Origin: Aminobacter niigataensis
GTDB taxonomy: Bacteria; Pseudomonadota; Alphaproteobacteria; Rhizobiales; Rhizobiaceae
DNA length: 64,000 nucleotides
NCBI RefSeq assembly: GCF_014200015.1
Contig: NZ_JACHOT010000006.1
Coordinates: forward strand, 186,001 to 250,000
Reading direction: 5' to 3'
The position numbers and the translations under genes are program-made. Each line of letters begins with the position of its first letter. Position 1 is the first letter of the stretch. Below the pieces are notes generated by a model. That model saw only the letters and a list, made by a program, of their open reading frames with translations, ran no database searches and was not told the DNA's origin. Positions 1 to 64,000 of this stretch are shown in pieces.

Positions 1-505
1 CTTTCGAGCCAAGCGCCAGCGCAATGGCTATTTCGAGCTGGCGGCGCTCGCCATGCGACAGCTCGGCGGCGGGCATGTGCGCACGCCCGGCCAGGCCGAC
101 GCGTTCCAACATCGCCATCGCCGGCTCGGTCAGCGTCGGATCGCCCATGACGGGGCGGAAGAAGCGGAAGCTCGAACCTTGCCGCGCCTGCACCGCCAGC
201 ATGACATTGCGCAGCGCTGAAAATTCCTGCACCAGCGACGATATCTGGAAACTGCGCCCAAGCCCCAGCCGGGCGCGTGCGGCCATGTCGAGCCCGGCCA
301 TGTCCTGGCCGAGGAAACGGATCGTGCCACTATTAGGCCTGATCGAGCCCGAAATCTGATGGATCAGCGTGCTCTTGCCCGCACCGTTGGGACCGATCAG
401 CGCGTGGATCTCGCCCGGCATCAGCGTTAGGCTGACGCCGTCAGTCGCCTTCAGCGCGCCGAAGGTCTTGCGCAACTCCAGGATTTCGAGGACCGGCTCA
501 GCCAT
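1..505 (-). CDS. livG: Branched-chain amino-acid-type ABC transporter ATPase, LivG-like (3' end outside window)
   Basis: Cytoplasmic ATPase that powers the LivH/LivM import channel. Reading the minus strand from the ATG at 505 gives about 168 residues before the window ends. A Walker A (GPNGAGKST) lies near residue 40 and an ABC signature (LSHGERRQLE) near residue 150, so the visible part is intact and only the Walker B and C-terminal part is missing. The extended loop between Walker A and signature is typical of LivG rather than LivF. The start overlaps the end of livM by 8 bases, so it is cotranscribed and probably translationally coupled. A LivF gene is expected just outside the window. 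The substrate is not necessarily leucine; the operon's tryptophan enzymes suggest an aromatic amino acid or its breakdown product. Confidence 0.93.
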   Translation of the reverse strand, partial: MAEPVLEILELRKTFGALKATDGVSLTLMPGEIHALIGPNGAGKSTLIHQISGSIRPNSGTIRFLGQDMAGLDMAARARLGLGRSFQISSLVQEFSALRNVMLAVQARQGSSFRFFRPVMGDPTLTEPAMAMLERVGLAGRAHMPAAELSHGERRQLEIAIALALGSK

Positions 506-1487
506 GACGCGCCTTTCCTGCCAAAAGGCCGAGCAACCCGCCGCGCGCAAACAGCACGACACCGAGCAGGATAAGGCCGAGGAAGAACTGCCAGCGTTCG
601 GTGATGCCACCAAGCGCGAATTCAAACAGAACATAGAGCATGGCGCCCGCGACCGGCCCGAACAGCCGGCCTTTGCCGCCGAGGATGATCAGCACGATCA
701 GTTCGCCCGACATGTGCCATGACATCATCGACGGGCTGACGAACTTGTTGAGGTCGGCAAACAGCGCGCCGGCCACACCGGTGACCATCGCCGAGACGGC
801 GAAGGCGACCAGCCTGATGTTGAACGGCGCGATGCCCACCGCAGACAGCCGCGTTGCATTCTGCCGGGCTGCCTGCAGAGCAGCGCCAAAGCGCGATCCG
901 CGCAGCAGCCAGAACAGGCCCAGCGCTGTCATGAGCACGGCATAGCAGATCAGGAAGAAGGGCAGCGGCTGGGCGGCGTTGGCGCCGGGGAAGGCACTTC
1001 GGACGTAGATCGACAGCCCGTCCTCGCCGCCATAGGCCGGCCAGGAAATGGCGAAGTAGTAGATCATCTGCGCGAAGGCGAGCGTGATCATGATGAAATA
1101 GACGCCAGTCGTGCGCAGGCTGATCGCACCTATGGGCAAGGCGAGGAGCCCGCAAACCACCACCGTGACGAGCCAGATGATCGGCATCGAATCCGTGCCC
1201 GGGATGCCGGCGAAGAGCGGCACGCCGTCGAAGGCATGGGTCGCGAGGACGCCCGCCGCATATCCGCCAAGGCCGAAGAATGCGGCATGGCCGAACGAAA
1301 CCAGCCCGCCAAGGCCGAGCGCGATGTTGAGGCCGACGGCGGCCAGCGCCAGCACAGCGATGCGCGTCGCAAGCGTGATGTAGAACGGTTCGCCCATGGC
1401 GGAGGCGCCGAGCGGGATCGCCAGCAGCAGCAGCGCCAGGAGAACGTTGACGATGGTTTCGCGTGTCATCAGGGATGCGTTTGTCAT
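498..1487 (-). CDS. livM: Branched-chain amino-acid-type ABC transporter permease, LivM-like
   Basis: Inner-membrane channel subunit of about 329 residues with 8 or more hydrophobic segments. The LivM-type block GLGGLVSFGHAAFFGLGGYA lies near residues 55-75, and a cytoplasmic EAA-like loop that contacts LivG lies near residues 195-215. The ATG at 1487 is chosen because GAGG sits six bases upstream; a GTG at 1499 overlapping the livH stop is a possible alternative adding four residues. It lies between livH and livG in one operon, overlapping both neighbours slightly. The family assignment is secure, but the transported compound is inferred only from the neighbouring tryptophan/anthranilate genes. 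Confidence 0.93.
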   Translation of the reverse strand: MTNASLMTRETIVNVLLALLLLAIPLGASAMGEPFYITLATRIAVLALAAVGLNIALGLGGLVSFGHAAFFGLGGYAAGVLATHAFDGVPLFAGIPGTDSMPIIWLVTVVVCGLLALPIGAISLRTTGVYFIMITLAFAQMIYYFAISWPAYGGEDGLSIYVRSAFPGANAAQPLPFFLICYAVLMTALGLFWLLRGSRFGAALQAARQNATRLSAVGIAPFNIRLVAFAVSAMVTGVAGALFADLNKFVSPSMMSWHMSGELIVLIILGGKGRLFGPVAGAMLYVLFEFALGGITERWQFFLGLILLGVVLFARGGLLGLLAGKARHG

Positions 1488-1495
1488 GGCCGGCC

Positions 1496-2416
1496 TCACG
1501 ACTGCGCCGCGAACAGGCCGCTCGGCCTGAAAGCGAGGATCAGCGCCATGACGATGTAGATCAGCATCGAGGCGAGGGCGGCGCCGATCGGGCCGGCCTG
1601 CGCCGCAGGTATCATCAGGGCGAGCGCCTTGGGCAGCAGGAAGCGGCCCATGGTGTCGACGACGCCGACGAGGATGGCGCCGAACAGCGCGCCCTTGATC
1701 GAGCCTATGCCGCCAATGACGATGACGACGAAAGCGAGGATGAGCGCCGGTTCGCCCATGCCGACCTGCACCGACTGCAGCGCGCCGACAAGTGCTCCGG
1801 CGAGACCAGCGAGGGCGGCACCCAGCGCAAAGACCACGGTGTAGAGCGTGCGGATATCGACGCCGAGGGCTGCAATCATCTCGCGGTCGGATTCGCCGGC
1901 GCGGATGCGCATGCCGAGACGGGTGCGCGAGATCAGGAAATAGAGCCCGACTGCGACCACGATGCCGACGCCGATGATGGCGAGGCGATAGAGCTGGTAT
2001 TGCCCGCCGCCGGGGAGCGGAACGGCTCCCTGGAGCAGCGGCGGAATGTCGAGATAGAGCGGGAACGATCCGAACAGCCAGCGCGTGCCTTCCGAAAAGA
2101 TCAGGATGAGCGCGAACGTCGCCAGCACCTGGTCGAGGTGATCGCGGTCATAGAGCCGGCGAATGACGGTCACCTCCATGATCGCGCCGGCAGCAGCCGC
2201 GGCGACCAGGCTTGCCACCAGTCCGATCCAGAACGAGCCGGTAGCAGCTGCCACCGCCGCACAGGCGAAGGCGCCAACCATGTAGAGTGAGCCATGGGCG
2301 AGGTTGATCAGACCCATGACACCGAAGATCAGCGTCAGGCCGGCGGCCATGAGAAACAGCATTACGCCGAGCTGCAGCCCGTTGAGAATTTGCTCGATGA
2401 GCAGTGCGATGGACAA
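1496..2416 (-). CDS. livH: Branched-chain amino-acid-type ABC transporter permease, LivH-like
   Basis: Second inner-membrane channel subunit, 306 residues, with the LivH hallmark run FGVMGLINLAHGSLYMVGA near residues 30-50 and about eight membrane segments. The reading frame opens with TTG at 2416 and no ATG lies close by, so the start is an uncommon codon with a poor Shine-Dalgarno sequence. A 165-base gap carrying palindromic repeats separates it from the upstream binding-protein gene, an arrangement that often lets the binding protein be made in excess over the channel. It overlaps livM. Confidence 0.92.
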   Translation of the reverse strand: MSIALLIEQILNGLQLGVMLFLMAAGLTLIFGVMGLINLAHGSLYMVGAFACAAVAAATGSFWIGLVASLVAAAAAGAIMEVTVIRRLYDRDHLDQVLATFALILIFSEGTRWLFGSFPLYLDIPPLLQGAVPLPGGGQYQLYRLAIIGVGIVVAVGLYFLISRTRLGMRIRAGESDREMIAALGVDIRTLYTVVFALGAALAGLAGALVGALQSVQVGMGEPALILAFVVIVIGGIGSIKGALFGAILVGVVDTMGRFLLPKALALMIPAAQAGPIGAALASMLIYIVMALILAFRPSGLFAAQS

Positions 2417-2462
2417 GGGGACGCTTTCGCTGGCTGGGTTTAAAGATGCGACGAAGACGCCT

Positions 2463-2575
2463 CCCTCTCCCCGTTTGCGGGGAGAGGGTAAGGGTGAGGG
2501 GCAATGTTGAGGTTTGCGGGCGCCGCTCCGCCCCTCATCCGCCTGCCGGCACCTTCTCCGGCATGCGGGGAGAAG
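2463..2575. repeat. Palindromic intergenic repeats (rhizobial RIME/REP-like)
   Basis: Two hairpin-forming palindromes lie in the spacer between the binding-protein gene and livH. The first has perfect 10-base arms (CCCTCTCCCC and GGGGAGAGGG, 2463-2488) around a 6-base loop. The second has 7-base arms (CTTCTCC and GGAGAAG, 2553-2575). The flanking C-rich text is of the kind repeated many times between genes in rhizobial genomes (general knowledge, not checked here). On the transcript they would fold between two cistrons and could stabilise the upstream mRNA or partly terminate. Confidence 0.75.
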
Positions 2576-2581
2576 AGAAGC

Positions 2582-3718
2582 CTACATCTTGCACTGTTCG
2601 GCGTAAGCGTCGCCGTGCTTCTCGAAGGCGGTGGCGACGATCTTGTTGGTCAGGACGTCGCCTTCCTTCACCACCTCGCGCACGTAGATGTTCTGGACCG
2701 GGTGGTTGTTGGTGTTGAAGGTGAAATCGCCGCGCACCGACTTGAAGTCGGCTGCCTTGAGGGCGGCGCGGAAAGCGTCCTTGTCCTTGACGCTGGCCTT
2801 GCCGAGCGCCGACAGGATCAGGTTGGCGGTGTCCCAGCTCTGGGCGGCATAGACCGAGGGCAGGCGCTTGTACTCAGCCTGGAAGGCTTCGACGAACGCC
2901 TTGTTGGCCTCGTTGTCGAGGTCCTTGGACCAGCTTGCCGAGTTCTTGACGCCGAGGGCCGCATCGCCGACCGCAGGCAGGATGTCCTGGTCGAAGGAGA
3001 AGCCGGGGCCCATGACCGGGATGTTCACGCCGGACTGGGCGTATTGCTTCATGAAGGAGATGCCCATGCCGCCGGGCAGGAAGAAGAACACCGAGTCGGC
3101 GCCGGAATCGCGGATCTGGGCAATCTCGGCGGCGTAGTCGGTCTGGCCGACCTGGGTGTAGGTCTCGCCGGCCAGTTCACCCTTGTAGTAGCGCTTGAAG
3201 CCGGTCAGCGAATCCTTGCCGGCCGGATAGTTCGGGGCGAGGATGAAGGTCTTCTTGTAGTCCTTGTTGGCGTACTGCCCCATCGCCTCATGGAAATTGT
3301 CGTTCTGGTAGGCGACGTTGAAGTAGTTCGGGCTGCATTTGGCGCCGGCAAGGGCCGACGGGCCCGCGTTCGGCGACAGGTAGATCACGTCTTGCGCGAC
3401 CGCGTTCGGCACCACGGCCATGGCGAGGTTCGACCAGATGATGCCGGTAAGCAGGTCGACCTTGTCGCTCTGGATCATCTTTTCGGCGAGCTGCACGGCA
3501 ATCTCGGGCTTCTGGGCATCGTCCTCGATGACGAGTTCGACATCCTTGTTGCCGGACTGCTTCATGGCCAGCGCAAAGGCATCGCGCATGTCAACGCCAA
3601 GGCCCGCACCACCACCCGAAAGCGTGGTGATGACGCCGATCTTGACCGGTTCGGCATAGGCCAGGCCGGATGTCGCCAGCGACAAGCCGAAGATGCCGGC
3701 TGCAATAATCTTCTTCAT
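2582..3718 (-). CDS. Periplasmic substrate-binding protein of a LivJ-type ABC transporter
   Basis: Secreted binding protein that delivers substrate to the LivHMG-type importer encoded just downstream. It is 378 residues from the ATG at 3718, which is preceded by GGAGGGAGA, a strong ribosome site. The N-terminus is a signal peptide (lysines, hydrophobic core, ASGLAYAEP-like cleavage around residue 22), followed by the type I periplasmic fold typical of the Leu/Ile/Val-binding family (IGVITTLSGGGAGLG near residues 28-42). It is cotranscribed after kynA with a 43-base gap. Substrate is unknown; an aromatic amino acid, kynurenine or an aryl acid is plausible from context. Confidence 0.9.
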   Translation of the reverse strand: MKKIIAAGIFGLSLATSGLAYAEPVKIGVITTLSGGGAGLGVDMRDAFALAMKQSGNKDVELVIEDDAQKPEIAVQLAEKMIQSDKVDLLTGIIWSNLAMAVVPNAVAQDVIYLSPNAGPSALAGAKCSPNYFNVAYQNDNFHEAMGQYANKDYKKTFILAPNYPAGKDSLTGFKRYYKGELAGETYTQVGQTDYAAEIAQIRDSGADSVFFFLPGGMGISFMKQYAQSGVNIPVMGPGFSFDQDILPAVGDAALGVKNSASWSKDLDNEANKAFVEAFQAEYKRLPSVYAAQSWDTANLILSALGKASVKDKDAFRAALKAADFKSVRGDFTFNTNNHPVQNIYVREVVKEGDVLTNKIVATAFEKHGDAYAEQCKM

Positions 3719-3761
3719 TAGGTTCTCCCTCCGAGTGTTCTCGTTGTAATGCAAAAAAGCG

Positions 3762-4598
3762 TTAGAGCCGGGTACGAACTTTCCAGAGTTCAGGGAACAG
3801 TTCAACCTCCAGCATCTTCTTCAGATACGATGCGCCTGACGTTCCGCCGGTGCCGCGTTTCATGCCGATGATGCGTTCGACCGTGGTGACGTGGTTGAAA
3901 CGCCAGCGGCGGAAATAATCCTCGAAGTCGACCAGTTTCTCGGCCAGTTCGTAGAACATCCAGTAGCGCTGCGGATCGCGGTAGATCGCCTGCCAGGCGA
4001 CAAGCACTTCCTCGCTCTCGGTGCGGGTCTCGCGCCAGTCAATGCGCTTGGCATCCGCACCAACGTCGAAGCCGTTGCGGCCAAGCAAAAGGATCGCCTC
4101 GTCATAGAGCGAGGGCTGGGCGAGCACCGCCTCGAGCTTTTCGATAAGCTCCGGCTGATGCGCATGCGGGCGCAGCATAGCCACGTTGCGGTTGCCAGCC
4201 ATGAACTCGATCGCCCGGTACTGCCAGGACTGGAAGCCCGAGGACTGGCCGAGCGAGTCGCGGAACTCGGTGTATTCGCTCGGCGTCATCGTCCTGAGCA
4301 CGTCCCAGGCATTGTTCAATTGCTCGAAGATGCGCGATACGCGCGTCAGCATCTTGAAGGACGGTTCGAGGCGGTCGGCACGGATGGACCGGATCGCCGA
4401 GCTGATCTCGTGCAGGGCGAGCTTCATCCACAGCTCCGAGGTCTGATGCTGGATGATGAACAGCATCTCGTCGTGGGCAGTGGATAGGGGCTCCTGCGCG
4501 TCCAGCACCTTTTCCAGGTGCAGGTAGTCGCTGTAGGACATGCGGTCCTTGAACGACATCTGCGCGCCCTCGGCCGAGGGATCGTATGGCTTGCTCAA
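3762..4598 (-). CDS. kynA: Tryptophan 2,3-dioxygenase
   Basis: Cytosolic haem enzyme that opens the indole ring of L-tryptophan to N-formylkynurenine, the first step of the kynurenine pathway. The 278-residue length fits bacterial TDO. The distal-pocket histidine block ([13 protein letters not shown], His51) and the C-terminal proximal-haem region ([21 protein letters not shown]) are both intact. Translation appears to start at a TTG whose bases overlap the stop of the upstream CoA ligase (TTGA), with GGAG eight bases before it, so the two proteins are translationally coupled. With the divergent formamidase-like gene it supplies two of the three steps from tryptophan to anthranilate. Kynureninase is not in the window. 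Confidence 0.96.
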
Positions 4599-6220
4599 TT
4601 CATCTTCTCCGCGCGGAGCCGGAAGCGCTGGATCTTGCCGGTCTGGGTCTTGGGCAGGGCGTCGATGAACTTCACCGAGCGCGGATATTTGTAGGGCGCG
4701 ATCGTTGCCTTAACATGGTCCTGCAGGCGCTTGATGGTTGCAGCATCCGCCGCCACGCCTTGCACCAGCACGACATAAGCCTCGACGATCTGGCCGCGAT
4801 CGCCGTCCTCGGCGCCGATCACGGCGCATTCGGCGACTTCCGGGTGCGAGAACAACGCCGCCTCGACCTCGGGTCCTGCGATGTTGTAGCCGGCGCTGAC
4901 GATCATGTCGTCGGAGCGGGCGGCGAAGTGGAAGAAGCCGTCCTCGTCCTGCAGGAAGGCGTCGCCGGTCAGGTTCCAGCCGTCGCGGACATATTCGAGC
5001 TGGCGGGCATCGGACATGTAGCGGCAGCCGGTCGGACCGCGCACGGCGAGCTTGCCGACGGTGCCACGCGGCACCTCGTTCATGTCCGCGTCGACGACAC
5101 GCGCCTCGTAGCCGCCGACAGGCTTGCCGGTGGAGGCGGGCTTCATGTCCTCGAAGCGGTTGGAAATGAAGATGTGCAGCATCTCGGTGGCGCCGATGCC
5201 ATCGAGGATCGGCTTGCCGGTCTTTGCGGTCCATTCGTCGAAGACCGGTCCAGGCAACGTTTCGCCCGCAGAGACCGCGACGCGCAGCGACGACAGATCG
5301 GCGCCTTCGTCCATCGCCTTCAGCATCGCCCTGTAGGCGGTGGGCGCGGTGAACGAGATCGTCGCTTTGTAGGTCTCGATGATGTGGACCATGTTCGGTG
5401 GCGTCGCCTGCTCAAGCAGCGTCGCGGCCGCACCGAAGCGCAGCGGGAAGATAGCGAGGCCACCGAGGCCGAAGGTGAAGGCGAGTGGCGGAGACCCGAC
5501 GAAGACGTCGTCCGACGTCACCGACAGGACCTCCTTGGCATAGGCGTCGGCGATGATCAGAAGGTCGCGATGGAAATGCATCGTCGCCTTCGGAACTCCC
5601 GTCGTTCCGGAGGTGAAGCCGAGCAAAGCGACGTCGTCGCGGCCGGTCTTCACTGCTTCGAAGATCACCGGCTTGTCGAGGGCGACGCGGTCGAGCTCGG
5701 CATCATGATTGGCGGTGCCATCGAAGCCGATGACTTTTCTGAGGAAGGGGCTGTCCTTGGCGCAGGCGACCATCTCGTCCATCAGGCGGGTGTCGCAGAG
5801 CGCGATAGTGATCTCGGCCTTGTCGACGATCTTGGCCAGCTCGCCGGCACGCAGCATCGGCATGGTGTTGACGACGACGGCGCCGGCCTTGGTGGCAGCC
5901 AGCCAGCAGGCGACCATGGCCGGATTGTTGGCCGAGCGGATCAGCACCCGGTTGCCCGGCTTGACGCCGTAATTCTCGACCAGCGCATGCGCCAGCCGGT
6001 TGGTCCAGTCGGACAGTTCCTTGTAGGTGCGGCGGCGGCCGTTGCCGATCAGCGCCGTGTGGTCGCCCAGTCCTTTTTCGACCAGCCGGTCAGTCAGCTC
6101 AACGCCGGCATTGAGGTGTTCGGGATAGTCGAAACCGTTGAGCAGGAACGTCGGCCATTGGTCCTCGGGCGGGAGGTTGTCGCGCGTGAAAGTGTCGATA
6201 TGCGCTGACGGTCCAAGCAT
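4595..6220 (-). CDS. Aryl-CoA ligase, 2-aminobenzoate (anthranilate)/benzoate-CoA ligase type
   Basis: ATP-dependent acyl-adenylate enzyme that would activate an aromatic acid as its CoA thioester. It has 541 residues. The adenylate core motifs are present: TSGTTGVPK (about 203-211), DGIGATEM, the TGD motif with a [11 protein letters not shown] hinge, and the C-terminal catalytic lysine in PKTQTGKIQ. The sequence most resembles the benzoate/2-aminobenzoate-CoA ligase group. Since kynA overlaps its end and a formamidase is divergent, the likely substrate is anthranilate made from kynurenine; this is inference. The ATG at 6220 is preferred over an upstream in-frame start because the preceding 59 residues are low-complexity and unlike the family. 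Confidence 0.88.
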
Positions 6221-6513
6221 TCTGCGGCTGTTCCCTATCTGCTTCCTCACCGTGGCGCGACTGTGCCCGGCTTCGTTGTTATCTGCATTCTCTGGGGGAG
6301 GGGTCGCATCGGCGGCCGCTGCGCAGTGCCTTCGAGAGAAGGCGGGCGTGGAAGAAACTTCGGCACGTCTTGCGAGCGGCGCAGCGAGACCTCCCATTCT
6401 CGACTGGACGGCAGGAGAATGGCATCAGTCCAAATTTATTTCAAGCCTAAAGTTTTTGGCGCGCAAAGCATTGACGCCGCCGCTGGCGCTGGCCATTGCT
6501 ACGACCTGAAACG

Positions 6514-7365
6514 ATGCCGCCAGGGAGTGCGCCGGTGCTCGAACATCACATCAACGATTGGGACAATGCCTATACCAATGGCGCCAACATCCCCGGCGGC
6601 GACCGCTGGCCGGCGGCGTGGGTGGAGCCGGCGCAGGCGTTTCGCGAGGATCTGGCGGCGGTCGGGCGGGCAAAACTCGACATCGCCTACGGCGACAAAC
6701 CGCGCACCCGCCTCGACCTGTTCCTGCCTGAAGGCGCGCCGAAGGGGCTCGTCGTGTTCGTGCATGGCGGCTACTGGATGGCGCTCGACAAGAGCTTCTG
6801 GTCGCATCTGGCGGCCGGCCCGGTTGCCAACGGCTATGCCATGGCGATGCCGTCCTACACGCTGTGTCCCGAAATCCGCATCGCCGGCATCGTCAAGGAG
6901 ATTGGCGCGGCCGTCAGCAAGGCCGCCGAGATGGTGGATGGCCCCCTGATGCTGACCGGGCATTCGGCCGGCGGGCATCTGGTTTCCCGAATGATCGCGG
7001 CCGGCTCCCCGCTTGCGCCAAAGGTCCAGGCCCGCATCCGCCATGTCGTGTCGATTTCGGGCCTGCACGATCTGCGACCGCTGGTCAACACCGGTATGAA
7101 CGGGACACTCAGGATCGACGAAGCCGAGGCACTGGCCGAGAGCCCAGCCTTGTTGCGGCCGATAGCAAATGCCCGCATCACCTGCTGGGTCGGTGGTGGC
7201 GAGCGCGCCGAATTCCTGCGCCAAAACGCGCTGCTCGCCAATATCTGGACCGGCCTTGGTGCCACGACGTCGGCCGTGGTCGAGCCCGACCGTCATCATT
7301 TCAGCATCATCGATGGCCTTGCCGATGCGAACCACCAGCTGACCCGCACCCTGCTTTCGGAATAA
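6514..7365 (+). CDS. Alpha/beta hydrolase, probable kynurenine formamidase (arylformamidase)
   Basis: Predicted to hydrolyse N-formylkynurenine to kynurenine and formate, the step after KynA. The protein (up to 283 residues) has the HGGYW oxyanion-hole motif characteristic of eukaryotic-type kynurenine formamidases, the nucleophile elbow GHSAGGH, and a late Asp/His pair (EPDRHHFSIIDGL) to finish the triad. Start choice is open: ATG 6514, or GTG 6535, which has AGGGAG at the right distance and is better placed for translation. It is divergent from the kynA operon across a 293-base spacer, fitting shared control. Most bacteria use the unrelated KynB for this step, so this would be an alternative formamidase. 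Confidence 0.82.
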   Translation: MPPGSAPVLEHHINDWDNAYTNGANIPGGDRWPAAWVEPAQAFREDLAAVGRAKLDIAYGDKPRTRLDLFLPEGAPKGLVVFVHGGYWMALDKSFWSHLAAGPVANGYAMAMPSYTLCPEIRIAGIVKEIGAAVSKAAEMVDGPLMLTGHSAGGHLVSRMIAAGSPLAPKVQARIRHVVSISGLHDLRPLVNTGMNGTLRIDEAEALAESPALLRPIANARITCWVGGGERAEFLRQNALLANIWTGLGATTSAVVEPDRHHFSIIDGLADANHQLTRTLLSE

Positions 7366-7387
7366 AACGCTTACGGCTCGGGGCAAA

Positions 7388-8644
7388 TCAGCCCGTTACG
7401 ACAGCCGCCTCCAGCACGGCGTGCAAAAGCACGTCGCAGCCGGCGGCCGCCCATTCGGGGTCTATCTCCTCGGCCTCGTGGTGCGACAGGCCGTCGACGC
7501 AGGGGCAGAAGATCATCGCCGTCGGCGTCACGCGGTTGACCCAGCAGGCGTCGTGTCCGGCGCCCGAGACGATGTCGCGGTGGCTGTAGCCGAGCCTTTC
7601 GGCGGCATTGCGCACCATCTGCACGCACTCGCTGTCGAAGGCGACGGGATCAAAGTGGCCGACCTGCTCGACATCGTGCCCGATGTCGAGCACCTCAGCG
7701 ATCAGGGCGATGCCCTCGCGGATGCGCTGGTCCATGGCATCGAGCACGTCCTTTTCGGGCGAGCGGATGTCGATGGTGAGAACGGTGCGGCCGGGAACGG
7801 TGCTGCGCGAGTTGGGATGAACATCGACGTGCCCCACATTGCCCACCGCGTCGGGCTGGTAGTCCATCGTCACCTCCTGGACCAGCTCGATCACCCTGGC
7901 CATGCCGAGCGCGGCATTGCGGCGCTTGTACATGGGCGTGCCGCCCGAGTGCGCTTCCTTGCCGACCAGCGTCACCTGCAGCCACTTCAGGCCCTGGCCG
8001 TGGGTGACCACGCCGATGTCGATGCCTTCGTCCTCGAGGATAGGCCCCTGTTCGATGTGCAGCTCGAAATAGGCCTGCATCTTGCGGGCGCCGGTCCTCT
8101 CCGTCCCCTTCCAGCCAATCCGCTCGAGTTCGTCGCCGAAGCGCTTGCCCTTGGCGTCCTCGCGGGAATAGGCCCAATCCTTGTCGATGGTCCCGGCGAA
8201 GACGCCCGACGCGACCATGGCGGGCGCGAAGCGACAACCCTCCTCATTCGTCCAGTTGGTAACGACGATGGGGTGCCTGGTCTGGATGCCCAGGTCATTC
8301 AGCGTGCGCACGATCTCGAGGCCGCCGAGCACGCCCAGCACACCGTCAAACTTTCCGCCGGTCGGCTGGGTGTCGAGGTGGCTGCCGATGTAGACCGGCA
8401 GGGCTTGGAGATCAGTGCCTTCGCGCCGGGCGAACATCGAGCCCATGTCGTCGACACCCATTTCGAGCCCGGCCTCGTCGCACCATGTCTTGAACAGGCG
8501 GCGGCCCTCGGCGTCCTCGTCGGTCAGGGTCTGCCTGTTGCTGCCGCCGGCGATGCCGGGTCCGACCTTCGCCATTTCCATCAGCGAATCCCAGAGCCGG
8601 TCCTGGTCGATCCTGGCGTTCGTGCGGGTCACTGGCTTGTCCAA
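7388..8644 (-). CDS. M20-family Zn-dependent N-carbamoyl amidohydrolase (carbamoylase/beta-ureidopropionase type)
   Basis: Cytosolic binuclear-metal amidohydrolase expected to remove a carbamoyl group from an N-carbamoyl amino acid. The metal-site motifs run in family order: GSHLDTQPTGGKFDGVLG (His and bridging Asp), NEEGCRF (Glu-Glu), ELHIEQGP (His) and a C-terminal GLSHHEAE. It has about 418 residues from a TTG at 8644, chosen because GAGGAG lies eight bases upstream; no ATG is well placed. It could act on N-carbamoyl-beta-alanine, N-carbamoyl-L-amino acids or allantoate. The next gene upstream on the same strand belongs to the ATC-hydrolase family, which favours N-carbamoyl-cysteine chemistry, though a 204-base gap separates them. 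Confidence 0.85.
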   Translation of the reverse strand: MDKPVTRTNARIDQDRLWDSLMEMAKVGPGIAGGSNRQTLTDEDAEGRRLFKTWCDEAGLEMGVDDMGSMFARREGTDLQALPVYIGSHLDTQPTGGKFDGVLGVLGGLEIVRTLNDLGIQTRHPIVVTNWTNEEGCRFAPAMVASGVFAGTIDKDWAYSREDAKGKRFGDELERIGWKGTERTGARKMQAYFELHIEQGPILEDEGIDIGVVTHGQGLKWLQVTLVGKEAHSGGTPMYKRRNAALGMARVIELVQEVTMDYQPDAVGNVGHVDVHPNSRSTVPGRTVLTIDIRSPEKDVLDAMDQRIREGIALIAEVLDIGHDVEQVGHFDPVAFDSECVQMVRNAAERLGYSHRDIVSGAGHDACWVNRVTPTAMIFCPCVDGLSHHEAEEIDPEWAAAGCDVLLHAVLEAAVVTG

Positions 8645-8848
8645 CTTTCCAACTCCTCGTTTTGCCCGCGCGGAACAGCCTTGCCGTGGCGGGGGCACCG
8701 CATCGGCATTTGGCCTTTCGCATCGCAAGGTCAAAGAGCCAGTGCATGAACCCCAGATCGGAAGCGATTTCCCGAAAGGATCATGCACAGGTTCAAAGTT
8801 CTGCAGCGTCCATTGCGCGTCCGGTTGGGCGTACAGCGCCGTAGCGGT

Positions 8849-9406
8849 CTAGCTGCTCGTGTTGGCGTCGTCGTTGCTGTTCATCCGATACCTGAAGTCG
8901 CAGCTGCCGTTGCCTTCCATGATGGTGCGGGTGCGCGTCATCGAAATGCGCGGATCGTAGCCTTCGCAGAACGTGCCGTCGCGCTGGCAGGACAGCAGCG
9001 TGCCGATCTCGCCGAGGCCCATCGAATGATACATCTCGGCATAGCGGCAGCGGGTGACGTTGTAGTCGAACTGGTCGGCCGTCTCGGTCAGCACTTCGAA
9101 ATGCAGCGCATCGTCCTGGCGCCATTTCGGCTGCAGCGCTGCGAACGACTTGAGGTCGACCGGCCCCTTCTCGGCCGCGGCAAACTTCTTGCCGGCCTCG
9201 ATCGCCGCATTGGTGATTGCCGTACGCAGCGTTTCGCGCGCCGCCTCGCGGCCGAAGCGCACCACCATCTCCTCGTAGATCGGCTTGATGATCTCCGCCT
9301 CGATGCGGCGGCGGGCAAGGATGCCCAGGCTATCGATGGCTGCCTGCACGTTCGACTGGGGATCGAGCGGATCCCGTTCGGGCGTGGTGGGTTGCATGTC
9401 GGTCAT
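8849..9406 (-). CDS. L-2-amino-thiazoline-4-carboxylate (ATC) hydrolase family protein
   Basis: A 185-residue cytosolic protein whose C-terminal half carries the conserved pattern of the ATC-hydrolase family: CRYAEMYHSMGLGEIGTLLSC, a basic DGTFCEGYDP segment, and RTRTIMEGNGSCDFRY near the end. Described family members open the thiazoline ring of L-ATC to a carbamoyl-cysteine that a carbamoylase then converts to L-cysteine. The gene next door encodes such a carbamoylase, so the pair may recover cysteine from thiazoline compounds. Many rhizobial members are uncharacterised and may act on other heterocycles. The protein ends in a short acidic, serine-rich tail. Confidence 0.8.
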   Translation of the reverse strand: MTDMQPTTPERDPLDPQSNVQAAIDSLGILARRRIEAEIIKPIYEEMVVRFGREAARETLRTAITNAAIEAGKKFAAAEKGPVDLKSFAALQPKWRQDDALHFEVLTETADQFDYNVTRCRYAEMYHSMGLGEIGTLLSCQRDGTFCEGYDPRISMTRTRTIMEGNGSCDFRYRMNSNDDANTSS

Positions 9407-9504
9407 TTAAGCCTCTGCATTTGCGCCCATATGGCGTCTCAAGACGAGACTAGAGGTTGCGCCAGACTATGAAAATCGCAGATCCCTCAACTGCTGAGCT
9501 CATT

Positions 9505-10416
9505 TCACGACTCTGGCGGGTGTCTGTCGCGTTCGGCCCGCATCCAGGCGACGAAGCGACGGGACATCTGCGGCAGCTCCCGGTCGGTCCTGGTGCAGAG
9601 ATAATAGCTCCGGCCGTCGTCCAGCGAGCGGTCGGAAAGCACGACCAGCCTGCCATGCGTAATGTCGTCGGCGACGAGCGGCAGCCGGCACAGCGCAGCG
9701 CCCAGGCCGGAGACGGCAGCGGCGCGGACCAGCAACCCGTCCTCGAACAGGGGGCCGGAAAGATGCTGGTGATCCGTCCGCACGCCGGCCGCGCGAAACC
9801 AGTTCAGCCAATGGTCGCGGCTTTCGTCGTGGATCAGCGGCAGCCCGGCAATCGTTTCCTCGCCCGGCAATCGGTCGCGGCCTTGCAGCAGGGCAGGGCT
9901 CGCCACCGGCACGACGGCGCCGCTGAGGAAGAGCTCGCTCTTGTAGCCCAGCCAGGCGCCGGCGCCGAACCGCACCGATATATCGGCCGCATCGCTCGAA
10001 TAGTTGCGGTTCTGGGCATAGGTCACGCGGACGTCGATATCGCGGTTCTGGCGGCTGAACCCGGCAAGACGGGGGATCAGCCAGCTTACGGCAAACAGCG
10101 GAATGGCGCTGATCGAGATCTCGTGCGCACTCGCCCTGAAGCGCAGCTGGCTGGTGGCGGTGCGCAGCAGGAAGAACGCCGGCAGGATCGATTCCAGATA
10201 TTCCCGGCCCTCGGCGGTCAGCGCCAGACCGCGTCCGTGCCGTTCGGTCAGCTTGGTACCGACGAATTCTTCCAGCTGCGCCAGGCGATGGCTGACCGCC
10301 GAGGCTGTCAAGCCGAGCTCGTCGGCCGCCGCCGTCACGCTGCCCAGACGGGCAAAGGCCTCGAACGCCTTGGCGGCGTTCAGCGGCAACAGATCCGATT
10401 CATGAGCCAGCTTCAT
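9505..10416 (-). CDS. LysR-family transcriptional regulator, GcvA-like
   Basis: DNA-binding regulator of 303 residues. The N-terminal winged helix-turn-helix (LNAAKAFEAFARLGSVTAAADELGL, about 12-36) is of the GcvA/AmpR subgroup, followed by a linker helix and a type 2 periplasmic-fold effector domain (AHEISISAIPLFAVSWLIPRL from about residue 95). It lies upstream of the ATC-hydrolase-like gene on the same strand with a 98-base gap, so it may head that operon rather than be divergent from it as LysR genes usually are. The inducer is unknown. Confidence 0.9.
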   Translation of the reverse strand: MKLAHESDLLPLNAAKAFEAFARLGSVTAAADELGLTASAVSHRLAQLEEFVGTKLTERHGRGLALTAEGREYLESILPAFFLLRTATSQLRFRASAHEISISAIPLFAVSWLIPRLAGFSRQNRDIDVRVTYAQNRNYSSDAADISVRFGAGAWLGYKSELFLSGAVVPVASPALLQGRDRLPGEETIAGLPLIHDESRDHWLNWFRAAGVRTDHQHLSGPLFEDGLLVRAAAVSGLGAALCRLPLVADDITHGRLVVLSDRSLDDGRSYYLCTRTDRELPQMSRRFVAWMRAERDRHPPES

Positions 10417-10591
10417 CGATTTCCGCCAGAAGGCACGTCGTCGCCAACTTCTGACATACGCAAGCGGAGTGCAACGCGTCTCTGGGTCGAAAGCCAGCTT
10501 TCAGGCAGGCGGGGCGCGGGAAGACAGCCCCCTTGCCGATCAGCGTCGGTCCTGCCTACCTGGCCAACGTCGACGACGCTGGCCGCATGCT

Positions 10592-11626
10592 TCAGTGGAG
10601 CGGCTGCATCGATCCTGGTGCCGGCTGTCCACGCATGTTGACGACGGGCTCGCCCTGATTGGCGGACATCTCGAGGCCTGTGGCAACGACGGACACCTTG
10701 AACTGCCCTTCGAGCGAATTGTCGAAAATGGCGCCGACGATGATGTCGGCATCGTCGCCGACTTCCTCGCGGATCCGGGTCGCGGCCTCGTCGACCTCGA
10801 ACAGCGTCATGTCCATGCCGCCCGAAATCGAGATCAGGACACCGCGTGCACCCTTGATCGAGTTCTCGTCGATCAGCGGGTTGGCGATCGAAGCTTCCGC
10901 TGCCTTGCTGGCGCGGTTTTCGCCGGTGCCGACGCCAGTGCCCATCATCGCCCGGCCCATGTCGCGCATCACCGTCTTCACGTCGGCGAAGTCGAGATTG
11001 ATCAGGCCTTCCTTGACGATGAGATTGGTGATGCAGCTGACGCCCGAATAGAGCACCTTGTCGGCCATGCCGAAGGCATCCTCGAAGGTCGTCTTTTCGG
11101 TCGCGATCCGAAACAGGTTCTGGTTCGGAATGACGATGACCGTGTCGGCGGCCTGGCGCAAAAGCTCGATGCCGCGGTCGGCCATCTGCATGCGGCGCTT
11201 GCCTTCGAAGGTGAAAGGCTTGGTGACGATCGCCACCGTCAGGATGCCGGCGTCGCGCGCAGCCTTGGCGATCACCGGGGCGGCGCCTGTTCCGGTGCCA
11301 CCACCCATTCCGGCGGTGACAAAGCACATATGCGTGCCGGAAAGCTGATCCATGATCTCGTCGATCGATTCTTCGGCCGCGGCCTGCCCGACCTCGGGCA
11401 AGGAGCCGGCGCCCAGCCCCTCGGTCACCAGCGCTCCAAGCTGGACCAGCCTCGGCGCCTTCGACATGGTGAGCGCCTGGGCATCGGTATTGGCAACGAT
11501 GAACTCGGTGCCTTCCAGGCCCTCGGCGATCATGTTGTTGACGGCATTGCCGCCGCCACCACCGACTCCGATGACAGTCAGCTTCGGCCTCATCTCTGAG
11601 ATTTCAGATTTCTTGGAAGTGCTCAT
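10592..11626 (-). CDS. ftsZ2: Second FtsZ-family GTPase without C-terminal tail (FtsZ2-like)
   Basis: Tubulin-like GTPase of 344 residues. The GTP-binding motif GGGTGTG (108-114) and the synergy loop NLDFADV (210-216, with the two aspartates needed for hydrolysis) are intact, so it should bind and hydrolyse GTP. It ends about 20 residues after the globular core, so the long linker and the conserved C-terminal peptide that binds FtsA, ZipA-like proteins and MinC in ordinary FtsZ are missing. Rhizobia commonly carry such a short paralogue beside a full ftsZ in the division cluster. No ftsA, ftsQ or mur genes flank it, which confirms it is not the main copy. Confidence 0.93.
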
Positions 11627-11785
11627 GATGCCGTTTCCTGCGCAGCGCCCCTGCCCGAATCGGACAGCCCTAGGGAATCAGATAGATTCATACGCTGCAA
11701 GGATAGCTTGTGGATTGCGGCTTTTAGCCGGCCAGACGACACAGGTCCGCACGGCAGCGATGGCCGCCGTGCGGACCCTGGCGCA

Positions 11786-12475
11786 TCAGAATGACTTGGC
11801 GGCTTCGTCGATCAAGGTGACGATTTCGAGCGGATGCGAGGCCAGCGAAGCGTGGCTGGCGTCGAGGGTGATGGTCTTGCGCGCCTTGATGCGCTCGGCC
11901 ATCCATTGCTCGGTCTCCGGCGGGATCATGTTGTCGCGGCTCGATACCTGGTACCAGCTCGGCTTGGTGTGCCATGCCGCCGGTCCCGACTTGTCTTCGA
12001 AGCAGCGCGCGGCAATCGGCTTCTGCGTCACTGCCATGACCAGTGCCTCGGGCTCGCTGAGGTCCTGGCCAAAACTCTGGCGGAACGTGTCCTGGGCGAG
12101 CCACAGGAAGCCTTCCTTGTCGGGGCGGATGCTGCCTGCGCCCGACGGCGGTTCGCGCCGGGCGAAGATGCTGCCGAGGCTGTCGCCTTCTTCCGGCGCG
12201 AAGGCAGCGATGTAGACCAGCCCGACGACGTTAGGTGCATGGCCGGCGCCGGTGATCACCGCACCGCCATAGGAATGGCCGACCAGCAGCGTCGGTCCGT
12301 CCTGCGCCGCGGCGAGCTTGGTCGTGCGTTCGATATCGTCTGCGAGCGAAGTCAGCGGGTTTTGCACCGCTGCCAGCTTGTAGCCCTTGGCGTGGAGCGG
12401 CGGAATGACGTGGCGCCAGTGCGAGGCATCGCCCCATGCGCCGTGGACCAGAACGATATTCTTTACCGATGGCAT
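11786..12475 (-). CDS. Alpha/beta-fold hydrolase, small esterase type
   Basis: A 229-residue single-domain hydrolase. It has the N-terminal oxyanion strand VLVHGAWGDASHW (about 8-20), the nucleophile elbow GHSYGG near residue 67, and a C-terminal catalytic His in LDASHASLASHP. This arrangement matches small esterases of the EstC/salicylate-esterase-like group found widely in Proteobacteria; the substrate cannot be told. AAGGAG lies eight bases before the ATG. It is divergent from the MocR-type regulator across 341 bases that include an inverted repeat, so the regulator may control it. The lack of a signal peptide suggests a cytosolic role. Confidence 0.82.
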   Translation of the reverse strand: MPSVKNIVLVHGAWGDASHWRHVIPPLHAKGYKLAAVQNPLTSLADDIERTTKLAAAQDGPTLLVGHSYGGAVITGAGHAPNVVGLVYIAAFAPEEGDSLGSIFARREPPSGAGSIRPDKEGFLWLAQDTFRQSFGQDLSEPEALVMAVTQKPIAARCFEDKSGPAAWHTKPSWYQVSSRDNMIPPETEQWMAERIKARKTITLDASHASLASHPLEIVTLIDEAAKSF

Positions 12476-12816
12476 AACCAGTCTCCTTCATTGATTGAAT
12501 TCGAGCCGTTTTGCGTCTGGCGGCAGGTCGCCTTTCGAAATCTGGACGGCCGCCCCGACACGCAAGGGCCGGCAGCTTCGCCTTCAGGATCAGCAGCAGC
12601 AGGCAATCGGTGTTGCCTGGCGACGACTATGCGCGGGGGAGCCTATTCCTGAGCGAACCCGGCGTCGATTCATTGTCGGCCATCGCAAACAAATGTGATG
12701 CGGTTCACTCGAGCAGCTCTGCCTGCACGGCGACGATGCGCCGATTGGCAATGATGGGTGGCATTTCCCATACATTGTGCATATATATGGAAAACGCTGT
12801 TGGAACCTGCTGAGCA
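12476..12816. promoter_or_regulatory. Divergent intergenic region with inverted repeat
   Basis: This spacer between the alpha/beta hydrolase and the MocR regulator holds no convincing gene. A perfect 7-base inverted repeat (CAGGCAA, 6-base loop, TTGCCTG) lies at 12600-12619. An A/T-rich self-complementary CATATATATG lies just before the MocR start and may be part of its promoter. Either could be a regulator site. Confidence 0.4.
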
Positions 12817-14205
12817 ATGACGACAACGAACTGGTCTCCCTCCATCTCCAAGGCTGGGGGCCCTCTTTACCTGGCGATCGCCGACGCGCTTGCGACGGAC
12901 ATTGCGTCGGGCAGGCTGACTGACGGTTTCAGGCTGCCGCCGCAGCGAACGCTCGCCGACCAACTCGGCATCGACTTCACCACGGTCAGCCGCGCCTATG
13001 CCGAGGCCCGCAAGCGCGGGCTGGTCGAAGGCCGTGTCGGGCAGGGCACCTATGTCACGGCGCGGCGTCCCGCATCCGCCGGGTCGGCGGTGACGGGTAT
13101 CATCGACATGAGCATGAACCTGCCGCCGCGCTTCGACGATCCGGACCTGGCGGCGGCGATGTGGGAGGGCGTCGCCCAACTGCAATCGAGCCACGGACTG
13201 GACCTGCTGATGCGGTACCAGGAGGCCGGCGGCACTTCGCGTGATCGCGCGGCGGGAGCAGCGTGGCTGGCCCCGCGGCTCGGCGAGATTGACACCGGCC
13301 GGTTGCTGGTCACTCCCGGTGCGCAAGGGGCGTTGCTCGCGCTTCTCGGCGCGCTGGCCGCGCCGGAAGAAACGATCTGCGCCGAGGCGCTGACCTACCC
13401 GGGCCTGCTTGCCGTGGCGCAGCATCTGCGCATCCACGTCGCCGGCATTGCGATGGACGCACAGGGCCTCATCCCGGAGGCGTTCGAGGAAGCCTGCCGC
13501 AAACACGCGCCCAAAATCTTGTACTGCACGCCGACGCTGCACAACCCGACGACGGCGACGCTGTCTCTGGCCAGGCGCGAACGCATCGTATCAATCGCCC
13601 GCCAGCACAATGTCCTGATCGTCGAAGACGACGCCTACGGCGCCTTGCCAGCCAAGCCGGTGGCCGCCTTCGCAACACTCGCGCCCGACATCACCTATCA
13701 TGTTGCCGGGCTGGCCAAATGCGTGGCGCCGGCGCTGCGCGTGGCCTATGTGGTCGTCCCGCAGGGACGCACCGTCGCCCACCTCGCCGGTGCTATCCGC
13801 GCAACCGCCGGGATGGCTTCGCCGCTGACGTCGGCTGTCGCCACGCACTGGATCGAAACCGGCATTGCCCATTCCGTTCTGGCTGCGATCCGCACCGAGG
13901 CCAAGCAGCGCCAGGCGATCGTGTCGAAGATCCTGCCTGCAAAGCTGGTCCAGGCCGACCCCGAAGGCTTCCACGTCTGGCTGAAGCTTCCCGGCCACTG
14001 GAACCGTAGCGATTTTGCCGCGCGGCTGCGTTCGGCCGGCATCGGCGTGGTCACCAGCGATGCCTTTGCGGTCACGGAGCCCGCGCCCGAAGCGGTGCGG
14101 CTGGGGCTGGGCGCACCGCCCAGCCATGCCTCGCTTGCTGCCAGCCTCGAGGTCGTCGCCGCCCTTTTGGCTCAGCAGTCGGCCATGTCCTCGATGGTGG
14201 TGTGA
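12817..14205 (+). CDS. MocR-type regulator: GntR winged helix fused to a fold-I aminotransferase domain
   Basis: A 462-residue PLP-sensing transcription factor. Residues about 12-75 form a GntR winged helix (LADQLGIDFTTVSRAYAEARKRGLVEGRVGQGTYV). The rest is an aminotransferase-like effector domain with the PLP-binding lysine K301 in GLAKCVAPALRV and the usual EDDAYG aspartate block. Members either sense PLP (PdxR) or regulate an amino-compound pathway. It is divergent from an alpha/beta hydrolase, and its 3' end overlaps that of a convergent dioxygenase-like gene by 34 bases, so transcription of the two may interfere. Target genes are probably adjacent but not proven. Confidence 0.9.
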   Translation: MTTTNWSPSISKAGGPLYLAIADALATDIASGRLTDGFRLPPQRTLADQLGIDFTTVSRAYAEARKRGLVEGRVGQGTYVTARRPASAGSAVTGIIDMSMNLPPRFDDPDLAAAMWEGVAQLQSSHGLDLLMRYQEAGGTSRDRAAGAAWLAPRLGEIDTGRLLVTPGAQGALLALLGALAAPEETICAEALTYPGLLAVAQHLRIHVAGIAMDAQGLIPEAFEEACRKHAPKILYCTPTLHNPTTATLSLARRERIVSIARQHNVLIVEDDAYGALPAKPVAAFATLAPDITYHVAGLAKCVAPALRVAYVVVPQGRTVAHLAGAIRATAGMASPLTSAVATHWIETGIAHSVLAAIRTEAKQRQAIVSKILPAKLVQADPEGFHVWLKLPGHWNRSDFAARLRSAGIGVVTSDAFAVTEPAPEAVRLGLGAPPSHASLAASLEVVAALLAQQSAMSSMVV

Positions 14206-15113
14206 CGGCTGGCAGGGAAGGGGCCGGTGAACGGTTCGACCCGGCCCATGCCGAGGATCTCGTTGAGCGGGACCTCGTCGCTCACCCGCCGGAACATGCC
14301 GGGCGACATCCAGCGCGCATGACCGTCGACATTCGGCGCGCCGCGCCCGGTACGGACATCGTCGATCCAGAGCGTGCGGGTCTCCAGCGAGATGCGCGTC
14401 AGGCCGGTCGAGTTGGGCACGCCGGCATGGGCGTGGGCACTGGAGAAGGCGATCACCTCGCCCGGTGCCAGGACGACCGGCGTGGCGTCGGTAACCTCCA
14501 GCTGTTCGGTCAAATGCGGGATGGCCGCGTCGGCGTCATTGGCGTTGCGGCCGCCCGCCTTTGACCGGTCCAGCAAGGCCGCGAGATCGAATTCGGCACT
14601 GGTGTTGGCCACCGCACGCTGCCACAGCGACGGATAGATGGCGAAGGTGCGCCCGGCGTCGATGTCATAGATCGGCGCCCACCAGTTGGCCTGCGCATAG
14701 AGGTTCGAGCCCCACGTGTCGCGGTGGAACGCGATGGTCGCCGTGGTGCGGGCGCGAGGCACGACGGCGCCACGGTCCTGATGCGGCTGGAAGCGAAGAT
14801 AGAGGCTGTCGCGCGCAAGCCCTTCGGCATCGAGTCCGGCCGCCTCGAAGAGGTCACGCCACAAGCGCTTGACCTCTGGCGCGCGGGCAAAGTCGCGCTG
14901 CCGCTGGGCAAAGCTCTCCATCTGCTGCTGATGCGTCAGGTGCTTGTGGATCTCGACCGGACTGAAAGGCGCAAACGCATCCTCGAGCATTGCGCGTGTG
15001 AAGTCGACGAGCTCGCGCATCGGCTTGAGATGGCCGAAGCGCAGCACGTCGCCGGCATAGATCCGGTCGTGGAGTTCGCGCTGGTCGAGCGCCCGGGCAA
15101 CGTCGGTGTACAT
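14172..15113 (-). CDS. Putative Fe(II)/2-oxoglutarate-type dioxygenase (phytanoyl-CoA dioxygenase-like)
   Basis: A 313-residue protein that I assign cautiously. The segment FHRDTWGSNLYAQANWW (about 125-142) gives an HxD pair, and FSSAHAHAGVPNSTGLTRISLETR (about 228-251) supplies a distal histidine plus an arginine suited to 2-oxoglutarate. This order matches the double-stranded beta-helix dioxygenases. The substrate is unknown. It is convergent with and overlaps the MocR gene at 3' ends. Downstream on the same strand lies the cio oxidase in a separate unit. A related protein without enzymatic activity cannot be excluded. Confidence 0.6.
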   Translation of the reverse strand: MYTDVARALDQRELHDRIYAGDVLRFGHLKPMRELVDFTRAMLEDAFAPFSPVEIHKHLTHQQQMESFAQRQRDFARAPEVKRLWRDLFEAAGLDAEGLARDSLYLRFQPHQDRGAVVPRARTTATIAFHRDTWGSNLYAQANWWAPIYDIDAGRTFAIYPSLWQRAVANTSAEFDLAALLDRSKAGGRNANDADAAIPHLTEQLEVTDATPVVLAPGEVIAFSSAHAHAGVPNSTGLTRISLETRTLWIDDVRTGRGAPNVDGHARWMSPGMFRRVSDEVPLNEILGMGRVEPFTGPFPASRHTTIEDMADC

Positions 15114-15135
15114 GGGCTTGGATCCGTTATTGAAG

Positions 15136-15279
15136 TCAGACGGTCAGGCCGGCGAGGCCCATCACGAAGCGGAACAGATAGGCCACGATGCCGAGGCCCA
15201 GCACGCTCGCGATCCAGATCAGCACCAGCCAGCCGATCCGCTTCGGCCAGGAAACCGGCGCTTCGGTGGGCGCGGCCAT
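15136..15279 (-). CDS. DUF2474 single-helix membrane peptide of the bd oxidase
   Basis: A 47-residue protein with one membrane helix (WLVLIWIASVLGLGIVAYLFRFVM, about 17-40). The start ATG shares bases with the cioB stop (TGATG), so it is translated only by coupling to cioB. Small single-helix partners (CydX, CydS, DUF2474) commonly follow cydB/cioB and stabilise the oxidase; the position and W-P-K-R-start pattern fit DUF2474. Easily missed because of its length. Confidence 0.85.
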   Translation of the reverse strand: MAAPTEAPVSWPKRIGWLVLIWIASVLGLGIVAYLFRFVMGLAGLTV

Positions 15280-16286
15280 CAGTGATAGCCCTCGCCGGTC
15301 TTCACCTTGCCGCGGAACACATAATAGGACCACGCGGTGTAGCCGAGGATGAAGGGGATGATGAACAGCGCGCCGACCAGCGTGAAGCCCATGCTCTGCG
15401 GCGGGGCCGCCGCTTCGCGGATGGTGATGTCGGGCGGGATGATGTTCGGCCACAGGCTGATGCCAAGGCCGCTATAGCCGAGGAACAGCACGAACAGCGC
15501 AAGCAGGAACGGCGCGACGTGCGGCGCACCGTTCAGGCTGCGCAGGATCAGCCAACTGCTGACCAGCACCAGGACCGGCACCGGCGAGAAGAAGACGATG
15601 TTGGGGAAGCTGAACCAGCGCTCGGCGATGTCGGGATGGGCGAACGGCGTCCACAGGCTGACGATGCCGATGACTGCGAGGAGCGTCAGCGTGATCGGCC
15701 GCGCCAGGGCAACCATGCGGTCATAGAGGGCGCCTTCGGTCTTGATGATCAGCCATGTGCTGCCGAGCAGCGCGTAGGCGACGATCAGCCCAAGCCCGGT
15801 GAACAGGCTGAAGGGCGTGATCCAGTCGAGCGCACCGCCGGTATAAGAGCCATTTTCCATCGGGAAGCCGTTGAGGAATGCGCCAAGCGAAACGCCCTGG
15901 AAGAAGGTCGCGACATAGGAGCCGCCGGCGAAGGCCCGGTCCCAGAACGGCTTATGATGTTCGTCGGCCTTGAAACGAAACTCGAAGGCAACGCCGCGCC
16001 AGATCAGCCCGAGCAGCATCAGCACCAGCGGCAAATAGAGCGCGCTGAGGATGACGGCATAGGCGAGAGGAAACACCGCCATCATCGCCGCGCCGCCCAG
16101 CACCAGCCAGGTCTCGTTGCCGTCCCACACCGGGGCGACCGTGTTGACCATGGTATCCCGGTCCTGGCGGTCGCGGACGAAGGGGAACAGGATGCCGATC
16201 CCGAGATCGAAACCGTCCATGATGACATACATCATCAGGCCGAAGGCGATGATGACGGCCCAGACTACGGGGAGATCGATGCCCAT
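15279..16286 (-). CDS. cioB: Cyanide-insensitive cytochrome bd-type quinol oxidase subunit II
   Basis: Inner-membrane subunit of 335 residues with about eight to nine hydrophobic helices. It partners CioA to oxidise ubiquinol and reduce oxygen without pumping protons. Family hallmarks are the N-terminal VVWAVIIAFGLMMYVIMDGFDLG and the WDGNETWLVLGG block near residues 53-65. The gene begins three bases after the cioA stop, so the subunits are co-translated, and ends by overlapping the DUF2474 peptide. Confidence 0.95.
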   Translation of the reverse strand: MGIDLPVVWAVIIAFGLMMYVIMDGFDLGIGILFPFVRDRQDRDTMVNTVAPVWDGNETWLVLGGAAMMAVFPLAYAVILSALYLPLVLMLLGLIWRGVAFEFRFKADEHHKPFWDRAFAGGSYVATFFQGVSLGAFLNGFPMENGSYTGGALDWITPFSLFTGLGLIVAYALLGSTWLIIKTEGALYDRMVALARPITLTLLAVIGIVSLWTPFAHPDIAERWFSFPNIVFFSPVPVLVLVSSWLILRSLNGAPHVAPFLLALFVLFLGYSGLGISLWPNIIPPDITIREAAAPPQSMGFTLVGALFIIPFILGYTAWSYYVFRGKVKTGEGYH

Positions 16287-16289
16287 GTT

Positions 16290-17720
16290 TCAGCCCTTCC
16301 TGTCCTGGTTCGTCGGCACGAACATGTCCATCTGGTCGGGCGCGGCCGAAAGCGGGCGCGCGGGTCGGCGCGCACCGGTGTCGTCGGTCGGCTCGTGCTC
16401 ATGATCTTCCGGGCCCTTGGCCACCAGCTTCAGCATGTAGCGGGTTCCGATGCCGAAGACGATAAAATAGACCACGATGAAGGCGACCAGCGTCGTGCTC
16501 ATGGCGAGCGCCGAATGGTTCGACACCGCGTCCTTGGTGCGCATCACGCCATAGACGATCCATGGCTGGCGGCCGATTTCGGTGGTGTACCAGCCGGCAA
16601 GGATGGCGATCAGGCCCGTCGGTCCCATGACCGTGGCAAAGCGCAGGAACAGGTTGGTGTCGAACAACCTGTCACGCCACCTGAGCCACAGCCCCCAGGC
16701 CCCGAGCAGCAGCATCAGCATGCCCAGGCCCACCATGATGCGGAAGCTCCAGAACACCACCGTCGAGTTCGGTCTGTCCTCCTTGGCGAACTCCTTCAGG
16801 CCGGGGAACTGGCCGTTCCATTCATGCGTCAGGATCAGGCTGCCGAGACGCGGGATCTTCAGCGCGTAGAGCGTCTCTTCCTTCTCCATGTCGGGCCAGC
16901 CGAACAGGGTGAGCGGGATGGCTTCGCCCGGCTTGTTTTCCCAGTGGCCTTCAAGTGCTGCGATCTTGGCCGGCTGGTGCTTCAGCGTGTTGAGGCCGTG
17001 CAGGTCGCCGATCAGGATCTGCAGCGGCGCCGAAGCCAGCAGCATCCACATCGCCATCGACAGCATGGTACGGACGCGGCGGTTGTCGTTGCCGCGCAGC
17101 AGATGCCAGGCGCCCGAGGCGCCGACAAACAGTGCGGTGGCCAGGAACGCCGCCACCGTCATATGCGCCAGGCGATAGGGGAAGGAGGGATTGAAGATCA
17201 CCTCAAACCAATTCACCGGCACGACGATGCCGTTGATAATCTCGAAGCCCTGGGGTGTCTGCATCCAGCTGTTCGAGGCCAGGATCCAGGTGGCCGAGAT
17301 CAGCGTGCCGAGGGCCACCATGATCGTCGAGAAGAAGTGCAGTCCCGGGCCGACCTTGTTCCAGCCGAACAGCATGACACCGAGGAAGCCGGCCTCGAGG
17401 AAGAAGGCGGTCAGCACCTCATAGGCGAGCAGGGGGCCCGTCACGCTGCCGGCGAAGGCCGAAAAATAACTCCAGTTGGTGCCGAACTGGTAGGCCATGA
17501 CAAGGCCCGAGACGACGCCCATGGCAAAGTTGACGGCAAAGATCTTCGACCAGAAGTGATAGAGGTCGCGGTAGACGGTATCGCGCTTCCATAACCACAA
17601 CCCTTCCAGCACAGCGAGATAGCTTGCGAGTCCGATGGTGATCGCAGGGAAGATGATGTGGAAGGAAATGGTGAAGCCGAACTGTATGCGGGCCAGTTCC
17701 AGTGCCGTCAGTCCGAACAT
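16290..17720 (-). CDS. cioA: Cyanide-insensitive cytochrome bd-type quinol oxidase subunit I
   Basis: Haem-bearing, quinol-oxidising subunit of the oxidase, 476 residues. Conserved features include His21 in the first helix (FTISFHIIFPAIT), a second haem histidine in YRLAHMTVAAF, and the GRQPWIVYG signature. The periplasmic quinol loop is short, which separates CIO/bd-II-type enzymes from the long-loop E. coli CydA and correlates with cyanide insensitivity. The ATG at 17720 has GAGAGG at ideal spacing and is preferred over an in-frame start eight codons upstream. The upstream spacer has two perfect inverted repeats that may be operator sites. Such oxidases typically work at low oxygen or when haem-copper oxidases are poisoned. 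Confidence 0.95.
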   Translation of the reverse strand: MFGLTALELARIQFGFTISFHIIFPAITIGLASYLAVLEGLWLWKRDTVYRDLYHFWSKIFAVNFAMGVVSGLVMAYQFGTNWSYFSAFAGSVTGPLLAYEVLTAFFLEAGFLGVMLFGWNKVGPGLHFFSTIMVALGTLISATWILASNSWMQTPQGFEIINGIVVPVNWFEVIFNPSFPYRLAHMTVAAFLATALFVGASGAWHLLRGNDNRRVRTMLSMAMWMLLASAPLQILIGDLHGLNTLKHQPAKIAALEGHWENKPGEAIPLTLFGWPDMEKEETLYALKIPRLGSLILTHEWNGQFPGLKEFAKEDRPNSTVVFWSFRIMVGLGMLMLLLGAWGLWLRWRDRLFDTNLFLRFATVMGPTGLIAILAGWYTTEIGRQPWIVYGVMRTKDAVSNHSALAMSTTLVAFIVVYFIVFGIGTRYMLKLVAKGPEDHEHEPTDDTGARRPARPLSAAPDQMDMFVPTNQDRKG

Positions 17721-17798
17721 TCGGGACCTCTCTTGCATGAACAATCGGCTTGCGCACGATTGCCGGTCGAAGCGCGATACTCGCCAACTTTCGTCAGG

Positions 17799-17818
17799 TA
17801 TTGCTCACAACTGCAATA
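17799..17818. promoter_or_regulatory. Inverted repeat upstream of cioA
   Basis: TATTGC and GCAATA form a perfect 6-base inverted repeat with an 8-base spacer, about 80-100 bases upstream of the cioA start. The position suits an activator or repressor site for the oxidase operon. No matching regulator is recognised in the window. Confidence 0.35.
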
Positions 17819-17929
17819 GACCTGCATTCTGGTCCGCGCATCGCGGAAAGTCGACGCACCCCCACGGACATTTTGACCCACGCCAGGCTTGCCCGGGTTG
17901 CAAGCGGCATAATCCATACAAATCACCGC

Positions 17930-17945
17930 ATCAATCCATATTGAT
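17930..17945. promoter_or_regulatory. Inverted repeat between cioA and the DUF983 gene
   Basis: ATCAAT-CCAT-ATTGAT is a perfect palindrome with 6-base arms. It lies in the divergent spacer, roughly 210 bases from cioA and 130 from the DUF983 start. The arms are in the opposite order to an FNR/FixK box (TTGAT-N4-ATCAA), so it should not be read as one. A binding site for another dimeric regulator is possible. Confidence 0.35.
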
Positions 17946-18072
17946 TGGAGTGTATGCTAATTATATGCATCTCGTGTCTTGCACGCAAGCGCCATGAGGA
18001 TTATGTATGGATGCAAATGGAGCGCCGGCATGTGGCGCCAGCCGCTTTAGCGGCTCCGAGATGGAGGCGAGT

Positions 18073-18525
18073 ATGTCTGAGAGCAGATTTTCGGCGGAAG
18101 GCTTCACCCCGACCGACAACCCGATGAAGACAGGCATCAGGGGGCTGTGCCCGCGCTGCCAGATGGGGCACCTGTTCTCGGGCTTCCTGAAACTCGCCCC
18201 GCGCTGCGAGGTCTGCGGCCTCGACTATTCCTTCGCCGATCCGGCCGACGGCCCGGCCTTCTTTGCGATGACCATCGCCGCCGTGCCGGCGCTCGCGTTC
18301 GGCGTCTGGTTCCAGATGGCCTTCGGCCTGCCGCTGTGGGTGCATATCTTCATCACCTTGCCGTTGACCGTGCTGAGCTGCATGGCGCTTCTGCGGCCGC
18401 TCAAGGGCTGGCTGGTGTGTTCGCAATTCTTCCACAAGGCCGAGGAAGGCTCGATCGACTTCGACTGGCACGCCAAGGCGAAGCTGGCCAAGCAACAGAC
18501 TGGGCAAAAGCCGGGCGGCGCCTGA
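18073..18525 (+). CDS. DUF983 zinc-ribbon membrane protein
   Basis: A 150-residue protein from the ATG at 18073, which has GGAGG five bases upstream; longer in-frame starts lack a ribosome site. Two CxxC pairs (CPRC and CEVC, about residues 25-50) form a probable zinc ribbon, followed by two adjacent membrane helices (about 65-110) and a cytoplasmic tail. This matches DUF983, common in Alphaproteobacteria and often found near respiratory oxidase genes. Its function is not established. It is divergent from cioAB, fitting a role linked to oxidase assembly, but that is inference. Confidence 0.8.
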   Translation: MSESRFSAEGFTPTDNPMKTGIRGLCPRCQMGHLFSGFLKLAPRCEVCGLDYSFADPADGPAFFAMTIAAVPALAFGVWFQMAFGLPLWVHIFITLPLTVLSCMALLRPLKGWLVCSQFFHKAEEGSIDFDWHAKAKLAKQQTGQKPGGA

Positions 18526-18703
18526 TCGCGTCCGCGGCCCGATAACTGTGGGCATCGGCGGCAAGGCAGGGCATAGCCGTCAACCGACACCACCGGCAAG
18601 GCCGAGTTGTCGGCCGGCCGTCGAGACGTGTCATATCATTGGTCTCGGCACGACCGCGCTCGATGCGAGCGCCATGGCAAAAAATCCACTGGTGTGAAAA
18701 AAC

Positions 18704-18720
18704 AATTCATGGTATGAATT
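18704..18720. promoter_or_regulatory. Perfect palindrome AATTCAT-GGT-ATGAATT
   Basis: Seven-base perfect arms around a 3-base centre, in a non-coding, locally A/T-rich patch. It lies about 120 bases before a small ORF on the plus strand. It has the size of an operator for a homodimeric regulator. The rest of 18526-18840 holds nothing else I can support. Confidence 0.35.
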
Positions 18721-18840
18721 AGTCACATCGGATATCGCGTGCCGCAGGGCACCAACCGAAGCATCCGCAGGACACAACAACCGAAACATGCGCTGAAGCC
18801 ATCCTGGCTGCAGGCAGGACGTTTTTGACCGGCGACGACC

Positions 18841-19014
18841 ATGAAAACAGCATCGACCACGCTCCAGTTTGTTGCACTGACCGCCTGCCTGGTGGCGCGG
18901 CTTTGTTGCGCGGGCGAACTCCAGATGCCGGGCGTACGCCGCGCCATGCAGACGATGGCAGCTGCCGGCCAGTCGGCGATCACGGAGAGCATCGACTACG
19001 CAGCGCAGGCGTAG
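18841..19014 (+). CDS. Small secreted-like protein of unknown function
   Basis: A 57-residue frame from ATG to TAG. It begins with a signal-peptide-like segment (MKTAS, hydrophobic FVALTACLVA, then two cysteines and AGE near residue 25), followed by a helical, methionine/alanine-rich tail. I do not recognise the family. There is no clear Shine-Dalgarno sequence, which weakens the call. A 7+3+7 palindrome lies upstream, and the convergent MFS gene ends 52 bases downstream. It could be a real small exported protein or a chance frame. Confidence 0.35.
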   Translation: MKTASTTLQFVALTACLVARLCCAGELQMPGVRRAMQTMAAAGQSAITESIDYAAQA

Positions 19015-19065
19015 GAACGCAGCTCAACCGGCATGCACGGACGCGGCCCGAAGCAAGTGGCTCGA

Positions 19066-20232
19066 TCATGCCCGCCGTCTCTCCGCCATCAGAAACACCA
19101 CCAGTACACCGCACAGCAGGCCAAGGGACAATGGCAGCCCCTGATGTCCCATCAGTTGCATGGCGAGACCGGTGATCGGCGAGCCGACAAAGCCGCCGAT
19201 TCCCCAGACCAGCGCAAACGCCGCGTTGCCGGCGATGAGTTGTTGCCCCGAGAACCGTTCACCGAGCTGTATCAGCGCCATGGTGTAGATTCCGAAGGTC
19301 ACCGCTCCCCAGACGAACACCATCGGCCAGATCAACGCGGACGAAAACAGCAGTGGCAACAGGGCACAACCGAGCAGCGCCAGAGAGCAGCACAACAGCA
19401 TCGCACGGGCCGAGCCGATCCCTTCCGCAAGGCGCCCGAGCGGTATCTGCAGGGCGGCATTGCCAAGGATGAAACAGGCGATCAGCGCGGAGATGCGGCT
19501 TTCGGGACTGCCATAGGCAGCTCCGTAAACGGCAAGCATGGCAAGCAAACTCTGTTCAAAAGCGGCCGCTGCAAATACCGCAAGCAATAACAGCGGCGCC
19601 AGTGCGACGAAGCGGCCGACCGATGTCGCCTCGCCTTCATGCGGCATGTCAGGCAAGCGTGGGATGACTGCCAGGACAATCAGCCCACACAGGAGGAACG
19701 CAGAAATCCCGACCAGAAACGGTGGCCAGCCTTCAGTCCCGAAGAGCCGGAGGGTCAGCGGGCCGATGGCGAAGCCACCCGAAACAATGGATGCATAGAG
19801 GCCCATGATGCGGCCCCGGCGTGACGCCGGCGCGATCGTGATCAGCCAGGTTTCGCTGATCACGTAGAGCGGATTGGCGAAGAAGCCGAGCAGGAAGCGC
19901 AGCGGTATCCAGGCCCAGACGTCCTGCGTCCAGGCAATCGCGGCCAGGGTGGCAGCTGCCAGGATCGAACACAGGATCGCAAGCCGCGCCGCGCCCATGC
20001 GCCGCACCAGCGCTGGAATAAGCGGCGCGGACACGATGAAACCCAGCGGCGTCATCGCCGCCGACAAGCCGATCAGGCCCGGCGTCGTTTCCTGCCGCTC
20101 GAGGATGAAGCTGAGCAGCGGATAGGTCAGCCCCTGCGCCACGGCGAACACCGTGACGGTCGCGATGATACCGGCCATCGCGGCCCATGGCATCCGATCC
20201 TCTCGTGGCGATGTCGTGCTTTCGGCAGTCAT
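19066..20232 (-). CDS. Major facilitator superfamily permease (YcaD-like)
   Basis: Twelve-helix inner-membrane transporter of 388 residues. The cytoplasmic loop 2-3 motif is degenerate (ALVRRMGAARLAIL). The region RFLLGFFANPLYVISETWL with the following SRRGRIMGLYAS is typical of the YcaD/MFS_1 group of putative exporters. GAGG lies five bases before the ATG. The substrate is unknown. It stands alone: the next upstream gene on this strand starts about 100 bases away and is a DUF1127 protein. Confidence 0.85.
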   Translation of the reverse strand: MTAESTTSPREDRMPWAAMAGIIATVTVFAVAQGLTYPLLSFILERQETTPGLIGLSAAMTPLGFIVSAPLIPALVRRMGAARLAILCSILAAATLAAIAWTQDVWAWIPLRFLLGFFANPLYVISETWLITIAPASRRGRIMGLYASIVSGGFAIGPLTLRLFGTEGWPPFLVGISAFLLCGLIVLAVIPRLPDMPHEGEATSVGRFVALAPLLLLAVFAAAAFEQSLLAMLAVYGAAYGSPESRISALIACFILGNAALQIPLGRLAEGIGSARAMLLCCSLALLGCALLPLLFSSALIWPMVFVWGAVTFGIYTMALIQLGERFSGQQLIAGNAAFALVWGIGGFVGSPITGLAMQLMGHQGLPLSLGLLCGVLVVFLMAERRRA

Positions 20233-20334
20233 GCGGACCTCGAAGAAGGGCCGGCACGTTCCGGCAGGTGCACGTGCCGGCGAACCATCGCGGCACCCGG
20301 AAACTGGCGATCAAGTATCATTGCAGCATTCGCC

Positions 20335-20580
20335 TCACGCTTGCCAGAAGCGCTTGGCGATCTCTGCCTCGACCTGTCGCCTCGTCAGGCCGATATCGTC
20401 AACCAGATGGGGATTGTCCTTCAACTTTTGCTCAAGTTCCCAGCGAAAATGTATCCGCCAGCGCCAGGTCTCGAACATGCCCCGCAGGGTCGCCGGATAC
20501 CGACGCGACACGTCTGCCGGCTCCACAGGCATTCCCGGCCGCTCTGCCTGATGCGGGGCCGACGCAAGACCATCGTCCAT
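20335..20580 (-). CDS. DUF1127-domain small protein
   Basis: An 81-residue protein. The start at 20580 is preferred because GGAGG lies six bases upstream. The C-terminal 45 residues (WRWRIHFRWELEQKL ... DDIGLTRRQVEAEIAKRFW) match the DUF1127 pattern of basic helix followed by DIGLTR. Short DUF1127 proteins in agrobacteria and Rhodobacter have been linked to phosphate and RNA-level regulation. This one has a longer N-terminal extension of about 35 residues rich in Pro and Ala. It may be cotranscribed with the MFS gene 102 bases downstream. Confidence 0.72.
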   Translation of the reverse strand: MDDGLASAPHQAERPGMPVEPADVSRRYPATLRGMFETWRWRIHFRWELEQKLKDNPHLVDDIGLTRRQVEAEIAKRFWQA

Positions 20581-20706
20581 GGTAACCTCCATGCGGTCCA
20601 AGGGCACGGAGCCCTCGACCTGAAAGAGGATGAGTTGTGCAGGAGACGGACGGCGCCGTCGTTAAGCCCTGCCAAATAGTTCCAAAAACTCCCAAACGGG
20701 CTAAAG

Positions 20707-22227
20707 ATGCGCCGCATGCAGCGGTCGCGCTTTGCCTTTGGTCCGTTCGTGCTTGATCCGGATGCGGGAACGCTGCTCCGGAACGATGAGCCCGTTGCGG
20801 TCGGCTACCGCGGGCTCAAGCTGCTCGCAGCGCTCGTCGAACGGCCGGGCGACATCCTCGGCAAAACCGAGCTGATGGACGCCGCGTGGCCGGGTACGGC
20901 TGTCGAGGAAGGCAACCTCACCGTCCAGATCGCGCAGCTCAGGAAGCTGCTTGGCCCGGCAGCCGGCGACGGTGAATGGATATCGACGGTTCCACGCGTC
21001 GGCTACCGCTTCACTGGGACCGTCGAAGAGCTCGGCGGTACGAAGCGAAAAACTTTGCCGCTGCCCGACAAACCATCGATAGCCGTGCTGCCCTTCGTCA
21101 ATGTCAGCAACGATCCCGAGCAGGAATCTTTCGCGGATGGGTTGACCGAAGACCTGATCACCGACCTTTCCAGAATCCCCGGCCTGTTCGTCATCGCCCG
21201 CAACTCGGCCTTTGCGTACAAGGGCAGGGCAACGGACGTGCGCACGATCGCCGAGGATCTCGGCGTGCGCTACCTGCTGGAGGGGAGCGCGCGGCGCGCC
21301 GCCGGGCGCGTGCGGATCAACGCCCAACTGGTCGATGCGGCCAGCGGCGAGCATCTGTGGGCGGAACGCTTCGATCGCAGCCTGGATGACATCTTCGCCG
21401 TCCAGGATGAGGTTACCGGCAAGATCGTCGACGCATTGCTCGGCCGGCTGCAGACGCGACCGCCGCCGCGCAATCGGCCCAGAAGTCTCGAGGCTTACGA
21501 TCTCTGCGTGCGGGCGCGCAAGCTGATGGACGACTCCCCGCAGTCTGCCCGGGAAGCACACCTGTTGCTCACCCGCGCGGTTTCGCTCGATCCCGACTAC
21601 GCCGAGGCCTATCGCTGGCTTGCCATGAACCACTGGATGGGATGGGTACACAGCGGCGGGCCAACTGAAGCTGCCCGTAGCGTTGCCTTGGAACTGGCGC
21701 GCAAGGCGGTGGCGATCGATCCCAACGATGCCGGCTGCCGCTGGGTTCTGGCCTACCTGCTGGCCTACGAGCGCAGCTTCGCCGAGGCAGATGCGGAATT
21801 CGTCAAGGCGATCCAGCTCGACCCCAACGAGGCCGATACCTGGGCGGCGCTTTCCGACATCGCGATCCTGTCCGGGCGGGTCGAGGAGGGCCTGGACCAC
21901 ATTCGCAAGGCGTTCCGGCTCAACCCGTTTCCGGCGGCCTGGTACTACCTGACGCTCGGCCAGGCGCAATATGCGGCCGGCGACTACGAGGCCGCTGTCA
22001 AGACACTGCGCCGGGACGAGACCTATCGGACAAGCTCACGCCGTTTCCTGGCGGCGAGCCTTGCCCAACTCGGCCGGCTCGAAGAAGCGCAGGCCGAGGT
22101 CGAACTGTTCCTTGTCGGCAACCCGCAGTTCACCACCCGCCACTGGGCCGCGACGGAGCCATTCCGCGACACAGCCACGCTCGAGCATTTCGTCGACGGC
22201 TACCGCAAGGCGGGCCTTCCGGCGTGA
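20707..22227 (+). CDS. CadC-like winged-helix regulator with TolB-like and TPR domains
   Basis: A 506-residue protein in three parts. Residues about 5-105 are an OmpR/CadC winged helix (LVERPGDILGKTELMDAAWPG, ending in VPRVGYRF). Residues 120-260 are the TolB-amino-terminal-like module found in this family (SIAVLPFVNVSNDPEQESFADGLTEDLITDLS). Residues 270-500 are tetratricopeptide repeats (DPDYAEAYRWLA, DPNDAGCRWVLAY, DPNEADTWAALSD). No membrane helix is obvious between the DNA-binding and sensory parts, so it is probably cytosolic, unlike CadC. Rhizobia carry many paralogues, sometimes annotated as adenylate-cyclase-like. Target genes are unknown; the next genes form the heterocycle catabolic island. 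Confidence 0.85.
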   Translation: MRRMQRSRFAFGPFVLDPDAGTLLRNDEPVAVGYRGLKLLAALVERPGDILGKTELMDAAWPGTAVEEGNLTVQIAQLRKLLGPAAGDGEWISTVPRVGYRFTGTVEELGGTKRKTLPLPDKPSIAVLPFVNVSNDPEQESFADGLTEDLITDLSRIPGLFVIARNSAFAYKGRATDVRTIAEDLGVRYLLEGSARRAAGRVRINAQLVDAASGEHLWAERFDRSLDDIFAVQDEVTGKIVDALLGRLQTRPPPRNRPRSLEAYDLCVRARKLMDDSPQSAREAHLLLTRAVSLDPDYAEAYRWLAMNHWMGWVHSGGPTEAARSVALELARKAVAIDPNDAGCRWVLAYLLAYERSFAEADAEFVKAIQLDPNEADTWAALSDIAILSGRVEEGLDHIRKAFRLNPFPAAWYYLTLGQAQYAAGDYEAAVKTLRRDETYRTSSRRFLAASLAQLGRLEEAQAEVELFLVGNPQFTTRHWAATEPFRDTATLEHFVDGYRKAGLPA

Positions 22228-22643
22228 CGCGGCGGCGCCACCTCCCGATACTAACCAGGACTCGCAACGGGACAGTCCTCAGCCGCGTCCTACCCTGAGG
22301 TCTGTTTCCCCCACGCGACAGCCATCGTTGAGCCGCTCATCGCGGCGATTGGCCGATATGCGCCTCGCCCGGCGGCAAGTGCCGCAGCAGCATTCATCGC
22401 GAAATGCGAATTATAGTGTCTATTTTAAGGATTGTTCCATCAGTCGATTGACGGTCAGATGAATGCACAGAGGGGTCGGCAGATTGCCTAAACGGGCCGC
22501 TGACATTTCAAGAATACGTGCTGCGCCGAAAGCAGCCTTTGACTATGGGAACGCTTCTCGAGTGGCCGGAGACCAATCCGGATACGCTGGCATTCGCCTT
22601 GATACATGGCGGCGCGAGGGAAGCAAACAGTTGAGGATTACGC
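22228..22643. other. Intergenic leader of the ABC/catabolic island
   Basis: Mostly non-coding. An A/T-rich patch (AATTATAGTGTCTATTTTAAGG, about 22411-22431) may hold a promoter. A frame from GTG 22518 or ATG 22545 to TGA 22634 encodes a 29- to 38-residue peptide (ending TLLEWPETNPDTLAFALIHG and a short tail) whose stop abuts the ribosome site of the following permease. It could be a leader peptide or a gene remnant. Confidence 0.35.
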
Positions 22644-23699
22644 TTGAACGCGTTGCAGACGTCCATGAATCTCGGCCGCTTTCGAATATTCACCAACATT
22701 GCCATCTTCGCCTCGTCACTGATCGTGACCATGCTGGTCGTGGCCGGTCTCGTCGAACTGATCGGAGGCAGCGCCACCAGCGCACTTTCCGCGATGGTCG
22801 AGGGCGTGCTCGGCAGCCGCCAGGCTATCGTTGAAACGGTGATCGAGGCGACACCCACAGCACTTTGCGGGCTGGCGTTCCTGATCCCGTTCAAGGCAGG
22901 CTTCTTCAACATCGGCGCGCAAGGTCAGCTGCAGCTCGGTGCGCTGGCTGCCGTCTTCGTCACCACGGCCTTCACGCTGCCCGCTCCCTTGATGGTCGTT
23001 CTGGCATTTGCGGCCGCGGCGGCCGCGGGGATGCTTCTCATCGTTCCACCTTTGTTGCTCAAGACGAAACGCGGCGCCAGCGAGGTGACGACGACGGTGA
23101 TGCTGAACTTCGTCGCCGTTGAGTTCGTGCTCGCGATGGTCACCGGCCCGATGAAGCAGCCGGACTCGTTCTTCGCCGAATCCGCGCTGATCCCCGTCGA
23201 GTATCGCCTGCCGGTGATCGTCGTGCATGTCGGCGTGTTCCTTGCCGTCGCCATCGTGGTGATCGCGGGCTGGATCCTCAAGCACACGGTTTTCGGGTTC
23301 CGCCTCGAGGCGCTCGGCGGCAACCCGGGTGCTGCCCAGGCGCTGGGCATGCGCACCAACATCACATTGACCAAGGCCGTGCTCGCTGCGGGGGCCATCG
23401 CTGGAATTGCCGGTGGCATACAGGCGCTTGGGGTCGTGTTCCAGGTTGCCGAGCTTTGGGCGAAACCGTGGGGCTTTCTCGGCATCCTCGCTGCCCTTAT
23501 CGGCCGCAGTCCGGTCGGCGTGATGTTTGCCGCCCTGCTGCTCGCCGGCCTCGAAACGGGCGGTAGAAACATGCAGGCGATGACCGGGGTGCCGGCGGCG
23601 CTGGTCTTCCTTCTGCAGGCATTGCCGGTGTTGCTGCTCCTTGCCGTCAGATCGACGCATCTTTTCAAAATGATCTCTTTTGGCGGAGTGGGACGTTGA
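22644..23699 (+). CDS. BMP-type (purine/nucleoside) ABC transporter permease 1
   Basis: Inner-membrane channel subunit of about 351 residues with ten or so helices. The NupB/PnrC-like hallmarks are GLAFLIPFKAGFFNIGAQGQLQLGA (about 70-94) and the helix pair around KTKRGASEVTTTVMLNFVA. The TTG at 22644 is preferred because GAGGA lies six bases upstream; ATG 22665 is an alternative. It is the first gene of a four-gene importer (two permeases, binding protein, double ATPase). Characterised relatives transport nucleosides, guanosine or lipoprotein-bound purines, so a purine-like substrate is likely. Confidence 0.9.
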   Translation: MNALQTSMNLGRFRIFTNIAIFASSLIVTMLVVAGLVELIGGSATSALSAMVEGVLGSRQAIVETVIEATPTALCGLAFLIPFKAGFFNIGAQGQLQLGALAAVFVTTAFTLPAPLMVVLAFAAAAAAGMLLIVPPLLLKTKRGASEVTTTVMLNFVAVEFVLAMVTGPMKQPDSFFAESALIPVEYRLPVIVVHVGVFLAVAIVVIAGWILKHTVFGFRLEALGGNPGAAQALGMRTNITLTKAVLAAGAIAGIAGGIQALGVVFQVAELWAKPWGFLGILAALIGRSPVGVMFAALLLAGLETGGRNMQAMTGVPAALVFLLQALPVLLLLAVRSTHLFKMISFGGVGR

Positions 23700-24595
23700 T
23701 TTTCGATCTCGAATTTGTGCTCTCCGCGCTGCGTATCGCCACGCCGCTCATGATCGTCGCACTGGGCGTGCTGATCGCCGAGCGGGCAGGCGTGCTGTTC
23801 CTGGGCGCCGAGGGCGTCATGCTGTGCGGCGCCTTGTTCGGCATACTCGGCGCCGTCTATGTCGGCGATCCCTGGATGGGCGTGGTCTGGGGACTGAGCG
23901 CCGGTGTGGTCATGGGGCTTGTCACCGCGGTGTTGACCGTCTGGCTACCGACAGACCAGGTGGTCATGGGGCTGGCGATGAACATCGCGGCCATCGGACT
24001 GACCAGCTTCATCTTCCGCATCGCCGCCGACGACCTGCAGCAGATGAGCCCGCCCATGGGCTGGTCGGCACCGGGCGCGCTCAGCGAGAACCCGATCGCC
24101 GCGTTCCTGTTCGCCGTTCCGCCATTGGCGTGGCTGGCGGTCATCCTCTACTTCGTCGTCTGGTACATGCTGTTCCGCAGCGCGCCTGGGCTGTTGCTCC
24201 GGTCAGTGGGGCAGAACGTCAAGGCGGCGCGCTCCGCCGGCATCAACGTCGTGCTGGTGCGCACAGTCGCCCTGGCGCTTGCCGGCGGCCTCGCCGGCCT
24301 GGGCGGTGCTGCCCTGACGGTTGGCTGGGTCCGCAGCTTTGCCGACGACATCACCGCGGGACGTGGTTTCATTGCGCTGGCGGCAGTCTATTTCGGGCGC
24401 TGGTATCCGCGCTGGACGCTGTTCGGCTGCCTGCTGTTCGGGCTCGGCGAGGCACTGGCCCTGCGCACCCAGGTGCTCGGCGGCAACGCCCATTTCTACC
24501 TGATGATCCCATACCTTCTGACGGTCGGCGTCCTTGCCTTCGCAGAGCGCGGCTGCGCGCCGCGTGAGGTCGGCAAGCCCTACGAGCAGCTTTGA
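23696..24595 (+). CDS. BMP-type (purine/nucleoside) ABC transporter permease 2
   Basis: Second channel subunit, 299 residues, with about nine helices. The family block LIAERAGVLFLGAEGVMLCGA sits near residues 25-45, and GQNVKAARSAGINVVLVRTVALALAGGLAG forms the coupling region near 170-200. It starts with TTG whose bases overlap the stop of permease 1 (TTGA), giving tight coupling. The channel is a heterodimer of the two permeases. Confidence 0.9.
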   Translation: MIFDLEFVLSALRIATPLMIVALGVLIAERAGVLFLGAEGVMLCGALFGILGAVYVGDPWMGVVWGLSAGVVMGLVTAVLTVWLPTDQVVMGLAMNIAAIGLTSFIFRIAADDLQQMSPPMGWSAPGALSENPIAAFLFAVPPLAWLAVILYFVVWYMLFRSAPGLLLRSVGQNVKAARSAGINVVLVRTVALALAGGLAGLGGAALTVGWVRSFADDITAGRGFIALAAVYFGRWYPRWTLFGCLLFGLGEALALRTQVLGGNAHFYLMIPYLLTVGVLAFAERGCAPREVGKPYEQL

Positions 24596-24645
24596 TCGCT
24601 GCGTCGAACATATTTCTGCAACTATAACTTGGGGAGAGAGCAATA

Positions 24646-25653
24646 ATGGGTACCTTTACAGCAGCCATTGGCAGGCATTTCGGCCGAATGCTCGCGGCAG
24701 TCGCACTATGCGGTGCCATGATCGGCACAGCTTCCGCGCAAGACAAGATCAAGGCCGCCGTGATCTTCGGCGTCAGCAACCCGGCTTCCGTCAACGGATG
24801 GGACCGCGGTCATTACCAGGGTGTGCGCAAGCTGATCGACGAGCACGGCTGGGACGTGACCATGGCTGAAAACGTGCCGTTCCCGCTGATCGCCAGCACC
24901 GCCGAGAACTATGCCAAATCCGGCTTCCAGGTGGTGATCTTCACCTCGAGCGGCCAGGTCAAGGCCTGGGATCAGGTGGCACCGAACTATCCGAACACAC
25001 TGTTCGCCATGCTGTCGACGACCAGCAGCCTGCCCAAATCCAACAACGTCGCCGCCTATGCGCCCGACTTCTATTCCTACGGCGTCATCAATGGGCTGAT
25101 CGCGGGCCAGGCCACCAAGTCCAACAAGATCGCCGGCGTCGCCGGATTGCCGGTCAAGGCAGTCGAGGACATGTTCAGCGGCATCATCGAGGGCGCCAAG
25201 GTCGTCAATCCGAACGTGGAATTCCTGTCGGCGTTTTCCGGCGACTGGACCAACATCCCGCGTGCCCGCGAAGTTGCCGCGCTGCAGATCCAGCGAGGCG
25301 CCGATATCGTGCTCGGCAATGCCGGCGTCGGCACCCGTGGCATTCTCGACGCTTCGCAAAGCGGCAAGACCAGATTCGTCGGCTACGCGACCGACTGGGC
25401 GGTAGATGCGCCCGAAACTGTGCTCTCCAGCGTCATTCTGGATGTCGCCGGCTGGTACGATGCTCTCGCCAAGGACGTGGCCTCGGGCAAGGTCGAGCCG
25501 AAGATCAACGAATTCGGCGCCAAGACCTTCTCCGTGATGCCGCTCAATAAAGAGCATCTGACGACGGAGGAAATCACCAAGATCGAAGACAGCGTGCGCC
25601 GGTATCAGGCAGGCGAATTGTCGGTTCCCGTCGTCGCGCACAGGTTCAAGTAA
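24646..25653 (+). CDS. BMP-family periplasmic substrate-binding protein
   Basis: Secreted binding protein of 335 residues. The signal peptide (about 1-31) ends in TASAQD and has no lipobox cysteine, so unlike PnrA/TmpC this one is soluble in the periplasm. The mature part has the basic-membrane-protein fold (NGWDRGHYQGVRKLIDEHGWDV, and SAFSGDWTNIPRAREVAALQIQRGADIVLGNAG). Family members bind purine nucleosides through stacking aromatics. GGAGAGAG lies before the ATG. It is placed third in the importer operon and presumably defines which heterocycle the downstream enzymes degrade. Confidence 0.9.
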   Translation: MGTFTAAIGRHFGRMLAAVALCGAMIGTASAQDKIKAAVIFGVSNPASVNGWDRGHYQGVRKLIDEHGWDVTMAENVPFPLIASTAENYAKSGFQVVIFTSSGQVKAWDQVAPNYPNTLFAMLSTTSSLPKSNNVAAYAPDFYSYGVINGLIAGQATKSNKIAGVAGLPVKAVEDMFSGIIEGAKVVNPNVEFLSAFSGDWTNIPRAREVAALQIQRGADIVLGNAGVGTRGILDASQSGKTRFVGYATDWAVDAPETVLSSVILDVAGWYDALAKDVASGKVEPKINEFGAKTFSVMPLNKEHLTTEEITKIEDSVRRYQAGELSVPVVAHRFK

Positions 25654-25662
25654 GGGAGCCGG

Positions 25663-27195
25663 ATGATGGTCGAGGCAAGTCCTGGAAGCGAAGCGGTAAG
25701 GCTTGAAGGTATCTCCAAGGCATTTGGCTCGTTCAAGGCCCTGGACAATGTCAGCGTTACTCTTCGGTACGGCGAAATCCATGCGCTGGTCGGCGAAAAT
25801 GGCGCCGGCAAATCTACGCTGATGAACGTGTTGTACGGGATCCTGCAGCCAAGCGCAGGTCGCATGCTCGTCGGCGGACAGGATGTCGGCTCTCATTGGT
25901 CGACACGGGACGCGATCGCCCACCAGATCGGCATGATCCACCAGCATTTCTCTTTGGTGATGGAACATTCCGTGCTCGACAACATCGTCATGCCGACACT
26001 GAAATGGACCGATCTGGCCCCCAAATGGGGCCAGTATCGGGAGCGGTTCAGCGAGTTGTCGGCGCAGTTCGGCTTCGAACTGTCGCCTGACACATTGGTG
26101 GGCAAACTGTCCGTCGGGCAGCGCCAGCAGGTCGAGATACTGAAGATGCTCTACCAGGGGGCAAAGATCCTGATCCTGGACGAGCCGACGGCAGTTTTGA
26201 CCCCGCAGCAGAGCGATCGTCTGCTGGAGATGCTGCTGCAGTTCCGCGACCGCGGCTATGCGGTGGTGATCATTACCCACAAGCTGGAACACGCGCTGGA
26301 TCTTGCCGATCACATCACCGTCCTGCGAAACGGCCGCCAGATCGCAACTGTAGCGAAGGGCGAGGGCACGATTGCCGACATCGCCCGCATGATGGTGTCG
26401 CAGGAGGTGAACACCGCGCAGCGGCGAAGCCGGTCGGCAGTGGGCGAAGTCGTGCTCGACATGGACAATGTCTCGCTCGACGTCGACGGGGTTGCCTTGC
26501 TCGACAAGATCTCCTTGCAGGTCAGGGAAGGAGAAATCCTGGGCGTGGCCGGCGTGGCCGGGAACGGCCAGTCCGAATTGGCCGAAACGATCATCGGCCT
26601 TCAATCCACCACTGCCGGCAGTATCAGTATCTACGGCAAGGAACTCGGGACCACCTCGGTCGAGGCGCGACGCCGGGGCGGTATCGCCATCATTCCGGAG
26701 GACCGTCACGCCCACGCGGTGGTCGGCGAGATGGACATCGCCTCCAACTTCATCATGGGCCACGAGGGCGAACCGCAGTTCTCCCGTCGCGGAATACTGA
26801 ATCGCAAGAACATCGCCGAGTTCGCAAAGCACTGCATCGCAGAGTTCGACGTCCGTACGCGCTCGGCGGAAACCAAACTCGAATTCCTGTCCGGCGGAAA
26901 CCAGCAGAAGGTGGTCATCGGCCGCGAACTGTCGGCCAATCCAAGGCTGATCATCGCGCACGAGCCGGCGCGGGGACTCGATTTCGCGGCCACCGCCTAT
27001 ATCAGGCAGCGCCTGGTGCAGGCGGCGGAAGCAGGAGCAGGCGTACTGCTGATTTCGAGCGATCTCGATGAGTTGATGGAGCTCTCGACTCGTGTCGTGG
27101 TGCTTTATTGCGGACGCGCCGTGGGCACCGTGGATGCCGACGCCTACGATCCGCAGCATTTCGGAAGCCTGATGGCGGGTGCCGAGGCGGCTTGA
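25663..27195 (+). CDS. BMP-type ABC transporter ATPase with two ATP-binding domains
   Basis: A 510-residue tandem ATPase. The first domain is canonical (Walker A GENGAGKST near residue 48, signature LSVGQRQQ, Walker B LILDEPTAVL). In the second domain the Walker A is degenerate (GVAGNGQSEL) and Walker B reads AHEPARGLD, with His in place of the usual Asp before Glu, though the signature SGGNQQK is kept. Such asymmetry is normal for nucleoside and sugar importers of this class, where one site drives transport. It starts nine bases after the binding-protein gene. Confidence 0.92.
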   Translation: MMVEASPGSEAVRLEGISKAFGSFKALDNVSVTLRYGEIHALVGENGAGKSTLMNVLYGILQPSAGRMLVGGQDVGSHWSTRDAIAHQIGMIHQHFSLVMEHSVLDNIVMPTLKWTDLAPKWGQYRERFSELSAQFGFELSPDTLVGKLSVGQRQQVEILKMLYQGAKILILDEPTAVLTPQQSDRLLEMLLQFRDRGYAVVIITHKLEHALDLADHITVLRNGRQIATVAKGEGTIADIARMMVSQEVNTAQRRSRSAVGEVVLDMDNVSLDVDGVALLDKISLQVREGEILGVAGVAGNGQSELAETIIGLQSTTAGSISIYGKELGTTSVEARRRGGIAIIPEDRHAHAVVGEMDIASNFIMGHEGEPQFSRRGILNRKNIAEFAKHCIAEFDVRTRSAETKLEFLSGGNQQKVVIGRELSANPRLIIAHEPARGLDFAATAYIRQRLVQAAEAGAGVLLISSDLDELMELSTRVVVLYCGRAVGTVDADAYDPQHFGSLMAGAEAA

Positions 27196-27211
27196 CGCCA
27201 GTTGGTCCTGC

Positions 27212-27241
27212 GCAGCCGCCCGGCAAATGCCCGGCTGCTGC
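27212..27241 (+). terminator. Hairpin after the importer operon
   Basis: The RNA would fold into a G/C-rich stem of about twelve pairs with two single mismatches (GCAGC.GCC.GGC, loop AAAT). There is no clear U-run after it, so it may be a partial terminator or processing stem between the transporter genes and the puuD-like gene. The rest of the 265-base spacer carries no gene and may hold a second promoter. Confidence 0.45.
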
Positions 27242-27460
27242 GCGGCATTCGCACAATCCACATCCGGGCCGCTCTGGCAGCCACTGTGCAGGTTCAAGCC
27301 AAGCCGCCGCTCCCAATCGTTGTGCCGCAAAAGCATTGATCGTTTTCTCGAAACAAAAGTATCGATCTTCGCGATTGAATGATCACCGGCATTCGCCATT
27401 CTTAGCGCAGGCCGAACACCAAGCGGCCTCTGGATTTTTAGTGAAGGCATATCCCAGATT

Positions 27461-28648
27461 ATGGAAAACTACATTGCCGAATGGCTCCATCTGGTACTGC
27501 GCTGGTTCCATGTGGTCGCCGCGATAACCTGGGTCGGTTCGTCGTTCTACTTCAACAAGATTGACCGTTCGTTCCGGCCGCCGGAGCCGCCGGTAGACGG
27601 TGTCAGCGGTCAGCTCTGGTCGATTCATGGCGGTGCGATCTACAACTACAGCCGCTACCCGCTTGGCCCCGGTTACGTTCCGGGACAGCTGAAATGGTCG
27701 AAATGGGAATCGCTGGGCACCTGGATGTCCGGTGCGCTGCTCCTGGCCGTGGTCTATTGGTATGGCGCGAGCCTGAACCTCGTATCCGGCAGTGCCGATG
27801 CGCTTTCGCCGGTACTGGCGATATGCGTAAGCATCTTCTCGATCGTCTTCGGCTGGATCGCCTATGACGTGATCTGCAAGCAGATCAACGACGAGCGCAT
27901 CCTGTTTGCCGTGCTCGGCGTCCTGCTTTCCGGTGCGGTGTGGGCGTTCTTCCAGATATTCAGCGGCAAGGCGGCGTTCCTGCATGTCGGCATCGTCATG
28001 GGTACGATCATGGCGGGCAACGTCTGGTTCGTCATTCTGCCGGGCCAAAAGCGCATGCTCAAAGCCATGGCGGATGGAACGATCGCCCAGTTCGACGTCG
28101 GCGCCGAAGCCAAGAAGCGCAACTATCACAACAACTACCTGACCCTGCCGGTGGTCTTCGCAATGATCGGCGCCCATTTCCCGATGGTCTATGGGCATGA
28201 ACTGGGCTGGCTCGCCTTCATCCTGATCAGTGCCGCCGGCGTTTCGGTGCGCTACTTCTTCAATACGATGCACGCTGGCGAGGCCAGGCCCATCTACATC
28301 GCCTTCGGCGCGGCGCTGATCCTGGCCACCATGTTCATGATCGCTCCGACCCCGCGCAGCGTTGTGTCCGGTGAAACGCCCACCGTCACCTACAGCCAGG
28401 TTGCCGACATCCTCACCCAGCGCTGCGTGGCTTGCCATGCGGCAGATCCGTCGAAGGCGGGTTTTGTCGAGGCGCCGCCCAAGGGGCTGATCCTGGACGC
28501 CGCGCCGTCCGCGGTGAAAGCCGCCCAACTTGTCTACCAGCAGGCTGTCCAGACGCATGTCATGCCGCCTGGAAACGTAACCGAGATGACCGACGACGAG
28601 CGCGAACTGCTTCGTCAGTGGATCGAAGGCGGAGCCAAGGCGGAGTGA
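27461..28648 (+). CDS. puuD: PuuD-like membrane-bound urate oxidase with C-terminal cytochrome c domain
   Basis: A 395-residue inner-membrane redox enzyme. The N-terminal 300 residues have the PuuD/urate-oxidase-N pattern (WLHLVLRWFHVVAAITWVGSSFYF near 8-29, then several helices with conserved histidines and NTMHAGEARP). The C-terminal part is a periplasmic c-type haem domain with CVACH at 322-326 and a probable axial Met near 368. PuuD hydroxylates urate to 5-hydroxyisourate and passes electrons to the respiratory chain. Here a different purine-like ring is possible because the usual next-step genes are absent. It leads the catabolic genes, with puuE starting three bases after its stop. Confidence 0.87.
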   Translation: MENYIAEWLHLVLRWFHVVAAITWVGSSFYFNKIDRSFRPPEPPVDGVSGQLWSIHGGAIYNYSRYPLGPGYVPGQLKWSKWESLGTWMSGALLLAVVYWYGASLNLVSGSADALSPVLAICVSIFSIVFGWIAYDVICKQINDERILFAVLGVLLSGAVWAFFQIFSGKAAFLHVGIVMGTIMAGNVWFVILPGQKRMLKAMADGTIAQFDVGAEAKKRNYHNNYLTLPVVFAMIGAHFPMVYGHELGWLAFILISAAGVSVRYFFNTMHAGEARPIYIAFGAALILATMFMIAPTPRSVVSGETPTVTYSQVADILTQRCVACHAADPSKAGFVEAPPKGLILDAAPSAVKAAQLVYQQAVQTHVMPPGNVTEMTDDERELLRQWIEGGAKAE

Positions 28649-28650
28649 AC

Positions 28651-29586
28651 ATGAGCGAACAGGACAGCCAGGGCCCGGCGCGGGATTTCATAGGCTACGG
28701 CGCAACCCCACCAAATCCGAAATGGCCCGGTGGTGCCAGGCTGGCGGTGAACATCGCCCTCAATATCGAGGAAGGTTCCGAATACTCGCCGCTCGACGGC
28801 GATGCCAAGACCGATACCGCGTTGACCGAAGGCGAGGGGATGGACACCGGCATCGCAGGGCGCGATCTCGCCGCCGAGTCGATGTACGAATATGGCAGCC
28901 GTGTGGGCGTCTGGCGGCTGCTGCGCATGCTTGCCGACCGCAACGTGCCCTACACCGCCTTTGCTTGTGCCCTGGCGCTGGAACGCCACCGCGAACTGGC
29001 CGAACGCATTGCCGCCGACGGAGCCGATATCTGCTGTCACGGCTGGCGCTGGGAGAAGCCCTGGCTGCTGACGCGTGAGCAGGAGCGCGAGCACATACAG
29101 CGCGCCATCGACAGCCTGCAGGCAACCGTCGGACGCAAGCCCGAAGGCTGGTGCTGCCGTTACGGGCCCAGCACGAATACACGCGAACTGCTGGTAGAGG
29201 CGCAGATCGGCTACGATTCCGACGCCTATAACGACGAAGTCCCCTATTGGGTCGAGGTCAGGGGCGTCCAGCAGCTCATCGTGCCCTATTCGCTGGTGAC
29301 CAATGACTGCAAGCTGGTGCCGCGCGGTCTTCAGACGGCCGACGAGTTCCATGCTTTGCTGAGAGATGCCTTCGACCAGCTCTATGAAGAGGGCGCTGAA
29401 GCGCCGCGGATGCTGAATATCGGGCTGCATCCGCGTATGGCCGGCCACCCCGGCCGAGCACGCGGCCTTGCTCGATTCCTCGACCACATTGTCGGGCACA
29501 AGGACGTCTGGATCTGTCGACGCGCCGACATTGCCAGCCATTGGAAGACACATTTTCCTGCTCCGGCCACAGGTGCGGAGGCATGA
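28651..29586 (+). CDS. puuE: PuuE-like allantoinase / cyclic-amide hydrolase (polysaccharide-deacetylase fold)
   Basis: A 311-residue cytosolic hydrolase of the NodB-like barrel fold. The PuuE-type start (DFIGYGATPPNPKWPGGARLAV, then IEEGSEYSPLDGD) and the SMYEYGSRVGVWRLL segment mark the metal-independent allantoinase subgroup, which opens the hydantoin ring of allantoin. Whether this member acts on allantoin or on another ring-opened intermediate is unclear. The ATG follows GGAG. Its stop overlaps the start of the M17 aminopeptidase (ATGA), so the two are coupled. Confidence is high for family and moderate for reaction. Confidence 0.82.
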   Translation: MSEQDSQGPARDFIGYGATPPNPKWPGGARLAVNIALNIEEGSEYSPLDGDAKTDTALTEGEGMDTGIAGRDLAAESMYEYGSRVGVWRLLRMLADRNVPYTAFACALALERHRELAERIAADGADICCHGWRWEKPWLLTREQEREHIQRAIDSLQATVGRKPEGWCCRYGPSTNTRELLVEAQIGYDSDAYNDEVPYWVEVRGVQQLIVPYSLVTNDCKLVPRGLQTADEFHALLRDAFDQLYEEGAEAPRMLNIGLHPRMAGHPGRARGLARFLDHIVGHKDVWICRRADIASHWKTHFPAPATGAEA

Positions 29587-31061
29587 GCGATGGGTCATGT
29601 TCCACCTCGGTCGATCGCATACTGCGTGGACCCGATGCCGTCGTGTTGTGCCTGACGGCTGATCAATCGGATCACCCAGAGCTTGCCGCGGTCGAAACGA
29701 GACTTCGCCTCGCTTCAGGCTCCGTTCCGCGGCCGCTCTTCCTGGAAAACCGGAATATGCCAGTCGTCGCTGCCCGGCTCGGCGCCGACATTGCCGACGG
29801 TCGACGCCAGGCGGCGCAGGCCGTGGGCACCTTGCGCAAGATGAAGGTGGAGGGAGCGGCTATCGTCATCCCGTCTCGCTGCCAACTGGGGGACGATCCG
29901 GAACTCAAGCTGCAAGCGATCGCCGAAGGCGCTTTTCTCGCAAACCACGACTTTGTTTCGCGGGCCTTTCCCCGTTCCGGGGAACCTGCCCTGAGGCTGG
30001 GTTTTGCCTTTGGCAGTGGATGGGAGAGTGCCAAAGCCGACCGCGCGCTCGAGAGGGCGCGAGCGATAGCCGATGCCGCCGCGCTGGCGCGCGACCTTTG
30101 CACCGAGCCGCCTAACGTGATGACGCCGCCGCATTTTGCGGCTCGCATGAAAGAACTCGCAATCGAGGCCGGCCTGTCCATCTCGATCATGGGCCGGGCG
30201 GAACTCGAAAAGCAGGGCATGGGCGGGCTGCTGGCCGTGGCTTCGGGCAGCGCCTTCGAGCCGTTGCTGATCCGCATCGACTACAGGCCGGAGGGGGTGA
30301 CGCAGAAGCCGGTCGTCCTCGTCGGCAAGACCGTCACCTTCGACAGTGGCGGCATTTCGCTCAAGCAGGCCCACGGCATGGAGCAGATGAAGGCCGACAT
30401 GGGCGGCGGAGCGGCAGTCGCCGGCGCCATGCAGGCGGTTGCCAGACTGAAGCCTGATCTTGCCGTGACCGCGATTTTCGCGGTCGCGGAAAATATGCCG
30501 GGCCCCAATGCGATGCGGCCAGGGGACGTGCTGCGTACCCATTCCGGCAAGACTGTCGAGGTCATCAACACCGACGCCGAGGGCCGGCTGATCCTGGCGG
30601 ATGCATTGTCATACGCCCGGTCGCTCGAACCACAGCTGATCATCGATCTGGCGACGCTCACCGGCGCGACCATGGGCATCTTTGGCCCGCTCGGCATTGC
30701 CACTTTCTCGACGGCGCCTTCCTGCCTGTCATTGCTCATCGAATCCGACAGGGTCGCCGGCGAGAAGATCTGGCCAATGCCGCTGTGGGATGAATATCTC
30801 GCCTTCCTGGAGAGCCCGGTCGCCGACCTGCGCAACTTCTCGAAGACCGGGCAGATGGGCAGCACGCCAGTCGCGGCGATGTTCCTGAAGCAGTTTGTGG
30901 GCGACGCGCCATGGCTGCATCTCGACCTCTACAACACCTGCTGGTCGGAACAGCCGCACGTCTTCGGGCCTTCCGGACCGACCGGCAGCGGGACCCGCGT
31001 GCTCACGCAATTCGTGCTCGCGCTCGCCGACCGTGATCCCACTCGCAGCTCTTCAATTTAA
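29583..31061 (+). CDS. M17 leucyl-aminopeptidase-family enzyme
   Basis: A 492-residue member of the two-zinc M17 family. The C-terminal catalytic domain keeps all expected residues: K249, D254 and K261 in VGKTVTFDSGGISLK, D272, and D331, E333 and R335 in NTDAEGR. The N-terminal 170 residues are a divergent macro-like domain. House-keeping PepA is normally encoded alone; this one begins inside the puuE stop and sits amid catabolic enzymes. It may therefore hydrolyse an aminoacyl-amide formed in the pathway rather than peptides, which is inference. Confidence 0.87.
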   Translation: MSDGSCSTSVDRILRGPDAVVLCLTADQSDHPELAAVETRLRLASGSVPRPLFLENRNMPVVAARLGADIADGRRQAAQAVGTLRKMKVEGAAIVIPSRCQLGDDPELKLQAIAEGAFLANHDFVSRAFPRSGEPALRLGFAFGSGWESAKADRALERARAIADAAALARDLCTEPPNVMTPPHFAARMKELAIEAGLSISIMGRAELEKQGMGGLLAVASGSAFEPLLIRIDYRPEGVTQKPVVLVGKTVTFDSGGISLKQAHGMEQMKADMGGGAAVAGAMQAVARLKPDLAVTAIFAVAENMPGPNAMRPGDVLRTHSGKTVEVINTDAEGRLILADALSYARSLEPQLIIDLATLTGATMGIFGPLGIATFSTAPSCLSLLIESDRVAGEKIWPMPLWDEYLAFLESPVADLRNFSKTGQMGSTPVAAMFLKQFVGDAPWLHLDLYNTCWSEQPHVFGPSGPTGSGTRVLTQFVLALADRDPTRSSSI

Positions 31062-31079
31062 GCATGAGGACTAACTGAA

Positions 31080-31469
31080 ATGGCAATTCGTACCATCTAC
31101 TCGCCCAAGGTTCTTGTTTCGCCGAACCCGCATTCCCAGGCCACCATGGCCGGCAATCATTTCTACACCGCGACCGTGGCGCTGGATCTGGAAGGCAAGG
31201 TCGTGGGCGTCGGCGACATCCGGGCGCAGACCAGGCAGGCCCTGACCAACCTGACGCACTTGCTCGAAGCGGCCGGTGGCACCCTCAAGGACGTGGCACG
31301 GGTCATGATCTACCTGTCCGACATGCGTTATTTCCAGGGCATGAACGAGGCCTACCGGGAGTTCTTCCACGGCGACGTGCTGCCGTCGCGCGCAACCGTC
31401 ACCGGCACCTTCGGCATACCGGAACTGCTCGTCGAATTCGATGTGATCGCGCATATCGAAAACGACTGA
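31080..31469 (+). CDS. RidA-family enamine/imine deaminase
   Basis: A 129-residue protein of the YjgF/YER057c/UK114 fold, normally a homotrimer. The conserved arginine lies in LPSRATVTG (about residue 102) and the late glutamate in LLVEFDVIA, both matching the active subgroup that hydrolyses enamines and imines to ketones plus ammonia. Within catabolic operons RidA proteins act on specific intermediates (RutC in pyrimidine breakdown, 2-aminomuconate deaminase in aminophenol breakdown). GAGGA lies nine bases before the ATG. Followed after ten bases by an amidase. Confidence 0.88.
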   Translation: MAIRTIYSPKVLVSPNPHSQATMAGNHFYTATVALDLEGKVVGVGDIRAQTRQALTNLTHLLEAAGGTLKDVARVMIYLSDMRYFQGMNEAYREFFHGDVLPSRATVTGTFGIPELLVEFDVIAHIEND

Positions 31470-31479
31470 GGTTCTGAAC

Positions 31480-32874
31480 ATGGCGTTATGGAAGCATGAT
31501 GTGGCCGAGCTCAACGCCGGCTACAAGTTTGGCAGGTTCGATCCGGTCGACGTCTTGTCGGAAACGCAGGCCAGGATTCGCGTCGCCAACCCGATCCTCA
31601 ATGCCATCATCACACCGGACGAGAAGGGGGCGGCTGAAGCCGCTCACGCCAGCGCCATGCGCTGGCGCGCCGGCCAGCCGCTCGGGCCGCTGGACGGCGT
31701 CCCGATCACCGTCAAGGACAACCTGCAGGTGCGCGGTTTGCGCTGCAGCTGGGGCAGCAAGCTGTTTGCCGACCATGTTCCCGACGCCGACGAGAGCCCG
31801 GTCGAACGCCTCAGGGCGGCGGGCGCCATCATTCTGGGCAAGACGAACGTCCCTGAATTCACCTTGCAGGGCTTTACCGACAACCTGCTCTTCGGCGCGA
31901 CGGGCAATCCATGGGACCCGAACCTGTCTCCAGGCGGGTCAAGCGGCGGCGCGGTTGCGGCGACGGCTTCGGGCATGGGCGTGTTTGCCGTCGGCACGGA
32001 CGGGGGCGGCTCGATCCGTCGGCCATGCGGTCACACCGGCCTCTATGGGCTCAAGCCGAGTCCGGGCTTCGTTGGCCGTAGTGGCGGGCTGCCGGGCCTG
32101 CTGCTCGATTTTGAAACCGTGGGGCCAATGACGCGAAGCGCGCGGGATCTGCGTCTCGCGGCGTCGGTCCTGGCTGCCCACGATCCGAACGACCGCGCCT
32201 CCTTCGCTTTCCCCGCCAAGGCGCGCATCGGCAGCTATCGCGTGCCCAAGACCACCAGGATCCTCTATGTGCCACGGTTCGGCTCGGCGCCAGTTGACAC
32301 CGAGATTGCGGCAAGCGTTGACCGCGCGGCCTCGCGGCTCGTCGATCTCGGCTGTCGCGTCGACCAGGGCGAGACGCCGTTCGACGCGGAGATGCTGGAC
32401 GCCATCTGGGGCATGGTCGGGCCGGTTGGGCTGGCCTGGCTGATGCAGACGAGGGATGCGACCCAGGTCAACGAAAGCCTCGTGCCGATGATACGCACGG
32501 GCGGCGAAGTCAACGCTATGTCCTATTTCGACATGCTCACTCAGGTGGGCAGGCTGAGGGCGCAACTGGCGAAGGTCTTTGCCACCTACAATTTCATCAT
32601 GACCCCCAGTATCGCGGCCCTGTCATGGCCGAAGCTGGAGACGCATCCGTCCCGGATCAATGGCATCGAGGTCGGGCCCCGCGGTCACGCCGTCTTCACC
32701 GCCTTCGCCAACGCAGGTGGATTGCCCGGTGTAGCCATTCCCGCCTCGCCATCGTCTGGCGGCCTGCCGATCGGCTTCCAGCTTGTCGGCGCGTTCGGGT
32801 CGGACAACAGCCTCATCGATCTGGCCGAACACTACGACAACGCCTACGGAGGTTATCAATGGCCGGCGATCTGA
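31480..32874 (+). CDS. Amidase-signature-family amidohydrolase
   Basis: A 464-residue cytosolic amidase. The Ser-cisSer-Lys triad is complete: K79 in ITVKDN, cis-Ser S154 in GGSSGG and nucleophile S178 in GGGSIRRPC. Members cleave aryl or alkyl amides, carbamates or transfer ammonia; GatA-specific partners are absent here, so it is a catabolic amidase. It would release ammonia or a carboxylate from a ring-opened amide in this pathway. It overlaps the next gene by 16 bases. Confidence 0.88.
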   Translation: MALWKHDVAELNAGYKFGRFDPVDVLSETQARIRVANPILNAIITPDEKGAAEAAHASAMRWRAGQPLGPLDGVPITVKDNLQVRGLRCSWGSKLFADHVPDADESPVERLRAAGAIILGKTNVPEFTLQGFTDNLLFGATGNPWDPNLSPGGSSGGAVAATASGMGVFAVGTDGGGSIRRPCGHTGLYGLKPSPGFVGRSGGLPGLLLDFETVGPMTRSARDLRLAASVLAAHDPNDRASFAFPAKARIGSYRVPKTTRILYVPRFGSAPVDTEIAASVDRAASRLVDLGCRVDQGETPFDAEMLDAIWGMVGPVGLAWLMQTRDATQVNESLVPMIRTGGEVNAMSYFDMLTQVGRLRAQLAKVFATYNFIMTPSIAALSWPKLETHPSRINGIEVGPRGHAVFTAFANAGGLPGVAIPASPSSGGLPIGFQLVGAFGSDNSLIDLAEHYDNAYGGYQWPAI

Positions 32875-33605
32875 CCTCCCAGGCAGGCGAACTGCTGCTA
32901 TCGGCTCACCGCACCGGGGTCGGTGTGGAGCCTGACATGCCCGCTCCGCAGAGCCGTGCCGATGCCTATGCCATCCAGGATCATGTGTTGCGCCAGCTCG
33001 GCTCGGCGATCGCGTGGAAGATCGGACGGGCGGCCAACGATCCCGAGCCCTATATCGCGCCGATCCCGAAGCTCGGCATCGTGCGACCGGACGGGCGCTG
33101 CGTGTTGCCCCCGGGCGCTGCCCAGCTTGGTGTTGAGGCGGAACTGGGCATGCGGCTTGGCAAGGAGATCACGCCGGAGATGGCAACGTTGGGTCGGGCT
33201 GAGTGCCTGGCGCTGTTCAGCCATGTCGTTCCGTTGCTTGAGATCTTGCACACTCGACTTGCCGGGGCCAACGCCGCAGCGCCGCTTTGGAAACTGGCGG
33301 ATTTTCAGGCCAGCGGCGGTGTTGTTCTTGGGGCGCCCATCGCTTGGACCGGGCAGGATCTGGCTTCGGTTCAGGTCATGGTCAATGGCGAGGCGAGGGA
33401 GGCTAGGCATCCCTTCGGCGATCCGCTCGAACTGTTGCACTGGGCGGTCCGGCATCTCGCGCGGCGCGGCGGGGCGCCGACAGGCACGGTGCTGACCACA
33501 GGCAGTTATACCGGCATCACCCAGGTTGGTGCCGGCGAGCGGTTCGAAGCTGAGTTCTCCAGGTTCGGCGAAGTCAGGACGCAGGTCATTTCGCCCGGCC
33601 ATTGA
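32859..33605 (+). CDS. 2-oxopent-4-enoate hydratase / 4-oxalocrotonate decarboxylase family protein
   Basis: A 248-residue member of the MhpD/FAH-like fold. Recognisable parts are the N-terminal AYAIQDHVLRQLG, the metal-binding VEAELGMRLGKEI (about residues 88-100) and the closing GTVLTTGSYTGITQVGAGERFEAEF, which matches the usual GDxVxxGSxT-type end. Such enzymes hydrate or decarboxylate dienoic keto acids in meta-cleavage pathways. This implies a carbon skeleton of at least five atoms, longer than anything from urate. GGAGG lies six bases before its ATG, inside the amidase gene. Confidence 0.82.
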   Translation: MAGDLTSQAGELLLSAHRTGVGVEPDMPAPQSRADAYAIQDHVLRQLGSAIAWKIGRAANDPEPYIAPIPKLGIVRPDGRCVLPPGAAQLGVEAELGMRLGKEITPEMATLGRAECLALFSHVVPLLEILHTRLAGANAAAPLWKLADFQASGGVVLGAPIAWTGQDLASVQVMVNGEAREARHPFGDPLELLHWAVRHLARRGGAPTGTVLTTGSYTGITQVGAGERFEAEFSRFGEVRTQVISPGH

Positions 33606-33697
33606 TGAAATAACCTGCATAAAAGCCGATAGTTTTTCAATTGTAAGATCAAAGACGTTCGCCGAATACTCTCGGAGACGATTGGGAGAAGACTACT

Positions 33698-34864
33698 ATG
33701 ATGCACCAAGGGACCCACTTCCTGCAGATACCGGGACCTTCGCCCGTGCCGGCGGACGTCCTGGCGGCCACGGGCCGCCAGGTGATCGATCACCGCGGCC
33801 CCGAGTTCGGCGAACTGGGTTCCAAGCTGCTCCGCGACATCAAGAAGATCTTCAAGACCCAGCATGACGTGGTGATCTTCCCGGCTTCGGGCACCGGTGC
33901 GTGGGAAGCTGCGCTGGCCAACCTGTTTTCGCCCGGCGATCGCATCGCCACCTTCGAGACTGGCCATTTTGCCAGTCTCTGGAGCCGCATGGCGATCAAG
34001 CTGGGGCTCAAGCCGACCACGCTCGGCACCAACTGGCGCGCCGGTGCCGATCCGGCCGTGATCGAAGACGCGCTGCGCCAGGACCGCAACCATGAAATCC
34101 GCGCAGTGTGCATCGTGCACAACGAGACCTCGACCGGTTCGACCTCCCGCCTGGCCGATATCCGCGCAGCCATCGATGCGGCCAACCACCCGGCGCTGTT
34201 CGTGGTGGACACGATCTCGGGGCTGGCGTCGGCCGATCTGCGCATGGACGAGTGGGGCATCGATGTCGTCGTGTCTGGTTCGCAGAAAGGGTTGATGCTG
34301 CCGCCCGGCCTGTCGTTCAACGCGGTTGGCCCAAAGGCCCTCGAAGCGTCGAAGGCTGGCGGCATGCCTCGCTCCTATTGGGACTGGAGCGAGATGATCG
34401 CCATCAACAAGAGCGGCTACTTTCCCTACACCCCGGCCACCAATCTGCTGTTCGGCCTGTCGCTCGTGCTCGACAAGCTGCTCGACGAAGGACTGGAGGC
34501 CGTGTTTGCTCGCCACGAGCGCCTTGCCGAGGCCACCCGCCGCGCAGTCCAGGCCTGGGGACTCGAGAACCTCTGCAACTCTCCGATCCACTATTCGCCG
34601 GTGCTCACCACCGTCATGATGCCGGAGGGCCATAGCGCCGATGCCTACCGTCGGATCGCGCTGGAAAAGTTCAACATGTCGCTTGGGTCGGGCCTGTCGA
34701 AGGTTGCGGACAAGGTGTTCCGCATCGGCCATCTTGGCAACATCAACGAACTGACGCTTGCCGGCACGCTTGCCGGCTGCGAGATGAGCCTCGACCTCGC
34801 CGGCGTTCCGCATCAGCGCGGTGGCGTCGACGTGGCGATGAAATACCTCGCGGAAACGGCTTGA
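33698..34864 (+). CDS. Class V aminotransferase, serine/alanine/ureidoglycine-glyoxylate type
   Basis: A 388-residue PLP enzyme of fold I. The N-terminus LQIPGPSPVPADVLAATGRQVIDHRGPEF and PLP lysine K197 in VSGSQKGLMLPPG identify the glyoxylate aminotransferase group. Relatives include serine-glyoxylate aminotransferase, alanine-glyoxylate aminotransferase and the PucG enzyme that uses ureidoglycine in purine breakdown. In a PuuD/PuuE cluster the last is attractive, but sequence alone does not decide. GGGAGAAG precedes the ATG. A 92-base gap before it may contain a separate promoter. Confidence 0.87.
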   Translation: MMHQGTHFLQIPGPSPVPADVLAATGRQVIDHRGPEFGELGSKLLRDIKKIFKTQHDVVIFPASGTGAWEAALANLFSPGDRIATFETGHFASLWSRMAIKLGLKPTTLGTNWRAGADPAVIEDALRQDRNHEIRAVCIVHNETSTGSTSRLADIRAAIDAANHPALFVVDTISGLASADLRMDEWGIDVVVSGSQKGLMLPPGLSFNAVGPKALEASKAGGMPRSYWDWSEMIAINKSGYFPYTPATNLLFGLSLVLDKLLDEGLEAVFARHERLAEATRRAVQAWGLENLCNSPIHYSPVLTTVMMPEGHSADAYRRIALEKFNMSLGSGLSKVADKVFRIGHLGNINELTLAGTLAGCEMSLDLAGVPHQRGGVDVAMKYLAETA

Positions 34865-34969
34865 GGGTTGGTCGCCATGACGGCACTGGCAGAGGCTGGG
34901 CACGATCCCCGTCTTCGCCGATGTTCGCGATCGATCTAAATGGCGCGAAATGAATTTTGGGAGGACATC

Positions 34970-35368
34970 ATGAAATCGACGACGAAAATCGAACAGGGCG
35001 ACATCGAGCGGGTGTTGGCGGCAGCTGTAGCTGAGGCAGCCTCCAACGGCTGGAACGTCAGCGTCGCCGCAGTCGATCCCGGTGGCCATCTATTGGGGTT
35101 CATCCGGCGTGACGGCGCCAACGCCGCTTCGGCCGAGGTGGCCGTGGCGAAGGCACGTACGGCTGCAATCTTCAACGGTCCGACAGGTGCACTGGAGGAT
35201 CGCATCGCAGGTCGTCCAGGCGTCATGACCTTGCCGGGTGCAACACCGCTGCGTGGCGGGCTGCCGCTTGTCGCAGGTGGCGAGCTTGTCGGCGCTATCG
35301 GCGTTTCCGGCGTCGCACCGCAGCAGGACGAGCAGATCGCGCAGGCAGGGGCCGCAGCACTCGGTTGA
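34970..35368 (+). CDS. GlcG/HbpS-family small protein
   Basis: A 132-residue protein of the GlcG/HbpS (DUF336) family, recognised by the VSVAAVDPGGHLLGFIRRDGA segment (about 29-50) and the closing GAIGVSGVAPQQDEQIAQAGA. Members bind haem or act as accessory subunits encoded in many catabolic operons; their reaction is usually unknown. The start is set at the ATG with GGGAGG five bases upstream, not at an earlier in-frame ATG at 34940. It lies between the aminotransferase and dehydrogenase genes. Confidence 0.82.
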   Translation: MKSTTKIEQGDIERVLAAAVAEAASNGWNVSVAAVDPGGHLLGFIRRDGANAASAEVAVAKARTAAIFNGPTGALEDRIAGRPGVMTLPGATPLRGGLPLVAGGELVGAIGVSGVAPQQDEQIAQAGAAALG

Positions 35369-35427
35369 CTTGCCATCACCCGCTCGCAACGGTGCCTCGG
35401 CATCACCCGCTTCAAGAAGGCAACGCC

Positions 35428-36450
35428 GTGTCCAATCTGAAAGTCCTGTTTGCTACCTTCCGCGCCCCACGGCATCAGAAGATAGCCATGGAGGCTGCGC
35501 CCGAGGGGCTCGACATTACGATGTGCGAAGCGCCGTCGCGTGCCGAGCTCCTGGAGCAGCTGCCGCTCGCCGATGTCTTCATAAGCGAGCGCAGCGGCTT
35601 GATCGATGCGGAGATGCTTGCCACCGGCCGCAGGCTTCGCCTGGTCCAGCGGCTCGGTCGCATGACACATGACATCGACGCGGACGCGGCGCGAAAGGCT
35701 GGCATACCCGTGTGCCGATGGCCGCTGCGCGGCTGCTCGATGGTTGCCGAGCACGCCATGATGCAGGTGTTGTCCTTGGTCAAGGCCAGCCGCGAGGCGG
35801 AGCATGCGCTGGTTGCTACGCCAGACTGGGGGACGCCGCCCAAGAAATGCGACGAGAACCATTTTGCCTACAACTGGACGGAGCGCCGCAAGATCCGCTC
35901 GCTGGCCGGCGCGACGGTCGGCATTCTCGGATTCGGCGAGATTGGTGCCGAACTTGCCGTTCGGCTGCGGGCCTTCGATTGCGAGGTCTTGTACAACAAG
36001 CGGTCGCGGCTGCCGGCGGCGGTCGAAGCCGAGTTCGGCGTCGAATATGCGGATATCGATTCCATACGCGCGCGCAGCGACGTCCTCTGCATCCTGCTGC
36101 CGCATGGCGAGGGCATTGGCGAGATGATCGACCATGCTTTCATCGAGCGGATGAAGCCGGGCGCCTATCTCGTTTCGACGGGGGCAAGCACGGTTCTCAA
36201 CGAGGCCGACGTGGCCGCCGCCTATCGCGTCGGCATCCTGTCGGGCGTGGCGACGGACGGCTGGACCTGGGAGCCGGTGCCGCGTGACAACCCGTTGCTG
36301 CGCCTTGCCGACGACCCGCAGGCGAATGTGGTCTTTACTCCCCACATTGCTGGCGGCGTGCGCTCGAATGACAGGTCGATGCGCGAACTCGAATGGGAGA
36401 ACATCCGGCGCCTGATGGATGGCCGGGAACTGCGTCACCGAGTTGTCTGA
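35428..36450 (+). CDS. D-isomer-specific 2-hydroxyacid dehydrogenase-like protein with altered catalytic site
   Basis: A 340-residue NAD(P)-binding protein. The Rossmann motif GILGFGEIG (GxGxxG at 168-173) is intact, and of the catalytic trio Glu282 (WTWEP) and His306 (TPHIAGG) remain. The substrate-binding arginine of the normal NxxRG motif is replaced: the segment reads LVSTGASTVLN, with Ala253 where Arg belongs. It may therefore not reduce 2-keto acids in the usual way. GTG 35428 is preferred as start (GAAGG seven bases upstream), though TTG 35365 overlapping the previous stop is possible. The protein is cotranscribed with the amidohydrolase that follows. Confidence 0.82.
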   Translation: MSNLKVLFATFRAPRHQKIAMEAAPEGLDITMCEAPSRAELLEQLPLADVFISERSGLIDAEMLATGRRLRLVQRLGRMTHDIDADAARKAGIPVCRWPLRGCSMVAEHAMMQVLSLVKASREAEHALVATPDWGTPPKKCDENHFAYNWTERRKIRSLAGATVGILGFGEIGAELAVRLRAFDCEVLYNKRSRLPAAVEAEFGVEYADIDSIRARSDVLCILLPHGEGIGEMIDHAFIERMKPGAYLVSTGASTVLNEADVAAAYRVGILSGVATDGWTWEPVPRDNPLLRLADDPQANVVFTPHIAGGVRSNDRSMRELEWENIRRLMDGRELRHRVV

Positions 36451-36477
36451 CAAGGCTGAAAGGCGGGAGACAAAGGC

Positions 36478-37737
36478 ATGACAGGACAGCCTCGGCTACT
36501 GCTGCGAAATGGTATGTCTCCCGTGGGCACGGGTGGCTCGGCCCCTATCGACATCCTGATTTCCGCCGAGGGACGGATGCTCGATATCGCACCGGGGATC
36601 TGCGCCAGCGAAGTGATGTCGATAGACGTCGGCGGACGTCTGGTTACACCCGGCTTCGTCGACATGCACCAGCATCTCGACAAGAGCTTCACCTTGGCTG
36701 ACGCGCCCAACCGTGACGGCACGTTGATGGGCGCGATCGAGGCGTTCCGCGCCTATTCCAAGGGGCTGGAAAAAGAGAACATTCTCAAGCGCGCCGAAGC
36801 GACGCTCGACACATGCGTCGCGATGGGCACGAGCGCTATCCGCACGCATGCCAATCTCGACTACGAGCTGGAACTCAAGAGTGTCGAGGCCATGTGCGAA
36901 CTGCGGGCGAAAAGCCGTGGCAGGATACACCTCGAGGTCGTGGCCTTTGCAACGTCGAGTGCGGCGCGGGGCGATCTGGCTGTCGCACGCGAACTTCTCG
37001 AACGCGCCATTGCGGCCGGTGCCGACTGCATAGGCGGCACGCCCAATCTCGCTCCCGACCCCAGGAACTATATCGACATGCTCCTTGACGTAGCCGAACG
37101 TCATGACCGCTGCGTGGATCTGCATATCGACGAAACGCTCGACCCCGGCGCACGCTGGTTCGACTATCTTGTCGAGCAGACAATGCGGCGCGGCATGGGC
37201 GGCAGGGTGGTCGGCAGCCATGTGTCGTCGCTTTCCGCGGTCTCCGACGACGAGGCACGACGTTCGATCGATGCCGCCGCCAAGGCCGGCGTCGCCGTAT
37301 GCACGTTGCCCGCGGCCAATCTGTTCCTCCAGGGCAGGGACAGGCGTCAACTCGTGCCGCGCGGCCTTACCCGCGTGGCGGAGATGCTCGACGCCGGCGT
37401 GCCGGTGGCGACCGCTTCCGACAATATCCAGGACGCCTTCGTTCCCGTCGGCTCCGGCGATCTGCTCGAGATCGCGCGATGGACCATCCTTGCCGCTCAC
37501 TTGATGGAGGATGCGACCGGCCGTGCCTTTCGCATGATCACCGACACACCCGCGCAGATCATGCGACTGGGCGCCGATTACGGCTTCCGTGCCGGCGCCT
37601 TCGCCGATCTTGTCGTGAGCCGCAGCGAAAATGTCGGGCGTCTCGTCGCCGGTGGCGCTGCCGACCGTTCGGTCATGCATCGTGGGGAATTTGTCGCGGG
37701 CCCGCTTTGCGCAATCCACACGGCTGTTCCCGCCTAG
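36478..37737 (+). CDS. Cytosine-deaminase-like metal-dependent amidohydrolase
   Basis: A 419-residue TIM-barrel enzyme of the cytosine deaminase subgroup. Metal and catalytic residues are in place: H64 and H66 in VDMHQHLDKS, H216 with E219 in DLHIDET, H248 in GSHVSSLS, and D315 in SDNIQDAF. It would hydrolytically remove an exocyclic amino group from, or open, a nitrogen heterocycle. In this island it may prepare the imported ring for the PuuD-like oxidase. Cytosine itself is not required as substrate; related enzymes act on isoguanine, creatinine and s-triazines. Confidence 0.87.
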   Translation: MTGQPRLLLRNGMSPVGTGGSAPIDILISAEGRMLDIAPGICASEVMSIDVGGRLVTPGFVDMHQHLDKSFTLADAPNRDGTLMGAIEAFRAYSKGLEKENILKRAEATLDTCVAMGTSAIRTHANLDYELELKSVEAMCELRAKSRGRIHLEVVAFATSSAARGDLAVARELLERAIAAGADCIGGTPNLAPDPRNYIDMLLDVAERHDRCVDLHIDETLDPGARWFDYLVEQTMRRGMGGRVVGSHVSSLSAVSDDEARRSIDAAAKAGVAVCTLPAANLFLQGRDRRQLVPRGLTRVAEMLDAGVPVATASDNIQDAFVPVGSGDLLEIARWTILAAHLMEDATGRAFRMITDTPAQIMRLGADYGFRAGAFADLVVSRSENVGRLVAGGAADRSVMHRGEFVAGPLCAIHTAVPA

Positions 37738-37896
37738 AAGACCAGGCACGATCTGCCGCCGGCATGAAGGGCCAGATGGCTCGTCATGCGCCATTGCCGC
37801 CGGGGCCTTCATGCGCTGCCTGGAGTTCGGCCGCGCGATGGACCTTCGAGCGGCTTTCTGCAATGGTATTGCTTGGGGGAGACGACACGCATTTCA

Positions 37897-38847
37897 ATGA
37901 AAAATGTCACCATCAAGCAGTTGCGCGCATTCGTTGCAGTCGCGGAATTAGGACGCTTTCGGCTCGCAACCGAGCATATCGGCGTGACGCAGTCCGCCAT
38001 CAGCGTCTTGATCAAGGAACTTGAGTCACAATTGGGCGTGATGCTGTTTGATCGGCATACGCGCATGGTCGGGTTGACCTATGCGGGAGAGATATTCCTG
38101 CCGCTGGCCCGCCGGGCCATCGAACAGGTCGACAATGCCATCAACACGATGGATGACATTGCGTCGCTTCGAACCGGCAAGGTTACGATCGCTGCGGCCA
38201 TCGTACTTGCCTCGTCGCTCCTGCCCGACGTGATTGCCCGCTTCAAGAAAGAGCATCCGCTGGTCAAGGTGTCGCTGCTGGACTTGCCGGAGAATCGTAT
38301 TCGCGATCTCGTTGCGGACGGTTCCGTCGACATCGGTGTCGCCACCAGCCGTCCAATCGAAGAAAAGGTGCGCGAGCACCATCTCTTCTACGACCGTTTT
38401 GCGGTGTTCTTTGCAAAGGGCCATCCATTCGAATCCGGCACGCAGGTTCGCTGGATCGACATGGAGGGGCAAGATCTCGTAGGCTTTCCCCCCGACAGTC
38501 CGATCCAGAAAATGGTGGATCGCGTATTGGGTGAGAACGAGATTTCCGTAAACCGGCTCTTTGCCGTCAATTTCTCATCGACGATGCTGTCCCTGGTCGA
38601 TCGGGGTCTCGGGGTGTGCATTGCTCCAGAGAACTCTCACTCGCTGTCGGCCTCGACCCTTACCGAGGTGCGCCCCCTGGTAGAGCCGCAACTAGATCGG
38701 GAGGTGGTCACTCTGACCTTGCGCGAGCGGACCCCGAGCACGCCGGTGCGCAGCTTCCTCGACATGCTGATTGCAAGCGCAGCGAAGCAATATCCGAAGG
38801 TATCAAAACCCGCATTGACGGTGGCGACGGCAAGGTCGGCGGGTTGA
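37897..38847 (+). CDS. LysR-family regulator of the catabolic island
   Basis: A 316-residue regulator with the N-terminal helix-turn-helix (VTIKQLRAFVAVAELGRFRLATEHIGVTQSAISVLIKELE, about 4-43) and a periplasmic-fold effector domain (TGKVTIAAAIVLASSLLPDVI from about 92). It lies last in the row and points the same way as the catabolic genes, with a 159-base gap, so it is probably expressed from its own promoter. It is the nearest candidate to sense the pathway's substrate or an intermediate. Confidence 0.9.
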   Translation: MKNVTIKQLRAFVAVAELGRFRLATEHIGVTQSAISVLIKELESQLGVMLFDRHTRMVGLTYAGEIFLPLARRAIEQVDNAINTMDDIASLRTGKVTIAAAIVLASSLLPDVIARFKKEHPLVKVSLLDLPENRIRDLVADGSVDIGVATSRPIEEKVREHHLFYDRFAVFFAKGHPFESGTQVRWIDMEGQDLVGFPPDSPIQKMVDRVLGENEISVNRLFAVNFSSTMLSLVDRGLGVCIAPENSHSLSASTLTEVRPLVEPQLDREVVTLTLRERTPSTPVRSFLDMLIASAAKQYPKVSKPALTVATARSAG

Positions 38848-39088
38848 CGCGCAAGGGTGGTGATGTCGAAGAGGGTGAGCAATCGGCTCCGGCGCGGCAT
38901 CATGGCGATCATCGTTGCGGAACCGACGACAACGCCACACCAAACCGCACCGCAATCGCTCGGCGCTTTCCAACAAAAGCCGCGCCAACGATTCAGTCAC
39001 GCAAGGAGCGGCTCCAAGCCGCCGGCCGGGAAGCCCCCGTGTCAGCCGTCGAAGGCAACCCCAGCCGGTGCTACGTCAATGCCTGGAT

Positions 39089-42000
39089 CTAGTGAACGAC
39101 CTCGCTTTCGGAGCCGGCCATCGTCGCCCCGATGTTGCGTTCACGCCGCAGCACAAACCGTCTGATGACCACGTAGAAGACGGGCGTCAGGATCAATCCG
39201 AACACCGTAACGCCAAGCATGCCGGCGAACACGGCGATGCCCATGGCATGGCGCATCTCGGCGCCAGCGCCGGTTGCGATGACCAGAGGCACGACGCCGG
39301 CAATGAAGGCGAGCGACGTCATCAGGATCGGCCTCAGGCGCAGGCGCGCGGCTTCGAGCACCGCCGCCAGAGGATCGCTACCTTTCTTTTCCTCCTCATG
39401 GGCGAACTCGACGATGAGGATCGCGTTCTTGGCCGCAAGCCCGACAAGGACGACAAACGCGATCTGCGTGAAGATGTTGTTGTCGCCGTTCGAGAGCCAG
39501 ACCCCTCCGATTGCCGAGAGCACTGCCAGCGGCGCGATGAGCAGGACAGCAAACGGCAGGGACCAGCTGTTGTACTGTGCCGCCAGGATCAGGAACGCCA
39601 ACAAGACCGCGAGCGGGAACACGATCATGGCCGTGTTGCCTGCCTGTTTCTCCTGGAAGACCAGGTCGGTCCATTCGTACGCCATGCCGGCCGGCAGCGT
39701 CTCGCGCAATATCCGCTCCATTGCCGCCGTCGCCTGCCCGGACGAATAGCCCTGTGCCGGACCTCCCGTGATGTCGACCGAGGGATATCCATTGTAGTGC
39801 ATCACACGGTCGGGGCCCGAGCTGGTGGCGATGGTGGCAAGCGCCGCAAGCGGCACCATTTCGCCAGCGGCGTTGCGAACCTTCAGGCGTGCGATGTCAT
39901 CCACCTCGGCGCGGAAGGGCGCATCGGCCTGCACGATGACGCGATAGGTGCGGCCGAAGCGGTTGAAGTCGTTGGCGTAGAGCGAGCCGAGATTGACCTG
40001 CAGCGTCTCGAAGATCCCCGTCAGCGGAACACCTTGTGCCTTGGCCTTGACCCTATCGAGATCGACCTGGACCTGCGGGGCATTGACCTGAAAGCTCGCC
40101 ATCATGCCGGCGAGTTCAGGTGCCGCGGCCGCCTTGGCCATGATCTCGCCCTGCACCTTGGCCAGGGCCTCGAGGCCCATGCCGGCGCGATCCTCGACCT
40201 GAAGCTTGAAGCCACCTGTCGTGCCTAGCCCGGGAACCGGCGGCGGCGGGAAGATGCCGACGAAGCCGTCGGGGATCTGGCTGTATTTGCCCATCAGGCG
40301 CCCGGCGATGGCGTTGGCTGAAAGCGACGGATCCTTGCGCTGATCGAAGGGGTCGAGCATGGCGAAGACCACGGCGGCGTTGGGCAGGTTGACGAAGCCG
40401 TTCACCGAGAGGCCGGGAAAGGCGACGATGCTTTCGACACCGGGCTCGGCCAGCGCAATCCTGGACATCTCCTTGACGACTGCTTCGGTACGATCGAGCG
40501 AGGCGCCAGAGGGCAACTGCGCGATGCCGACGAGGTAGTACTTGTCCTGCGCGGGCACGAAGCCGCTCGGGATACTTTGGAACCCGAGATACGTCGCGCC
40601 CAGCAGCCCCGCATAGATGACGAACACCACGCCGCTGATGCGGATGGCGCGGCGCGCGGTTCCGACATAGGCGTTCGACGCCCTGTCGAAGAAGCGGTTG
40701 AACAGCCGGAAGAACCTGCCGAACAGGAAGTCGATGCCGCGGGTCAGCCAATCGCGGCGGGCACCGCCATGGTGCGGTTTCAGCAGCATCGCAGCCAATG
40801 CCGGCGAAAGCGTCAGCGAGTTGATCGCCGAAAGCACCGTCGAGATGGCGATCGTCACCGCGAACTGACGGTAGAACTCGCCCTGAAGACCCGACAGAAA
40901 TGCGGACGGGATGAACACGGCAGCCAGGACGGACGTGATCGCAATGATCGGTGCGGTCACCTCGTCCATCGCCTTGCGCGCCGCTTCCTTCGGCGTTTCG
41001 CCAAGGCCGATGTGCCGTTCGACATTCTCGACCACAACGATGGCGTCGTCGACCACGATGCCGATCGACAGGACCAGGCCGAACAGCGACAAGGTGTTGA
41101 GCGAGAAACCCATGAGATACATCACCGCGAGCGTGCCGACGAGCGATATGGGCACGGCCACCAGCGGAATGATGGACGCACGCCACGTCTGCAGGAACAG
41201 GACGACCACGATGACGACCAGGACGATCGCTTCGAGCAGCGTCGTCATGACGGCGGCAAGCGACGCACGCACGAAGACGGTCGGATCGTAGGCAATACGG
41301 TATTCCAGGCCCTCCGGAAAACCTTGCTGCAACTGCTCCATCTCGGCGTGCACGGCGTTGGAGACGTCCAGTGCATTTGCGCCGGGCCGCTGGATGATCT
41401 GTATCGCGACGGCCGGCTCGCCGTCGAGCAGGCTGCGCAACGCGTAGCCATCGGCGCCGAGACCAATCCGGGCAACATCGCGCAGGCGCACGATCTGCCC
41501 GTCATCGCCTGTCTTGATCACGATCTCGCCGAACTGTTCCTCGCTGGACAGCCGCCCCAACGTACTGACCGTGACCTCGTAGCTGGCTGCCGCCGACGGC
41601 TGCTGGCCTACCGAGCCGGCTGCGACCTGGACGTTTTGTTCGCGAATGGCAGCGACGACATCGCTCGCGGTCATGCCGCGCGCGGCAACCTTGGCGGGGT
41701 CCAGCCAGACGCGCATGGCGTATTCGCCGGCGCCCCAAATGATGACGTCGCCAACCCCTGGCAGGCGGGCGAGCGTGTCGCGAATCTGGAGGGTAGCAAA
41801 GTTGGAGATGTAGAGCGGATCGTAGCGTTTGTCGGGCGATACAAGATGCACCACCATCAGGATGTCGGGCGACGTCTTCTGGGTAACAACGCCGATGCGC
41901 TGAACTTCTTCCGGCAGGCGTGGCAGCGCCCGCGACACGCGGTTCTGCACCTGGATCTGGGCCATATCAGGATCCGTGCCCTGCGCGAAGGTGACCGTGA

Positions 42001-42274
42001 GCGTCATCCGACCGTCGGTCGCGGCCTGCGAGCTCATATAGAGCATGCCTTCGACGCCATTGATCGACTGCTCGAGTGGCGATGCGACCGTTTCGGCGAT
42101 CACCTCGGGATTGGCGCCGGGATAGCTTGCCGTCACCTGCACGGTCGGCGGGGTGACGGACGGATATTCACTCAGGGAGAGACGGAACAGTGCCATCGCG
42201 CCGGCAATCAGCATGAGAGCCGACAGCACGATCGCAAAGATCGGGCGATTGATGAAAAAGTGCGGCAGGCTCAT
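39089..42274 (-). CDS. RND-family multidrug efflux pump, inner-membrane subunit (HAE-1, AcrB/MexF-like)
   Basis: A 1061-residue proton-driven trimeric exporter with twelve helices and two large periplasmic loops. The N-terminus FFINRPIFAIVLSALMLIAG, the proton-relay helix GIVVDDAIVVVENVER (two adjacent aspartates near residue 407) and the closing AAKNAILIVEFAHE segment identify the hydrophobe/amphiphile (HAE-1) class rather than the metal-exporting HME class. Its ATG overlaps the stop of the membrane-fusion gene (ATGA). No TolC-like outer-membrane gene is beside it. Its promoter is of MerR type, which is unusual for HAE-1 pumps and recalls GolS-GesABC. Confidence 0.95.
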   Translation of the reverse strand: MSLPHFFINRPIFAIVLSALMLIAGAMALFRLSLSEYPSVTPPTVQVTASYPGANPEVIAETVASPLEQSINGVEGMLYMSSQAATDGRMTLTVTFAQGTDPDMAQIQVQNRVSRALPRLPEEVQRIGVVTQKTSPDILMVVHLVSPDKRYDPLYISNFATLQIRDTLARLPGVGDVIIWGAGEYAMRVWLDPAKVAARGMTASDVVAAIREQNVQVAAGSVGQQPSAAASYEVTVSTLGRLSSEEQFGEIVIKTGDDGQIVRLRDVARIGLGADGYALRSLLDGEPAVAIQIIQRPGANALDVSNAVHAEMEQLQQGFPEGLEYRIAYDPTVFVRASLAAVMTTLLEAIVLVVIVVVLFLQTWRASIIPLVAVPISLVGTLAVMYLMGFSLNTLSLFGLVLSIGIVVDDAIVVVENVERHIGLGETPKEAARKAMDEVTAPIIAITSVLAAVFIPSAFLSGLQGEFYRQFAVTIAISTVLSAINSLTLSPALAAMLLKPHHGGARRDWLTRGIDFLFGRFFRLFNRFFDRASNAYVGTARRAIRISGVVFVIYAGLLGATYLGFQSIPSGFVPAQDKYYLVGIAQLPSGASLDRTEAVVKEMSRIALAEPGVESIVAFPGLSVNGFVNLPNAAVVFAMLDPFDQRKDPSLSANAIAGRLMGKYSQIPDGFVGIFPPPPVPGLGTTGGFKLQVEDRAGMGLEALAKVQGEIMAKAAAAPELAGMMASFQVNAPQVQVDLDRVKAKAQGVPLTGIFETLQVNLGSLYANDFNRFGRTYRVIVQADAPFRAEVDDIARLKVRNAAGEMVPLAALATIATSSGPDRVMHYNGYPSVDITGGPAQGYSSGQATAAMERILRETLPAGMAYEWTDLVFQEKQAGNTAMIVFPLAVLLAFLILAAQYNSWSLPFAVLLIAPLAVLSAIGGVWLSNGDNNIFTQIAFVVLVGLAAKNAILIVEFAHEEEKKGSDPLAAVLEAARLRLRPILMTSLAFIAGVVPLVIATGAGAEMRHAMGIAVFAGMLGVTVFGLILTPVFYVVIRRFVLRRERNIGATMAGSESEVVH

Positions 42275-43509
42275 CGACGTGCCTCCTGCGTGTCGCCGTC
42301 GGCAGCGCCGTCGACCGAACGCTGATCGGGCGCCATCGCGATCCGATTCGGGGTAACCTGCATGCCGGGCCGGACAAGCCCCTTGATGATGACCGTGTCG
42401 CCGGGGTTGAGGCCGCTTGCAACAACGCGCAGTCCCTCGTTCATCGCGCCCAGTTCGACCGGCCGGTATTCGACCATATCGCCAGCGCCCAGCACCAGGA
42501 CGTAGCGGCGTCCCTGATCGGTCCCGACTGCCTGATCGTCGATGAGAACGGTTTCTTGGGGCGCGCTGGTCGCAAGTTTCACCCGCGCGAACAGGCCAGG
42601 TGTCAGCCGGCCGTCGGGATTGGCCAGCACCGCTCGGGCGCGGATCGTACCGGTGCCACGATCGAGACGATTTCCGACGAAGTCCAAGGTACCCGAATGC
42701 GGGTAGCCGTTCTCGGTGGCGAGCCCGACTTCCACCGGGAACGAGGCGCCCTTGCGCCCGGCGGCGGCGGGGCGGGCTTGGCCCAGAAAGTTCAGATAAG
42801 TCGCTTCATCGATATCGAAATAGACATGGGCAGGGTCGACCGACACGATCGTGGTGAGCAATGTCGCGGCGCCTCCGGATGCGCCGGTGACGAGGTTTCC
42901 TTCTGTCACAAGTACCCTGTCGACGCGTCCGGCGATCGGGGCGGTCACGCGGGAATAGGAAAGGTCGAGGCTGGCTGCTGCATTTGCGGCCTTTGCCTCA
43001 AGCACCTGCGCTTGCCGCTCCTGCCTCCCGGACACGTCGTCATCATAGGTCTTGCTGGCGATGGCTCCACTCGGGAGCAGCCGCTGCGATCGATCGAGGT
43101 CGGTCTCGGCCTGGGAGAGCAGAACCTCGGCCCGTTGCAATTGCGCTTCCGCATTCTGGAGTGCAACCTCAAACGGGCGAGGGTCGATCTGGAAGAGCAA
43201 CTGGCCGCGCTCGACGAGCCCACCCTCGGGAACGCTGACCGATTCGATGGTGCCGCCGACACGGGAGCGGAGTTCGACGGTCTTGGCGGCTGCGACGACG
43301 CCGGTAAACTCGGACGACGGCGCAAGCACGCGGGTGATGACTTCCGCCACCGGCACCTGTGGAGGCGGGGGTGTTGGCGCGGTCTGGCTCGTCTCGCCGG
43401 AGGCCATAGCCTGCCTGACATAGGCTGGCACGCCATCGGTATAGGAGAACCATGCAGCGCCACTCAACGCGGCTGCGGCCACCAGTATTATTCTAGTCTT
43501 CCCAGTCAT
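42271..43509 (-). CDS. RND efflux periplasmic adaptor (membrane-fusion) subunit
   Basis: A 412-residue HlyD/AcrA-type adaptor. The N-terminal helix (ILVAAAALSGAAWFSY, about 6-21) anchors or exports it. The lipoyl half-motifs (VELRSRVGGTIESVSVPEGGLVERGQLLFQID and YSRVTAPIAGRVDRVLVTEGNLV) flank an alpha-hairpin of about 70 residues, and a beta-barrel domain follows. ATG 43509 is preferred; a TTG seven codons upstream is an alternative. It is the first gene of the efflux operon and lies about 60 bases downstream of a MerR-type promoter. Confidence 0.93.
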   Translation of the reverse strand: MTGKTRIILVAAAALSGAAWFSYTDGVPAYVRQAMASGETSQTAPTPPPPQVPVAEVITRVLAPSSEFTGVVAAAKTVELRSRVGGTIESVSVPEGGLVERGQLLFQIDPRPFEVALQNAEAQLQRAEVLLSQAETDLDRSQRLLPSGAIASKTYDDDVSGRQERQAQVLEAKAANAAASLDLSYSRVTAPIAGRVDRVLVTEGNLVTGASGGAATLLTTIVSVDPAHVYFDIDEATYLNFLGQARPAAAGRKGASFPVEVGLATENGYPHSGTLDFVGNRLDRGTGTIRARAVLANPDGRLTPGLFARVKLATSAPQETVLIDDQAVGTDQGRRYVLVLGAGDMVEYRPVELGAMNEGLRVVASGLNPGDTVIIKGLVRPGMQVTPNRIAMAPDQRSVDGAADGDTQEARR

Positions 43510-43572
43510 TTGAAACGATCCCGTCGACAAAAATGCGACGTCTGTGACGACGCCGCTTGATGATTTTCGGCG

Positions 43573-43603
43573 AAGCTAGAGTTTCCAGTTACAGGAAGGT
43601 CAA
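43573..43603 (-). promoter_or_regulatory. MerR-type promoter for the RND operon
   Basis: On the minus strand TTGACC (-35, 43598-43603) and TAGCTT (-10, 43573-43578) are separated by exactly 19 bases. The spacer holds the dyad TTCCTGTAACTGGAAA. A 19-base spacer with a central dyad is the signature of promoters that MerR-family regulators (CueR, GolS, CadR types) activate by untwisting DNA. The site lies about 60 bases before the adaptor gene. Confidence 0.72.
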
Positions 43604-43789
43604 CCGTCTTCTGTTGCTGCAGCCAATTTGCATGCATCGCCGCAGAAAACCTCCGATCGGCAGCGAATCAACCGCGCTCACATCCTCATGAGAGATGGCC
43701 AGATGCCCATGCACGAGGGTGCTAACCGCCGATTTGCAAAGAGGTTTCTACCCGGCAAAGCCATCAGACACAGCTGTCCATCGACCCGC

Positions 43790-43820
43790 TTGACTTTCCA
43801 GTAACTGGAAAGCGCAGCCT
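43790..43820 (+). promoter_or_regulatory. MerR-type operator/promoter facing the DUF1344 gene
   Basis: A perfect 19-base palindrome, CTTTCCAGTAACTGGAAAG (43794-43812), follows TTGACT (43790-43795). A position 19 bases on gives a weak -10 (CAGCCT). The core shares TTTCCAGT-AC-GGAA with the site at 43573-43603, so both probably bind the same regulator. No merR-like gene is present in the window. The surrounding 43613-43861 carries no gene. Confidence 0.65.
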
Positions 43821-44027
43821 TCAACAACGGCTCGAAAAGCCGCCACCAGGAAGGAGACGGAAATGCCCTGCTGATACTCGAACATGGCTAGCGGCCAGTC
43901 CGCAGGCCCGCATCGCCGGTCATCGGACCGAAGTCAGATCTTTACGAAAAACACTGGCGTGGACGATCCAGGCATCAGCGATGCCAGGAGCGCCCCTCCA
44001 TTGTCCAAAATAGAAGGCACACCTAAA

Positions 44028-44264
44028 ATGAAGACCATCCTCCTCATCGCTTCGCCTCTCATTTTCCTTGCGGGCGCAGCACTGGCATCGTCCAGTGGCG
44101 GCGTCGTAGCCAAATACAATCACGACGTGCGTGTCATCACGCTCGAGAACGGCAGAAGCTACACGGTGCCGCGCGACGTCGCCTTGCCCCCGCTCCAGGC
44201 CGGCGACAACGTGTCGATTCAACTGAACGACGAAGGAGACCGCGTGACTGCCGTGCTGAAGTAG
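44028..44264 (+). CDS. DUF1344 small periplasmic protein
   Basis: A 78-residue protein with a signal peptide (MKTILLIASPLIFLAGAALAS, cleavage near residue 21) and a small beta-rich domain (GGVVAKYNHDVRVITLENGRSYTVPRDVALPPLQAGDNVSIQL). This fits DUF1344, widespread in Rhizobiales and of unknown role; the fold may be OB-like. It has no Met/His-rich metal site like CusF. A frame continues upstream to 43884, but the signal peptide marks the true start. It lies about 200 bases downstream of the palindromic MerR-type promoter, which suggests co-regulation with the efflux pump. Confidence 0.78.
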   Translation: MKTILLIASPLIFLAGAALASSSGGVVAKYNHDVRVITLENGRSYTVPRDVALPPLQAGDNVSIQLNDEGDRVTAVLK

Positions 44265-44290
44265 TCGACTCGCACGTCCACGACGACAAG

Positions 44291-44316
44291 CGCCACGGGA
44301 CCTCCGACCCGTGGCG
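44291..44316 (+). terminator. Hairpin downstream of the DUF1344 gene
   Basis: A perfect 9-base stem (CGCCACGGG and CCCGTGGCG) with an 8-base loop, 27 bases after the stop codon. The following bases are only weakly U-rich, so it is a probable but not strong intrinsic terminator. The remaining spacer up to the CtrA-type site is A/T-rich and has no convincing gene. Confidence 0.6.
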
Positions 44317-44681
44317 TATCGTTCGCCGAGGTTCCATTCCGCTTTCACCGGGTGAGCTTCCCGATGCTCGTAGCGCGCATAGACGGCGGGTCAAACTGTC
44401 TCTGTTGCATTTGAAAATCTGCGCGCGGCCAACGCGAAAGCCGCATAAGATATCTTATGGAACCAATTTCGAGCTGTTCTCATGTGGGCTCGATTCTTGC
44501 CGAAATCCATCTTGTCGGTCGCTCAATGCCCGCATTCGAGTTTTGACGTCGAGATCAGCATGCTGGGCTCGTATCAATTTTAGTTTCAGCCGATATTTCG
44601 ATTAAGCGTCTGATTAAAAATAGTTTTTATCTACATCATCAAATTTCAAAAGGGCGAACTCCGGTCAACCCGCCTCAGATA

Positions 44682-44697
44682 TTAACCATTCGTTAAC
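44682..44697 (+). promoter_or_regulatory. CtrA-binding site upstream of minC
   Basis: TTAA-CCATTCG-TTAAC matches the alphaproteobacterial CtrA consensus TTAA-N7-TTAAC exactly. It lies 41 bases before the minC start, with two further TTAAC half-sites at and just after the start. CtrA is the master cell-cycle regulator, and minCDE is reported among its direct targets in Sinorhizobium meliloti. The site predicts cell-cycle-timed expression of the division-site selection genes. Confidence 0.75.
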
Positions 44698-44737
44698 CAT
44701 TTCCTCGCTACACCGAAGCAACCGAAAATTAACCAAG

Positions 44738-45472
44738 ATGACCGAAGTGTTAACTCAACCCCGGCCGATCCGCCTCAAGGGGCGATCCTTCCTTGCGCTC
44801 GCACTTACCCCGGAACTCCCTTTCGAGGACTGGCTGGCGCGCCTCGACGATCTGGCCGCCCGCTCGGCCGGATTTTTCCTGCGACGCCCGATCGTCCTCG
44901 ACGTGGGCGGGCTACCCATCGATCGCTTGCAGATTCGCGAACTCGTCGACCAACTCGGCAGACGCAATGTGCGGATCATGGGCATTGAAGGCGCGATGCC
45001 CTCATTGCTCGGCTCGGACATGCCACCGGCGATGAGCGACGGACGCCCGGCCTCGGACTTCGAAGCGCCGGTCGCGCATGAGGACGACGAAGCCGGCACC
45101 ACCGAACACGTCGTGCCTTCCGACCCGCAGCCGGCCAAGGCCACGCCTTCGATCGTCGTTACCCAGCCGGTGCGCTCGGGGCAGTCGCTCTTCTTCCCCG
45201 AAGGCGATGTGACCATTGTCGGATCGGTTGCATCCGGCGCCGAGGTCGTTGCCGGCGGATCGATCCACATCTACGGCACGCTGCGGGGACGGGCGATGGC
45301 CGGCACGACGGGCAACGCCTCCGCGCGCATCTTTTGCCGCAAGCTGGAAGCCGAACTCATCGCCATCGACGGCTTCTACAAGACAGCCGAGGACATGGAG
45401 CCCAATCTGCGCGGGAAGGCCGTCCAGATCTGGCTCGAAGGCGACGCAATCAAGGCGGCAACCCTCGGCTGA
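44738..45472 (+). CDS. minC: Septum-site-determining inhibitor MinC
   Basis: A 244-residue inhibitor of FtsZ polymerisation. The N-terminal domain (about 10-95, IRLKGRSFLALALTPELPFEDWLARLDDL) acts on FtsZ. A variable acidic linker (about 100-140) follows. The C-terminal right-handed beta-helix (VRSGQSLFFPEGDVTIVGSVASGAEVVAGGSIHIYGTLRGRA) binds MinD and dimerises. First gene of minCDE. A separate tail-less FtsZ lies 33 kb away, which lacks the C-terminal peptide MinC normally contacts. Confidence 0.96.
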   Translation: MTEVLTQPRPIRLKGRSFLALALTPELPFEDWLARLDDLAARSAGFFLRRPIVLDVGGLPIDRLQIRELVDQLGRRNVRIMGIEGAMPSLLGSDMPPAMSDGRPASDFEAPVAHEDDEAGTTEHVVPSDPQPAKATPSIVVTQPVRSGQSLFFPEGDVTIVGSVASGAEVVAGGSIHIYGTLRGRAMAGTTGNASARIFCRKLEAELIAIDGFYKTAEDMEPNLRGKAVQIWLEGDAIKAATLG

Positions 45473-45512
45473 GCCGAAGGCGTGCCCAATCGAATAAACA
45501 GGAGAGAGGTCT

Positions 45513-46328
45513 ATGGGCAAAGTGGTCGTGGTCACTTCGGGTAAAGGCGGCGTCGGCAAGACGACGTCTTCCGCCGCACTGGGCGCGGCCCTCGCGCAAA
45601 GCGGCGACAAGGTCGTGGTCGTGGACTTCGACGTAGGCCTGCGCAATCTCGACCTCGTCATGGGCGCCGAAAGACGGGTGGTCTACGACCTCGTCAACGT
45701 GATCCAGGGCGAAGCCAAGCTGGCGCAAGCGCTGATCCGCGACAAGCGGCTGGAGACGCTCTACCTGCTGGCAGCCTCGCAGACACGCGACAAGGACAAC
45801 CTCACGCCGGAAGGTGTCGAGAAGGTCATCGCCGCGCTGAAAAAGACTTTCGACTGGGTCATCTGCGACAGCCCGGCTGGCATCGAGCGCGGCGCGACGC
45901 TTGCCATGCGCCATGCGGATGTGGCCATCGTCGTGACCAATCCGGAAGTTTCTTCGGTGCGCGATTCCGATCGCATCATCGGCCTGCTCGATTCCAAGAC
46001 GCTCAAGGCAGAGAATGGCGAGCGCATGGAAAAGCACCTGCTTCTCACCCGCTACGACCCGGCTCGCGCCGAGCGCGGCGACATGCTGAAGGTGGACGAC
46101 GTCCTCGAGATCCTGTCGATCCCGCTGCTCGGCATCATACCGGAAAGCATGGACGTGCTGCGCGCATCCAATGTCGGCTCCCCCGTCACCCTGGCGGATG
46201 GCCGCAGCGCGCCGGCGGTCGCCTATTTCAATGCCGCGCGCCGGCTCAAGGGCGAGGACCTGCCAGTCACCATCCCGGGCGAAAAGCGGGGTTTCTTCGG
46301 CAAGATCTTCGGAAGGAAAGCGGCATGA
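45513..46328 (+). CDS. minD: Septum-site-determining ATPase MinD
   Basis: A 271-residue membrane-associated ATPase that recruits MinC and oscillates with MinE. It has the deviant Walker A KGGVGKTT (about residues 11-18), the switch [10 protein letters not shown], and a C-terminal amphipathic membrane-targeting helix ([12 protein letters not shown]). GGAGAGAGG precedes the ATG. Its stop overlaps the minE start (ATGA). Confidence 0.97.
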
Positions 46329-46588
46329 AATTCTTCCAGCTCTTTTCCCGCCCCCAGTCGGCCCCCGCCGCGCGCGAGCGCCTGCAGGTGCTGTTGGCCC
46401 ACGAGCGTGCTTCGGCAGGCGATTCGGACCTCGTTGCCAAATTGCGCGACGAAATCCTGCGCGCTATCTCCAAGCACATGCAGATCGACGACGACAAAGT
46501 CAGCGTCAAGATGGAGCGCGGCGCGAAGGTCTCGACGCTCGCCGTCGACATCGAGATCCCGTTCGACGCAGGCAAGAAGGCGGCCTGA
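46325..46588 (+). CDS. minE: Cell-division topological specificity factor MinE
   Basis: An 87-residue activator of MinD ATPase. The N-terminal membrane-binding segment (MKFFQLFS), the MinD-contact helix ([14 protein letters not shown], about 17-30) and the C-terminal dimerisation half are all present. Translationally coupled to minD by a four-base overlap. Confidence 0.96.
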
Positions 46589-46678
46589 CGGCCGCCACCC
46601 GCCAGCTCGCCGTACGTCCCGCAGGGTTCGTTTGGGATGCTCTCAACGACCACTCCCTGCCAGCAAAGGAGGGAAATC

Positions 46679-46888
46679 ATGACCCGACTCGCACTTCTGG
46701 AAAGGCTGAAGGAGGTCCAGCAGATGCCCAAGCATCAGGGACGCGACATCACCACCATCAGCGCGGTCCTTTCGAACCAGGCGCTGGCCAGGCATTTGGA
46801 ACTCTGCGAGGAAGCTGCAGGCGCCACGCCGCGGTTCGCAGCAAAAGCCGGCAGTGCGGCCGGGCAGCCGCACACCGGCAGGGATTGA
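46679..46888 (+). CDS. Small unknown protein downstream of minE
   Basis: A 69-residue frame with a near-perfect ribosome site (AAGGAGGG six bases before ATG), which argues for real translation. It begins MTRLALLERLKEVQQMPKH, a helical, leucine-rich stretch, and ends in a Gly/Ala-rich tail. I do not recognise the family. The 90-base gap after minE allows cotranscription. No membrane segment or cysteine pair suggests a function. Confidence 0.55.
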   Translation: MTRLALLERLKEVQQMPKHQGRDITTISAVLSNQALARHLELCEEAAGATPRFAAKAGSAAGQPHTGRD

Positions 46889-46966
46889 AGCGACCGCCCT
46901 ATTGGCATGTCGCGTGCGGCGCAGGCCCGCCAACCAAATCCGGTCGGATCGGCGCCGCTGGGGCGT

Positions 46967-47134
46967 TCAGGCGCCCAGACTGTAAGGCGCCGATGTCGCG
47001 GCCCCACCCAGCACCAGAACACCAAGCGTTGGGAAGCGCGGTGTCCAGATCAGGATCGCTGCCAACGTGATCGCGATCGCTGCTGCCAAAAGGCCGCGGC
47101 CCGAAAGTGAGCGGGCCCCAATCCCAGCAGTCAT
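46967..47134 (-). CDS. Small two-helix membrane protein downstream of the M20 gene
   Basis: A 55-residue frame that starts three bases after the M20 stop on the same strand (TGA-GCG-ATG), so it is likely coupled. After a short basic N-terminus it has two hydrophobic stretches (LLAAAIAITLAAILIW, about 15-30, and TLGVLVLGGAATSA, about 36-49). It could be a genuine small membrane partner or the worn-down remnant of a permease gene that once followed the hydrolase. I do not recognise a family. Confidence 0.45.
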   Translation of the reverse strand: MTAGIGARSLSGRGLLAAAIAITLAAILIWTPRFPTLGVLVLGGAATSAPYSLGA

Positions 47135-47137
47135 CGC

Positions 47138-48313
47138 TCAATCGGCAGCGCTAGTTCTCCCACTAACGAGCGCTGTCCAGTAGCGAACGCCATGGATGAT
47201 CGCGTCGTCGTTAAAATCATAGGCCGGATTGTGAAGCCCGGCCGAATCGCCGTTGCCCAGCCAGATGATCGCCCCAGGTCGCTTCTCGAGCATGTAGGAG
47301 AAGTCCTCGGCGCCCATCGTGCACTGGCAGTTGCCGTTGACCTTGTCCGCGCCGGCAACGTCGGAAGCGACCGAAATCGCGGCCTTCGTCATCTCCGGAT
47401 CGTTGACGGTGACCGGATAGCCGGGCCGCCAGTCGATTTCCGCCTGAGCCTCGAAGAGGCGCGCGGTGTTGGCGACGATGTCCCTGAAGCGCTGCTCGAC
47501 GGCCTTACGCGTCCTGGCGTCGATCGTCCTGATCGTGCCGCCGACGACGGCCTGCTCCGGGATGACGTTCAGTGCCGCCGCACTGCCGCCGGCGAGATAG
47601 GTCACCGAGACCACGACGGGGTCGAAGGGATCCACGTTGCGCGAGGCGATCGACTGCAGCGCCGTCACCAGATGCGCGCTTATCAGGATAGGGTCGCGCG
47701 ATTCATGCGGCGAAGCGGCATGCGAGCCCTTGCCGTTCAGCGTGACCACGAAGCGGTCTGCCGCTGCCAGCATCGGACCCGGCCGAATGGCGAAGGAACC
47801 GACAGGCAGGCCCGGCTCGTTGTGCATGCCGAACACCTCCTCGATGCCGAAACGTTCGAGCAGCCCCTCTTCCAGCATCACGCGCCCGCCGGCGCCGCCC
47901 TCCTCGGCCGGCTGGAAAATGAGCACGGCCGTGCCGGCGAAGTCCCTCGTCGAGGCAAGGTGACGCGCAGCGCCGAGCAGCATCGCCGTGTGGCCGTCAT
48001 GGCCGCACGCATGCATCTTGCCCGGTGTTTTGGAAGCATGGGCCAGATTGGTCTGCTCGGCTATCGGCAGCGCGTCCATGTCGGCCCGTAGGCCGATGGT
48101 GCGACCGGCACCCGCCTTTCCCTTCACCACCGCGACGACGCCCGACGTCGCAATGCCGGTGACGACCTCGTCACAGCCGAACGACCTCAGCTTGTCGGCG
48201 ACGAAGGCCGACGTCGCAGGCAGGTCGAACAAGAGCTCGGGATGCTGGTGGAGGTGGCGGCGCCACTGCCCGGCTTCTTCCGCAATCGTCTCGATTGTCT
48301 CTTGTGCTGGCAT
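47138..48313 (-). CDS. M20 amidohydrolase, aminoacylase/hippurate hydrolase type (copy 1)
   Basis: A 391-residue metal-dependent amidohydrolase. Family motifs in order are WRRHLHQHPELLFD, LRADMDALP, GKMHACGHDGHTAMLLG, FQPAEEGGAGGRVM and MGAEDFSYML, so the di-metal site is complete. It would deacylate N-acyl amino acids or related conjugates in the cytosol. GAGGAAG lies before the ATG at 48313. It is divergent from a second M20 gene across 154 bases. The pair shares about half of its recognisable motif residues, consistent with paralogues with different substrates. Confidence 0.9.
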   Translation of the reverse strand: MPAQETIETIAEEAGQWRRHLHQHPELLFDLPATSAFVADKLRSFGCDEVVTGIATSGVVAVVKGKAGAGRTIGLRADMDALPIAEQTNLAHASKTPGKMHACGHDGHTAMLLGAARHLASTRDFAGTAVLIFQPAEEGGAGGRVMLEEGLLERFGIEEVFGMHNEPGLPVGSFAIRPGPMLAAADRFVVTLNGKGSHAASPHESRDPILISAHLVTALQSIASRNVDPFDPVVVSVTYLAGGSAAALNVIPEQAVVGGTIRTIDARTRKAVEQRFRDIVANTARLFEAQAEIDWRPGYPVTVNDPEMTKAAISVASDVAGADKVNGNCQCTMGAEDFSYMLEKRPGAIIWLGNGDSAGLHNPAYDFNDDAIIHGVRYWTALVSGRTSAAD

Positions 48314-48467
48314 GTCTTCCTCTTTCAGGCGGCTGGATTTGGAAGTGTCGGCGCGACGGTCAGTCGACCCGTGCCTCCGTTCACGTCTTCGACGCCCTAG
48401 GACGAAACGCTTGCCTTCACAAGACGCCAGTGCCACAGACGGGCAAAGCCAACAATGACGGTCCGCC

Positions 48468-49622
48468 ATGCCTGTGATTGAACAGATCGCCCAGTTCGCC
48501 GACGATCTCACCGCGATACGCCAGGATTTCCACCAGCATCCTGAACTCGGATTCGAGGAGCATCGCACCTCCCAACGGGTGGCGGAACTGCTTGAAAGCT
48601 GGGGCGTCACCGTCGAGCGCAGCATCGGCGGAACCGGCCTGGTCGGCGTCATCGAGGGTATCAGGCCGGGGCGCAGCATTGGCTTACGCGCCGACATGGA
48701 TGCCCTGCCGATGGATGAACTGACCAACCTGCCCTATGCGTCGAAGAACCCCGGCGTGTTTCATGGCTGCGGTCACGATGGCCACACCACCATGCTGCTC
48801 GGCGCCGCGCGCTATCTCGCCGGCAATCGCGATTTCGCAGGTCGTGCCGTGCTGATCTTCCAGCCGGCGGAGGAAGGCCTTGGCGGCGCGAGGGCCATGC
48901 TGCGCGACGGCCTGTTCGACCGCTTCCCCTGCGACGAGCTCTATGGAATGCACAATTCGCCCTACCAGGGGCACTCCCAGTTGACGATCCGGCCGGGCAA
49001 GGCGCAGGCCGGCGCCAGCTTCTTCGACATCACCCTTCATGGCCGTGGCAGTCATGGCGCGATGCCCCAGGCAAGCCGCGATCCGATCACCATCGGCTCA
49101 GGCCTGGTGAAGGAGATGCAGGAGATCGTCTCGCGCAACACCGATCCGACACATCCCGCCGTCGTTTCGGTCACGCAGTTCCATGCCGGCTCCGCCTACA
49201 ACGTCATCCCGGAAACGGCGATCCTGCGCGGCACCTTCCGCTATTTCGACGACGCCGACGGCGTGATGATCGAAAACCGCATCCGCAAGCTCTGCGCCGG
49301 CTTCGCGCTCGCCCACGAAATCGAGATTGTGGCCGACATCCGCAACATCTTCGATGTCCTTTCGAACGATCCGGAGCGGGTGGGCAACCTCATCGAGGTG
49401 GCGCAGGAGATCGTCGGCGACAAGGCGCAACCGAATGCCGAACTGACTATGGGATCGGAGGACATGGCCGATCTCCTGCGCGTGGTTCCGGGTGCTTTCT
49501 TCAATCTGGGGCATGGCGGAACCGTTCCGCTGCACAATTCCGGATTCATTTTCGACGACACGATCCTGCCCGTCGGCGCCAGCCTTCTGGCCCGGCTCGT
49601 CGAGGTGCGCGGCGCCGCCTGA
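48468..49622 (+). CDS. M20 amidohydrolase, aminoacylase/hippurate hydrolase type (copy 2)
   Basis: A 384-residue relative of the divergent copy 1, with IRQDFHQHPELGFEEHRT, LRADMDALPM, FHGCGHDGHTTMLLGA, FQPAEEGLGG and LTMGSEDMADLLR. All expected metal ligands are in place. With the hydantoinase-like fusion and peptide importer that follow, it may hydrolyse an N-acyl or N-carbamoyl product of ring opening. Two hairpins follow its stop, so it appears to be its own transcription unit. Confidence 0.9.
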   Translation: MPVIEQIAQFADDLTAIRQDFHQHPELGFEEHRTSQRVAELLESWGVTVERSIGGTGLVGVIEGIRPGRSIGLRADMDALPMDELTNLPYASKNPGVFHGCGHDGHTTMLLGAARYLAGNRDFAGRAVLIFQPAEEGLGGARAMLRDGLFDRFPCDELYGMHNSPYQGHSQLTIRPGKAQAGASFFDITLHGRGSHGAMPQASRDPITIGSGLVKEMQEIVSRNTDPTHPAVVSVTQFHAGSAYNVIPETAILRGTFRYFDDADGVMIENRIRKLCAGFALAHEIEIVADIRNIFDVLSNDPERVGNLIEVAQEIVGDKAQPNAELTMGSEDMADLLRVVPGAFFNLGHGGTVPLHNSGFIFDDTILPVGASLLARLVEVRGAA

Positions 49623-49671
49623 GGCGACTGCGCCCAATAAAATCAATTTCTTGATCTGAGGACTTCGCTCG

Positions 49672-49693
49672 ATCCCGGCATCACTGCCGGGAT
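49672..49693 (+). terminator. Stem-loop after the second M20 gene
   Basis: A perfect 9-base stem (ATCCCGGCA and TGCCGGGAT) with a TCAC loop, 50 bases after the stop codon. No U-run follows directly. Confidence 0.55.
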
Positions 49694-49717
49694 TGGCGGA
49701 GCATTGCCTTTGCGATC

Positions 49718-49763
49718 CCCGATGCCGCCTGTCCGGTGGCATCGGGAAGTCGGCTCATTTTTT
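49718..49763 (+). terminator. Second stem-loop with downstream T-run
   Basis: CCCGATGCCGCC and GGTGGCATCGGG form a 12-pair stem with one G-U pair and a 5-base loop. A T-run (ATTTTTTAA) follows about ten bases later. With the hairpin at 49672 it probably ends the M20 transcript before the regulator gene. Confidence 0.55.
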
Positions 49764-49805
49764 AACTTGACCGAATGAACAGACGAGAGCATTGGTTGCA
49801 GAAAG

Positions 49806-49832
49806 TGGAACCTGAGTTCCATTTAATGGAAC
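49806..49832 (+). promoter_or_regulatory. IclR-type operator with three half-sites
   Basis: TGGAAC-CTGA-GTTCCA (49806-49821) overlaps GTTCCATTTAATGGAAC (49816-49832), a perfect 8+1+8 palindrome. The TGGAA/TTCCA half-sites resemble those of IclR-family operators. The site ends six bases before the ribosome site of the IclR gene, suggesting autoregulation by blocking its own transcription. Confidence 0.68.
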
Positions 49833-49846
49833 GACTCGGAGGAGCA

Positions 49847-50584
49847 ATGTCGGTCCTGAACAATGCCGCGGATGTGCTGAGGTGCTTCGGCAACGACTGT
49901 CCCGACCTCACGGTCTCGGACGTCGTGAGGCTGCTCGGCATGCCGAAGGCCAATGCGTCGCGCCTGTTGAAGGCGATGCGCGAAGCGAACATGCTGGAGA
50001 CGATCGGCGACAGCCACCGGCATCGCCCTGGCCGCCTGATGCTCGACCTTGCCGCGGCCTACCGTCGTTCCTCGCTACTGATCGGCCGCGCCAGCGAAGT
50101 GGTCGCCGAAGCCAGCACCACCTTTGGCCATACCGGATACATCTCCGTGCGCGACGGCAAGGAAGTGACTGCCGTGGCCGACTTCCAGGGCACCAACGCA
50201 CTGCGCGTCGTCAGCAACATCGGCCGGCGCCTGCCTGCCCATCTCAGCGCTACCGGCCGCTCGCTGCTGGCGCGACTTGGCGACGAGGCAGTCCATGCAC
50301 TCTACACCGGACATGGCGTGCTGGCCGATCTCACCGAACAGCTCTCGAAGGTACGGCACCAAGGCTTCGCCTATTCGAGCCAGGAGGCGACACCTGGGGT
50401 GGACGCCATCGCGATATCGGTCGCCGACCCCCGCACCGACGAAGCCGTCAGCCTCTGCATCGTTTACCCCCACGCACTCGTGGACATCAAAGGCCGCGAC
50501 GAGATGATCGCTGCCCTCGCCAAAGGTGCGGCCCGCATTGCCGAGGACCTTGGCGACAGCGCCTTCGTCGCACCCCGGATCTGA
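49847..50584 (+). CDS. IclR-family transcriptional regulator
   Basis: A 245-residue regulator with an N-terminal winged helix (LTVSDVVRLLGMPKANASRLLKAMREANML, about 21-50) and a GAF-like effector domain (SEVVAEASTTFGHTGYISVRDG from about 85). ATG 49847 is chosen because GGAGGAG is adjacent. The longer frame from 49775 would translate through the operator palindromes. It lies 18 bases before the hydantoinase fusion in the same direction and probably controls that operon and itself. Confidence 0.92.
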   Translation: MSVLNNAADVLRCFGNDCPDLTVSDVVRLLGMPKANASRLLKAMREANMLETIGDSHRHRPGRLMLDLAAAYRRSSLLIGRASEVVAEASTTFGHTGYISVRDGKEVTAVADFQGTNALRVVSNIGRRLPAHLSATGRSLLARLGDEAVHALYTGHGVLADLTEQLSKVRHQGFAYSSQEATPGVDAIAISVADPRTDEAVSLCIVYPHALVDIKGRDEMIAALAKGAARIAEDLGDSAFVAPRI

Positions 50585-50602
50585 AGAAAAGGACATCATG
50601 TA

Positions 50603-53600
50603 ATGAGTGATCTGCCCAACCGCTGGCGCGTCGGGTTCGACATTGGTGGGACCTTCACCGACTTCGTGCTTTATGACAGCCAGAACCACTCCGTAACGCT
50701 TCACAAGCGCCTGACCACGCCTCACGACCCCTCCCAGGCCGCACTTCTTGGCCTACAGGAGCTGCTTGCCCTGCAGAACATCACGCACCGGGATGTCGGC
50801 GAGATCGTTCACGGCACCACGCTGGTCACCAACGCCGTCATCGAGCGTAAGGGCGCGCCGGTCGGCCTCATCACGACACGCGGCTTCCGCGACCTGCTCG
50901 AAATGGGCACCGAGCAGCGCTACGACATCTACGACCTATTCGTTTCCTTCCCCGATCCCATGGTCAGGCGCGACCTGCGCCTCGAAGTCGATGAGCGCAT
51001 GACGGCCGGCGGCGACGTGGAGATGCCCCTCGACGAAGCACAGGTTCTGCTGGCAGCGAAATCGCTAGTCGCGCAGGGCTGCGAGGCCATCGCGATTGCC
51101 TTCATCCATTCCTACGCAAACACCGCGCATGAACGCCGCGCCGCCGACATCATCCGCGCCGCCTTCCCTGATCTCTCGATCTCGATGTCGAGCGAGGTCG
51201 TGGCGGAAATGGGCGAATACCAGCGCACGGTCACGACCTGCGCCAATGCCTTCGTGCAGCCTTTGATGCACCGCTATCTCACCAAGCTGGAGAAGTCGCT
51301 GCGCAGCGCAGGCTTCACGGGCTCGCTGCGGCTCATGCATTCCGCCGGCGGCCTCATGTCCCTGGAAACCGCGCGAGACTTCCCGATCCGCCTGCTGGAA
51401 AGCGGCCCTGCGGGCGGCGGGCTCGCCACCGCGCTGTTCGGCCAGGCAGCCGGTCTTTCCGACGTCATTTCCTTCGACATGGGCGGCACGACCGCAAAGG
51501 CTTGCATGATCGAGAACGGCCGCGCCGAAATCTCGCCGATGATGGAGGCCGCGCGCGTCCACCGCTTCGTCAAGGGCTCGGGGCTGCCGATCAAGGCGCC
51601 AGTGATCGAAATGATCGAGATCGGCGCCGGCGGCGGCTCGATCGCCGCCATCGACGACGTCGGCCTCTTGAAGGTAGGCCCTCATTCCGCGAGCTCCGAC
51701 CCGGGCCCGGCCTGCTATGGCATGGGCGGAAAGCAGCCGACGGTTACCGACGCCAACCTCACGCTTGGCTACTACGACCCAAACTTCTTCCTCGGCGGTC
51801 GCATGAAGCTCGACCTCGAGGCCGCCCGTGCAGCCATTGCGCGCGTGGCTGAGCCTCTGAACCTGACCATCGAAGAAGCTGCCCTCGGCATCCACAAGGT
51901 GGTCGTCGAGAGCATGGCCTCGGCGGCGCGCGTGCACCTGGTCGAGCGCGGCAAGGATCCGCGCGAATACTCCATGGTCGGTTTCGGCGGCGCCGGTCCG
52001 GCCCATGCGGTCGACGTGGCGCGCGCCATGGGCATCAGCTCCGTCCTGATCCCGCCGGCATCGGGTGCTGCATCGGCGCTCGGTTTCCTTGCGGCGCCCT
52101 TGTCCTTCGAGGGCGTGCGGTCGCTGCGTGTCGAGCTGAAATCAGGTTTTGACGCGGAAGCCGCCAATGGCGTGCTGACGGGCCTCGAAGACGAGGGACG
52201 TCACCAGCTTACCCGTTCGGGCATTGCGGCAGCCGATATCGTGGTCGAGCGCAGCGCCGACATGCGCCTTGTCGGCCAGATGCACGACATCAGCGTGCCG
52301 CTCCCCAACACCACGCTCGGCGAAGCCGACCTGCCCGCCATTCGCGAAGCATTCGTTCGTGCCTATTCCGCCCGCTATGCCGAGCCTTTCGAGGGCGCGC
52401 GCTTCGAATCCGTCAACTTCCGCGTTCGCGTCGCCGGCCCCACGCCGCAGCTTTCGCTGACCGGCGCCACCGGTGGCGGCGATACGGCAGCCCGGGTCAA
52501 GGGTCACCGCGTCTGCTGGTTCGACGAAGGCGAGTTCGAGACTGCGGTCTACGACCGCTACGCGCTGCGAACCGGCGACACGATCCCCGGCCCGGCAATC
52601 ATCGAGGAGCGGGAATCCACCACCGTCGTCGGCCCGTCGGATAGCGTGACGATCGACGCCAGCCAGAATCTTTGCGTGCAGGTCGGCGCGCTCAAGGCCG
52701 CCGATGCGTTCGTCACTGCTGACATGACGAGGGCAGAAGCGGTGGCCCGCATCAAGGCCGACCCGATCGGCCTAGAGATCATGTGGTCGCGCCTCGTCAA
52801 CGTCGTCGAGGAGATGTGGCTCACCGTGTGCCGGACCGCATTCTCGCTGGTCATCGCCGAGGCGCAGGACTTCGCCTGCGAGCTCCTCGACAAGGACGGC
52901 GAGACGCTGGCCCACAGCCCGCGCGCGATGCCGGTCTTCAACCTGACGCTTCCCCGCGCGGTCAAGGCGCTGCTGGCACGCTACCCCGCCGAGACGCTCA
53001 AGCCCGGCGACGTGCTGATCACCAACGACCCGTGGCTGTGCGCCGGTCATCTGTTCGACATCGCCATCGTCACACCGGCCTTCCGCAATGGCAAGCTGGT
53101 GGGCCTGATGGGCACTGTCGGCCACGTCTCGGATATCGGCGGCACCAAGGACTCGCTCCATGCCCGCGAGATCTACGAGGAAGGCCTGCAGATACCGCCG
53201 ATGAAGATCTTCGAGGAGGGCAAGCCGAACGAGACGCTGATCCAGCTCATTCGCCAGAACGTCCGCAACGGCGACCAGGTCCTGGGCGACATCTTCTCCT
53301 TCGTCGCAGCCAACAAGCTCGGCGCGGAACGTCTCGATGCCTTCATGCACGACTATGGCATGCATGACCTGGGCGCGTTGGCCGAGGTCGTGCAGGGCTT
53401 GTCGGAAAAAGCCATGCGCGACGCCATCCGGGCGTTGCCCGACGGCGACTACCGCTCGGTCATCACCAACAACCCGCTCGGCGAAAAGATCACCTACCCG
53501 GTTCTGGTGAAGGTGGAAGGCGACAGCATCACCGTCGATTTCGACGGTGCCCCGCCGCAGCTGCCGCAGGGTGGCCTGAACTCGACGCTGAACTACACGG

Positions 53601-54454
53601 CGGCCCACGCGACCTATCCGCTGAAGTGCATGCTGACGCCGACGGTGCGCGGCAATGCCGGGTGCTATCGCCCGTTCACCGTGAGTGCGCCGGAAGGGTC
53701 GATCCTCAACCCGACCTATCCGGCAGCAGTGAACCTGCGCACGCGCACCGGCTGGTATCTCGCGCCGAACATCTTCGCGGCACTCGCCTCGGCCTCGCCG
53801 GACATGGTCCAGTCCTTCACCGGACTTGCTGTGGCCGCGAATGTCTACGGCCAGACCAAGGACGGGCAGTTCTACTCGGACATGCTCTTCTGCGGCGGCG
53901 GTCAGGGTGGCTCCGAGCGCGGCGACGGCCATTCCTCCCTGCTCTGGCCGACATCGGCGGCCAACACCTCCATCGAGCTGATGGAAAGCCGCGTGCCGGT
54001 GCTGGTGCTGGAGAAGGCATTCCTTCCCGACAGCGGCGGCTCCGGCAAGATGCGAGGCGGGCTCGGTCAGGTCTTGCGCTTCCGCAAGCGTGACGAGGAC
54101 GGCCTGGAGATGCTCGTATCCGTCTACCCAGAAGGCGTCGACAATCCGATCGATGGCCTGTTCGGCGGACAGGCCGGCGGTGGGGCTCGCGGACGCGTTC
54201 TCTCAACGGATGGCCGCGTGCTGCGCGATTGCGGCACGGGCGAGCTGGTTTCGCTGCACCGCACCGACCAGGTGGTGGAACTCGTCCTTGCCGGCGGCTC
54301 CGGTTACGGCAATTCGGCAGAACGCGATCCCGCGGCGATCACCCGTGATCTCGCACTTGGTTTCGTGACGCCGGACCATGTGGCGCTCAACTACCGCAAG
54401 GAGCCCGGAACTCCCGGTTCCGCCGCGCTTCAGGACAACAAGGCCTGGGCGTAA
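50603..54454 (+). CDS. Fused HyuA-HyuB hydantoinase / 5-oxoprolinase-type enzyme
   Basis: A 1283-residue single-chain ATP-dependent ring hydrolase. Residues about 1-690 are the HyuA (hydantoinase/oxoprolinase) half with the ASKHA-type phosphate motif VGFDIGGTFTDFVLYD (about 8-23), HGTTLVTNAVIERKGA and DMGGTTAKACMIENG. Residues about 705-1260 are the HyuB half (IMWSRLVNVVEEMWLTVCRTAFS, ITNDPWLCAGHLFDIAIV). In most bacteria the two are separate genes; fusion resembles eukaryotic 5-oxoprolinase. Substrates in the family include N-methylhydantoin, 5-oxoproline and caprolactam. The ABC importer downstream likely brings in the substrate, and the M20 enzymes may cleave the product. Confidence 0.92.
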   Translation: MSDLPNRWRVGFDIGGTFTDFVLYDSQNHSVTLHKRLTTPHDPSQAALLGLQELLALQNITHRDVGEIVHGTTLVTNAVIERKGAPVGLITTRGFRDLLEMGTEQRYDIYDLFVSFPDPMVRRDLRLEVDERMTAGGDVEMPLDEAQVLLAAKSLVAQGCEAIAIAFIHSYANTAHERRAADIIRAAFPDLSISMSSEVVAEMGEYQRTVTTCANAFVQPLMHRYLTKLEKSLRSAGFTGSLRLMHSAGGLMSLETARDFPIRLLESGPAGGGLATALFGQAAGLSDVISFDMGGTTAKACMIENGRAEISPMMEAARVHRFVKGSGLPIKAPVIEMIEIGAGGGSIAAIDDVGLLKVGPHSASSDPGPACYGMGGKQPTVTDANLTLGYYDPNFFLGGRMKLDLEAARAAIARVAEPLNLTIEEAALGIHKVVVESMASAARVHLVERGKDPREYSMVGFGGAGPAHAVDVARAMGISSVLIPPASGAASALGFLAAPLSFEGVRSLRVELKSGFDAEAANGVLTGLEDEGRHQLTRSGIAAADIVVERSADMRLVGQMHDISVPLPNTTLGEADLPAIREAFVRAYSARYAEPFEGARFESVNFRVRVAGPTPQLSLTGATGGGDTAARVKGHRVCWFDEGEFETAVYDRYALRTGDTIPGPAIIEERESTTVVGPSDSVTIDASQNLCVQVGALKAADAFVTADMTRAEAVARIKADPIGLEIMWSRLVNVVEEMWLTVCRTAFSLVIAEAQDFACELLDKDGETLAHSPRAMPVFNLTLPRAVKALLARYPAETLKPGDVLITNDPWLCAGHLFDIAIVTPAFRNGKLVGLMGTVGHVSDIGGTKDSLHAREIYEEGLQIPPMKIFEEGKPNETLIQLIRQNVRNGDQVLGDIFSFVAANKLGAERLDAFMHDYGMHDLGALAEVVQGLSEKAMRDAIRALPDGDYRSVITNNPLGEKITYPVLVKVEGDSITVDFDGAPPQLPQGGLNSTLNYTAAHATYPLKCMLTPTVRGNAGCYRPFTVSAPEGSILNPTYPAAVNLRTRTGWYLAPNIFAALASASPDMVQSFTGLAVAANVYGQTKDGQFYSDMLFCGGGQGGSERGDGHSSLLWPTSAANTSIELMESRVPVLVLEKAFLPDSGGSGKMRGGLGQVLRFRKRDEDGLEMLVSVYPEGVDNPIDGLFGGQAGGGARGRVLSTDGRVLRDCGTGELVSLHRTDQVVELVLAGGSGYGNSAERDPAAITRDLALGFVTPDHVALNYRKEPGTPGSAALQDNKAWA

Positions 54455-54539
54455 GTCCGAGCCAACAAGGCGGCGCCCGGCCGATCAGGCGCCGCCCCAT
54501 TTTGCAATGACGACCAGACATCCGACATGGAGCAATGCA

Positions 54540-56108
54540 ATGACTGACCATCTCAATATCTCGCGGCGCGGCCTGCTGGCCCTGGCCGGCGTTGGCCTCG
54601 CCACCACCGTTTTCCCCCGCGCACTCTTCGCGCAGTCGGGCGGCGTCCTGATCATCGCCGCCGGCCAGGACATCCCCAATTTCGACCCGCACACCGCAAC
54701 CGGCTATTCGGCGTCCTTCTTCATGCGCAACGTCTACGACCCGCTGGTGCGCATCTCGGGCAATCCGCCCGTGCCCACCCCGGGAATTGCCGAGAGCTGG
54801 ACGGTCAGCCCCGACGGAACGGAGTACACCTTCGTCCTGAACAAGGCCGCGAAGTTCCATTCCGGCAATGCCGTGACGGCCGACGACGTCGTCTATTCCT
54901 TCGGCCGCGCGCTGAAGCTGGCGAAGGGCAATTCGTGGATGATCCGCGACATCGTCTCCGCCGAAGGCGTGACGGCGCCCGACGCCGGCACGGTGAAATT
55001 CAAGCTCGCAACGCCGTTCGCGCCGTTCCTGCAGGTCCTGCCGTGGATCTTCATCGTCGAGAAGGCGGTGGTCGAAGCCAATCTCGGCAGCGACTCCGGC
55101 GAGACCTATCTAATGACCAATACTGCCGGTTCGGGCCCGTTCGCAGTCGCCCGCTTCGAGGTCGGCACGCTCTACCAACTGGCCCGTGCACCCGAGGCGT
55201 GGCAGGCCGGCGGCGGCAATCTCGAAGGCGTCATCTGGCAGATCGCGCGTGAAACCGCGACGCAGCGGCTGTTGATCCAGCGCGGCGAAGCCCATCTCGC
55301 GACCGATCTTACCAGCGAGGACATGGACGCCCTGAAGGATGCGCCCGGCGTTGTCAGCATCATCGAGCCGGAATACCGCACCTTCTCGATCAAGATGAAC
55401 ACGCAGCAGGGTCCCTGTGCCGACATCAACCTGCGCAAGGCGATCTCCTATGCCACGAACTATCAGGCGGTCCTCGACGCCGCGGGTTATGCCGACCTGA
55501 TGACCGGCCCGCTGCCGAACGGCATCCTAGGCTTCAATCCCGATCTCGTCGCCTATCGTACCGATCTCGCCAAGGCGAAGGAGTACATGGCGAAGTCGGC
55601 AAAGCCGGAAGGCGGCTTCAAGCTCAAGATGTACCACGTCTCGGGCCTCGAGCAGCAGCGCCGCTGGGCGCTCATCATGCTCGACAGCCTCAAGCAGCTG
55701 AACATCGACCTTGAGATCGTGCCGATGAACTGGCCCGACATGGTGACCGCCTGCAAGTCGCCCGAAACCTTCCCGGACCTGTTCCCGGTCTACCAGACGG
55801 CGAACTACGGCGACCCGGACAATATCGCCTATGCAGCCTACCACTCGTCGCGCAACGGCGCCTGGCAGAACGCCGTCTACAACAACCCGGAAGTCGATGC
55901 CCTGATCGAAGCCGGGCGCAAGGAGATCGATCCGGCCAAGCGCGTGGCGATCTACGGCGAGTTCCAGAAGAAGGTTGTCGACGACGCGCCCGACGTCTTC
56001 GGCGTGGTGGAACGCCGCAAGCTTGCCATGCGTGACGCCGTCAAGGGCTACAGCTTCACCCCGGTCGCCTCCAACGCGATCGAGGCGTGGGGCCTGTCGC
56101 TCGGCTAA
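54540..56108 (+). CDS. Peptide/opine-type ABC transporter substrate-binding protein (DppA-like)
   Basis: A 522-residue periplasmic binding protein of the peptide/nickel (SBP_bac_5) family. The N-terminus contains a twin-arginine motif (SRRGLL) and hydrophobic core ending in LFAQSGG, so it is probably exported folded by the Tat system. The lobe I pattern (GIAESWTVSPDGTEYTFVLNKAAKFHSGNAVTADDVVYSF) is typical. Coupled by position to the hydantoinase fusion upstream, it likely binds a cyclic amide, opine or modified peptide. Confidence 0.92.
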   Translation: MTDHLNISRRGLLALAGVGLATTVFPRALFAQSGGVLIIAAGQDIPNFDPHTATGYSASFFMRNVYDPLVRISGNPPVPTPGIAESWTVSPDGTEYTFVLNKAAKFHSGNAVTADDVVYSFGRALKLAKGNSWMIRDIVSAEGVTAPDAGTVKFKLATPFAPFLQVLPWIFIVEKAVVEANLGSDSGETYLMTNTAGSGPFAVARFEVGTLYQLARAPEAWQAGGGNLEGVIWQIARETATQRLLIQRGEAHLATDLTSEDMDALKDAPGVVSIIEPEYRTFSIKMNTQQGPCADINLRKAISYATNYQAVLDAAGYADLMTGPLPNGILGFNPDLVAYRTDLAKAKEYMAKSAKPEGGFKLKMYHVSGLEQQRRWALIMLDSLKQLNIDLEIVPMNWPDMVTACKSPETFPDLFPVYQTANYGDPDNIAYAAYHSSRNGAWQNAVYNNPEVDALIEAGRKEIDPAKRVAIYGEFQKKVVDDAPDVFGVVERRKLAMRDAVKGYSFTPVASNAIEAWGLSLG

Positions 56109-56115
56109 GTCGAAT

Positions 56116-56143
56116 CTTTGGCGGGCCTCCGGGCCCGCCAAAG
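56116..56143 (+). terminator. Intercistronic stem-loop after the binding-protein gene
   Basis: A perfect 11-base stem (CTTTGGCGGGC and GCCCGCCAAAG) with a 6-base loop lies in the 57-base gap between the binding protein and the permease. No U-run follows, so it more likely protects the upstream mRNA and lowers permease expression than terminates fully. Confidence 0.65.
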
Positions 56144-56165
56144 CCCCAAACAGAGGACATCGGCA

Positions 56166-57173
56166 ATGCTGCGTTTCATCCTGCGGCGACTCCTGCTGCT
56201 CATACCGGTCATCATCGGGCTGACGATCATCATGTTCGCCATCGCTCGGCTTCTTCCGGGTGATCCGGTGGCGCTCGCCGCGGGTCCGAACGCAACCCAG
56301 GCCGAGATCGCGGCGCTGGCGGTGGAATACGGCCTCGATAAACCGGTCTGGACGCAGTATGCGAACTATGTGTCGGGCCTCGCCCATGGCGACTTCGGCA
56401 CGTCGCTCCTCACACGACGTCCCGTCGCGACCGACATCGCCGCCTACCTTCCTGCCACGCTCGAACTCGTTTTCGCCGCGATGATCATCGCCGTGGCGGT
56501 CGGCATTCCGCTCGGCCTCGTCACCGCAGTGTGGCGCAACCGCTGGCCGGACTATCTCGCCCAGGTGGGCGCGATCGGCGCGATCTCCATGCCGCGCTTC
56601 TTCCTCGGGCTGCTGCTGCAGCTCTGCTTTGCCATGTGGCTGATGTGGCTGCCGCTGGGCGGCCGCCTGCCGATCGTCGTCATCCCTCCGCCCAGCGTGA
56701 CCGGATTCCTGACGATCGACTCGTTGATCGCGGGCAACTGGACGGCATTCACCATGTCGCTGCGCCACCTCGCGCTTCCGGCCATCGCCATGTCGCTCTC
56801 GCCGCTTGCCACCATTATGCGCATGATGCGCTCCTCGACGATCGAGGTGATGCAGCAGGACTATGTGATGACCGCACGCGCGCTCGGCCTGCCATCCAGG
56901 AAGATCATCACCAAATACGTCGCCCGCAACGCGGTCTCGGCGACGCTGACCGTGATCGGACTGTATTTTGGCTGGCTCCTCGGCGGCACGGTGCTGGTCG
57001 AGACCGTGTTCGACTGGCCCGGCCTCGGGCTCTACGCCACCAAGGCCATCGTGTCGCAGGACATGATGCCGGTGATCGGCGTGGCACTGGTCATCGGCCT
57101 GCTCTTCGTCTTCGCCAATCTCATCATCGACGTGCTCTACGGCGTCATCAACCCCAAGGTCCGCTACTCATGA
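56166..57173 (+). CDS. Peptide-type ABC transporter permease, DppB-like
   Basis: A 335-residue inner-membrane subunit with six helices. The N-terminal helix FILRRLLLLIPVIIGLTIIMF, the PGDP motif, and the EAA loop (MTARALGLPSRKIITKYVARNA, about 240-262) identify DppB/OppB. The ATG follows GAGGA eight bases upstream. Its stop overlaps the next permease (ATGA). Confidence 0.94.
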   Translation: MLRFILRRLLLLIPVIIGLTIIMFAIARLLPGDPVALAAGPNATQAEIAALAVEYGLDKPVWTQYANYVSGLAHGDFGTSLLTRRPVATDIAAYLPATLELVFAAMIIAVAVGIPLGLVTAVWRNRWPDYLAQVGAIGAISMPRFFLGLLLQLCFAMWLMWLPLGGRLPIVVIPPPSVTGFLTIDSLIAGNWTAFTMSLRHLALPAIAMSLSPLATIMRMMRSSTIEVMQQDYVMTARALGLPSRKIITKYVARNAVSATLTVIGLYFGWLLGGTVLVETVFDWPGLGLYATKAIVSQDMMPVIGVALVIGLLFVFANLIIDVLYGVINPKVRYS

Positions 57174-58066
57174 CCACGATGGAGCAGAACACCGCGGACC
57201 ATCCTGGTACGCCTCGTCGCGACAGGCTGCGCCGCGCCTTCTTCCGCTTTTCGCAGAGCAAGCTGTCGATGCTCGGCGCGGTCATGGTCGCGGCAGTGAT
57301 CTTCTTCACCATTTTTGGCACCGTGCTCGCCCCCTATCCCGCCCACGTCGCAGGCGGCGTCGATACCGCCTCGCGCTTCCTGGCGCCATCAGCGGCCCAT
57401 CCCTTCGGAACCAACGAGCTGGGCCAGGACGTGCTGTCGCTGGTCATGGCCGGCACCAGCGTGTCGGTGCTGGCGGGCCTTGGCGTTGTGCTGATCGGCT
57501 CGGCCATCGGCACGCTCGTCGGCGCCATCGCCGGCTTCGCCCGCGGCTGGGTCGACGAAGTGCTGATGCGGCTGACCGACCTCACGCTGACCATACCCGG
57601 GCTGATCCTTGCCATGGCCATCGCCGCGGCCCTCGGGGCGGGCTTCGGCAACATGGTCATCGCCATCGCCCTGTCGTGGTGGCCCGGCTATGCGCGGCTT
57701 GTGCGCGGCGAGGTGCTGGCTGCGCGCGAAGAAGTCTATGTTACCGCGGCACGCGCGCTCGGCGCCACGCCCAAGCGCATCCTCTTCCGCCATATCCTGC
57801 CCAACGTCGTGTCGCCGATCATCGTCAAGATGTCCCTCGACATGGGCTTCGCCATCCTCACCGTGGCGGGCCTCGGCTTCATCGGCATCGGCGTCCGCCC
57901 GCCCACGCCGGAATGGGGCACGCTGCTTTCGGTCTCGCGCTCCTACATGCCCGACTACTGGTGGACGGCCATGGCCCCGGGCATGGCGATGTTCCTGGCG
58001 GTATTCGGCTTCAATCTTCTCGGCGACGGCCTGCGTGACGTGCTCGATCCGAAAGCGAGGCGCTGA
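57170..58066 (+). CDS. Peptide-type ABC transporter permease, DppC-like
   Basis: A 298-residue partner permease. The DppC hallmarks are the N-terminal helix after RLRRAFFRFSQSKLSMLG, the HPFGTNELGQDVLSLVMAGTSVS segment, and the EAA loop (TAARALGATPKRILFRHILPN). It forms the channel heterodimer with the preceding subunit and is followed after one base by the first ATPase. Confidence 0.94.
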   Translation: MTTMEQNTADHPGTPRRDRLRRAFFRFSQSKLSMLGAVMVAAVIFFTIFGTVLAPYPAHVAGGVDTASRFLAPSAAHPFGTNELGQDVLSLVMAGTSVSVLAGLGVVLIGSAIGTLVGAIAGFARGWVDEVLMRLTDLTLTIPGLILAMAIAAALGAGFGNMVIAIALSWWPGYARLVRGEVLAAREEVYVTAARALGATPKRILFRHILPNVVSPIIVKMSLDMGFAILTVAGLGFIGIGVRPPTPEWGTLLSVSRSYMPDYWWTAMAPGMAMFLAVFGFNLLGDGLRDVLDPKARR

Positions 58067-58067
58067 G

Positions 58068-59105
58068 ATGACCGCACCTCTGCTTTCGATCCAAAACCTC
58101 CACCTCAAGATGTCGAGCTTCGACGGCCGGGCACATGTCCTGAACGGCATCAACCTGACCGTGAACCGGGGCGAGATCTGGGGCCTAGTCGGGGAAAGCG
58201 GCTGCGGGAAATCGCTGACCGGCCTTTCGATCTCGCGCCTGCAGCCGACGCCGCCGGCGCACTACGTCGCAGGTGAGATCCTGCTCGAGGGGCAGGACCT
58301 TCTCAAGCTCAGCCAGGCCCAGATGCAGCGCCTGCGCGGCAAGCGCATCGGCATGATCTTCCAGGACCCGACGACCAACCTGAACCCGGCCTTCCGCATC
58401 GGCGAACAACTCGTCGACGTGGCGCTGGCCGCGGCGGAGCATGATGCCGGCGTACTCGATTGCCCGCCCAATGCCGGCCGGCGGGCGCGCCGCATCGCCG
58501 CGCGCAAGCTGGCCGGCGACATGCTGGCACGTGTCGGCATTCCCAATGCGCAGGCGAGGCTCGACAGCTATCCGCACCAGTTCTCCGGCGGCATGCGCCA
58601 GCGCGTGCTGATCGCCATGGCCCTGATCGGCCGGCCTGACCTCCTCATCGCCGACGAACCGACGACGGCACTCGATGTCTCGGTCCAGGCCCAGATCCTC
58701 GAGCTCATCAAGAACAGCGTCAACGACTTCGACATGGGCGTCGTGCTGATCACACACAATCTCGGCGTCGTCGCCCAGACGTGCAGCCATGTTGCGGTGA
58801 TGTATGCTGGAAACATCGTCGAAAGCGGCCCGGTCGCGGCTGTGATCGGCAGTCCCGTTCATCCCTATACGCGCGCGCTGATGTCGGCGATCCCGACCCG
58901 GGAAACCAAGCGTGGCATGCTGCGCGGGCTGGCGGGTTCGGTGCCGAACCTCATCGTGCCGCCACCGGGCTGCCGTTTTGCCCCGCGCTGCCAGTTTGCC
59001 TTGCCCGCCTGCACCGCGGCCATGCCGGCGGCGGTTCCCGTCGGCAACGACCACGCAGTTGCCTGCATTCGCGTGGCCGAGATGGAGGCGCTTGTCCATG
59101 GCTGA
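58068..59105 (+). CDS. Peptide-type ABC transporter ATPase, DppD-like
   Basis: A 345-residue ATPase with Walker A GESGCGKS (about 41-48), signature SGGMRQRV and Walker [13 protein letters not shown]. The C-terminal oligopeptide/dipeptide extension ([14 protein letters not shown]) supplies cysteines that often bind an iron-sulphur cluster. It overlaps the next ATPase by eight bases. An insertion of about 20 residues ([18 protein letters not shown]) precedes the signature domain. Confidence 0.94.
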
Positions 59106-59922
59106 GATCATGCTTGAAATCGACAACGTCTCTAAGATCTACCCCGGCCGTCGCGGCATTTTTGGTGCATCGCCCGAAGTCCATGCGTTGAAGAACGTCT
59201 CGCTCAGCGTGCGCAAGGGCGAAAGCTTCGGCCTCGTCGGCGAAAGCGGCTCGGGAAAGACGACCCTCACCCGCTCCATCCTGCATCTTGAAACGCCGAC
59301 CTCTGGCAGCATCCGTGTGCAGGGCCAGGATTTGGGCAAGCTCTCCGATGTCGAGTTGCGGCGGCTGCGCGCGCGCGTCCAGATCGTATTCCAGGATCCC
59401 TATGCCTCGCTCAATCCGCGCATGTCGGTGCACGACATCGTGACCGAGCCGCTGCTGATCCACCACGAAACGCTTGGCCTGACCCGCAAGCAGCGCAGCG
59501 ACCGCGCCGCCGAGCTGCTTTCGCTGGTCGGCATGGGCCCGCAGCATCTTCACCGCTATCCGCATGAATTCTCCGGCGGCCAGCGCCAGCGCATCTGCAT
59601 CGCGCGTGCGCTTGCCTCCGGACCCGAGTTGCTGCTCCTGGATGAGCCAACTTCGGCGCTCGACGTCTCGGTACAGGCGCAGGTCCTGAACCTGCTGTGC
59701 GACCTGCAGGATCGCCTCGGGCTGACCTATTTCTTCATCAGCCACGATCTGGCGGTGGTGCGTTACCTCTGCGACCGTGTGGCGCTGATCAATCGCGGTG
59801 AAATCGTCGAACAGGGCGATTGCTCCGACATTTTCGACGCTCCGAAAAGCGAATATGCCCGCATGCTGATCGGCGCGATGCCGGAGGTGAAAGTGCCGGC
59901 AAATACCGGCCGCGGCGGCTAG
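59098..59922 (+). CDS. Peptide-type ABC transporter ATPase, DppF-like
   Basis: A 274-residue ATPase with Walker A GESGSGKT (about 47-54), signature SGGQRQRI and Walker B LLLLDEPTSALD. It is shorter than typical DppF because the cysteine-rich C-terminal extension is missing, so only its partner carries it. Its stop codon is directly adjacent to that of the convergent aldolase gene, leaving no terminator spacer. Confidence 0.94.
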   Translation: MAEIMLEIDNVSKIYPGRRGIFGASPEVHALKNVSLSVRKGESFGLVGESGSGKTTLTRSILHLETPTSGSIRVQGQDLGKLSDVELRRLRARVQIVFQDPYASLNPRMSVHDIVTEPLLIHHETLGLTRKQRSDRAAELLSLVGMGPQHLHRYPHEFSGGQRQRICIARALASGPELLLLDEPTSALDVSVQAQVLNLLCDLQDRLGLTYFFISHDLAVVRYLCDRVALINRGEIVEQGDCSDIFDAPKSEYARMLIGAMPEVKVPANTGRGG

Positions 59923-60600
59923 CTAGCGCGGGCGGGCGGTGTCGTTGGTACCCTCGGCGTCCGGCGCCAGGCCGTAGCTCATGCGGCGCATCTGCTCGAT
60001 GACCCGCGCCATCTCCTCGTCGGGCAGGATCGGCGGCTCGCCGAGCGTCAAGGCCTGAACATACATGCGCGACAGTGTCTCGACTTCGATCGCCAGCCAC
60101 AGGGCGTGTTCGAGATTGGTGCCAAGCGAGATCTGGCCGTGCTGGCCGAGAAGGCAGGCGAGCCGGTCCTTGAGCGCAATAAGCGCGTTGTCAGACAATG
60201 CCTGGGTGCCAAAGGTGGCATAGGCGGCGCAGCGGATGGTGGTGCCGCCTGCGACGCCAGTCATGTAGTGGAAGGAAGGAATGGTCTTGTGGTGACAGGC
60301 GAGCGTCGTCGCATAGACCGAGTGGCAATGAAGCACGACGCTGATGTCCTCGCGTGCCTTCAGGATATCTCGGTGGAACCGCCACTCCGAAGACGGGCGG
60401 CGACCGACGTAGGTGCCGTCGAAATCCATCTCGACAATGTCGTCGGGGCCCATGATGTCGTAGGGCATGCCCGACGGCGTGATCAAGAAGCCTTTGCTTG
60501 AGCGCACCGACAGATTGCCAGCCGTGCCCTGGTTGATGCCGCTCGAATTCATGCGCCGGCAGATCGACACCATTTCGTCGCGCAATGCCTTGTCAGTCAT
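59923..60600 (-). CDS. Class II aldolase (L-fuculose/L-rhamnulose-phosphate aldolase type)
   Basis: A 225-residue zinc aldolase. The catalytic SSEWRFH (Glu near residue 72), zinc ligands HCH (about 92-94) and third His in GQHG (about 153) follow the FucA pattern. It would cleave a ketose 1-phosphate to dihydroxyacetone phosphate and lactaldehyde or glycolaldehyde. It is the last gene of the deoxy-sugar operon. Rhizobium leguminosarum uses a bifunctional aldolase-dehydrogenase (RhaD) here; this organism has a single-domain aldolase instead. Confidence 0.9.
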   Translation of the reverse strand: MTDKALRDEMVSICRRMNSSGINQGTAGNLSVRSSKGFLITPSGMPYDIMGPDDIVEMDFDGTYVGRRPSSEWRFHRDILKAREDISVVLHCHSVYATTLACHHKTIPSFHYMTGVAGGTTIRCAAYATFGTQALSDNALIALKDRLACLLGQHGQISLGTNLEHALWLAIEVETLSRMYVQALTLGEPPILPDEEMARVIEQMRRMSYGLAPDAEGTNDTARPR

Positions 60601-60603
60601 GGT

Positions 60604-60921
60604 CTACTCCAGATGAAAAACCTTGCGCAGCGGCACGACCAGAGGCTCGTTGCCGTCGTTGTACTGCATGATGTCGGCCATGAAGTCCCACCAGCGGCGG
60701 TTGACCTCGGTTTGCGGTAGTGCGTCCATCGTGTGGTCGTCGGCGCGGACCAGCGTCGCGAATAGATAGTTGGTCTCGGGATCGAGCCAGATCGTGTAGT
60801 CCGACACCCCCGCCTCGCGAAGAGCGGTGCTGAGCTCCGGCCAGATCTCGTCGTGCCGCCTCTTGTACTCGGCGGCCTGGCCCGGGTTGAGGACCATGCG
60901 GAAGGCGATGCGCTCTGACAT
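60604..60921 (-). CDS. rhaM: L-rhamnose mutarotase
   Basis: A 105-residue dimeric enzyme that interconverts rhamnose anomers. The conserved YKRRHDEIWPEL (His about residue 22), DPETNYLFATL and NRRWWDFMADIM blocks match RhaM/RhaU. GGAGGG precedes the ATG. The gene sits three bases before the aldolase gene and 14 bases after rhaI. Confidence 0.93.
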   Translation of the reverse strand: MSERIAFRMVLNPGQAAEYKRRHDEIWPELSTALREAGVSDYTIWLDPETNYLFATLVRADDHTMDALPQTEVNRRWWDFMADIMQYNDGNEPLVVPLRKVFHLE

Positions 60922-60935
60922 GTCAGGCCCTCCCC

Positions 60936-62222
60936 TCAGACGATGCCGCCACTGCCACCAACTGATGCAGGACGCTCGGCCGCGACCGTCTGGCGGTAGC
61001 CGCTGGCACGATAGGCCGCGACCGGATCGATGGCGCCGCCATTGTTGAGCCGAGCCATGGCGAGTATGGGCTCGACGTCGGTGCGGTAGGCGGCCTTCAG
61101 CGTCTGCGTCGCCATCAGCGCGTCGTTGGCTTCCTGGAAGCCTTCGAGCGCCTTGCGGTCGACCAGCAGTGCGGCCGCATAGGCGCGCTGCACCTCGACA
61201 GCCGACAGCATCAGGCTCTCGATCGGGTCGGTGACGTTGTGGCTCTGATCGAGCATATGGGCCGGGTGAACATCCGTCGCCCCCGAAAGCTCGGCATCGA
61301 CCAGTTCGTTGAAGACCAGGAACAGGCGGTAGGGATCGATCGAACCGGCATCGAGATCGTCGTCTCCGTACTTGCTGTCGTTGAAATGGAAGCCGCCCAG
61401 CTTGCCGAACTGGATCAGCCGCGACACTATCATCTCGATGTTGACGTTGGGGGCGTGGTGGCCGAGGTCGACGAGGCAATAGGCCTTGTCGCCCAATTCC
61501 TTCGCGATGAGGTAGTTGGTGCCCCAGTCCTGCACCACCGTCGAATAGAAGGCCGGCTCGTACATCTTGTGCTCGGTGAACAACCGCCAGTCGTCGGGCA
61601 GTGCCGCATAGATGTCCTTCATCGCCTCGAGATAGCGCTCGAAGGCACGGGCGAAATTGACCTGGCCGGGGAAGTTCGAGCCGTCGCCGATCCACACGGT
61701 CAGCGCCTTCGACCCCAGCGTCCTTCCGATCTCGATGCATTCGATGTTGTGCTCGACAGCCTGCCGGCGAACGGCCGCATCGGCATGGCTGAGCGACCCG
61801 AACTTGTAGGATTGCTTCTGGTCACGGGCGTCGGAGAATGTGTTTGAGTTCATCGCGTCGAAGCCGAGGCCGAAGCGCGCAGCGGATTGCTTCAGCCTGT
61901 TCGGATCGGTCTTGTCCCAGGGGATGTGCAGCGAAACGGTGGGCGTGGCGCGCGTCAGCTGGTTGATGACAGAGCAGTCCTCGATCTTGTCGAACACGTC
62001 GCGCGGCTCGCCAAGCCCCGGAAAGCGGGCAAAGCGCGTACCGCCGGTGCCCACGCCCCAGGACGGGATCGCGACGCCAAAGGCTTCTACCTTGGCGAGG
62101 ATGGCATCGATGGCGATGCCGCGGCGGACGAGCTGCTCGCCAAGGGAAGCGTAGTCGGCGCGCAGGGTCTTCTCCCTGTTGGCATTGCTCCTTTCGACGG
62201 AGTCGCCTGAAATCATATCCAT
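60936..62222 (-). CDS. rhaI: L-rhamnose isomerase (Rhizobium/Pseudomonas type)
   Basis: A 428-residue metal-dependent TIM-barrel isomerase that converts L-rhamnose to L-rhamnulose. The sequence is of the P. stutzeri/Rhizobium type, with SWGVGTGGTRFARFPGLGEPR near the N-terminus, then FTEHKMYEPAFY, LVDLGHHAPNVNIE and GGFHFNDSKYGDDD carrying the metal ligands. AAGAGGAGG before the ATG sets the start. This type is also active on other aldoses such as D-allose, so the physiological sugar is not certain. Confidence 0.93.
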   Translation of the reverse strand: MDMISGDSVERSNANREKTLRADYASLGEQLVRRGIAIDAILAKVEAFGVAIPSWGVGTGGTRFARFPGLGEPRDVFDKIEDCSVINQLTRATPTVSLHIPWDKTDPNRLKQSAARFGLGFDAMNSNTFSDARDQKQSYKFGSLSHADAAVRRQAVEHNIECIEIGRTLGSKALTVWIGDGSNFPGQVNFARAFERYLEAMKDIYAALPDDWRLFTEHKMYEPAFYSTVVQDWGTNYLIAKELGDKAYCLVDLGHHAPNVNIEMIVSRLIQFGKLGGFHFNDSKYGDDDLDAGSIDPYRLFLVFNELVDAELSGATDVHPAHMLDQSHNVTDPIESLMLSAVEVQRAYAAALLVDRKALEGFQEANDALMATQTLKAAYRTDVEPILAMARLNNGGAIDPVAAYRASGYRQTVAAERPASVGGSGGIV

Positions 62223-62244
62223 CAAATCCTCCTCTTGCGCGGCC

Positions 62245-63081
62245 TCACCACGCAAATGTCCGCACAAGAAAGTCCGGGGTAGCGCCGTGCTCGGCGAACA
62301 GCCGTTCCCGCTCGGCCGCGCTGCTCGTCTCGATCACACCGGTCATGACAAGGGCGGTCCGCAGCCCAGCCCCCTGCCCGCCTGATATGTCATGCTCGAT
62401 GCTGTCGCCGACGCAGACGACGCGCGCCAGACCGGGATCGCCGAGCATTTCGAGCGCTGCGGCGTAGATCTCGGGAAACGGCTTGCCGATCCAGGTCACC
62501 TCACCACCAAGTTCGGCGTAGAGCTCGGCGATGCGCCCCGCGCCGAAGCGCGGGCCAACCGAGGTCAGCATGATCTTGTCGGGATTGGTGCAGAGGCACC
62601 TTGCGCCTCGCGCGACTGCAGGCTGGAGCAGCCGGCGATAATGGTCGAGGTCGTGGCGGTCGCCCTCGCTGGCTGAAAGCAGCACGATGTCGGCCTCTTC
62701 GCCTGCGTCGACCAGCGTCAGCGGCAGGCCCTCGACCGCCGAGCGGTCGCCGTCGCGGGCGATGAGCAGGCAGCGGAGACCCGCTTCGCCGACGAGCTGC
62801 TTTCGCAGGCTCTGCCAAGCGATTTCGCCCGAGGAGAGGAAAAAATCCCAGCTGCTGGGCACGAAGCCGAGCTTGCCCAGCCGCGCCTCGTTGGGCACCG
62901 AACGCTTGCCCGAGTTGGACAAGAGCAGCGTGCGCTTGCCAGCCTCCTTCAGCTGCACCAGTGTCTCGACCGCGCCGGGATAGGGTGCCGTGCCGTCGTG
63001 CAGCACGCCGAACTGATCGAGGATGAATATCTCGAAGCGCTCGGCCAGTTCGCGAATACCTGAAAGCTGCTCGGCGGACAT
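62245..63081 (-). CDS. HAD-superfamily class IIA hydrolase-like protein
   Basis: A 278-residue protein of the NagD-like class IIA HAD group. The first motif reads FILDQFGVLHDG, so the catalytic Asp is present but the usual second Asp (D+2) is replaced by Phe. The later GDSIEHDISGG metal-binding motif and GKPFPEIY lysine motif are intact. In sugar operons such proteins may remove damaged or dead-end sugar phosphates. The altered motif makes classic phosphatase activity uncertain. Its start overlaps the kinase stop (TGATG). Confidence 0.83.
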   Translation of the reverse strand: MSAEQLSGIRELAERFEIFILDQFGVLHDGTAPYPGAVETLVQLKEAGKRTLLLSNSGKRSVPNEARLGKLGFVPSSWDFFLSSGEIAWQSLRKQLVGEAGLRCLLIARDGDRSAVEGLPLTLVDAGEEADIVLLSASEGDRHDLDHYRRLLQPAVARGARCLCTNPDKIMLTSVGPRFGAGRIAELYAELGGEVTWIGKPFPEIYAAALEMLGDPGLARVVCVGDSIEHDISGGQGAGLRTALVMTGVIETSSAAERERLFAEHGATPDFLVRTFAW

Positions 63082-64000
63082 CAAAGATCCCCCACCGATT
63101 CAAGGCCGATCAGCGCAAGCCGGGCGGTACCGGCTGCCGCCTCCTGGGAATACGCCGGCAGGAACGGCACGCCGAGCTTGTGCCGGCGGATGGCGGTCCA
63201 GGCAGGGTTTGCGGCACCGCCGCCGAGACTACGGATAGAATGCAGCGGCGGTGCGCCAAGCTCGGTCAACCTGTCGTAGCCAAGCTTCTCGATGGCCGAG
63301 ATGCCTTCGAGCATGGCCTTCAGGAAGTCGGCATCGTCTGCAGGACGGGGCTCCAGACGTGGCGCCCAGGCCGGATCAAGCACTGGGAAGCGTTCGCCCG
63401 GTTCGAGCAACGGGTAGAAGTCGAGGCCAGTCGAGATATCTGCGTCGATGCCGTTCGACATCCGCGCGATCTCGTCGGTCGAGAAGAAATGTGCCAGCAC
63501 CTTGCCGCCGCTGTTGGAAGCGCCGCCGGCGAGCCACATGCCGTTGATGCGGTGGCTGTAGATGCCGAAGTCGGGCGCGAAGATGGGCCGGTCGCAAAGC
63601 AGCTTGAGCGTCAGCGTCGAGCCCAGAGCCGTGACGCCATCGCCCGGCCTGTCGGCGCCGGTCGCCAGGAACGAGGCGCAGCCGTCGGTGGTGCCGGCAA
63701 TGATCTCGACCTCCTCGCTCAGTCCGAAGGTGCTGGCCATCTCCGGCGCGATGGTCTCAATCGGCGCGCCCGGAGCCACGACGCGCGGCAGAAGCTCGGT
63801 TCGGAGTCCGGTCGCGGCGATCCACTCCGGCCAGTGTCGGTCGATCGGGTCGTAGCCGGTCTTCAGCGCGTTGTTTTCGTCGGTCGTGCCGAAATGACCG
63901 GCGAGCCGGCCCGCGATCCAGTCAGCCTGGTGCAGGATTTTTGTCACCCCCGGCACCGACTGGAAGACCAGCGCCTTGGCAAGCCCGGAGGTGGCGCCGT
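63081..64000 (-). CDS. FGGY-family carbohydrate kinase (5' end outside window)
   Basis: About 305 residues of a sugar kinase, entering from the window edge. The frame is open to the end and begins ATSGLAKALVFQSVPGVTK, so the N-terminal third, with the first phosphate motif, lies beyond 64000. Seen are the ASKHA phosphate motif AGTTDGCASFLATGA, LGSTLTLKL and the adenosine region LGGGAANPAW. It would phosphorylate the ketose made by RhaI, giving the substrate for the aldolase. It is the first gene of this operon visible here. Confidence 0.9.
   Translation of the reverse strand, partial: GATSGLAKALVFQSVPGVTKILHQADWIAGRLAGHFGTTDENNALKTGYDPIDRHWPEWIAATGLRTELLPRVVAPGAPIETIAPEMASTFGLSEEVEIIAGTTDGCASFLATGADRPGDGVTALGSTLTLKLLCDRPIFAPDFGIYSHRINGMWLAGGASNSGGKVLAHFFSTDEIARMSNGIDADISTGLDFYPLLEPGERFPVLDPAWAPRLEPRPADDADFLKAMLEGISAIEKLGYDRLTELGAPPLHSIRSLGGGAANPAWTAIRRHKLGVPFLPAYSQEAAAGTARLALIGLESVGDL

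Follow-up and report, generated by a model that had tools for sequence, protein, structure and literature searches.

A rare plasmid-borne gene block of Aminobacter niigataensis as a candidate second oxidative route for a urate-like heterocycle

What does a catabolic gene block degrade when it combines relatives of PuuD and PuuE with a peptidase-family hydrolase, a RidA protein, an amidase and a hydratase-like enzyme, and how does it relate to the urate pathway of the same genome? The block considered here lies at positions 22644–38847 of a 64,000-nucleotide stretch of Aminobacter niigataensis DNA (the window), which matches the A. niigataensis plasmids pUSP1 and paAMD1. Pfam and NCBIfam scans identified 15 genes, all on the + strand, and every family listed in the initial annotation, which had them on one strand with several overlapping, was located as follows.

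22665..23699, +, ABC permease A (BPD_transp_2): Pfam 110.6 bits; L001 orthologue 70%; probable ATG start, from the annotated length in L081
23696..24595, +, ABC permease B (BPD_transp_2): Pfam 106 bits; 72% in L001
24646..25653, +, BMP-family (PnrA-like) periplasmic binding protein: Pfam Bmp 97 bits
25663..27195, +, ABC transporter ATPase, double domain: Pfam ABC_tran 183 bits, 2 stretches
27461..28648, +, PuuD', membrane DUF989/Urate_ox_N with C-terminal cytochrome c: Pfam Urate_ox_N 339 bits
28651..29586, +, PuuE', cyclic amide/imide hydrolase, sister to allantoinase PuuE: TIGR03212 337 bits, below the cut-off of 424.6
29583..31061, +, M17 dinuclear metallo-aminopeptidase family hydrolase: Pfam Peptidase_M17 362 bits
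31080..31469, +, RidA-family imine/enamine deaminase: Pfam Ribonuc_L-PSP 77 bits
31480..32874, +, amidase (amidase-signature family): Pfam Amidase 294 bits; plasmid orthologues annotated from GTG 31501
32859..33605, +, MhpD/NahK-type FAH-fold 2-oxoacid hydratase/decarboxylase: Pfam FAA_hydrolase 38.5, cut-off 23.9
33698..34864, +, class V aminotransferase, kin to BhcA/serine-glyoxylate aminotransferase: Pfam Aminotran_5 77 bits
34970..35368, +, GlcG/HbpS-like protein (probable start): Pfam 109.5 bits; 52% in L002, 56% in L003
35428..36450, +, D-2-hydroxyacid dehydrogenase family (probable start): Pfam 2-Hacid_dh_C 125.6 bits; 56% in L002, 57% in the L003 flank
36478..37737, +, cytosine-deaminase/AtzC-type amidohydrolase (probable base deaminase): Pfam Amidohydro_3 87 bits, cut-off 29.7
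37897..38847, +, LysR regulator (probable start): Pfam LysR_substrate 138 bits; orthologues 66/48/44% beside PuuD' in L001/L002/L003

Overlaps of 4 bases (PuuE'/M17 and permease A/permease B) and 16 bases (amidase/MhpD-like enzyme) occur. Annotated gene lengths in orthologous plasmids, together with the start codons seen in the sequence, place the probable starts of permease A at 22665, GlcG at 34970, the dehydrogenase at 35428 (GTG) and LysR at 37897. Catalytic motifs are intact wherever inspected, and dN/dS is below 1 for each gene pair yielding a value, the maximum being 0.73 (permease B against L082, 3 changes), with dS close to saturation in distant pairs.

The core, running PuuD'-PuuE'-M17-RidA-amidase-MhpD-aminotransferase, recurs in identical order in 3 of the 80 PuuE-like loci that were fetched from genome contigs, these 80 representing part of 149 relatives. 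The three (L001, L002 and L003) belong to alphaproteobacteria, two rhodobacter relatives and one Hyphomicrobiales bin, and this fixed order identifies the block as conserved, though rare. A RidA search at E ≤ 1e-35 over 397 genomes of the order returned only the window's own protein. With at most four candidates scored per listed genome, PuuD' at E ≤ 1e-115 was found in 1 of 394 genomes of the family of L003 (its own), and at E ≤ 1e-110 in 1 of 385 genomes of the class (own genome). Of 221 plasmid records with a PuuD match, only 3 exceed 60% identity, and these come from two A. niigataensis strains. The block is a rare plasmid trait. Recurrence in related genomes had been proposed as a check on whether these genes form a coherent catabolic unit distinct from ordinary urate breakdown, and the three further loci uphold that view.

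The same genome carries xdh, guaD, PuuD, PuuE-UraD and UraH outside the block, with the canonical set on contig C10, and PuuD' and a canonical PuuD occur together in all three searchable genomes that bear the block. UraH and UraD do not accompany PuuD' in its cluster: queries that find both at the canonical site gave no match in the window, L001–L003, the flanks of L002 and L003, L081 or L082. There is also no match for XDH in the block. The AllA query matched none of the block's loci; its reach is limited, as its control match was in Bosea (L112) only and the canonical site was missed too. Family scans of the 15 genes, from which alone AllC was judged, revealed no M20-family allantoate amidohydrolase. 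On these searches the cluster lacks the set of UraH, UraD, allantoinase, AllC and AllA that leads canonically from urate to glyoxylate. The initial annotation had mentioned neither the resident pathway, including UraH and UraD, nor the plasmid rarity, nor the position of PuuE' described next.

PuuE' scores 336.9–337.2 bits against TIGR03212, under the 424.6 cut-off for allantoinase PuuE, while two further PuuE copies in the same genome exceed it at 530 and 524 bits. The WYTGR loop of the solved enzyme 3cl6 is replaced by WCCRYGPS, and a Cys stands where 76/76 other loci have Tyr. In our tree, four YTGR proteins and the resident L108 (GLYLGR) form a 100/100 clade without the block's PuuE', which this topology places outside the allantoinase clade. 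The YTGR loop appears in none of the 76 further loci of the PuuE-like subfamily found here, members of which, such as that of Bosea, are open to annotation as allantoinase PuuE. One locus (L004, Verticiella) has a solitary PuuE' adjoining a TRAP transporter; searches of that genome for PuuD (E ≤ 1e-20) and for the aminotransferase (E ≤ 1e-60) were both without a match.

PuuD' has the DUF989/Urate_ox_N domain, cytochrome c CxxCH and distal Met of its family (CVACH at 322, MPP at 368; CxxCH and MPP in 4/4 sequences). Six block copies are separated from 18 canonical PuuD proteins by a 100/100 branch; PuuD' is 65–67% identical to those of L001–L003 and 37–41% to canonical copies. Among 89 positions invariant in the canonical proteins, 16 are altered in all six block copies, several of them conservatively. 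We adopted this smaller figure, the 18-copy set including divergent members, and set aside an earlier count of 50 positions derived from 13 canonical copies, mostly of one genus. His265 is present in 18/18 canonical proteins and in three other block copies; in the Aminobacter PuuD' it is Tyr, which could signify altered function here. A Pseudoalteromonas PuuD (L113) in a canonical urate context is equally divergent, so that the divergence of PuuD' alone does not prove a new substrate. The AF2 model of PuuD', made from four sequences, was unusable (pLDDT 48.6, pTM 0.39), and no solved relative was found at E ≤ 0.01. Taken together, the resident canonical set, the lack of UraH, UraD and AllA matches, the placement of PuuE' and the separate PuuD' clade indicate, on sequence grounds, that the block is not the ordinary urate pathway.

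Where might it lead? The flanks of the relatives offer clues. In L003, an 8-oxoguanine deaminase (641.6 bits, cut-off 532) flanks the block, and BhcB (572, cut-off 550), BhcC (752, cut-off 690), BhcD (545, cut-off 500) and a second BhcD (503.7) lie about 11 kb or less from the aminotransferase, which points to glyoxylate as the product and to a purine-like starting compound. That genome encodes a true BhcA (749 bits) on a separate contig, so these genes may serve it and their position could be incidental; as L002 and L003 come from metagenome binning, some genes assigned to them on other contigs could also be misplaced. In Leisingera, BhcBCD adjoin a canonical puuE-uraH-puuD cluster, a precedent for pairing urate oxidation with glyoxylate assimilation, and in Paroceanicella a BMP importer and an 8-oxoguanine deaminase lie near a PuuD-UraD pair.

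The closest solved relatives of the binding protein are Lbp (7x0r), 3s99 and the atrazine-binding protein 6pi5. Functional residues are retained: KTVTFDSGG and NTDAEGR in M17, Arg104 and a C-terminal Glu in RidA, the Lys, GGSSGG and DGGGS motifs in the amidase alignments, and Lys54, Glu93, Glu95 and Glu128 in the MhpD-like enzyme (each in 4/4), as well as the HxH, HxxE, H and D motifs of the deaminase (3/3). Outside Aminobacter, those M17 relatives that carry an annotation among the 20 listed of 91 records are called leucyl aminopeptidase. RidA is 82–91% identical to its counterparts in L001–L003, and its best NCBIfam match is RutC, below cut-off (73.6 of 169.1). The best NCBIfam match of the deaminase scores 265 of 403; orthologues of this enzyme lie in the L002 flank (72% identity) and in L003 (41%). 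For the MhpD-like enzyme, one good AF2 model in five (pLDDT 82.5; the others 59, 37, 35 and 34) resembles HpcG, MhpD, NahK and the AP-3 decarboxylase-hydratase complex (TM about 0.72–0.82). This predicted fold and the metal-site Lys and Glu residues assign it to the FAH-fold hydratases/decarboxylases, and its best NCBIfam equivalog score is 37.9 bits of 350. Among its plasmid relatives, which number 66 matching records, two contexts were seen, for proteins of 38 and 34% identity; a 2-hydroxyacid dehydrogenase adjoins one of them and the other was uninformative. The core aminotransferase retains the PLP Lys in 4/4, has 6pk1 as its nearest solved chain and 3isl and 3nnk as homologues, and matches serine-glyoxylate aminotransferase (367 bits) far better than PucG (119 bits). 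Its identification as BhcA was rejected, given scores of 406 bits, and 409, 422 and 411.5 for the orthologues, against a cut-off of 650, and the true BhcA elsewhere in the L003 genome.

The reading that we prefer, with confidence that is evenly balanced, is that the block encodes a second, specialised oxidative route for a urate-like heterocycle (purine-derived or of imidazolone/hydantoin type), separate from the resident urate pathway and most likely ending in glyoxylate. Both the substrate and the sequence of steps are inferred, the latter with gene order as the guide. An amino-heterocycle would enter through the BMP importer, which the deaminase would convert to its oxo form; PuuD' would then hydroxylate the ring, passing electrons to cytochrome c, and PuuE' would open it hydrolytically. 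M17 and the amidase may liberate ureido or amide nitrogen and RidA may hydrolyse an imine at what had been C5. Glyoxylate would arise from the MhpD-like metal enzyme, through either decarboxylation of a C3 2-oxoacid of mesoxalate type, in place of UraD but further down the route, or cleavage of an intermediate of ureidoglycolate type, and the aminotransferase and dehydrogenase could work on glyoxylate or the C3 2-oxoacid. The lower-pathway enzymes are best read as non-homologous to those of known urate routes. N-methylurate, pterin and deazapurine substrates were considered and could not be supported.

A more specific version is less likely. Urate carries a three-carbon chain, C4-C5-C6, which UraD normally shortens, and complete hydrolysis of 5-hydroxyisourate would yield mesoxalate. 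As UraD is absent from the block, a mesoxalate-type intermediate is possibly kept: urate or a close analogue may be degraded independently of UraH and UraD, with PuuD' hydroxylating the ring, PuuE' and the hydrolases removing the ureas so that the chain is preserved, RidA generating a mesoxalate-type 2-oxoacid and the MhpD-fold enzyme decarboxylating it to glyoxylate. If true, the route passes through intermediates other than those of allantoin, and a PuuD-family member and a new PuuE subfamily perform non-canonical work. Nothing on point was found in the literature on methylallantoin or methylurate, FAH-type ureidoglycolate lyase, imidases or mesoxalate with urate (including the accessible text of PMC9863593), nor in that linking the beta-hydroxyaspartate cycle to urate or allantoin.

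The alternative that survives best, although unlikely, is a redundant second pathway from urate, or from 8-oxoguanine to urate, in which urate is oxidised by PuuD', HIU and OHCU break down on their own or through the resident UraH and UraD, PuuE' acts as a divergent allantoinase, and the usual enzymes for allantoate, ureidoglycine and ureidoglycolate give way to M17, RidA and the FAH-fold enzyme. The 8-oxoguanine deaminases of L003 and Paroceanicella, the latter with its BMP importer, are in keeping with this, as are UraH and UraD in the genome and the divergent L113 protein. However, with a canonical set and two PuuE copies over the cut-off already resident, plain redundancy would be hard to maintain; moreover, PuuE' falls outside the allantoinase clade, and the block is held together in distant genomes without UraH/UraD.

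It is rather improbable that the block acts on a bigger or otherwise distinct ring (pterin, lumazine, deazapurine, pyrimidine or cyclic imide) that opens into a chain long enough to require a true 2-oxo-4-enoate hydratase after RidA and the amidase, as in 2-aminophenol-type pathways. The MhpD-like fold, and a profile group shared with 2-oxopent-4-enoate/2-oxohept-3-enedioate hydratases and 4-oxalocrotonate decarboxylases, would suit it; so would RutC of pyrimidine use as the best, sub-cut-off RidA family, and the cytosine-deaminase-like deaminase. The aminotransferase may use another 2-oxoacid, and its failure to reach the BhcA cut-off weighs for this alternative and against our preferred reading. 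On the other hand, family scans found no ring-cleaving dioxygenase among the 15 genes, and the available passages of a 2015 paper link full-length PuuD-family proteins by gene context to purine degradation only (PMC4562309). The initial annotation had proposed a candidate new pathway for a purine-like heterocycle, acting on a chain of greater length than urate could supply. The conserved non-canonical block favours the former; the latter is not required by the family names, and BhcBCD beside the L003 block point instead to two-carbon glyoxylate. A creatinine/hydantoin-type pathway, in which the deaminase yields a hydantoin, PuuD' hydroxylates C5 and PuuE' opens the ring to give glyoxylate and (methyl)urea, is very improbable: PuuE-family enzymes do open hydantoin rings (allantoin) and the 72% deaminase orthologue of L002 adjoins a creatininase-family gene and an NMT1-type importer, but that gene lies about 12 kb from the core, the genes scanned in L001, L003 and the window block do not include it, and we know of no precedent for PuuD acting on monocyclic rings.

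The substrate question is directly testable, as loss of the homologous plasmid in one MSH1 colony has been reported (PMC8460812).

How does the block compare with known systems? It had been said to match no named pathway, and no paper describing the enzyme set was found in the open-access literature. The 2-aminophenol/2-aminomuconate lower pathway employs a RidA-type deaminase, 4-oxalocrotonate decarboxylase and 2-oxopentenoate hydratase. The block likewise has RidA-family and MhpD/NahK-fold enzymes, the Pseudomonas AP-3 complex (8ih6) being among the closest folds, but its 15 genes include no extradiol dioxygenase or semialdehyde dehydrogenase and its profile scores are far under the family cut-offs. 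With the ureide pathway that uses PucG/UGXT (ureidoglycine-glyoxylate aminotransferase) it shares a class V aminotransferase adjoining purine-type catabolic genes; in the block this enzyme is nearer to serine-glyoxylate aminotransferase and is unaccompanied by an M20-family allantoate amidohydrolase. The beta-hydroxyaspartate cycle (BhcABCD) resembles the block in the BhcA-related aminotransferase and in BhcB, BhcC and BhcD near the L003 block. However, neither the window nor that block combines these with a BhcA above cut-off, L003 has its true BhcA on another contig, and the window's genome has only a 34% relative of BhcC. The canonical proteobacterial urate pathway (XDH, GuaD, PuuD, UraH, UraD and PuuE) also has a cytochrome c PuuD-family oxidase followed by a PuuE-family hydrolase, a base deaminase and a LysR regulator. 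The block differs from it in PuuD' (37–41% identity), in PuuE' outside the allantoinase clade and in having no XDH, UraH or UraD match, and adds M17, RidA, the amidase, the FAH-fold enzyme, the aminotransferase and the dehydrogenase. It represents a conserved DUF989 clade that has partners of its own and no UraH/UraD alongside, and would either widen the known substrates of the PuuD family or reveal that urate-like rings can be converted to glyoxylate by a second chemical route.

The initial annotation had named the gene families of the block, and all were recovered in the window by Pfam and NCBIfam, at the place and on the strand that it gave. The block and its versions of PuuD and PuuE lie as follows.

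22644-38847 (+), block of 15 genes
27461-28648 (+), PuuD', the block's version of PuuD
28651-29586 (+), PuuE', the block's version of PuuE

The genes run permA, permB, BMP protein, ABC ATPase, PuuD', PuuE', M17 peptidase, RidA, amidase, MhpD-like enzyme, class V aminotransferase, GlcG-like protein, D-2-hydroxyacid dehydrogenase, cytosine-deaminase-like amidohydrolase and LysR regulator, with bases shared between three adjacent pairs. Residues that we take to be catalytic are present wherever they were checked: CxxCH and the distal Met in PuuD', the metal motifs of the M17 peptidase, Arg/Glu in RidA, the Lys and Ser-rich signature of the amidase, the FAH Lys/Glu site of the MhpD-like enzyme, the PLP lysine of the aminotransferase and the metal ligands of the amidohydrolase.

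PuuD' shares 97-99% identity with its counterparts on the plasmids paAMD1 (Aminobacter niigataensis MD1) and pUSP1 (Aminobacter sp. MSH1), and the same kinds of gene (MFS transporter, RND pump, minC) stand on either side of the block in all three; we therefore infer that the window is part of an Aminobacter plasmid. MSH1 has been reassigned to A. niigataensis, pUSP1 was lost in one reported MSH1 colony, and the words "purine" and "urate" do not occur in the main text of the MSH1 genome paper (PMC8460812). Several other genes of the window can be named by position relative to paAMD1. At about 3770-7375 a tryptophan 2,3-dioxygenase, a benzoate-CoA ligase family protein and an alpha/beta hydrolase adjoin a branched-chain-type ABC transporter, and at about 50600-54480 an ABC transporter comes after a hydantoinase B/oxoprolinase family protein. 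A Zn-dependent hydrolase, an L-2-amino-thiazoline-4-carboxylate hydrolase and a LysR regulator at about 7460-10420 (-) perhaps encode a thiazoline-to-cysteine route. Plasmid-borne ftsZ and minCDE lie at about 10590-11630 (-) and 44738-46600 (+), with minC assigned by Pfam.

The block is distinct from the resident, canonical urate pathway. Contig C10 of the same genome encodes a canonical PuuD (457 bits, compared with 340 for PuuD') together with xanthine dehydrogenase and guanine deaminase, these read from translations with guaD and xdhB confirmed by search. A PuuE-UraD fusion and UraH are encoded there too, and a second PuuE, on contig C4, has a UraD-like C terminus (37%). A canonical-type PuuD was found in all 10 genomes of the genus. 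UraH and UraD queries that match the canonical site and S. meliloti gave no match in the window, in the three other alphaproteobacterial loci discussed below (L001-L003), in the flanks of L002 and L003 or in the orthologous Aminobacter plasmid loci L081 and L082. AllA had no match in these island loci or at the canonical site, its only match being in the Bosea locus L112.

As to lineage, on sequence PuuE' is more telling than PuuD'. It scores 337 bits on TIGR03212, under the 424.6 cut-off that both other PuuE proteins of the genome pass. In alignment, the WYTGR of the solved allantoinase 3cl6 becomes WCCRYGPS in the island proteins; the Tyr of this motif, but not the TGR, is retained at all 76 further loci. 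A tree (32 of 89 aligned rows) places island PuuE' and the YTGR enzymes in different starred clades. An AllA-like gene is within reach at 17 of 80 PuuE-like loci, the family being defined from one scanned representative. Among Devosia, Rhizobium and Roseobacter relatives another cluster recurs (L045, L046, L049, L053, L057, L062, L067 and others), comprising an M32 peptidase, class I/II aminotransferase, VOC protein, AstE/AspA-like hydrolase, YCR-type PuuE-like enzyme, AllA-like protein and DHDPS-like aldolase, although not every gene is at every locus. In Verticiella sediminum (L004:6894-10909) a lone island-type PuuE (69%) lies directly 3' of the TRAP genes DctP, DctQ and DctM, with the contig ending just beyond; that genome gave no PuuD match at E<=1e-20.

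For PuuD, a 100/100 branch separates six island copies from 18 canonical ones. Of 89 positions invariant in the canonical set, all six island copies retain 68; five are changed in some and 16 in all, among these F60I, F80S, Y85L/M, S221N and N238A, the others being conservative. Residue 265 is Tyr in the three Aminobacter PuuD' copies, where the motif RHxFNTxH reads RYFFNTMH, and His in all 18 canonical and the three other island proteins. The divergence of the island PuuD copies should not be over-read, because a Pseudoalteromonas PuuD that is equally divergent sits in an xdh-uraD-uraH-guaD-puuD-puuE cluster.

Recurrence as a block in related genomes had been the test set by the initial annotation. 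A PuuE' scan of 84,980 species genomes yielded 149 relatives, of which 80 loci were kept, and the core from PuuD' to the class V aminotransferase recurs in identical order and strand in three: L001 (Oceanibium sediminis), L002 (a Hyphomicrobiales MAG) and L003 (a Rhodobacteraceae MAG). The latter two genomes, both metagenome bins, carry canonical-type PuuD (41 and 37%) on other contigs. L001 shares the transporter and LysR genes with the window; its absent tail genes are uninformative because its contig ends soon after the aminotransferase. L002 and L003 share GlcG and LysR and have orthologues of the dehydrogenase (56-57%) and deaminase (72 and 41%, respectively) within about 15 kb. Since L001 shares its listed family with L003, and L002 belongs to the window's order, these are not four independent high-rank lineages. 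Identity to the window falls from L001 through L002 to L003 for most core proteins; RidA breaks this ranking (91, 82 and 87%), and MhpD is near-tied in L002 and L003 (40 and 41%). Core dN/dS against the three loci is 0.07 to 0.57, with dS near-saturated and PuuE against L003 undefined. The block is rare: its RidA was found in one of 397 genomes of the window's order, namely the query's own, and PuuD' in one of 394 of L003's family (that of L003), one of 385 of the class and one of 10 of the genus (its own in both cases).

The order of reactions may mirror that of the genes. PuuD' would hydroxylate the ring and PuuE' open it, the M17 peptidase and amidase would remove ureido or amide groups, RidA would hydrolyze an imine, and glyoxylate would be formed by the MhpD-like enzyme, the best model of which (pLDDT 82.5) resembles HpcG, MhpD, NahK and the AP-3 decarboxylase-hydratase complex. 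Glyoxylate or its C3 precursor would be the substrate of the aminotransferase and dehydrogenase. A chain longer than urate can yield had been proposed, but a larger substrate is not needed, as retention of C4-C5-C6 of urate would explain the puzzle. Without UraD, these three carbons could persist as a mesoxalate-type 2-oxoacid, to be converted to glyoxylate by a metal-dependent 2-oxoacid decarboxylase; a ureidoglycolate-like compound might just as well be split instead. Whether the block is a new pathway would depend on its substrate. No description of the gene set was found in the open-access papers searched, a scope outside which most subscription papers lie. In the 2015 paper on PuuD (PMC4562309), gene context linked full-length members of the family to purine degradation alone.

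The feed genes differ between loci. In the window they are those for a BMP importer and a cytosine-deaminase-like amidohydrolase. Upstream of the L003 core lie a cytosine-deaminase-like gene and one for an 8-oxoguanine deaminase that scores over its cut-off. L002 carries a TRZ/ATZ-type deaminase under the cut-offs of all families shown; farther away, some 8-15 kb downstream of its core (L121:8911-15653), the 72% deaminase orthologue is grouped with an NMT1-type ABC importer and a creatininase-family protein. In Paroceanicella, too, a PuuD-UraD pair has BMP and 8-oxoguanine deaminase genes nearby. The attachment of such varied importers and deaminases to one core suggests that the latter acts on a common deaminated ring.

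Glyoxylate is the best-supported candidate for the carbon product, with support from one relative, L003. The core aminotransferase has the serine-glyoxylate aminotransferase 6pk1 as its nearest solved chain (367 bits) and BhcA as its nearest NCBIfam family, yet it falls under the 650 cut-off in all four loci (406, 409, 422 and 411.5) and is a paralogue that may act on glyoxylate or on another 2-oxoacid. In L003 it is followed by BhcD (503.7 bits; cut-off 500). BhcB (572; 550), BhcC (752; 690), another BhcD (545; 500) and the dehydrogenase orthologue lie no more than about 11 kb away, downstream of the block's transporter genes (L122:3605-7869). Because a true BhcA (749 bits) is on another contig of the bin, L003 can, by its predicted gene content, run the beta-hydroxyaspartate cycle, mostly encoded beside the block. 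The window's own genome has only a 34% relative of BhcC, so its sink would be glycine or glycolate. In Leisingera, BhcBCD adjoin canonical urate genes.
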